A stretch of 22,823 nt of DNA from positions 1 through 22,823 of the IMG/VR virus record IMGVR_UViG_3300005253_000205. One strand, written 5' to 3'. The notes below the pieces were generated by a model, which was not told the origin of the DNA, searched no databases, and worked only from the letters and a program-made list of their open reading frames with translations. Position 1 is the first letter of the stretch, and every line of letters starts with the position of its first letter. This document shows positions 1-22,823 of this stretch, piece by piece. The DNA is from a virus. The translations under genes were made by a program, and so were the position numbers.

Positions 1-1172
1 AATAGAGGCACATTTCGGAGGATTTCTCTTTTGTTTGTCTCATTCACTTTCTGTTTCTCTAATTGTTTCTGTTGACCAGACTCATCTAAAGTCTCACGCA
101 ACTGAGTTATTAACCTTTCTTGCTCTGCTCGAGCTGCATCCATCAATGCCGGTCCATTTAATGTGACTTCGGAATTTGGAATTGGAATAGTCGCATACTT
201 GCTTCGAATCTGGCCAAGCACTGACTGTGTGCAAGACAAAAAATACTCGAAAATCCATCGTCTGCCAACATCATTGATTTCAGAATAGACTATATTGTCA
301 TACGGCACATTTGCATAATCAGAGATTACACCTTCTTCAAAGGTGGTGCCCGACGCAAACCTATCTTCACGCACTGTATAGTGGAAGTGCAACAGAAAAT
401 TATCCTTTGGAATTGGAAAGAGTCGAACTTTGTTATTGATTAGTTCAAATGAGAACGCACTTCTACGAATAGTATCATTGAAATTAATTGCCTGTATTCG
501 TAAGACATCTTCAAAGGCTGGTAACAGAATGAAATTGATTGCTGGTGACAACGCATCAAATCCAAACTCAGTCAAAAGAGAATTCATGCCTCCGCCGGAT
601 ACACCAGGAACTTGGAATCCGGCTCCACCTGCTCCCAAACCACCATGAGCACCAAAGATTCTCTGAATGGCTGGAAGCACACCATGAAAGATTCTTCGAA
701 TCTCTAGTCTATTACCACTCTCCGACACAGCACCATATAATTCTTGCAAATCATAAAGTTGCTGGTCAGCCTCAATATTAATTGAACCAGTTTTCCAATC
801 CACATTACCACCGGCACCAACTTCTGTGCCATAATCCTCGTTAACGACTGTGATACGAGGTAATGGAGTAGCAATAATGTTCTTTCCGCTTAGGTTCGTA
901 TTTTTGGGACGACCTTGCAGATTGTACATGTTCTCACGAATGTTAAACTGGTTAACCTGATGAGCGTATTCAGTGATCGCCTCTTCGAAGCATGCGTAGA
1001 AATGCTTGTCAACCAACTCAACATCTAGAGTAGGCCATCCAAGCTTTCGAGCTGCCCAATCAGCAGCTTTTGGCGCATCTGTGACGAATTGTTGGTCGCC
1101 ATCATAAAATGCAAACGGAGTAAGCCCCACTGGACTCTCACCCTGGCCAGGCCAAACTACTGGTTCTGCCAT
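1..1172 (-). CDS. Conserved virion structural protein, partial (runs off the left edge)
   Basis: An open reading frame starts with ATG at 1172 and stays open to base 1, giving about 390 residues with no stop. I translated it by hand across the whole stretch. The start is supported by an AAGGTG ribosome binding site about 6 bases upstream. The protein opens MAEPVVWPGQGESPVG and continues with TPFAFYDGDQQFVTDAPKAA, a run of Trp/Tyr-rich segments, a Gly-rich patch around residues 170-195 (GAHGGLGAGGAG) and a helical, Gln/Glu/Lys-rich part near the left edge (ERLITQLRETL, then EKQKVNE). From memory, the 'PFAFYD...DAPKAADWAARKLGWP...FYACFEEAITEY' pattern recurs in structural proteins of aquatic T4-like phages. 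I infer a virion role (neck, tail or head-tail connection) but cannot name a T4 equivalent. It follows the adhesin gene by 26 bases, so the two are probably co-transcribed. Confidence 0.75.
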   Translation of the reverse strand, partial: MAEPVVWPGQGESPVGLTPFAFYDGDQQFVTDAPKAADWAARKLGWPTLDVELVDKHFYACFEEAITEYAHQVNQFNIRENMYNLQGRPKNTNLSGKNIIATPLPRITVVNEDYGTEVGAGGNVDWKTGSINIEADQQLYDLQELYGAVSESGNRLEIRRIFHGVLPAIQRIFGAHGGLGAGGAGFQVPGVSGGGMNSLLTEFGFDALSPAINFILLPAFEDVLRIQAINFNDTIRRSAFSFELINNKVRLFPIPKDNFLLHFHYTVREDRFASGTTFEEGVISDYANVPYDNIVYSEINDVGRRWIFEYFLSCTQSVLGQIRSKYATIPIPNSEVTLNGPALMDAARAEQERLITQLRETLDESGQQKQLEKQKVNETNKREILRNVPL

Positions 1173-1198
1173 TTATTTCACCTTCGGTTCAAACAAAG

Positions 1199-2572
1199 TT
1201 ATGATATATTACCACCAAATCCACCCTCGGTGACAACCCAATCGTGAACGACAGCGATTTCCTCAGGTGTCAATTCTTTAGGCCACCAGCCCAGATACGC
1301 CATTGAGCCAGTAAACTCATGGAACGCCGCACCAAATAACTCGGGGTCATTTCCGACTATGTTAATACTATCGCCAACCGGGATAATCCTAATATCAAAG
1401 CTCTTGCTAATGGTTGAAACCAGAACACCATTTTTATATGCCTTTTGCTTTGCTAGTCCATCCGGTCCAACCGTATAAGCAATGCTCTGCCATACACCTG
1501 CCGATGCAGAAACTTGCGTTCCGGAAACAGCAGCAACGCTGCCGGTGAATGTGGCACTGTTCACAATATATTCAAACACCCCGCTGCTATCAAGATAGAT
1601 TCCTACCGTTCCCGACGAGCCCAAATCTTCGGTAGCGTAGTTTATAATAGATGTGGAATGTGATATATAGGGCTTAACAACTGCAAAGATGGTGTGTTCC
1701 CAATCCGAACCAGTATTAAATAACTCAATGAGAGGTGCTCCCCCTACTCCAGCGTTGCTCAGGACACCATCGGCACCATCGAATTCAATTCGGATAGGAG
1801 CAGTCGCCAAAGATGGACCAATAAGCTCAAGGTCTCGGTTGGCAATTATTTCACGCACATGATCTGCGACACCTGCCACAGGCGACCAAAAGGACCCCGC
1901 CCCGGAAACGATTACTCCTGCGTTCAAGATTCCATATTCCCAAACTTTAATTAATCCTGCGCTTCCACTACCACCACGACCAAAACTTGCTCCACTACCA
2001 CCTGCGCCAAATGCGAGACCATCTCTTGCTGATGGATGATCTACAATTTTGCTATTAATTCCTGGACCGCCACCACCAAAAAATCCATTCGCTCCATCTC
2101 CTGATTGAGCTTGGCGGTGAGTACTAAAATCAATATACCGAAATCCCACAGTTCCGGATGCGCCAGAACTTCTTTGGTCTCCCACTCCATCATTAGCAAA
2201 GCCTCCAGCGCCTCCCTTTGGGGCTGCGGCGCCATGACCACCAACGCCTCCTTTAGCTAAACAAAATGAGGCAGAATCGAACCACGTATCTCCTCCTGCT
2301 GAACCGGTATTAAAATCTTCAGTTGTTGGTGCTCCCAAACCGCCAGGACCTCCGGCTCCTATACTAACAGTATACGGTGCCAAGTTTACTGATCCAGATG
2401 GAATTATTACAGAAGAAAATGCTCCTGCTCCACCTCCACCAGAAATTCCACGAGCTGATGCACCACCACCACCACCGCCGGCACCAAAACATTCAATATA
2501 TAAAGCTTCAGCATTGCTAGGCGTATATGAAGAAGTTTCTTCTGTTAAGACTGTTACTTTACGTAATCCCAT
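1199..2572 (-). CDS. Glycine-rich / LamG-like adhesin (tail fibre or surface decoration)
   Basis: 457 residues, starting from an ATG with an AGGAG site 7 bases upstream. The N-terminal half (about residues 27-215) is packed with glycine runs such as GAGGGGGGASARG, GGGGPGIN and GAGGSGASFGRGG. This composition is known from phage receptor-binding tips and tail-fibre adhesins, where stacked polyglycine helices form a sandwich. The C-terminal half (about 225-445) has the layout of a concanavalin A/LamG-like jelly roll: IFAVVKPY, VGIYLDSSGVFEY, WQSIAYTV, KNGVLVSTI and the closing GSMAYLGWWPKELTPEEI. Seen directly: the composition and strand pattern. Inferred: binding of a cell-surface glycan, either as a host-recognition fibre or a capsid-exposed decoration. 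It lies downstream of the capsid gene rather than in a tail-fibre cluster, so a head-attached adhesin is possible. I see no intramolecular chaperone domain. Confidence 0.7.
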   Translation of the reverse strand: MGLRKVTVLTEETSSYTPSNAEALYIECFGAGGGGGGASARGISGGGGAGAFSSVIIPSGSVNLAPYTVSIGAGGPGGLGAPTTEDFNTGSAGGDTWFDSASFCLAKGGVGGHGAAAPKGGAGGFANDGVGDQRSSGASGTVGFRYIDFSTHRQAQSGDGANGFFGGGGPGINSKIVDHPSARDGLAFGAGGSGASFGRGGSGSAGLIKVWEYGILNAGVIVSGAGSFWSPVAGVADHVREIIANRDLELIGPSLATAPIRIEFDGADGVLSNAGVGGAPLIELFNTGSDWEHTIFAVVKPYISHSTSIINYATEDLGSSGTVGIYLDSSGVFEYIVNSATFTGSVAAVSGTQVSASAGVWQSIAYTVGPDGLAKQKAYKNGVLVSTISKSFDIRIIPVGDSINIVGNDPELFGAAFHEFTGSMAYLGWWPKELTPEEIAVVHDWVVTEGGFGGNIS

Positions 2573-2641
2573 TTTAATTCTCCTAAAGTTTTATCTAATA
2601 TTTTCGAAACCCCATCAGTAAATTTATCTATACATATAACG

Positions 2642-3052
2642 TTAACGATGATAATACTCCACTGAATTGTTATTACCACAAGGTTCGGCAACATTCATTC
2701 GAATTGTGGAGTTAGCTGCCATCCTGCTATTAATTGTCCACTCCCAACCAGACGAGCCAGAAAAGTTTTGTGTAGGTGTGTAATATCTTCTTCTTGATGC
2801 TATAAAATCAAAACTAAGTTGAGTGGTTTGTTCTGGATTTCTAAGTCTGACACACTCTGACCGTCCAGGAAATATAGTGGCGATTCTACCCAATTCATCA
2901 TATACTCTAATATCGTCATACCCATCGTTGATAAGGAGTATACGTATATCTTCACGTGCGAGGTTATCACTTCTAAATCCTTGCCGAGCCGCACTACACC
3001 CTACAATCACTGCTAGCCCGACAACTATAAATATATTGAAAAGTTTCAACAT
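2642..3052 (-). CDS. Small predicted lipoprotein
   Basis: 136 residues from the ATG at 3052. This start is chosen over an upstream in-frame one (3103) because TATAGGAAGC places a good AGGA site 8 bases before it, and because the protein then opens directly with a signal peptide. Residues 1-18 (MLKLFNIFIVVGLAVIVG) are a hydrophobic signal sequence and C19 sits in a lipobox-like IVGC, which predicts lipid modification and membrane anchoring. The mature part contains DDIRVYDELGRIATIFPG followed by a Cys, and an Arg/Tyr/Trp-rich C-terminal half. I recognise no enzyme motif. Phage lipoproteins often act in superinfection exclusion or receptor masking; that role is only an inference here. The gene stands alone after the capsid-gene terminator and is separated from the adhesin by about 70 bases, so it may have its own promoter. 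Confidence 0.7.
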   Translation of the reverse strand: MLKLFNIFIVVGLAVIVGCSAARQGFRSDNLAREDIRILLINDGYDDIRVYDELGRIATIFPGRSECVRLRNPEQTTQLSFDFIASRRRYYTPTQNFSGSSGWEWTINSRMAANSTIRMNVAEPCGNNNSVEYYHR

Positions 3053-3104
3053 GGCTAGCTTCCTATATAGTATGTCACTCCTATACATAGGGAATGCAGG
3101 CATG

Positions 3105-3131
3105 AAAAAGGCCGACTATTACTAGCCAGCC
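3105..3131 (-). terminator. Rho-independent terminator after the major capsid gene
   Basis: On the minus strand GGCTGGC and GTCGGCC form a 7-bp stem (two G-U pairs) around an 8-base loop, followed at once by TTTTTC. It lies about 30 bases after the stop codon of the major capsid gene and before the lipoprotein gene, as expected for ending a highly expressed capsid transcript. Confidence 0.65.
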
Positions 3132-3159
3132 TCATTCATTAAGTCACCATCGTATTGGC

Positions 3160-4836
3160 TTATAGTCGAGTTAGACCCTCAACAATAATACGACCGTAAA
3201 ACTCTGGTCGAACAATCTTCTTAGCGTAACGAGTCAAGACTCCTCTACGTGGAGTAAAGTTGTCAGGATCGTATACAAGAGGTGTCATTACTAGAGGGAC
3301 GTAAGGTGCGTACACCGCGCCGGTCTCTAGGAAGTTAGATCCCTTGTATCCAAGAAGGATAACGTTCGTTAACATATACGGATTCTTGTATATCGTGTAA
3401 CGGTTCTGGAAGGAACCGACCTGGGTTACTCCAGCTGCATACTTCATTCGGTCACCGTCAGTCTCTACCGTGAAACCAGGAATGGTTTCAAGGATTGTCG
3501 AAACGTCAGGCGAACAAACGATGAAGTTTGCGCCACCACGAAGGGTGAGCTGGTGAATCTTGTTGCTTACCTTTTGGATCTTCTGACCCAAAGTCTCAAA
3601 CCAAGTTTGATTGGTCCAAGCCTGTGCTGCAAGGTTAGCATCGTTCTGGAAGTTGCCTGTTACGCTGTTATATATTCTAGCGATTGTTGTAGACCAAAAA
3701 TCTTGAACCTGTGCATTGATGATAAGCATGTCCAGAATTTCAAGGTCGATTTCAAGTGAGATATACTCACTCAACATCGCCGTTAGTTCTGCCTCAGCGT
3801 CAATGCTGTGATAAGCGTTAAGATCCTGTGCCAATTCAGGCGTCCAAACAGCCTTCAACTTACGAGTCTTTGCTACGATTGGAATGCTCTTGAGCTCCAA
3901 GTCGATCTCTGGAATACCAAGAGATGCCTGTGCTGTTGCAGTTGAGTCAACAAGCTCCGCTCGAGAATCCTCGAAGTCGCCACGGGTTGAATCCGATGGC
4001 TGTGCGTGATATAGAACACTGGTGATGATAGCTTCATCATTTGAACCAGTGTCACTTCCAACGAATACAATAGTTCCACCTGCCTGCGTTCCACTTAGGA
4101 ACGTATATTCAGGTAGCCAACCGTCAAGCTCGACGGATGCTGACATAGGAACGAATGCCCTAATGCCCTCAAAGTCCGGACGAGTGAAGTCGCCTACTGC
4201 TACCTCGTAGAATCTCAAGTTATCGAGAGTTGCTATGACGGTTTCGTTGAAGTTAACTGAGGCTGAAGTAACTGATGCAGATGATGCGAAATCATTCTGC
4301 GTTGCGGTCTGATCGTTGATGGAATAGCCCCATGCTCCATCGCCATACAATCCGCCAACTGGTACTACTGAAGCAGATGGGAATAGTGCTCCCTTGTCCC
4401 CCGTCTTTGTCGTTCCGAATACTGAGTCGCCGGAAGTTCTTGGCAACTTGGTAGTTCCGTACTTGAAGTCCATGAAGAAGATAAGACCAGAAGGAAGATT
4501 CATAGGCTGAATGCTTACGAACTCCTTTGCGGCAATCTCACCAAAGACCTTTCGAACGAGAGGAAGTGCAACACCTGCCCACTGCTCACCCGAACCTGCT
4601 GTGCCGACTGCAATACCGGCAGAGGTTGGGTTTGTGGTTGTGCTTTCGTCAATTAGCTGGCGGGCTTGGTTCTCAAGGAGAACAGCCATGCCGTGACGCT
4701 CATTGTCACCATCAAGTCCTTCTAGAAGGCCGGTTGGGCCCCACTTGCTGGCGAGTGCACGAGTCTGTTGAAGCAGAACTCGATTCGGCGTCTGCGCATC
4801 AGCCATTAATTGACTAAGATTAATTTCACCACTCAT
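3160..4836 (-). CDS. Major capsid protein, T4 gp23-like
   Basis: 558 residues (T4 gp23 is about 521), starting from an ATG with an AGAGGA site. It is recognised by the conserved gp23-family block around residues 107-128 (VSIQPMNLPSGLIF, then MDFKYG) and by the C-terminal block with PLVYDPDNFTPRRG, LTRYAKK and VRPEFYG. The protein forms the HK97-fold hexamer lattice of the head. Residues 1-64 look like the processed prodomain: I62-D63-E64 followed by S65 fits the (L/I)-X-E cleavage rule of T4 gp21, and T4 gp23 is cut after E65, almost the same place. The middle (residues 160-290) is Ser/Thr/Ala-rich and longer than in T4, perhaps a surface insertion. The scaffold gene lies 25 bases upstream and a terminator follows directly, so scaffold and capsid are made from one transcript. 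No separate gp24-like vertex protein is seen in this window. Confidence 0.96.
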   Translation of the reverse strand: MSGEINLSQLMADAQTPNRVLLQQTRALASKWGPTGLLEGLDGDNERHGMAVLLENQARQLIDESTTTNPTSAGIAVGTAGSGEQWAGVALPLVRKVFGEIAAKEFVSIQPMNLPSGLIFFMDFKYGTTKLPRTSGDSVFGTTKTGDKGALFPSASVVPVGGLYGDGAWGYSINDQTATQNDFASSASVTSASVNFNETVIATLDNLRFYEVAVGDFTRPDFEGIRAFVPMSASVELDGWLPEYTFLSGTQAGGTIVFVGSDTGSNDEAIITSVLYHAQPSDSTRGDFEDSRAELVDSTATAQASLGIPEIDLELKSIPIVAKTRKLKAVWTPELAQDLNAYHSIDAEAELTAMLSEYISLEIDLEILDMLIINAQVQDFWSTTIARIYNSVTGNFQNDANLAAQAWTNQTWFETLGQKIQKVSNKIHQLTLRGGANFIVCSPDVSTILETIPGFTVETDGDRMKYAAGVTQVGSFQNRYTIYKNPYMLTNVILLGYKGSNFLETGAVYAPYVPLVMTPLVYDPDNFTPRRGVLTRYAKKIVRPEFYGRIIVEGLTRL

Positions 4837-4861
4837 AGTGATTTTCCTCTAAGTTTAATGG

Positions 4862-6307
4862 TTAGCTTTTAATTCCTGCGAGCTTCTTAAATCGTGCGGC
4901 CAAAGCTGCACCTTGTGCAAGAACGGTTGGTGTATCGCCTATACCTATAACAGGCGCCTTCCGTCTTGACCTTGTGCTGCCGACGGCTCTTGAAGCTAGA
5001 CCCTCGGTAATCGTTCTCTTACGAGAAACTGGCTTACCTCGGAATGCCTCCGCGAGTGTTGCAAATACCAACTTAGTCTCGCGAACGGTTGTTGCTCTGT
5101 CAAATCCCTCTACAACACGCATCTTCTGACGAACGTCCATATTATATGACTTGAACAATTTGTTCGTGAATAGCAACTTCGCGTTGAGTAGATTTACTTC
5201 GTTGAGCTTACTACGCAGGTATCGAATAGCGTCCCGGTATTCTTTCAGCTCACTTCTAAGAGAAGTAACTTCGAACTGTAATTCATCGTCGTTCTCCTCA
5301 TCTTCGATCTCCTTTAGAATTTCTTCCAAGTCGATTTCGTCATCTTCGCCCTCTTGCTCAGTGATTGCGTCTGTCTGCTTATCGCCTTCTCCCTGAGTAA
5401 AGGATGAATCTGCTGTTACAGATGCGTCCTTCTCACCACCCTCGCCGGGGCCATGTCCATCAGAAACTTCTGCGTCATTTTGTTCTAGTACTGGCTCTTC
5501 CTCTTCTTCATCGGGATATTCCATTCCCATTTCACCACCCTGCTCGCCCATCTCGTCGCCGTACTCGTCGCCGTATTCGTCGTCACCAACCATGTCGGCT
5601 TCTAATTCGGCTATAATTGCTTCTAGGTCAAGATCACGATCACCTTCCTCGTCATCTTCACCACCCATTTCTGGTTCCATTTCACCACCTGTTTCTGGTC
5701 CCAATTCACCACCAAATTCTGGTCCCATTCCACCACCCAATTCTGGTCCCATTTCACCACCCATTTCTGGTGCCAATTCCTCTTCGTCGTCAGCGCCAAA
5801 CGGATCCTCTTCATCATCATCTTCGAAGATTCCCTCTGAAACGGGCGTTCCTGCAGGTTGCTGCAAGCCTTCGTTATCAGTGTCGCCGGAAGTGGTTGCG
5901 GCGGAAGCAGCGGTTGCTGGTTCCTTGGGATTAGAAGTACCATACTGTTGAGTTGGCTCTGTTGCGATAGCCGCGCTATCTAGGCCAACGTCATTGTCAG
6001 CGGTGTCATCAAGTCCTTCTTTGGTAACATCTTGGTCACCCGTAAATGAGGACTTCTCCACTTTCTCTGTGTTCTTCGCGCCGCCTTCGCCAGGACCGTG
6101 ACCGTCAGATACTTCTGCATCATTCAGTTCGTCGATCTCTTCCTCGTCACCATAATCGGTTTCGTTTCTAAGACGGGTAGACAACATTGAGGTTAGGTGC
6201 GGAGTGAATGCCTCTTCTAGAGCTGCCTTTGCATTAAGAAGTGCGGTCTCTCGGACTGCCTTTGCATCTGCAATTGCCTCTCTTAATAGTCTATTCCTTT
6301 TTGCCAT
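4862..6307 (-). CDS. Prohead core scaffold protein, T4 gp22-like
   Basis: 481 residues, much longer than T4 gp22 (about 270). The N terminus (AKAVRETALLNAKAALEEAF, residues 16-34, then HLTSMLS) and the C-terminal helical part (YLRSKLNEVNLLNAKLLF, 363-380, then TNKLF and VRETKLVFATLAEAF) match the gp22-type core scaffold as I know it from aquatic T4-like phages. Between them is a very acidic, low-complexity insert (about residues 50-345) containing Asp/Glu runs, five copies of an eight-residue Gly/Glu/Met/Pro unit (about 178-216) and a duplicated motif NDAEVSDGHGPGEGG at 62-76 and 277-291. A basic tail (RSRRK) ends the protein. It should assemble the inner core on which gp23 builds, and then be degraded by the gp21-like protease. 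It sits 25 bases upstream of the capsid gene. The ribosome site (AAGAGA) is weaker than its neighbours'. Confidence 0.88.
   Translation of the reverse strand: MAKRNRLLREAIADAKAVRETALLNAKAALEEAFTPHLTSMLSTRLRNETDYGDEEEIDELNDAEVSDGHGPGEGGAKNTEKVEKSSFTGDQDVTKEGLDDTADNDVGLDSAAIATEPTQQYGTSNPKEPATAASAATTSGDTDNEGLQQPAGTPVSEGIFEDDDEEDPFGADDEEELAPEMGGEMGPELGGGMGPEFGGELGPETGGEMEPEMGGEDDEEGDRDLDLEAIIAELEADMVGDDEYGDEYGDEMGEQGGEMGMEYPDEEEEEPVLEQNDAEVSDGHGPGEGGEKDASVTADSSFTQGEGDKQTDAITEQEGEDDEIDLEEILKEIEDEENDDELQFEVTSLRSELKEYRDAIRYLRSKLNEVNLLNAKLLFTNKLFKSYNMDVRQKMRVVEGFDRATTVRETKLVFATLAEAFRGKPVSRKRTITEGLASRAVGSTRSRRKAPVIGIGDTPTVLAQGAALAARFKKLAGIKS
5665..5778. repeat. Five tandem 24-bp units inside the scaffold gene
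   Basis: On the plus strand the unit reads roughly CATTTCTGGTCCCATTTCAC plus CACC and repeats with a regular 24-base period, differing by a few bases per copy. It encodes the 8-residue Gly/Glu/Met/Pro units of the scaffold insert. The exact period and near identity suggest recent slippage expansion, so copy number may vary between relatives. Confidence 0.8.
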
Positions 6308-6392
6308 GTCTTTTCTCTTAATAATAGAGCAATTACTAGAAATTGCTATCAGATTTAAATGAGATTCTGTTCACACCTTATAAAAGATGTAT

Positions 6393-6752
6393 TCAAGAAT
6401 GTTTCTTTAAGTAATCCGATGCTCGATGCAACCACTCTATATCATCACCAATCTTTCCTAATGCGGTGTTACAGTGAAAACACAACAACCCTCTAACTTT
6501 TTCAGTGGTGTGGCTGTGATCAACTGCAAGGCGCCGTTTGTCATCAGGAAGATTATTACAGAGTAAACAACGACCATTCTGTTCAGTAAGCATTTGGTCA
6601 TATTGCTCTACTGTGATTCCAAACTTCTTGTTTAGTGTATATTTTCGGCGACGAACTAATTGTTGCCTACGAAAACTTGAGTCAGTTTTGTAGCGAGACT
6701 TCTGATACTCTCGAAAATATTTCTTTCTGTCCATAAACTGTGTTGGAACCAT
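6393..6752 (-). CDS. Endonuclease VII-type HNH nuclease (free-standing)
   Basis: 119 residues. The zinc and active-site residues of the recombination endonuclease VII family are all visible: C62-X2-C65, the D78-H79-S-H81 box and C91-X2-C94 followed by N95. These match T4 endonuclease VII (C23/C26, D40/H41, C58/C61/N62). The preceding segment KKFGITVEQYDQML is the usual lead-in of this family. The N-terminal 35 residues are basic and probably bind DNA. T4 endonuclease VII resolves branched DNA before packaging. Many short family members, however, are mobile homing-type enzymes sitting between phage genes. The position here, alone between a terminator and the scaffold gene, with no clear ribosome binding site and no operon partner, fits the mobile reading better. 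A second in-frame ATG lies six codons in. Function as a resolvase for this phage remains possible. Confidence 0.85.
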   Translation of the reverse strand: MVPTQFMDRKKYFREYQKSRYKTDSSFRRQQLVRRRKYTLNKKFGITVEQYDQMLTEQNGRCLLCNNLPDDKRRLAVDHSHTTEKVRGLLCFHCNTALGKIGDDIEWLHRASDYLKKHS

Positions 6753-6806
6753 AAGTTACTGCAAATAAGTAGCACCCATAAGACGAAAACAATCAATTTT
6801 AATGAA

Positions 6807-6840
6807 AAAGTGTCGCTAAGCGATTGCTTAGCGACACTTT
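6807..6840 (-). terminator. Strong terminator closing the accessory block
   Basis: A perfect 15-bp inverted repeat (6807-6821 with 6826-6840; AAAGTGTCGCTAAGC on the plus strand) with a 4-base loop. Read on the minus strand it is followed by TTTTTC, the form of an intrinsic terminator. It lies 14 bases after the stop of the 83-residue gene and separates the upstream accessory genes from the nuclease, scaffold and capsid genes. Confidence 0.85.
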
Positions 6841-6853
6841 AACCACACTTATA

Positions 6854-7105
6854 TTAATCTTGTACGCTATATTGGCCGGATATACTTAGAAAGGAGTGAC
6901 CACCAGCGCTAGCTATCTGTGCATAAATCTGGCCTCCGTCACTCCAAAACGAAGGGCGCGCACCAGGATGTTGGCCCTTTAGATTTTTCAGAAACGAAGC
7001 CCAATCCTCAGAACTCACACGGCGCTTCGCATCAGATTTAGTGATTCGGCGGCGTACGCCAGCTTCTAAAATTAGATCTGGTAAAAGTGAACGTAATATG
7101 ATCAC
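6854..7105 (-). CDS. Unknown 83-residue protein with a possible capsid-targeting leader
   Basis: Begins with GTG at 7105, one base after the stop of the upstream KOW-like gene; there is no ATG in the frame and no clear separate ribosome site, so translation is probably coupled. The first 14 residues (MIILRSLLPDLILE) form a hydrophobic/amphipathic helix ending in I-L-E before A15, which fits the (L/I)-X-E cleavage rule of T4 prohead proteases. The rest is a small soluble domain: a basic patch (RRRITKSDAKRR), then FLKNLKGQHPGARPSFW and a Gly/Ser-rich end (ASAGGHSFLSISGQY). I do not recognise the family. A terminator follows directly. Seen: the leader pattern and context. Inferred: packaging into the head as an internal protein. 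Confidence 0.6.
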   Translation of the reverse strand: MIILRSLLPDLILEAGVRRRITKSDAKRRVSSEDWASFLKNLKGQHPGARPSFWSDGGQIYAQIASAGGHSFLSISGQYSVQD

Positions 7106-7106
7106 T

Positions 7107-7331
7107 TTAATTTCTGACTATTACTTTAGACCGATTAATGTTGATTGTTGCACCTTGTGCAAGTCTAACTCGCACGCTTGCAGCTGCCGTCCACAATACC
7201 TCACCAGGTCCATGCGGCGTCTCAACTTTATCGCCTCTCTTCGGCTTCGACTCGTTCAGTTTGATTCCACTCTCCTTCAGGACGCGTCGAACCTCTTCTC
7301 GAACGATTTGTTTTACTTCTCGCTCTCGCAT
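7107..7331 (-). CDS. Small KOW/SH3-like barrel protein, nested start inside the bS21 gene
   Basis: 74 residues. Its ATG at 7331 has an excellent AAGGAG site 8 bases upstream, and both lie inside the 3' part of the bS21 gene in another frame, giving an overlap of 104 bases. Residues 1-22 (MREREVKQIVREEV, RRVLKESG) are a charged amphipathic helix ending in L-K-E. Residues 31-72 (RGDKVETPHGPGEVLW, then VRVRLAQG and INRSKVIV) have the strand and glycine pattern of a small KOW/SH3-like barrel (GDxVxTxxGxGxV...V.V.L). A similar pattern occurs in the 325-residue protein at 13071-14048. KOW-type barrels bind nucleic acids or proteins; the partner is unknown. Being translated from within a ribosomal-protein gene may tie the amounts of the two proteins together. 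Confidence 0.75.
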   Translation of the reverse strand: MREREVKQIVREEVRRVLKESGIKLNESKPKRGDKVETPHGPGEVLWTAAASVRVRLAQGATININRSKVIVRN

Positions 7332-7515
7332 TTGCTTCTCTCCTTCTACGTTTCATCGCCTCTTGTTGTTTCAGCTTGCGCTTGATAGATGGCTTAACGT
7401 AATATTCGTGTTTTCTCAGATCTTCGAGTATACCTGCTCGCTTAACTCGTTTCTTAAACTCCACCAGCGCTTGACCAAACGCTGCTTCACCGTCTCCTCT
7501 CACATTAACCTGCAT
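7228..7515 (-). CDS. rpsU: Phage-encoded ribosomal protein bS21
   Basis: 95 residues from an ATG with an AGAGGG site 5 bases upstream. Residues 1-60 match bS21 along their length: a short strand (MQVNVRGDGE), then FGQALVEFKKRVKRAGIL, LRKHEYYVKPSIKRK, and a basic helix (QQEAMKRRRREA). E. coli bS21 is 71 residues; the extra C-terminal part (about 61-95, Arg/Ser/Glu-rich, ending VEAEERR) overlaps the next gene in another frame. bS21 sits on the small subunit next to the 3' end of 16S rRNA and helps initiation. Phage copies of bS21 are known from aquatic phages and are thought to replace host bS21 and favour phage messages; that role is inferred here. It lies in the accessory block after two small membrane proteins and is transcribed with structural genes, which suggests mid or late expression. 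Confidence 0.88.
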   Translation of the reverse strand: MQVNVRGDGEAAFGQALVEFKKRVKRAGILEDLRKHEYYVKPSIKRKLKQQEAMKRRRREANARARSKTNRSRRGSTRPEGEWNQTERVEAEERR

Positions 7516-7538
7516 AAAAACCCTCTTTCTATAAATAA

Positions 7539-7862
7539 TTATCTTTCAATTCCTAATTCCGAACACTTTTCAATTAGTCCTTGCCGCTGAAGATTCTCTT
7601 TTGGATTCTCGATACATTCACCCCTGACTACTGCCTCAAGCAAAATTTGCTGAGCTTCCATATGCCGATCGATGTCCGTTAGAGTATCATCTATAATGAC
7701 ATGCTCAACTACATGCTCCTCTTGGTATTCTGCCATTACAGCACCAGGCCCTGTAACTGAAAATCCAAAGGCCGTTGCAACAATCACCACTCCTACCGAA
7801 CCGCCTGCAATTGCGGCAGGCCATTTAAAAAATGCTAACACTGCGGCTCCATCTAGCGCCAT
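7539..7862 (-). CDS. Single-pass membrane protein, unknown
   Basis: 107 residues. Its ATG overlaps the stop of the upstream membrane-protein gene by one base (TAATG), with GAGGAG about 8 bases before, so translation is coupled. One clear membrane segment lies at residues 15-36 (PAAIAGGSVGVVIVATAFGF). The rest is an acidic soluble domain (EYQEEHVVEHVIIDDTLTD, residues 45-63), with two cysteines further on (in GECIENP and EKCSELG). I do not recognise the family. Sharing a coupled unit with a two-segment membrane protein could hint at lysis or membrane remodelling (holin or accessory), but nothing in the sequence proves that. Confidence 0.65.
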   Translation of the reverse strand: MALDGAAVLAFFKWPAAIAGGSVGVVIVATAFGFSVTGPGAVMAEYQEEHVVEHVIIDDTLTDIDRHMEAQQILLEAVVRGECIENPKENLQRQGLIEKCSELGIER

Positions 7863-8203
7863 TATCCCATCTCCTCTTCACCTGCCACGCCCTCTTCTAA
7901 AGTCGGTATAGGTTTTGAATGTCCATTGCGAATGCGATCTGCTTCCGCACGTTCTTTTGGTGACCACGAAGTCTTACGCTTATTGTGGTGCTGCCAAACG
8001 TCCAGGCCGGCCATTCCGGCCAAAAAAATCAACCATTCCCACACTGGAACCCATGTAGATGTCCAGTAATGGATGGCGGTTCCTAACACAATACCCAATG
8101 TCATTAGGATACGAATATTTGTAGTTGGTGCGGTTGCTATAAGGGAATATACTTTATCTACTATACCATTAACACCGTTACGTACACCTTTAACAATATC
8201 CAT
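7862..8203 (-). CDS. Two-segment membrane protein, holin-like in form
   Basis: 113 residues. The start overlaps the previous stop by one base (TAATG). Two hydrophobic segments are visible at about residues 30-46 (NIRILMTLGIVLGTAIH) and 52-70 (VPVWEWLIFLAGMAGLDVW), separated by a short WTSTW turn. They are followed by a charged tail (HHNKRKTSW, then KERAEADRIRNG). Size, two close membrane segments and a charged C terminus are the layout of many small holins. However, no endolysin is seen in the window, and the surrounding genes look structural. I call it a membrane protein that could be a holin, with low certainty about function. Confidence 0.65.
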   Translation of the reverse strand: MDIVKGVRNGVNGIVDKVYSLIATAPTTNIRILMTLGIVLGTAIHYWTSTWVPVWEWLIFLAGMAGLDVWQHHNKRKTSWSPKERAEADRIRNGHSKPIPTLEEGVAGEEEMG

Positions 8204-9345
8204 TACTTATGCTTCTGACGAATCTTCTTACGATTCTTTGCTGCTTGACGTTTCTTTGAGCCCCACTTGCGTCGGCCCTTATGCTTCTTTGGGTACCCTT
8301 CATTTTTACTTATTCTTTTCAAGTTACGAATCTCTTTTGCTCTAACTCTTTCTGCGGCCGGGGTGAGTTGAGTTTTGTCACTAGAGAATCGTTGTGCCCA
8401 TTTATCTGCGACTCCTTTTCTATCACTACCATGGGATTGAGGTCCACTTCCGGGACCACCCTCTGCTCTCACCTGCATCATTTCAGAAATTCTACTAAAT
8501 ACTTGTCTAGCTTCATCTACATTTTTGACGTTAAGTCTGCGAAGTATTTCTAATGCTTGGTCATGCGTAAAACCCTGCTGCCCACGCGAAATGGAATGTG
8601 GAGTCCGAAGAGCCTTACGTGCTCTAAACTCAGTTTCTTCACCCTTCTCTTCCAAACCTTTATCTGGAAGAATGCGATCCATAACAGAATCAACAATAGT
8701 CTCAACCGTTTCGTCCTCTTCTTCATCATCGTCACCATTAAAATCAAAACCACCATAACCGCCGTCATCTAACATTCCGCCTTGTTCATCCTCTTCTTCA
8801 TCATCACCCGGCAGCGCTCCGCCCATTCCCTGTGCCTGCCCACCCCCAATGTCGCCAGTCGGCATTGCATCTTGTAGTGGCGACATCTCAAAATATCGAC
8901 TCAACACATTACCCATATCATCATAGAGAGCGGTAGACCGTTGCTGCATCATGTCCATTTCTTGAGCCAGTTTGACGAATGAACCTGCGTGCTTCTTCAA
9001 CTCACTCATATTTCTCTTAACTGTATGTCCGTCAAACCAGTCACCTGCTTCTTGCATGACCGTTGCTTCTGCCATCTCAGCGATGCCAGCAATCCGCTTT
9101 GCGACTTCCATAAAGGTGCCAGTTCTCTTGAGAGCTTCACCCAAACGGGAAAAGTCTGCGATGACTGCAACAGGATTCAATGCGGTCTGAGCTTGTTGTG
9201 AATCTCCACCCCTACTGAAATCTTCAATATCATTAGACTTGACGGCATCAGTAGCACTCTGGACTTTTCGGGAGTATCTATTCGCCCCCTTTCCATCCAT
9301 CGGATTTTGTGGTGGTCTACGTTCGTTGTAATTTGGTCCAGGCAT
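8203..9345 (-). CDS. Acidic/basic head-region protein with an E-GGPGSGP motif
   Basis: 380 residues, ATG with GGAG 7 bases upstream. Order of parts: an N-terminal polar region with NPMDGKGANRYSRK; a helical region (about 60-155, ALNPVAVIADFSRLGEALK, later KKHAGSFVKLAQEM); a Gly/Met-rich linker; a strongly acidic stretch (179-214, DDEEEDEQ and DDDEEEDE); a helical part (215-290); the motif RAE-GGPGSGP at 293-302; and a very basic end (336-380, KKHKGRRKWGSKKRQ). I do not recognise a named family. Acidic and basic blocks in one chain, together with its place between the protease and scaffold genes, suggest a minor core or DNA-associated head protein. The same GGPGSGP motif, always preceded by Glu, occurs in the two genes upstream. 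Confidence 0.7.
   Translation of the reverse strand: MPGPNYNERRPPQNPMDGKGANRYSRKVQSATDAVKSNDIEDFSRGGDSQQAQTALNPVAVIADFSRLGEALKRTGTFMEVAKRIAGIAEMAEATVMQEAGDWFDGHTVKRNMSELKKHAGSFVKLAQEMDMMQQRSTALYDDMGNVLSRYFEMSPLQDAMPTGDIGGGQAQGMGGALPGDDEEEDEQGGMLDDGGYGGFDFNGDDDEEEDETVETIVDSVMDRILPDKGLEEKGEETEFRARKALRTPHSISRGQQGFTHDQALEILRRLNVKNVDEARQVFSRISEMMQVRAEGGPGSGPQSHGSDRKGVADKWAQRFSSDKTQLTPAAERVRAKEIRNLKRISKNEGYPKKHKGRRKWGSKKRQAAKNRKKIRQKHK
8441..8463. repeat. GGPGSGP-coding dispersed repeat, copy 1
   Basis: GGTCCACTTCCGGGACCACCCTC on the plus strand encodes E-GGPGSGP on the minus strand. Close copies lie at 9532-9554 and 10460-10483 in two other genes. Similarity at the DNA level suggests shared ancestry of the linker rather than chance. 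Confidence 0.7.
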
Positions 9346-9357
9346 TTATTGTCTCCG

Positions 9358-10026
9358 TTATTTAGTTGCCCATCTTGCTGCACTTTGTCTACTTATAAAG
9401 TGACTCACTTTTCCTTGTCCATTCTTTGCTGCCCATGGGCGGTCTCCCCACTTACTATCCTTCCACACATCACGCTTTTGTCGTTTTGCATCACCACCCT
9501 TATGCTGTTCGCCGCGCGGTAATCTACCACTAGGGCCACTTCCAGGCCCACCCTCTACCACGCCCTCTGTTGCGGTACTAACTCTGTCCTCAAAACCATC
9601 CCTACTTTCACCCTTACGCATTTTAATACCATGCTTAGCGGCAAGCTTGTCTAGTTTCGATGCGCGTTCCCCTTCAGCTGCTGGGTCATAAGCTTCTTTT
9701 CGTACCAATCGTCTTTCCACTAAAACTTCTCGTACCATTTTTCGAACATATTCACGAACTTTTTGGATTCCTTCATTGCGACCTTTAGATTTTCTATCTT
9801 CCGGGTAATCATCATATGCATCTCTATAACGAGCAACTCCACCAACACGTTGAGAGGGCGGAACATCATGTTTGGATGTTCTTACCCAATTCTTATCAGC
9901 GGCTTTTCCTTTTGGAACATTGGCCTCAGTCTTGCCCTTTGCAAAGTTTCCTGATACATAGGAGGCTGGTCCACCCTTATGTGTATAGCCTGCAAATTTA
10001 ATTGCTGCTGTGTGTATAGTTTGCAA
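9358..10026 (-). CDS. Out-of-frame continuation of the repeat protein (rearranged or frameshifted)
   Basis: 222 residues if read from a TTG at 10026. This frame is +1 relative to the upstream 370-residue gene and overlaps its 3' end by 29 bases. Its first residues (AAIKFAGYTHKGGPASYVSGNFAKGKTE, residues 7-34) match the end of the repeat module of the upstream protein, so it begins in the middle of a module with no convincing ribosome site. Later parts are an amphipathic helix (VREYVRKMVREVLVE, 90-104), a basic region, V-V-E-GGPGSGP at 156-165, and a final short module (VWKDSKWGDRPWAAK, then GKVSHFISRQSAARWA) that mirrors module 1 of the upstream protein. It could be a separate gene with a rare start, the tail of a protein broken by a frameshift, a product of +1 frameshifting, or an assembly error. 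The reading frame itself is clearly coding. Confidence 0.6.
   Translation of the reverse strand: MQTIHTAAIKFAGYTHKGGPASYVSGNFAKGKTEANVPKGKAADKNWVRTSKHDVPPSQRVGGVARYRDAYDDYPEDRKSKGRNEGIQKVREYVRKMVREVLVERRLVRKEAYDPAAEGERASKLDKLAAKHGIKMRKGESRDGFEDRVSTATEGVVEGGPGSGPSGRLPRGEQHKGGDAKRQKRDVWKDSKWGDRPWAAKNGQGKVSHFISRQSAARWATK
9532..9554. repeat. GGPGSGP-coding dispersed repeat, copy 2
   Basis: AGGGCCACTTCCAGGCCCACCCTC-like plus-strand segment encoding V-V-E-GGPGSGP on the minus strand. It is nearly identical to the copy at 10460-10483. Confidence 0.7.
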
Positions 10027-11110
10027 ATCGTACTGCCATTCCTCTATCTGGAAAATAGTCTACTTGTCCACTTTTTGCTCTTGCGCCCCATCCCGGATTC
10101 TTTAAGCGATTGTTAGGAGGCGATTGCCAATAACTTCCTTTTGAGTGGATTCTCCATTCCCAACTTGAAGCGTCATATCCTTTTGGTGGTCTGCCTTTCT
10201 TTCTCTGAATACTTGTTTCGTCTTTATCCTCATTCATATGTCTGCCCTCATTGCGACTCTCTCCAAACGCCTTTCTGTCTACAGCCATATCCAAATCACT
10301 TCGCATTGCCTGAAGCCTTCCCAATCCTTGTGTATTATTTTGCTTATATGCCCTAGCCATTTGCTGGTCAACCATATCTTGCATCTTCCTTAATTGACCG
10401 AGAGATTTCTTAGCTAACTTATCAACTGCGCGTTTTTTAGAAGGTAGATTTTTTCTAGTAGGGCCACTTCCAGGACCACCCTCAGTTTTGCCTTTAGCAA
10501 AGTTTCCTCGCACATATGAACCCGGCTTAGTATTTGGATTTGCCCAATCTGCAAACTGCATTGCCTTTGATTTATCTGGAAAGTAATCCACTTCTCCAGT
10601 TTTTGCTCGTGCACCCCAACCCGGAACTTTAAGACCAGTTCCACTACTAGGGCGTGACTGCCAATAGCTTCCCTTTGAGTGAATTCGCCAATCCCAAGAT
10701 GGTTGGTCATACCCGCGGGGAGCTTTACCTTTACCCCTCTGCCGCATGGTTTCGTCCTTTGCTTCGTGCATTCGTCCCATAGTTTTATACCCCGCATATT
10801 TTACTGCATCTTGTTTTGTATTAAAATATGATATTTTCCCTGTGCGTACATGTTTGGCTGCCCAAGGTTTATCTTCGCGCGTCTTATCCTTCCACACAGA
10901 GCCTTTCATTTCCTTTGCATCAGAAGTAGAATCTTCCGTTATTTTCTTTGGAAGTCCCTTATGTTTCGTTGAAGCAAAATCTTTTGCATCCTTCTTCTTT
11001 ATTGATTTTGCTGTTTTGGCAACTTCAGGACTGGCTGCTTTACCACCCTTCTTTTGAGCGGAATGTACCATTCCCATAAATCGTTGCTGAGCTACTGATT
11101 TTGCCGGCAT
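9998..11110 (-). CDS. DUF3008-like domain fused to repeated W/Y/F-rich modules
   Basis: 370 residues; ATG with GAGGA upstream, two bases after the protease stop. Residues 1-56 (KSVAQQRFMGMVHSAQKK, then ASPEVAKTAKSIKKKDAKDF and STKHKGLP) match the small DUF3008 family, whose function is unknown. Three copies of a module then follow. Copy 1 (72-108) is VWKDKTREDKPWAAK with ISYFNTKQDAVKYAGY. Copies 2 (127-190) and 3 (305-366) share YDxxSWxWRIHSKGSYWQS, GWGARAKxGxVDYFPD and a final FA. Copy 2 is followed by SYVRGNFAKGKTE and GGPGSGP (211-217). A helical spacer (220-285) separates copies 2 and 3. Each module looks like a short beta sheet plus a helix ending in Phe-Ala. The protein is rich in Lys and Gly, so a DNA-contacting or packaged head protein is plausible. 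It ends mid-module at a stop, and the next frame carries on the repeat. Confidence 0.75.
   Translation of the reverse strand: MPAKSVAQQRFMGMVHSAQKKGGKAASPEVAKTAKSIKKKDAKDFASTKHKGLPKKITEDSTSDAKEMKGSVWKDKTREDKPWAAKHVRTGKISYFNTKQDAVKYAGYKTMGRMHEAKDETMRQRGKGKAPRGYDQPSWDWRIHSKGSYWQSRPSSGTGLKVPGWGARAKTGEVDYFPDKSKAMQFADWANPNTKPGSYVRGNFAKGKTEGGPGSGPTRKNLPSKKRAVDKLAKKSLGQLRKMQDMVDQQMARAYKQNNTQGLGRLQAMRSDLDMAVDRKAFGESRNEGRHMNEDKDETSIQRKKGRPPKGYDASSWEWRIHSKGSYWQSPPNNRLKNPGWGARAKSGQVDYFPDRGMAVRFANYTHSSN
10460..10483. repeat. GGPGSGP-coding dispersed repeat, copy 3
   Basis: AGGGCCACTTCCAGGACCAC followed by CCTC on the plus strand. The similarity extends into the flanking FAKGKTE-coding bases, which recur near 9925-9955. 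Confidence 0.7.
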
Positions 11111-11111
11111 C

Positions 11112-11708
11112 TTATTTCCTCGTCACTTCGCTCATAAAATCATATACAAGACTGTTGACCCGGCACCAGGCGCCACACTTAGCTCCAGGCAAAACCGACT
11201 CGTTAATGAATGCTCCCTCTGTTGAAGGATTTGAGACGACATCGAAGCATATCAAAGAAAAATCCTCTTGAACCTCAACGGTCTCATCATCCAGTTCCTT
11301 AATTGAACCAAGACCACGACTAGAAATTCCCAACTTAATATTATTCTTCAACAGTTCCTTGAGAATGTTACCCGATGGGGTGCCTAAAACTTCTATGTTG
11401 CCCATCAAATTTTCACCATTGAACCAAAGCTCAGTAAGATTATGAGATACATTCTTAAGGTTGACAACTGGGCTTTCTGGATGATCCAGTTCGCCAAGCG
11501 CTCGTCGTTCTGTAATGAACTGCTTGTATCTCTCGGCCTCACGCATCAGAATTGGCATAGGATAAATTCGGCCATTCTGGTTCTTTTGGTTCGCCGTTTG
11601 GAGAACCACGTTCTTAAGAATAAGCGGGCCGCCTCTACCTAACGCCTCGGTAATCATTTGGCGGTCGTAGGTCAAATATGTGAAATCTGTTAGTATCTGT
11701 TCAGTCAT
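11112..11708 (-). CDS. Prohead core protease, T4 gp21-like
   Basis: 198 residues, close to T4 gp21 (about 212). The start has AGAGGA upstream. Catalytic-type residues of this herpes-assemblin-like serine protease family are visible: H76 in GELDHPESP, a serine at 129/130 in KLGISSRGLGS, and D156 in CFDVVSNPSTEGAF. QNGRIYP near residues 44-50 is also typical of the family. The enzyme is built into the prohead, is activated after assembly, and cuts scaffold, capsid and internal proteins after (L/I)-X-E before DNA enters. The classical T4 order 20-(67-68)-21-22-23 is kept only loosely: about 4.8 kb of accessory genes separate this gene from the scaffold gene. Confidence 0.92.
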   Translation of the reverse strand: MTEQILTDFTYLTYDRQMITEALGRGGPLILKNVVLQTANQKNQNGRIYPMPILMREAERYKQFITERRALGELDHPESPVVNLKNVSHNLTELWFNGENLMGNIEVLGTPSGNILKELLKNNIKLGISSRGLGSIKELDDETVEVQEDFSLICFDVVSNPSTEGAFINESVLPGAKCGAWCRVNSLVYDFMSEVTRK

Positions 11709-11719
11709 AGTTAATCCTC

Positions 11720-13066
11720 TTATGGGCGACTCATTGATGCGAAGGTTCTTAGTGGTATTCCACTCGGAGATACACCAACGCCTGGATCTGCCGGTGCTCT
11801 TGCATCTATTACGATACTCTGAGTATTGATGACGTTGACTTCATCACCGAATACCAAGTCAACACTCTGCGTGATTCTAGAGTCTACTATAGAAACACTC
11901 TGAGTCGCTGAGCCTGCTGCTGCGGTTGTTACTGATCCAGTTATCTCTACAGGCTGTGCGTCAATTACGACAGATCTGGTTACTGCTGTTGGTTCTGCCA
12001 CAACTTCTACTGATCCAGTAATATTAGCGGTTCCGACAATTTCAAACGATCCTGTTACATTCACAGGCTGTGCATCAATTGTGACTGATCCAGTGATGGT
12101 TCCATCAACCGTGACAGACCTAGTTACTGCCACTGGTTCTGCTACAACTTCAACCGATCCAGTGATGTTGGTGGTTCCAACAATCTCAGTAACCGAACCG
12201 ATTGATCCAGTCATTGCCACAACTTCAACTGATCCAGTTACGCTGATAGGCTGAGCATCTACACGCACCGATGCTGTGTTTTCAATCACGACGGATGCTG
12301 TGTTTTCAATCACTACTGTTCCCGAAGTCAACGGTGCTGCATCAACCGTGACAGACCTAGTTACTGCTGTTGGTTCTGCTACAACCTCAAATGATCCAGT
12401 GAGTGCATTTACAATCTGAACTGAACCGGTCACATTGATAGGTTGCGTTGCTGCGTCAATTCCAACAGACCTAGTTACTGCCAATGGTTCTGCAACCACT
12501 TCAACCGATCCAGTGATGTTTCCGTCAATCGTAACTGACCTAGTTACTGCCAATGGTTCTGCAACCACTTCAACCGATCCTGTTACAGTAATAGGTTGCG
12601 TTGCTGCGTCAATTCCAACAGATCTGGTTACTGCTGTTGGTTCTGCGACAACTGCAACGGATCCTGTTACAACCGTTTCATCAGCCGCATTCACTCCAGG
12701 CGCAGTGCGTCCTACAAGTTGGTAACTTTCCACTGCTGTAGCAGGCGTTCCAGTTAATACTCTAAACCCATCCACTGCAGGAATACGGTCAAGAACAATT
12801 GCCTCATCAGGTCCTACCGCCATAGCAGATCCAGTTTCCGAGGTTGCATCTACCCAACCAGCTCTACCTGGAATCGTTAGATTCCTAAAGTACGGCGAGC
12901 CAACACCCAAATCCGGAGACCCCTGCAAAGTTGCTTCATCACCTTCAATTGAGTTCGATGCGTATAAAGTAATATCCTTCGCGGACTCTAACGAACTGCC
13001 AGAAACTACGCTGCTAGACGTGCTCCCTACTTGAATGTCTAATTGGAATGGTCCTATCAACGCCAT
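11720..13066 (-). CDS. Long TGSV-repeat beta-rich protein (possible head fibre or decoration)
   Basis: 448 residues; ATG with AGAGGA. An N-terminal domain of about 130 residues (MALIGPFQLDIQVGS, DITLYASNS, FRNLTIPGRAGWVDA) is followed by a repeat region (about 132-415). I count twelve TGS-V/I/F steps and six copies of VAEPxAVTRSV, alternating with short segments such as IDAATQPI and IVGTANI. The regular 10-12-residue spacing with alternating Val/Ile suggests one beta strand per step, as in a beta solenoid or trimeric fibre shaft. The C-terminal 35 residues (RAPADPGVGVSPSGIPLRTF) are non-repetitive. Composition (Thr, Ser, Val, Ala, acidic; few Lys) differs sharply from the Lys-rich proteins around it. 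Its place right before the protease gene argues for a head-associated surface protein; tail fibre is the alternative. No lectin or enzyme motif is seen. Confidence 0.7.
   Translation of the reverse strand: MALIGPFQLDIQVGSTSSSVVSGSSLESAKDITLYASNSIEGDEATLQGSPDLGVGSPYFRNLTIPGRAGWVDATSETGSAMAVGPDEAIVLDRIPAVDGFRVLTGTPATAVESYQLVGRTAPGVNAADETVVTGSVAVVAEPTAVTRSVGIDAATQPITVTGSVEVVAEPLAVTRSVTIDGNITGSVEVVAEPLAVTRSVGIDAATQPINVTGSVQIVNALTGSFEVVAEPTAVTRSVTVDAAPLTSGTVVIENTASVVIENTASVRVDAQPISVTGSVEVVAMTGSIGSVTEIVGTTNITGSVEVVAEPVAVTRSVTVDGTITGSVTIDAQPVNVTGSFEIVGTANITGSVEVVAEPTAVTRSVVIDAQPVEITGSVTTAAAGSATQSVSIVDSRITQSVDLVFGDEVNVINTQSIVIDARAPADPGVGVSPSGIPLRTFASMSRP
11940..12673. repeat. Degenerate in-gene repeats of the TGSV protein
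   Basis: Plus-strand blocks such as CTAGTTACTGCCAATGGTTC recur almost exactly (near 12471 and 12540), as does GGTTGCGTTGCTGCGTCAAT (near 12441 and 12594). Copies differ in the codons between blocks. High DNA identity between non-adjacent copies makes the region prone to recombination and length change. Confidence 0.8.
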
Positions 13067-13070
13067 TTTG

Positions 13071-14048
13071 TTATCCTCTCATGTTTCGAATCGTTTGTGA
13101 GATTCGGTGCATTCGTGATTCAATCTTCATTAGTGCATTGTTGGTTCTCTGCCACAATCCACTATTAGGAACTCCCATTTCTTTCTTGAGTCGGGAGCTT
13201 CGTCTCACAACCTTTTCCATTTCCTTGAGCTGCTTGTTAATTTCGGAGATTACATTACCAATCTTCATTCGTGGCGTCTGAGTCTCGTCATTGCGCCATG
13301 CGTAGTATGGATCACCACCTTCAGTATATATTCCAGCTTCAGGATGTTTTCCAGTTGCCTTCTTAATTTTATTCGTCCAGTATTTAATTCTCTTATCCTT
13401 ATCTTTATAGTCTGAATTCCCTGACTTGACTTGGCGCCAATAATCTAGATTACTTTGCATTTCTGCAGACGACATTTTGTCCTCATTCACTTTCTTTTTC
13501 TTGCTAGACACAGGTTCCTTTGTAGAAAATGCGTATGGTGTTCCGAATCCACCAACTGCACCTGTTCCAGTCATTTCATCTATTTCTTGCTCAACTATTT
13601 CTCGAACTCTTTCCTTCAATCTTTTCAGTTTGCCAACTGGTATCGAACGACTGTTCTTAGGTTCGTCATCCCATCTGACACGTGCAAACCGGCCGGTCAA
13701 TGCGCCAGGACCACCGGTGGCAGATACACCCATAAATTCTGGCTTCTCTATAACAGTTCCTTTCTGACGAGATGAACCCTTACCCTGCACACGGTCACCT
13801 TTTTTAAGGAACATAGCTTCTCTGATTCCCTTAGACTCAACAAACCCTTTCAATGTTTGAACAAGTTCTCGTGCACCTCTTCCTCTCTCCCTAACCTCTT
13901 CCCACGCCAACGTCCATTGTCCATTATCAAAAACATCTACATCTGTTCTCTTGTCTCTGGAAACCCACTCATCTACATCTTCATGACTTAGCCGAATAGT
14001 AAATTTCAATCTCTGTAGAATGCGAGCAATATCTTTTGGAGTTATCAT
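13071..14048 (-). CDS. Conserved head-region protein with KOW-like segment
   Basis: 325 residues; start overlaps the previous stop by one base (TAATG). Parts: an N-terminal helical domain (1-75, with QWTLAWEEVRERGRGAREL); a KOW-like barrel pattern (80-145, FLKKGDRVQGKG, KGTVIE, FARVRWDDEP, SIPVGKLKRL); a charged helix (VREIVEQEIDEM, 148-159); the phrase TGTGAVGGFGTPYAFS (160-175); a Lys-rich linker; the phrase YTEGGDPYYAWRNDE; and a basic C-terminal coil (EMEKVVRRSSRLKKEMG). From memory, the TGxGAVxGFxTPxAF phrase recurs in structural-region proteins of aquatic T4-like phages, but I know no function. Position between portal and protease suggests a prohead core component comparable to T4 gp67/gp68; that is inference. 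Confidence 0.7.
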   Translation of the reverse strand: MITPKDIARILQRLKFTIRLSHEDVDEWVSRDKRTDVDVFDNGQWTLAWEEVRERGRGARELVQTLKGFVESKGIREAMFLKKGDRVQGKGSSRQKGTVIEKPEFMGVSATGGPGALTGRFARVRWDDEPKNSRSIPVGKLKRLKERVREIVEQEIDEMTGTGAVGGFGTPYAFSTKEPVSSKKKKVNEDKMSSAEMQSNLDYWRQVKSGNSDYKDKDKRIKYWTNKIKKATGKHPEAGIYTEGGDPYYAWRNDETQTPRMKIGNVISEINKQLKEMEKVVRRSSRLKKEMGVPNSGLWQRTNNALMKIESRMHRISQTIRNMRG

Positions 14049-14914
14049 TAGTCACCCTGCACACGGTCTATTTCCTTGACGATTTCGTAACCAATCATTA
14101 ATGCAGTGACCTGATTATCCCGAACCGTATTGCCCTTCTTAATAGTGTCTAATTGGTTCATCACCTCTTCAAGTTTGATGCGAACAACCTTATCATCAAT
14201 AGCTCGGATGCGTGCTCCGATTTCCTTCTTTATTCTCGGAACTTCTTCATTCATATATTCTCGTAATGAGTTGGTGTTGGATATATTATTGATATATTCT
14301 CTAAGAAGAATCTTCTGGTGTGTATCCAACCCCTGATACTTGTCGTTGAACATATCAACGAGAATTCTATAAGTCAATAGTCGTAAATCCTCTTGCTCTG
14401 CTTTAAATGTCTCAATCAAAGTAGCAGACGCATGTTGCTTTCCGTCAGCGACAATCATATGTTCGACAATAGTAAATCGAGACTTTGCTACATCACCAAC
14501 GTCTGAGGGTGTTACGCCTGAAGCAAAGGTCTTGTAGATAGACGCGTATACTTTATAATTCGGAATTTTTGATTGCAAAAACTCTTTGAGAGGATATTCG
14601 TCTTTGATAGCACGTACCAAAAGATACTTGGACTCGTTCAATTTAGCAGTCCCCAACTTTCTGCGTTGTTCAAGTACAAGGTCAATTAACTTTAATGCTT
14701 TAGGCTCAGACAGATTAGTTGCTTCGAGCAATACTCTATACAACTGTAATTCTTTACCTAATTCAGACGATGGCCTAAAAAACTCTCTAATTAAGCTCAG
14801 CGCTGGCGAATTCTCACGGTCGTTCAATGTATCGGCAGTGACTTGTCGAGCTAACAACTCGAATAGGATACCAGTATTCTTATATTTCGAGTGAGTTACT
14901 CTCGGTGTTTTCAT
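14048..14914 (-). CDS. Conserved all-helical head-region protein, unknown
   Basis: 288 residues from the ATG at 14914, chosen because GGAG lies 6 bases upstream; another in-frame ATG four codons earlier lacks such a site. The protein opens MKTPRVTHSKYKNTGILFEL and continues with LARQVTADTLND. I recall this opening from conserved, unnamed proteins of aquatic T4-like phages, next to the portal gene. It reads as helix throughout: LGKELQLYRVLLEATN, PKALKLIDLVLEQRRKL, EDLRLLTYRILVDMFND, and a C-terminal coil (RIKLEEVMNQLDTIKKG). No catalytic motif, membrane segment or zinc site is seen. It is coupled by TAATG to the 325-residue gene. A role in head assembly or as a scaffold partner is plausible but not shown. 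Confidence 0.75.
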   Translation of the reverse strand: MKTPRVTHSKYKNTGILFELLARQVTADTLNDRENSPALSLIREFFRPSSELGKELQLYRVLLEATNLSEPKALKLIDLVLEQRRKLGTAKLNESKYLLVRAIKDEYPLKEFLQSKIPNYKVYASIYKTFASGVTPSDVGDVAKSRFTIVEHMIVADGKQHASATLIETFKAEQEDLRLLTYRILVDMFNDKYQGLDTHQKILLREYINNISNTNSLREYMNEEVPRIKKEIGARIRAIDDKVVRIKLEEVMNQLDTIKKGNTVRDNQVTALMIGYEIVKEIDRVQGD

Positions 14915-15007
14915 AGATGACTCCATTTTGGCATACCGGCTAATTTGATAAGTCTTTACCGTATTATTACATGCCTACTAATATGTATAAACCAAATCTA
15001 CAATACC

Positions 15008-16867
15008 TTAGTTTTCCTCTTCAACGAAGGTTGCTTCTAGCGCTTCCTCTTCCATATAGCTTGGGGATTCGTCGTCGGACTTGCCTTCGGCCAACATTTT
15101 TGCTTCCTCTGTTCCGAATTTCGCCGCAAGAGTTTTCACGAAATACTTAAAGTCTAAACTCTCTCTAGAGAACGCTTTTCTTGTTTTGAGCCTCGGACTT
15201 TCAGGATCACGATGAAGTGCCTTTCGGTTTTCCTTGGCTCCAAACGGATCTCGGCCCAATGGATGTTTGTCAGAACCCAACCTTGGAACTTCTCTTGGTC
15301 TGCCTACGGCACCTTCTTCTGCAGAGGGCAAACCTTCCAAGTTTGCTCCACCAGGTTGGGCCCCACCGCCCATTGATTCACCTCCAGGAGTTCCCGTTCC
15401 ACCTTGTGCTGCTGGATCTTCGCCCTGCTCTATTGCCAACAATCGGAAGAGACGTTTCTTGTCCTTAACGACTGTTACCCTCTGCTCCTCTACTTCATCC
15501 TCACTCATACCTAAAATCTTATCGTAAATCCAATCACTGCCAATGAGATTGGTCGCCGCCATCTCAGCTGCTAGTCTAACTCTTTCCGACCATAATTGGA
15601 TTTTCTCTTGCTCATAAATCGTAGATGGGTTGGTTAGGTTCAAACTGAAATCTACTAACCGTTCGTCCTGGAATCCTTGCGCGTATAGATGAACAACAGC
15701 AATTTTGGTCAGTTCAGAAATTACAATTCTCTGAATTCGTTCAATCGTCCTAGCGAACCGAACATCTTCTGCTGCCAAAGTTGCCTTGCCACTAATATTC
15801 TCTTCATATCCAAGGAATGAACGAGGAACCTTCAGCGCACCAATCATTTTGTTACGAAGATATTCAACATCTTCGGTTGCGTTAAAAGTTAATCCATTCA
15901 AATTTTCGATTTGAGTTCCACCATCTCCGCCTCGTACTGGCAGATAAAAGTCCTCAATGACATTCATCAAGTTGAATTTAAGATTGTAGTCGCCAGTTTG
16001 AGGATCAATGAGCGGAGTCTTTTGTACCTTCTTAATGAGGCGTTCCATATAAACGTCTACTTCATCAGGTGGAAGATTACCAATATCCACTCTAAAAATT
16101 CTTCGGTCTGGCGCTCTAACTAGTCTATGAACTAGCATAGCATCTTCCATTAACTGTAGCTGCTTCCACGTTCGGCGGGCAGGTTCAATCATTGCCTTAC
16201 CGTATGGGAGGAAGTTACTGTCTGCTAACAGACGGAAATGGGCGATTTCGTAGTTTTCGAATCGGTCCCTTGGAGTTTGGACGCCGAGTGTCTGGAAATA
16301 GACCTCGTATGGGTTGGCTGGGTTTTCTCCCTCTACACGAATAGTATCGTATACACTAAGCGGAAGAACATTGACGATACCATACTTCTCTGTAATCTCT
16401 AAGAACAGGAAGAAGTCGCCGTATTTACACATATTACGAAGCCACGGCCATAGATTGAACTCAATGTTCAAAATATCATAGAACAAGTTGTGCAAGATTT
16501 CTCGAACCTGCTCATCAGGAGCCTCAATAACAAGCGACTCACCTTCCTCAGACTTAACCGTTGATTCATCTGCATAAATGTCAAGTGCTGACGCAATGAT
16601 GGCGTCGTTATCCATAATATCATAGTCACGGAATAGCTGGAGTCTTGCTCCTTGGTATGCCAGCCCGTGCTCAGTTCTATTTGCAGTGTGTGGTCCAAAG
16701 TGTTGATAATGGATACGATTGTATCTGTCATACAGCGTTCTACTAGTGAACGCTTGCATGCGACTGGTATCCATAACCTTAAGTTTGGATCCACCAACAT
16801 TCCGCACAATGACACTTGTGCTGAATAATCTTTTTAATCTCTTATATAGGTTTTTAGACTTAGGCAT
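15008..16867 (-). CDS. Portal protein, T4 gp20-like
   Basis: 619 residues (T4 gp20 is 524), ATG with AGAGGG. Family features: RDYDIMDNDAIIASALDIYA (80-99) followed by DESTV, then WPWLRNMCKYGDFFLFLEI, ENYEIAHFRL, PYGKAMIEPARRTWKQLQLM, LVRAPDRRIFRVDIGNLPP, and DVEYLRNKMIGALKVPRSFL followed by GYEENISGKATLAAEDVRFA. These are the hallmarks of gp20-type portals. Twelve subunits form the ring through which DNA is packaged and to which the neck attaches; it also starts prohead assembly. The C-terminal part beyond about residue 490 is extended, Gly/Pro-rich (GGTGTPGGESMGGGAQPGG) and then acidic/charged, which accounts for most of the extra length. An 18-base gap separates it from the ParB-like gene. 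Confidence 0.95.
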   Translation of the reverse strand: MPKSKNLYKRLKRLFSTSVIVRNVGGSKLKVMDTSRMQAFTSRTLYDRYNRIHYQHFGPHTANRTEHGLAYQGARLQLFRDYDIMDNDAIIASALDIYADESTVKSEEGESLVIEAPDEQVREILHNLFYDILNIEFNLWPWLRNMCKYGDFFLFLEITEKYGIVNVLPLSVYDTIRVEGENPANPYEVYFQTLGVQTPRDRFENYEIAHFRLLADSNFLPYGKAMIEPARRTWKQLQLMEDAMLVHRLVRAPDRRIFRVDIGNLPPDEVDVYMERLIKKVQKTPLIDPQTGDYNLKFNLMNVIEDFYLPVRGGDGGTQIENLNGLTFNATEDVEYLRNKMIGALKVPRSFLGYEENISGKATLAAEDVRFARTIERIQRIVISELTKIAVVHLYAQGFQDERLVDFSLNLTNPSTIYEQEKIQLWSERVRLAAEMAATNLIGSDWIYDKILGMSEDEVEEQRVTVVKDKKRLFRLLAIEQGEDPAAQGGTGTPGGESMGGGAQPGGANLEGLPSAEEGAVGRPREVPRLGSDKHPLGRDPFGAKENRKALHRDPESPRLKTRKAFSRESLDFKYFVKTLAAKFGTEEAKMLAEGKSDDESPSYMEEEALEATFVEEEN

Positions 16868-16884
16868 ATATCCCTCTTCTTATC

Positions 16885-17361
16885 TTATTGTAACCCTTGC
16901 GGAAGTAATTTTACTAACTTAATCATCTCACCTAACTTTCTAATGTGAGACCCTTCAAAATCATGTGCTGCTTGAACGAGCACCTTTATTGGAAGTTGAA
17001 CCCTAATAACTCTCATTAAATGCTTCGGATCTTTTTCCATTATGGCCAACCATCTGTGGTGACCATCCAAAATTTGATTGTCTTGCGAAACAATGAGAAC
17101 ATCGTTTTTGATTTGATCAAATTTCTGAACCATTCCCCGAACCTTTTCCTTATCAACTGCTTTCTGAATCGGTTTCAGAGCTTTTGCTGGCAACTTTGCA
17201 GCGGTGACTGCAACGTCCGAAGTCATCCCCACATTATAATCATTTCTTCCATCTGGAAGGCTGAGCGTTTGCACATATCTAATGAACTCAGGTATTTCTT
17301 CTTTGGGTATTTGTGGCAACTTATGCCGTGCAACACCATTAGAAATTTCTACAGAAGGCAT
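16885..17361 (-). CDS. ParB/Sulfiredoxin-like domain protein
   Basis: 158 residues; start overlaps the previous stop by one base (TAATG). The segment DVLIVSQDNQILDGHHRWLA (87-106) carries the ILDGHHRW signature of the ParB N-terminal/sulfiredoxin-like fold, preceded by a helical stretch (LKPIQKAVDKEKVRGMVQK). In ParB this box binds nucleotide (CTP); in other members it binds ATP or acts as a nuclease. The C-terminal part (VQLPIKVLVQAAHDFEGSHI) looks like further alpha/beta structure. There is no helix-turn-helix of full-length ParB, so plasmid-type partition is unlikely. Its place between terminase and portal suggests a role in packaging, DNA-end handling or modification of a phage or host protein; all are inference. 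Confidence 0.75.
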   Translation of the reverse strand: MPSVEISNGVARHKLPQIPKEEIPEFIRYVQTLSLPDGRNDYNVGMTSDVAVTAAKLPAKALKPIQKAVDKEKVRGMVQKFDQIKNDVLIVSQDNQILDGHHRWLAIMEKDPKHLMRVIRVQLPIKVLVQAAHDFEGSHIRKLGEMIKLVKLLPQGLQ

Positions 17362-17768
17362 TATCCCACCGTCAATGTGACATCATAGCTGCTGAGTGGT
17401 TCTTCAACAGATCCTGCTCCAGCAGCTACCATTCTTCCATATAATACATCCTCTTTGTCACGGTTGTTTACAAACTTAATTGTAAACTCAAATGTTTTGC
17501 GAACTGGAACTGATACGCTCGAGCCATCCTGTCGTGTAACTCTTTCTTCATCATACCAAGTTTTTCCCGGCGTCCAATCTAAACGAAGGAAATCAAATCT
17601 CTTAAAGATGTCCTGAACTGGCTGCCAATATTCATCACTAAACTTTCCTCTAGTAAATGTGCCGACTTTACCATGCACCCAATTGGCCGCATTGCGTTTG
17701 CTCTTTCCGTCCAATGGATTGTCAAATGTGTTGGCTTCGAAAAGTAGAACTTGTTTTAGATTAATCAT
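17361..17768 (-). CDS. Small head-region protein with T4-like capsid-targeting leader
   Basis: 135 residues from the ATG at 17768. An upstream in-frame TTG (17798) would add ten residues and overlap the terminase end, but gives a less natural leader. The first residues MINLKQVLLFE-A resemble the T4 capsid-targeting sequence of internal proteins (MKTYQEFIAE-A) in length, amphipathic form and in ending with (L/I)-X-E. The following NPLDGKSKRNAANWVHGKVG is basic. The remainder (FDFLRLDWTPGKTWYDEER, then VRKTFEFTIKFVNNRDKED) looks like a beta-rich domain. The family is not recognised. It is coupled by TAATG to the ParB-like gene. Cleavage by the gp21-like protease and packaging into the head are predicted from the leader only. 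Confidence 0.65.
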   Translation of the reverse strand: MINLKQVLLFEANTFDNPLDGKSKRNAANWVHGKVGTFTRGKFSDEYWQPVQDIFKRFDFLRLDWTPGKTWYDEERVTRQDGSSVSVPVRKTFEFTIKFVNNRDKEDVLYGRMVAAGAGSVEEPLSSYDVTLTVG

Positions 17769-17790
17769 TGTATGTCTCGTAATAAATAGG

Positions 17791-19404
17791 TTATCCAAGT
17801 AACCAACGAATATCTTCTACATCATTTGGACGATTTGGCCCACCAACAGGCATCTTGTAAGGGTCTCCAACCGGCGATTGTGGCGTGTACACGTCTTGAT
17901 ATTCTGTTCTGTGTGCGAAATTATCCAAAGCCGCTTTAGTAAGTGAGTCACTACGCTTTCTCAATTTGAGAGCAGTGTCCCTTACCCACAATCCAATAGC
18001 GAGCGCCATAGTCAAATCGTCATTGTATCCTTCCATAGCTTCTGGCCGGCTTCCCTTCCAAACGAAAACCTCTAGTTCTTCATAGGTGCGTTGGGAATGA
18101 ATAGTGACTGCGTGGTCTCTCATATATTCATCTAATTTGGAAATGATAAGCGGCCTCGTCCTAATGGACGTAGTGAAACCAGGTACTTTCTTTCTCTCGA
18201 AAAATTTACGTTTTGTTGTTTTCTGCTTTGCATGGGTCGGATCCATAAATTTCCAATCTTCTTCCATGTAGAAAAGATTCTTGTAACCACGATCAATAAC
18301 CTCTTGTAAAACTGACCATCCTATAGTGGAATTCTCAATCACTAACAACGCATCATTATATTCGGTTGCAATTGCTACAAGCATTTGTCCAAATTCTTTT
18401 GTGCCAAGCAATCCCTTGTATTCCGCTACTTGCGTGACAGATTCCAAATCTATTACATGGAAAGCAGATTTATCATTCGAATCGCCGCGCGCTACATCAG
18501 CTACTATCATAAAGGAACGGCCAGCCATCGGATATTCCCAAACCCATATATTCTTATCAAATCCTCGTTTTTCAACAGGGGCTTTTTCGAAAGTCTGTCT
18601 GTAAAACTGAATCAAGTCACCATTGATTACGGTATTACCAGATGCAATAAAGTCCGCATCATGCTCTTGTCGTGCTGCCATTTCGCCTTGGTCTTTAGTC
18701 TGCTCGTCTCTCCAATCCTGCTCTCTCTCAGGGTGAACTGACCAATCCAAGAAAATCGGATAAAAGTTATTATTCCCGAGCGACGATTCTACCCATGTCT
18801 TATGGAAGAAATTACCCATGCCGTTAGGTGTGCTAAGAATAATTCCCTTTCCACCTGTAGACAACGTAGAATATGCAGACTTCCAAATTTCCTCGGCTCC
18901 GTCGATGAATGCACCCTCATCAAGAATGAGTAAAGATAGTGCTTCGGAACGTCCTGCATCTGGGCTACTTGCAATAGCTTTGATTTGAGAACCGTTAAAA
19001 AACGACAAAGATAGTTTGTTATCTTCGGTGCAGTTACCACGTAGCCACACTGGAAGATTTTGATGCATGACACGAACCTTCGTTACTAGGTTCTTTGCCG
19101 TGTCCTGTTTCGTTGCAATAACCAGAATGTTTTGGTCATTGTGAAATAACATTAACCAAAGTGAATACCCCGCTACCAGTGTTGACAAGCCAATCTGACG
19201 AGCTTTCAACACAATGTTGAACCTATTATCTAAAAATTTACCCAGCGTTTCCTCTTGAAAGTCATATAGATTGAATGGAATTTTTCCCCGAATCGGGTGC
19301 TGAATTATACAATACTTCTTTAAGAAGTGCGCAGAGTCGAGAGCACACCTCTTATATTCCTTCTTAATGATGTCTCTTAACTGTGTAGCTTGAGACTGAG
19401 CCAT
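17791..19404 (-). CDS. Terminase large subunit, T4 gp17-like
   Basis: 537 residues (T4 gp17 is 610); ATG with GGAGG, overlapping the previous stop by one base. The ATPase domain has a Walker A-like LKARQIGLST at 66-75, Walker B LLILDE at 158-163 with the catalytic Glu, and the coupling motif ILSTPN at 189-194. The RNase H-like nuclease domain has its three acidic sites: D303 in VADVARGD, E357 in VIENST and D462/D463 in YNDDLTMA, in the order of T4 gp17 D401, E458 and D542. The protein drives DNA into the prohead through the portal and cuts the concatemer. A small subunit (gp16-like) is not identifiable in this window. The downstream neighbour is not gp18 or gp19 as in T4 but a short leader-bearing protein. 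Confidence 0.96.
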   Translation of the reverse strand: MAQSQATQLRDIIKKEYKRCALDSAHFLKKYCIIQHPIRGKIPFNLYDFQEETLGKFLDNRFNIVLKARQIGLSTLVAGYSLWLMLFHNDQNILVIATKQDTAKNLVTKVRVMHQNLPVWLRGNCTEDNKLSLSFFNGSQIKAIASSPDAGRSEALSLLILDEGAFIDGAEEIWKSAYSTLSTGGKGIILSTPNGMGNFFHKTWVESSLGNNNFYPIFLDWSVHPEREQDWRDEQTKDQGEMAARQEHDADFIASGNTVINGDLIQFYRQTFEKAPVEKRGFDKNIWVWEYPMAGRSFMIVADVARGDSNDKSAFHVIDLESVTQVAEYKGLLGTKEFGQMLVAIATEYNDALLVIENSTIGWSVLQEVIDRGYKNLFYMEEDWKFMDPTHAKQKTTKRKFFERKKVPGFTTSIRTRPLIISKLDEYMRDHAVTIHSQRTYEELEVFVWKGSRPEAMEGYNDDLTMALAIGLWVRDTALKLRKRSDSLTKAALDNFAHRTEYQDVYTPQSPVGDPYKMPVGGPNRPNDVEDIRWLLG

Positions 19405-20138
19405 TAATTTCCTCCAGCCAATGAATTATTAGCTACTGTATATAATACTACACCTACAATTGTTCCCACAATGAACGACGTTTGTCTAGATGGAAGAGGA
19501 ATAATTCCGAATAGCTTCTCTTTTGGTGGGCCCTTCGGAATGTTAATTACAATCCGTTGTAGTGAGTCCGCTCGCGCCTGTTGAAGATTGAATCCTGTTT
19601 CCCATGCCATAATTGTCGTCAGTCGGGCGGAATCACGCTTCTCAAAGTCTTTAACCTGCTGTCGGAACTCAACAATTTGCTGTGTCAGCAACGAATTTTC
19701 CTTCCTCAAACTGAAAGTCAAGCGAATCCATGGTGCTGCTACAGGATGTTCCTCCCTAACCACCGTCTCTTCATCCCTTCCTTGCGTCAATGCGACAAAA
19801 GTAGAATCGTTTGCAACTTCAATTTCCTCTGTGCGTGCCTCAAGCTCGGTAATTCGCTCACCTCGCTCTTGAACTTCAATTGTTAGTCGGTCTGCCCGTT
19901 CGTTCGCAGAATCTGCTACAGCAACTGCAACATTAGCCAACTGCTGTAGACTGTCGGCCAACTTCACTGTTACCGCTGCTTCCTCTCTAAACTCCGCAAA
20001 GTCTGTTCTCCATTTATCTAACTTGCTTTCACTGGTAAAGGAATGATATAGGCTCATTGCCAGAAAACCAGCTAGCACTACAAGAACTATCTTTGCCGTT
20101 TGATTAAAGTTTTTCCAAATCTGCGTCGTTTTGCTCAT
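19404..20138 (-). CDS. Membrane-anchored coiled-coil protein with two terminal membrane segments
   Basis: 244 residues. The gene starts inside the upstream zinc-ribbon gene (35-base overlap) and ends in a one-base overlap with terminase, so the three are probably co-translated. A membrane segment at about 17-34 (IVLVVLAGFLAMSLYHSF) is followed by a long Ala/Glu/Arg-rich helical region (40-200; LADSLQQLANVAVAVADSA, EVQERGERITELEARTEEI, LLTQQIVEFRQQVKDFEKR) with heptad character. A second hydrophobic stretch lies near the C terminus (221-237, SFIVGTIVGVVLYTVAN) after a Pro-rich GIIPLPSRQ. A membrane anchor plus a periplasmic coiled coil is the layout of inner-membrane spanins, but a C-terminal second segment is unusual for them. 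Spanin-like lysis factor is one reading; an injection or membrane scaffold protein is another. Confidence 0.7.
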   Translation of the reverse strand: MSKTTQIWKNFNQTAKIVLVVLAGFLAMSLYHSFTSESKLDKWRTDFAEFREEAAVTVKLADSLQQLANVAVAVADSANERADRLTIEVQERGERITELEARTEEIEVANDSTFVALTQGRDEETVVREEHPVAAPWIRLTFSLRKENSLLTQQIVEFRQQVKDFEKRDSARLTTIMAWETGFNLQQARADSLQRIVINIPKGPPKEKLFGIIPLPSRQTSFIVGTIVGVVLYTVANNSLAGGN

Positions 20139-20760
20139 CCACTAATTCCTGTAATCTACCTTCAAGACGGTCAATTTCTTCTTGAAGATCTTTTTTTACT
20201 TGGTTTATATCTACGTTCCATTCCTCAAATCTTCCATCTTGAAAATGGATTTGTGGTTTGGAAACTGTCCTCTGTACGTCCTTGAGTTCAACAATTGTAT
20301 CTTTGACTTTTGCAATTACGTTTGCATACAAGACTTTGCGTTGGTATGTTTGCCATGTGCCGTTTGCGCGCATTTCGGTTTCTTCTACAATCACACAGTT
20401 GTAACATTTACCTTTCTTGTTGTAGAACTTAGTATCAAGTCTGGTATTCATTATCTTTTCACAGTTCGGGCACCACCACGGCGTCTTAGCATCCTGTAGT
20501 TTAGAGATACTTTGATTGACACCATTCTTTCTTTCCCACAACTTCCCATCCACTTCCCACTTATCTCCTTCCTTGCGTTCTATCTTCTCAGAGACATACA
20601 TGCTGACTTTTAGAGCTTGATCCGTTTTGAGAACCGTACCCATTCTTTCACGAACGCCCCGAATCGCATTCATGCCCTCTTCAACTTCTAATGTTTTGCG
20701 CGCAGGAATTGCGTCTTCGATCTTCTGGTCAGGGCTATTCCAGGGCTCAAATTGATTCAT
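20104..20760 (-). CDS. Zinc-ribbon protein with C-terminal coiled coil
   Basis: 218 residues; ATG with AAAGGA upstream. Two CX2C knuckles, C97-P-N-C100 (in WWCPNC) and C119-Y-N-C122, separated by 18 residues, form a zinc ribbon. The N-terminal part (40-80) is charged and could hold a small domain (SMYVSEKIERKEGDKWE). The C-terminal part (180-218; VKKDLQEEIDRLEGRLQEL) is a clear coiled coil and overlaps the start of the next gene. I do not recognise a named family. Zinc ribbons of this form usually touch nucleic acid or RNA polymerase, so a transcription or DNA-processing role is conceivable. The gene sits two bases downstream of the homing-endonuclease gene and has its own ribosome site. Confidence 0.7.
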   Translation of the reverse strand: MNQFEPWNSPDQKIEDAIPARKTLEVEEGMNAIRGVRERMGTVLKTDQALKVSMYVSEKIERKEGDKWEVDGKLWERKNGVNQSISKLQDAKTPWWCPNCEKIMNTRLDTKFYNKKGKCYNCVIVEETEMRANGTWQTYQRKVLYANVIAKVKDTIVELKDVQRTVSKPQIHFQDGRFEEWNVDINQVKKDLQEEIDRLEGRLQELVDEQNDADLEKL

Positions 20761-20762
20761 CT

Positions 20763-21341
20763 TTATTCCTTTATCCTTATGAAATTACATCCAAGATATT
20801 CTGAGATTACTTTTTGTCTTTGAATATCTTTTACCCTAAGTTTACCGCTCCTATAATGATTCCGTTCATCATATTCGATGACAACATTTTTTTCTCTGTC
20901 ATATCCATCCACCCAATAGCCTAATTCTTTGATATGATATTCACCGCCATTTTCTGCGTGTTGGAAGTTGAATCCATGTTTCTTGCCGTATTCTTCTATT
21001 GATCTGCATGCTTTAGGATTGTATGACGGAACGTAACCATTTCTTTTCAATCGTTTAACAGCAGAAATACGCATTTTACATATAGTTTCTGCGGAGTGTT
21101 TCCTTCTTTTTCTGTTACTACTACACATTTTGCGACGCGCTTCTATTGTATGCTTCCGACCAAACATAGGATTGTCATTTCCTTTAGTTTTTGTATGGCC
21201 TTTTTCGAAACAACCAGCGGTTAGTCCTGTGTGAGAACATGACCGGCATTTAAGATTTTTAATCTGTGCTCGGCGAAGCTCTTCTTTGACCGTATAAGTC
21301 TGTTCTGCTCCACATGCAGGGCAAAATTTTATATACTTCAT
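20763..21341 (-). CDS. NUMOD3 / PD-(D/E)XK-type free-standing homing endonuclease
   Basis: 192 residues from the ATG at 21341, which has AGGAG 9 bases upstream; a GTG two codons earlier is too close to that site. Parts: an N-terminal zinc ribbon (C7/C10, C32/C35); a NUMOD3 DNA-binding motif (NDNPMFGRKHTIEARRKM, 56-73) with a second related helix (HSAETICKMRISAVKRL, 82-98); and a C-terminal Vsr/DUF559-like nuclease region (GYWVDGYD, 141-148, then VVIEYDERNHY, 153-163, and VISEYLGCNFIRI). D145 with E156/D158 are candidate catalytic acids, as in homing enzymes with an EDxHD or Vsr-like core. NUMOD3 is typical of phage homing endonucleases. Lys/Arg-rich composition, lack of an operon partner and its insertion between two unrelated genes support a mobile gene. 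The natural target may lie in a related phage lacking it. Confidence 0.85.
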   Translation of the reverse strand: MKYIKFCPACGAEQTYTVKEELRRAQIKNLKCRSCSHTGLTAGCFEKGHTKTKGNDNPMFGRKHTIEARRKMCSSNRKRRKHSAETICKMRISAVKRLKRNGYVPSYNPKACRSIEEYGKKHGFNFQHAENGGEYHIKELGYWVDGYDREKNVVIEYDERNHYRSGKLRVKDIQRQKVISEYLGCNFIRIKE

Positions 21342-21425
21342 AACCACAATCTCCTAAAATGGTGTCCCATCTAAATATACCCTACTATAACTATCATCTG
21401 GATAGAGAAGAGTCACCAAACTGAA

Positions 21426-22739
21426 TTATCGCCCTCCGAATTTGAGAACTCCAAGGATTTGGTTAATCGGCGCGAATGTACCTGTGAATTTGAAGAGTTT
21501 GCCCTTGAACATAAACACAATTCCCTCAGTTGATACAATCTTATCTAATCCAATAGATTGTAGTTTTCGAAGTTGTGCATTGACTTTGCTCATCATAGCT
21601 ACATCGGAGGTTTTGCGTAAATCAGCGACCGTCTTATCAAGTTCCTTGCGGAGAGCTTCTGCAGATCTTCCAGGAGCCACTGATAATAGTCCCCGAGCAT
21701 TCATCAGAATTTCTGCCCCTAGTTCCAAGAAAATTTTCTCAAACGGTGCAATGTTCTTCTTGAACTGGCCTTGTTTTCCACCCTTATCAAAGGTGAGCGC
21801 CCAACTAAGGAACTTATGTGCTGCGGCATCTCTGGCCGTGTTCTGAGTTACGATTTCTTTCTTCATCCGCTGTATGGGAAATGAACCTAGCTCCTGGAAC
21901 GCCCATCTCTTCAACAAACCCTGCCGAACAGTATTGGTCATTCGGTATTTGTTGCGCACAGCCTGTTTGTCGATAAACTCTTCCCACCAGCGTTGATGCC
22001 ACATCATTACAGAATCATTATCTCGCAACCCAAATTGATTCTGTAATCTGGTTATCCTACCTATGAAATGTCCCTTCCTCATAGCAAAGTTTTTGGCTTT
22101 TGGTAGACTGACTACAACCGGGCCTCCAAAACGGAATGTGTCTTGAACGTTTTGATTGATTTGCTTAAGCATACCGGCCAACATTCGGCCTGCATCTGCC
22201 CCCACGCCGATAGCATTTCCCTTCTCGTCTACTTCAATAGTGTTGTGAAATACCAAAGTTTTGTGTCCATAAGGAATGACATTCTGAGTAGCTGGGAAAA
22301 TGATTTCCATACTCATCCATTTTGAACCTTCTGCAAACACTAGATGTCTTTGTTTCACTGACAACTTTCGAATTCCATTGGATAAGTCTCCTGCAGCGAG
22401 ACCAAATGCATCAGATATTTCGCCACGGCCAGCAAACATCTGTTTGACTCCATCTACAGTCATTGCGTTAGCGCCGAAGTCTTTCAAATGTCCTTTGTTT
22501 CTGGCGAAGATGATGCCCTTGTCATCTCTCCACGATACAGAAATGTTTTGACCGTCCAACTTTTCGGTTATAGGCGATTCGACATTGAGCCTACCCTCCA
22601 ACCCCAACTCTACAATACTCTTGAGGTCACGAAATGTGAGGTCAAAATCATCGAATGGGTGTGCCATGTGTCCCGCTGCACCTCCCTCACTGAGTTGCAC
22701 TTTTCTTCGATATTCCAGAACTGCTGTTCGATTAATCAT
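21426..22739 (-). CDS. Ligase/nucleotidyltransferase-like protein with gp21-type leader
   Basis: 437 residues from the ATG at 22739, chosen for its AAGGAA ribosome site; the frame is open upstream through an ATG at 22811 to the window edge, so a longer protein cannot be excluded. ITEKLDGQNISVSW (57-70) carries a KxDG box with K60 as candidate AMP-accepting lysine. ARNKGHLKDFG (79-89) could be motif Ia, SMEIIFP (143-149) resembles motif III, and EGIVF (405-409) with KLFKFTG (414-420) resemble motifs IV and V of ATP-dependent RNA/DNA ligases. The 255 residues between motifs III and IV are far more than in simple ligases and include a Trp-rich stretch (VMMWHQRWWEEFID). The N terminus (EYRRKVQLSE-GGAAGHMAHP) contains an L-S-E site before Gly. 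Function may be ligation, capping-like transfer or a dead derivative. Confidence 0.7.
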   Translation of the reverse strand: MINRTAVLEYRRKVQLSEGGAAGHMAHPFDDFDLTFRDLKSIVELGLEGRLNVESPITEKLDGQNISVSWRDDKGIIFARNKGHLKDFGANAMTVDGVKQMFAGRGEISDAFGLAAGDLSNGIRKLSVKQRHLVFAEGSKWMSMEIIFPATQNVIPYGHKTLVFHNTIEVDEKGNAIGVGADAGRMLAGMLKQINQNVQDTFRFGGPVVVSLPKAKNFAMRKGHFIGRITRLQNQFGLRDNDSVMMWHQRWWEEFIDKQAVRNKYRMTNTVRQGLLKRWAFQELGSFPIQRMKKEIVTQNTARDAAAHKFLSWALTFDKGGKQGQFKKNIAPFEKIFLELGAEILMNARGLLSVAPGRSAEALRKELDKTVADLRKTSDVAMMSKVNAQLRKLQSIGLDKIVSTEGIVFMFKGKLFKFTGTFAPINQILGVLKFGGR

Positions 22740-22823
22740 ATCTTTTCCTTCTTTCTTTGTAGACTTTAATATTCTGAATGTGGTGACTTTTCTGCCGTTG
22801 ATAGTTGGCATACCATGGTCATC

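Follow-up and report, generated by a model that had tools for sequence, protein, structure and literature searches.

A central question raised by this locus is whether several otherwise unrelated phage proteins share an N-terminal tag that would be removed by the phage's own prohead protease, i.e. whether they would be packaged into the head and delivered with the genome. The DNA analysed (the window, 22,823 nucleotides) covers 22.8 kb from the genome of a T4-like phage that has not been cultivated, and 26 proteins were counted in it; all features described below lie on the minus strand. A preliminary description had proposed such cargo for four of these proteins, with leaders ending in (L/I)-x-E. 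Taken as a whole, this proposal is partly supported; its core, i.e. leaders on head-packaged cargo that would be cut by the local protease, receives strong support from sequence comparison because of the recurrence of the leader, its specificity for glutamate, its T4-like layout, its co-occurrence with S77 proteases and the sites kept in homologues.

Predicted cleavage sites and head genes in the window

The sites of the four proteins and of the capsid protein were found where they had been placed (5/5; a hyphen marks the predicted cut). The candidate leader-tagged cargo protein at 17361-17768 begins with MINLKQVLLFE and is the sole match in the window to the strict leader pattern defined below; its site (LFE-ANTFD, P1 codon 17736-17738) is kept in 4/4 distinct relatives (44-95% identity), which read LFE, LFE, LKE and LNE. 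The other three end in [LI]xE without matching that pattern: a small protein at 7107-7331 with a 20-residue leader (LKE-SGIKL, P1 codon 7272-7274; LKE, LKE and LRE in 3/3 relatives), a small protein at 6854-7105 (ILE-AGVRR, P1 codon 7064-7066; IDE-A in its sole relative) and the ligase-like product of 21426-22739 (LSE-GGAAG, P1 codon 22686-22688). Among the relatives of all four, the site still ends in glutamate, with a variable middle residue. The leaders had also been described as amphipathic helices; for the one protein modelled for this (17361-17768), a single low-confidence structure model places a helix at residues 4-11. Structure search with the fold model of this protein (pLDDT 79.8) gave no significant match (best E 0.009). 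The suggestion that small regulators are among the cargo found no support.

The presumed cutting enzyme is indeed encoded locally, the product of 11112-11708 being a gp21-like S77 prohead protease (PF03420, E 4e-25; phrog_207, E 2e-48). Likewise, the gp23-like major capsid protein (3160-4836; phrog_138, E 2e-72) has its site IDE-STTTN at residue 64 (P1 codon 4645-4647), i.e. at the counterpart of the cut in T4 gp23 (LTE-A, residue 65 in the T4 record), as had been claimed, and this position reads [LI]xE in 11 of 12 sequences and VTE in the remaining one. Adjoining the capsid gene, 4862-6307 encodes an acidic protein which, by its composition and its position where the gp22 scaffold would be expected, is presumed to be the docking core; family searches with it gave no match over the cut-off. 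A further candidate site lies in a TPxAF-family head-region protein (13071-14048; IDE-MTGTGAVGGFGTPYAF, 13575-13577), whose family has [LI]xE just before the TPxAF motif in 15/15 non-redundant members.

At N-termini the motif is more frequent than in shuffled controls, a check that had been proposed beforehand: [LI]xE ends at residues 8-25 in 10 of the 26 window proteins, whereas shuffling of the first 40 residues leaves 3.2 ± 1.6 (p 0.0005) and shuffling of entire sequences leaves 4.1 (p 0.004), the excess weakening with wider residue ranges (p 0.0025 to 0.05). Across 187 ORF clusters, the count of N-terminal [LI]xE is 51.6, compared with 36.2 (z 3.9). Such counting is too weak as stand-alone proof, since residues 41-80 are likewise in excess (z 3.3; 157 clusters long enough). 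[LI]xE is also frequent within folded proteins, e.g. the capsid protein and the protease. The motif alone is a weak discriminator, and it is the homologues that decide; an ORF list with poor start choices was used solely for choosing families. In the Microcystis phage isolate Mel-JY01, the N-terminal excess is confined to the head-gene region (14/40 proteins versus 35/202 elsewhere). This phage encodes an S77 protease (WWT39309), and cuts are predicted after LGE in its SAM-lyase-like protein WWT39336, after LQE in WWT39342 and after IAE in WWT39297, where GGLGGHM would be the new N-terminus.

A ten-residue leader on unrelated proteins

Dozens of unrelated proteins from T4-like phages of this kind begin with the 10-residue leader MIKLKxLLxE. 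With the strict pattern M-x-x-Phi-[KQR]-x-Phi-Phi-x-E (typical form MIKLKDLLxE), which was broadened once the T4 leaders had been read, we found 19.9 family-equivalents of 642, compared with 0.72 ± 0.66 in shuffled sequences, i.e. about 28 times the shuffled mean. With other final residues the count was 0.1 to 6.0, the highest value belonging to leucine, which still exceeds its own shuffles (6.0 versus 1.7). A looser pattern, which picked up terminases as well (VIQQE) and reached 12.6 for final lysine, was replaced by the stricter one. At least one leader-bearing member occurs in 26 families, and the leader is the sole part common to 44 proteins; PADLOC found no match among these 44, and NCBIfam matches to effector names (E about 3e-4) were taken as chance.

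In the whole of IMG/VR, the glutamate-ended leader occurs in at least 120 stretches and at least 126 ORFs with a minimum length of 40 aa, with at least 90 distinct bodies, compared with 14 stretches and 10 ORFs for the aspartate-ended and 81 stretches and 36 ORFs for the lysine-ended form. Of 232 called T4 ORFs (positions 1-150000), just two match, ipII and ipIII, whose leaders are laid out in this same way; matches numbered 0/71 ORFs in lambda, 0/43 in T7 and 0/51 in part of N4. The S77/gp21-family protease, present in the window, was detected in 25/40 and 27/45 related fragments, the latter being glutamate-leader records that compare with 10/43 control records (p 0.0006); in the complementary 15/40 and 18/45 records, contigs of 126 and 207 kb included, searches for S77 detected none.

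Fused ORFs and the ligase-like module

Contrary to the earlier description, the stretch 21426-22739 probably represents part of a longer protein, because its frame continues without a stop as far as the end of the window and its counterpart in the closest relative (L003, 95% identical) is the C-terminal part of a 906-aa ORF. It divides into an RNA-ligase-like nucleotidyltransferase module (21426-22685; predicted mature N-terminus GGAAGHM) and a leader or junction peptide, MINRTAVLEYRRKVQLSE, ending in LSE (22686-22739), at a site that is conserved in relatives; upstream, 22740-22823 would hold the last part of an SH3-like module belonging to the fused ORF, truncated where the window stops. In relatives, the module is mostly the C-terminal one of long fused ORFs, and one such ORF combines a cytidylyltransferase, a Zeta kinase and the ligase-like module, of which the window holds the C-terminal part. 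By eye, an SD-like AAGGAGG is seen upstream of the ATG at 22739, which could be an internal start.

The designation as ligase-like is supported by motifs and, more tentatively, by fold. K42-x-D44-G45, E387-G388 and K399 are invariant in 14/14 sequences, KxDG being what we take to be motif I, and EG and K-x-TG presumably motifs IV and V, of nucleotidyltransferases. The model (pLDDT 87) has RNA/tRNA ligases as its top structural matches, the best 37 all being ligases, with Z up to 8.7 (a middling range), a Foldseek E of 0.02 and about 185 of 419 residues aligned. It shares KxDG, EG and K-x-TG with its best structural matches, T4 Rnl1, fungal tRNA ligase and Naegleria RNA ligase, and differs from known RNA ligases in its predicted packaging and in its sequence, for which no match to PDB chains was better than E 0.39.

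At the border of this module, position -1 is glutamate in 32 and methionine in 4 of 36 non-redundant relatives, and position -3 is leucine or isoleucine in 34 (VSE in the closest relative, MKE in L005); glutamate or methionine occupies -1 in 80/80 sequences. Relatives that lack the glutamate have a start codon in the same place, preceded by a Shine-Dalgarno sequence: such a sequence accompanies 13/13 distinct methionine types and is absent from 49/55 glutamate types. [LI]xE stands at module borders in 15/15, 22/23, 5/5 and 3/3 cases in four families, and a leader at the start of 23 of 27 fused ORFs. Borders of SH3-like (12/24) and cytidylyltransferase modules (16/21, with [LI].K also 16) were dropped as weak. 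Around 860 dereplicated internal alignment starts, [LI].E is found within 8 residues at 2.9% and farther away at 1.6%, with a peak at the border; as the control E.[LI] rises too (2.5% versus 1.3%), this test is supportive only.

A proposed delivery system and its alternatives

We infer that T4-type internal-protein (ejection-protein) packaging has probably been greatly expanded in an aquatic T4-like phage clade, partly into polyproteins. Cargo would attach to the scaffold core of the prohead by its N-terminal leader, either a peptide of about 10 residues or a longer helix that ends in [LI]xE; the S77 protease would cut after [LI]xE, as expected in the capsid protein, and the mature protein, freed within the head, would be injected along with the DNA into the host. 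In long precursors, several cargo domains would be fused behind one leader with [LI]xE before many modules, so that a single packaged polypeptide would give rise to several separate proteins. Candidates in the window would be the RNA-ligase-like module and the proteins at 17361-17768, 7107-7331 and 6854-7105; cargo in these phages would further include Zeta-type kinases and, in Mel-JY01, a leader-tagged SAM lyase.

Alternatively, the fused ORFs could be polyvalent multidomain proteins that work whole, with [LI]xE as uncut helix ends or linkers and the short leaders perhaps still as packaging signals. Packaging without processing is frequent among polyvalent proteins (PMC5512222), the motif also occurs inside domains and two border families are weak; yet L/I and E are kept while the middle residue is free, a real start codon takes the place of the glutamate at the same position and the capsid site bears the same motif, which makes this alternative rather unlikely. 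Less probable still is that the leader does sort proteins, but to another destination, such as the host envelope or the nucleoid, or for another protease, such as the zincin-like peptidases among the cargo. MPTase-PolyVal and HExxH domains are present in cargo and some long leader-bearing records have no detectable S77, but the leader is associated with S77, the T4 leader has the same layout and the excess in Mel-JY01 is found in the head-gene region only. Chance or composition, i.e. short N-termini rich in L, I and E, would fit the modest, range-dependent excess in the window and that in residues 41-80; it is contradicted by the shuffle and final-residue controls, both in the family-weighted count and in the whole of IMG/VR, and is highly improbable.

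If packaging does operate in this way, these phages of water bacteria, which are distant T4 relatives, would bring ready-made enzymes into the host along with their DNA, and the prohead protease would gain a new role, the maturation of multi-enzyme polyproteins inside the head, for which the switch from glutamate to start codon provides a natural test. More tentatively, these phages may package a pre-made kit for counter-defence and RNA repair, of which a part would be made as a polyprotein and cut in the prohead. It is conceivable, with similar reserve, that Zeta/polynucleotide-kinase-like, RNA-ligase-like and cytidylyltransferase-like enzymes mend nuclease-cut RNA from the first minute, and that the Mel-JY01 SAM lyase starves restriction enzymes before phage expression. 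As a readable tag, the leader allows genes likely to be delivered with the DNA in uncultivated T4-like phages to be listed from sequence alone, and the tagged bodies, mostly of unknown function, form a search set for new anti-defence proteins.

Relation to known phage systems

Calling the system undescribed was too strong as to its kind, because internal proteins that bear a capsid targeting sequence are already known from T4 (PMC12373910 and PMC3012670), where the few such proteins proved to be anti-restriction factors (PMC12373910); polyproteins and the present scale were not found in print in the literature searched. That search, with most subscription papers outside its coverage, listed neither a description of cargo polyproteins processed by gp21, or of this leader among marine T4-like phages, nor a paper on Mel-JY01. 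Among the closest known systems is that of T4 IPI-IPIII and Alt, with a capsid targeting sequence cut by gp21: as here, an E-ended N-terminal 10-residue leader of the same layout stands on unrelated proteins, and a gp21-family protease lies in the same gene cluster. In contrast to T4, the consensus here is MIKLKxLLxE, far more cargo families, enzymes included, bear it, and there are fused precursors with internal sites, of which none was found in the T4 proteins examined.

Ejection proteins of phiKZ and SPN3US are likewise head proteins with propeptides cut at glutamate by a gp21 relative (PMC5694885 and PMC7411985); in SPN3US the cut follows A-x-E and propeptides often exceed 100 residues, whereas L/I-x-E and about 10-20 residues are predicted here. 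In polyvalent proteins, too, a single phage polypeptide unites many enzyme domains and is believed to reach the host along with the DNA (PMC5512222), the difference here being gp21-type sites at module borders and a leader at the start of the chain. Zincin, ART and ArdC-type domains gave no match over the cut-off in the fused ORFs scanned, and one leader-tagged protein matched the zincin-like MPTase-PolyVal domain (E 5e-4).

A leader shared by unrelated proteins

The window (G000, an IMG/VR virus record of 22,823 bases), in which all recognised genes, i.e. terminase, portal, S77 protease and capsid, lie on the minus strand, is a T4-like head-gene cluster. The preliminary description had read gp21-type [LI]xE sites in four of its proteins, alongside one in the capsid protein, as possible marks of head-packaged cargo. 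All five sites are where it had placed them, and the motif is enriched at N-termini, being found at residues 8–25 in 10 of 26 window proteins against 3.2 ± 1.6 when the first 40 residues are shuffled. At the leader site, relatives of the protein at 17361–17768 have LFE, LFE, LKE and LNE, those of 7107–7331 have LKE, LKE and LRE, and a relative of 6854–7105 has IDE; the outer two residues are thus kept while the middle one varies, which fits expectation for a protease site, with relatives of two of the four named proteins too few for a strong test. Of 12 distinct capsid sequences, 11 have [LI]xE at the site and one has VTE. Against the cargo reading, [LI]xE is also frequent inside folded proteins, and the strict leader pattern fits only one window protein.

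Across 642 families of ORFs, matches to the pattern (typically MIKLKxLLxE) amount to 19.9 family-equivalents versus 0.72 ± 0.66 in shuffled sequences, and 0.1 to 6.0 with other final residues. The alignment of 44 leader proteins is confined to these ten residues; because the proteins were selected by the pattern itself, the point of this alignment is their differing bodies. In IMG/VR, the Glu form occurs, among the matches listed, on at least 120 stretches, with at least 126 ORFs of at least 40 residues and at least 90 distinct bodies; the Asp form occurs on 14 stretches (10 ORFs) and the Lys form on 81 (36 ORFs). T4 ipII and ipIII, which begin with MKTYQEFIAE followed by A, have an identical layout. 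These two are the only carriers of the pattern among 232 called ORFs in T4 1–150000, and it is absent from lambda (0/71), T7 (0/43) and part of N4 (0/51); since the pattern was widened after T4 had been read, these counts test specificity only.

Fused ORFs and the ligase-like module

A leader ending in [LI]xE, typically of the form MNKLVEEIIKPILE, also opens 23 of 27 distinct fused ORFs. Within these and related single genes, [LI]xE directly precedes the module in 15/15 cases for the TPxAF family (including window 13071–14048, with IDE before M), 22/23 for the DDGP family, 5/5 for the VSAK family and 3/3 for Zeta kinase. The SH3-like family (12/24) is weak, as is the cytidylyltransferase family, where [LI]xE precedes 16 of 21 modules, yet [LI].K likewise 16. 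A tryptophan-rich peptide, F[ST]KxWWKxxLLxE, repeatedly precedes several unrelated modules, and Zeta kinase and the SH3-like module are each encoded in two ways, by a single gene with a leader and as part of a fused ORF.

The protein at 21426–22739 had been described as ligase-like. This likeness is supported: KxDG, EG and K-x-TG are invariant in 14 of 14 sequences, and the 37 top rows for the structure model are all ligases, RNA and tRNA ligases matching best (Naegleria RNA ligase with Z 8.7, T4 Rnl1 with 8.1), though Foldseek E is only 0.02. It is probably not a whole protein but a module, forming the C-terminus of a 906-residue ORF with an N-terminal cytidylyltransferase-like domain in L003, a relative 95% identical to the window here. 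Among the best 80 of 315 IMG/VR relatives, the domain always starts with GGA[AY]GHMAHPFDD; the preceding residue is E in 63 cases and M in 17, and in 54 the frame stays open over more than 300 upstream codons. Thirty-six non-redundant relatives carry E (32) or M (4) at position −1, and 34 of them L or I at −3, with VSE in L003 and MKE in L005 as the only exceptions; position −2 is free.

The M-types provide a natural control. In these 17 of the best 80 (L010, L023, L036, L042, L065 and others), an in-frame internal ATG with a Shine–Dalgarno sequence replaces LxE exactly at the module border. All 13 distinct M-types have this sequence (at least six bases in 8), whereas 49 of 55 distinct E-types do not; where Glu is missing, translation can therefore begin at exactly that position. 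Judging from these sequences, a cut after Glu and an internal start would yield nearly identical N-termini of the ligase module, whose first eight residues are disordered in the structure model (pLDDT below 50). As the fused frame is still open upstream, M-types may produce both forms.

Protease, proposed mechanism and candidate cargo

S77 was found in 27 of 45 Glu-leader records, among the matches listed, and in 10 of the 43 records that served as controls (p 0.0006), the control contigs being longer. The Microcystis phage isolate Mel-JY01 has more N-terminal [LI]xE than expected within its head region, the first 40 kb (14/40, null 6.9), and not outside it (35/202, null about 32). Against such a link counts the lack of an S77 match in 15 of 40 relatives' records and in 18 of 45 Glu-leader records, two of these 18 exceeding 120 kb. 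MIKLK leaders occur in the long records G063 (L191, 207 kb) and G056 (L177, 126 kb; three leaders), neither with an S77 match; these records may be incomplete or may use another protease.

In T4 (PMC7411985, PMC12373910, PMC3012670), a capsid targeting sequence takes internal proteins to the core, gp21 then removes it, and the proteins are injected, Ip1–3 blocking type IV restriction enzymes. By analogy, we infer that leader-tagged proteins would be targeted to the core, cut and injected along this path, and fused precursors would free several proteins from a single packaged chain. The kind is already known from the T4 internal proteins; in the open-licence literature searched we found no published account of it in this expanded form, of the consensus leader, or of internal sites in fused precursors.

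Most cargo lacks a known family. Among the 44 leader-tagged proteins, two match Zeta toxin kinases, two also phrog_505 (polynucleotide kinase), one a cupin and one a ParB-like nuclease; 87 distinct ones from the IMG/VR scan, among the matches listed, give matches to Zeta toxin (2), phage lysozyme (1) and MPTase-PolyVal (1). Phages counter tRNA cutting with RNA ligases (PMC9503650), and together with the kinase and ligase resemblances this allows speculation about an RNA-repair role. WWT39336 of Mel-JY01 (52405–53691; L135:7405–8691), one of the 44 and annotated only as hypothetical, combines the leader MQFKQYILGE with a match to PF23780, a family of S-adenosylmethionine lyases (40 bits, cut-off 28), making it by sequence a candidate virion-delivered anti-restriction enzyme in an isolate. 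Another head-cluster protein of this phage, WWT39312 (L111:22429–23595; leader MYEYVEYILE), is by eye a possible ADP-ribosyltransferase.

Other features of the head-gene cluster

A 448-residue protein (11720–13066) with repeats built around TGSVEVVAEPxAVTRSV matches no family. An Endonuclease VII-like protein (PF02945, E 2e-25) and a NUMOD3-containing protein, at 6393–6752 and 20763–21347 among the head genes, are possible homing endonucleases. The cluster also encodes a ribosomal protein S21 homologue (7228–7515; PF01165, E 1.5e-13), whose neighbourhood is like that of rpsU in Mel-JY01. Between protease and scaffold-like gene, three adjacent proteins (8203–9345, 9358–10026 and 9998–11110, the latter two with common repeats) contain EGGPGSGP, each time preceded by x-x-E, which could be a second type of cut site.

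Follow-up and report, generated by a model that had tools for sequence, protein, structure and literature searches.

A ribosomal protein bS21 gene in the head-gene block of a T4-like phage clade

Why does a virus carry a ribosomal protein gene among the genes that build its head? This question is raised by the stretch of DNA analyzed here (the window), a 22.8-kb record of a T4-like virus of bacteria (IMGVR_UViG_3300005253_000205, 22,823 nucleotides) with no other genome attached. It has been reported that bS21 is the most common ribosomal protein in phages (Mizuno 2019, PMC6375957), that in phages of freshwater Bacteroidetes it lies in the vicinity of the genes for TerL, portal, protease, and capsid (Chen 2022, PMC9723584), and that its co-location with the protease and capsid genes extends to hundreds of phages whose hosts are diverse (PMC9723584). 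Substitution or steering of host ribosomes by the phage protein was put forward in Chen 2022 as a hypothesis, not as a result (PMC9723584). Given the coverage of these two papers, the finding and the interpretation of the first-pass annotation of this DNA match published work: head-linked phage bS21 and the ribosome-steering idea are already known, the window is a further case, and the gene itself will not surprise a specialist.

Identity and setting of the bS21 gene

The first-pass annotation had placed a phage bS21 at 7228-7515 and had left its strand unstated. These coordinates are exact: an intact gene for a 95-aa protein lies on the minus strand, with its ATG at 7515 and its stop at 7228-7230, and a plus-strand reading of the same interval was rejected because its translation is not bS21. 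Two family models confirm the assignment, both with scores above their curated cut-offs: Pfam Ribosomal_S21 (PF01165) matches residues 13-58 (1.5e-13, 50.6 bits; cut-off 27 bits), and the equivalog TIGR00030 matches residues 9-59 (3.3e-14, 52.5 bits; cut-off 28.95 bits). These spans agree with the earlier statement that the first 60 residues fit bS21 along their full length. The last ~35 residues are not covered by the family model, and their coding sequence overlaps the next gene. PHROG 21469 ("ribosomal protein S21") matches residues 12-69, and the best solved-structure relatives are all bS21 chains in ribosome structures.

The annotation had also named the loss of conserved rRNA-contact residues as an observation that would count against its reading. 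The strongly conserved positions are largely kept: among the 24 columns that are at least 90% conserved in ~80 bacterial bS21s, 18 are identical in the window protein and six differ, and the core residues A16, L17, F20, K21, G28, R34, K41, P42, R46, K47, K49, and K55 are all present. An AlphaFold2 model built from a 15-row alignment predicts helices at residues 10-27, 29-36, and 44-74, in keeping with the expected two-helix fold of bS21, with a mean pLDDT of 78, 61-68 in the tail, and a pTM of only 0.35.

The surroundings of the gene are those of a T4-like head region, with the following features:

3160-4836, minus strand: major capsid protein gp23 (Pfam Gp23, 2.4e-76)
4862-6307, minus strand: scaffold-like acidic protein, encoded upstream of the capsid gene at the place of gp22 (assigned from position and sister contigs)
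7228-7515, minus strand: phage bS21 gene (Pfam, NCBIfam, and PHROG matches; orthologue in the near relative L001 87% identical)
11112-11708, minus strand: prohead protease of the T4 gp21 type (Peptidase_S77, 3.1e-23)
15008-16867, minus strand: portal protein gp20 (Portal_T4, 2.6e-66)
17791-19404, minus strand: terminase large subunit, TerL (Pfam and PHROG profile matches)

The late structural operon that had been claimed is thus present, with gp23, the gp21-type protease, the gp20 portal, and TerL all on the minus strand. Every recognized head gene of the window shares this strand with bS21, which lies within a few genes of the protease, capsid, portal, and TerL genes. A Pfam search of the scaffold-like protein found no family. 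The position in a head operon, together with a very basic tail, would also suit a use outside the ribosome, with bS21 as a head protein that binds RNA or DNA through its basic charge, but the window protein keeps the ribosomal core positions and purifying selection on phage bS21 has been reported (PMC6375957), and we give this reading the smallest probability of all those considered.

The near relative L001 (IMGVR_UViG_3300037247_000443), whose capsid protein is 95% identical to that of the window, has a bS21 tail four residues shorter and differs in several small genes around the head block. An endonuclease VII-family ORF at 6393-6752, between an 83-aa gene and the scaffold gene, is missing there in L001 and seems to be a mobile insert; another such ORF, of the NUMOD3 type, lies at 20763-21347 in the window. 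L001 in turn has an additional 76-aa ORF (5694-5924 in L001) between a 107-aa gene and bS21; the window lacks it, so that small genes turn over in the flank of bS21. The minus-strand window ORFs 9998-11110 (370 aa) and 9358-10026 (222 aa, TTG start) correspond to one 361-aa ORF in L001 (2797-3882) and contain internal repeats of the type SSWxWRIHSKGSYWQS, and the pair suggests a frameshift, a split, or a repeat-driven rearrangement in the window. The motif EGGPGSGP, perhaps a linker or a protease site, is shared by these two ORFs and the adjacent ORF 8203-9345.

The arginine-rich tail and its overlapping gene

What, then, is the part of the protein that the family models leave out? Residues ~62-95 form an Arg-rich tail, encoded where the bS21 frame extends over the initial 104 nt of a neighboring gene that is read in another frame:

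7107-7331, minus strand: 74-aa gene with no assigned family, found only in the window and L001 (95% identical)
7228-7331, minus strand: overlap of the bS21 3' end with the 74-aa gene, 104 nt, same strand, +1 frame, encoding the Arg-rich tail (conserved in L001, 92 nt)
7340-7345, minus strand: Shine-Dalgarno (SD) sequence of the 74-aa gene, AAGGAG, lying within the bS21 frame at a spacing of 8 nt from the ATG of the 74-aa gene (L001 has the identical sequence)

The Arg-rich end is specific to the lineage of the window and L001. Sister bS21s have a length of 69-72 aa and are directly followed by the scaffold gene, without the 74-aa gene, which has no homologue among the other capsid relatives. 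Pfam, PHROG, and NCBIfam searches of the 74-aa protein found no family, and its weak matches to DUF348 (Pfam, E 0.22) and to a poly(rC)-binding protein (PDB, E 0.035) were rejected. Between the window and L001, 6 of the 104 overlap sites differ, compared with 40 of 305 outside the overlap (Fisher p 0.047). For the 74-aa protein, five of these six changes are silent; of the five that were scored in the bS21 frame, only one is synonymous and four alter bS21. Changes that are silent in one frame and altering in the other indicate that constraint acts on the 74-aa protein and that the bS21 tail is overprinted. As judged from these sequences, the tail is most likely a by-product of the later insertion of the 74-aa gene, which would have come to lie where bS21 ends, with the result that bS21 now reads through its start in the other frame. 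If the tail were a pure by-product, however, a bS21 frame open to at least 91 aa would be expected in 0.9% of codon-resampling draws, so some selection keeping the frame open is possible, the evidence coming from one lineage.

In other phage bS21s, the overlap with the next gene is mostly 1 nt and in some cases 35-41 nt. The longer overlaps occur in a group of phages from the bS21 scan (L038, L041, L067, L077, L079, L082, and L083), where the bS21 3' end overlaps a gene of ~362 aa; they are a smaller version of the arrangement in the window. An apparent overlap of 110 nt in L025 was set aside as probably due to an over-long ORF.

Distribution and descent in the T4-like clade

Relatives were collected by scanning IMG/VR with a capsid alignment, and the capsid flanks were searched with a bS21 profile; carriage was counted in the 57 records whose DNA extends 3.5 kb or more upstream of the capsid gene. 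Forty-two of the 57 have bS21, usually between the protease and the capsid gene. The 45 profile matches obtained in the relatives are all on the same strand as the capsid gene. Carrying bS21 is therefore the norm in this capsid clade, and the starred capsid clade (the window, L001, and five further contigs) has it in all members. The gene was not detected in the region of the other 15 relatives, which suggests that it is dispensable; among those without it is Flavobacterium phage immuto, which is closely related in its capsid protein. In the bS21 tree, which has only 61 usable columns and mostly weak forks, the window protein is placed with sister phage bS21s, in a 95-starred set, and not with one bacterial group. 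Carriage throughout the starred capsid clade and grouping with phage proteins point to a gene resident in the phage clade, not freshly derived from the present host.

Among the carriers is the cultured Microcystis phage Mel-JY01 (PP395634), in whose record the gene is already annotated as RpsU. As in the window, its RpsU lies between the prohead protease and a gp23-type capsid gene on the same strand, in the same T4-like capsid clade and with SD-rich genes; its capsid protein is ~49% identical to that of the window, and its RpsU, unlike the window protein, has 75 aa, no Arg-rich tail, and no overlap with the next gene. The Bacteroidetes phages of Chen 2022 resemble the window in the genes that surround bS21 (TerL, portal, protease, and capsid), with late expression proposed; they differ in that bS21 and the structural genes are encoded on opposite strands there, whereas in the window they share one strand. 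The pelagiphage HTVC008M likewise carries bS21 in a large myovirus, of a more distant lineage (TerL ~31% identical).

The location of bS21 between the protease and the capsid gene in most carriers is also what would be expected if the protein were packed into the head with other core proteins, injected, and active at the onset of infection, an idea raised in Chen 2022 (PMC9723584). However, no packaging signal was identified, and the gene position is also compatible with late expression; we consider packaging improbable.

Shine-Dalgarno use, the host, and the proposed role

The first-pass annotation had stated that most genes here have strong ribosome sites, and this statement stands. Using as criterion a core of at least 4 nt at a distance of 4-12 nt, 17 of the 21 window genes have an SD core, compared with 19% of the remaining ATGs on that strand (Fisher p 3e-9); the SD fraction is 0.81 against a null of 0.26, and 0.00 (0/24) in phage immuto. 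The bS21 gene itself has the following site:

7522-7525, minus strand: GAGG, the SD core of bS21, part of AGAGGG and spaced 6 nt from the start codon

The residue of bS21 that bears on anti-SD availability gives a concordant picture. It has been reported that, in F. johnsoniae, the Y54A change or loss of the C-terminus of bS21 increases the translation of strong-SD messages (PMC9976891). In the window protein, Lys55 aligns with this Tyr54, the residue that locks the anti-SD in Flavobacterium, so that the aromatic residue is not present, and it matches the Lys of E. coli; Lys is found at the equivalent position in E. coli and in 94% of the sampled bacterial bS21s. Neither mark of the anti-SD-hiding Bacteroidota type is thus found, the aromatic residue being absent and the genes SD-rich. 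The Chen 2022 phages, by contrast, have an aromatic residue 54 and Bacteroidetes hosts. SD-rich genes and a Lys at the anti-SD-locking position point to an SD-using bacterium as the most likely host. A bS21 phylogeny had been suggested as a way to find the host, but it did not name one, since the window protein groups with phage bS21s over the 61 columns. In a genome scan, the best among the matches listed was a deltaproteobacterial MAG (45%), and the matches favored Bacillota-like sequences.

Within the capsid clade (loci L167-L246), 29 of 41 bS21 carriers are SD-rich, compared with 2 of 15 non-carriers (raw Mann-Whitney p 9e-4). It is important to note that this comparison contains at most four informative independent contrasts on the tree, with host as a confounder, and that the association between SD use and bS21 presence is not significant once independent changes are counted, these being too few. 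The link is a lead, not a result. The residue at position 54 does not correlate with SD use (5 aromatic versus 40 others, p 0.21).

These observations bear on two readings that involve the anti-SD. According to the first, in a host of the Bacteroidota type, a non-aromatic phage bS21 would free the anti-SD, to the gain of SD-bearing phage mRNAs. The Lys at the Tyr54 position, the F. johnsoniae results, and the more frequent SD-richness of carriers would fit; but the window gives no sign of a Bacteroidota host, Lys is the normal state in bacteria, the SD link has few independent contrasts and is host-confounded, and the Bacteroidota phages of Chen 2022 retain the aromatic residue (PMC9723584). 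We judge it very improbable. According to the second, a clade bS21 without the locking aromatic residue would keep the anti-SD open, so that SD-led phage messages win, and the overprinted Arg-rich tail would be a new rRNA or mRNA contact; this seems to us a long shot, if a slightly better one.

A stronger competitor, although still unlikely in our estimation, is that phage bS21 acts by dosage only, sustaining initiation after host synthesis stops without any preference for phage messages. bS21 is needed for efficient initiation in general (PMC6375957), the core of the window protein is close to the bacterial consensus, and the window genes carry ordinary SDs that any SD-using ribosome could read. 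On the other hand, phage bS21s form a group separate from the host ones (Chen 2022), and here they group by phage clade, which suggests more than the simple copying of a host protein.

The explanation that we favor, and hold to be on balance probable, is that bS21 is inherited within the T4-like phage clade as part of the late head-gene block and would be made with the capsid proteins late in infection. On the 30S platform, near the 3' end of the 16S rRNA, it would then exchange with the host's bS21 and would keep or bias initiation towards the abundant SD-led late messages of the phage. The family scores, the 18 of 24 conserved positions, the carriage by 42 of 57 relatives, the strand agreement in 45 of 45 matches, the Mel-JY01 synteny, and the SD use all support this explanation. 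For late expression, ribosome incorporation, and any mRNA bias we infer from analogy: bS21 is transcribed late in head-linked phages (Chen 2022, PMC9723584), and the bS21 of HTVC008M enters E. coli 70S ribosomes (PMC6375957). Against it stand the 15 of 57 relatives without bS21, the six of 24 differing positions, and, again by analogy, the impairment of E. coli ribosomes by the sole phage bS21 tested, that of HTVC008M, with which they translate at only ~5% of control (PMC6375957). That the window protein replaces the host copy or favors phage mRNAs is accordingly best regarded as a reasonable published hypothesis.

These results provide evidence that bS21 in this T4-like clade behaves as a syntenic gene of the head block rather than as a stray acquisition, and with the window the head-linked bS21s, previously detailed for Bacteroidota phages, gain a lineage whose host apparently uses SDs. 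If the reading in which the clade protein keeps the anti-SD open were true, bS21 carriage would go with SD-led translation of late phage genes. The SD-rich carriers and the mostly SD-poor non-carriers of one clade offer a set in which the effect of bS21 on mRNA choice can be tested.
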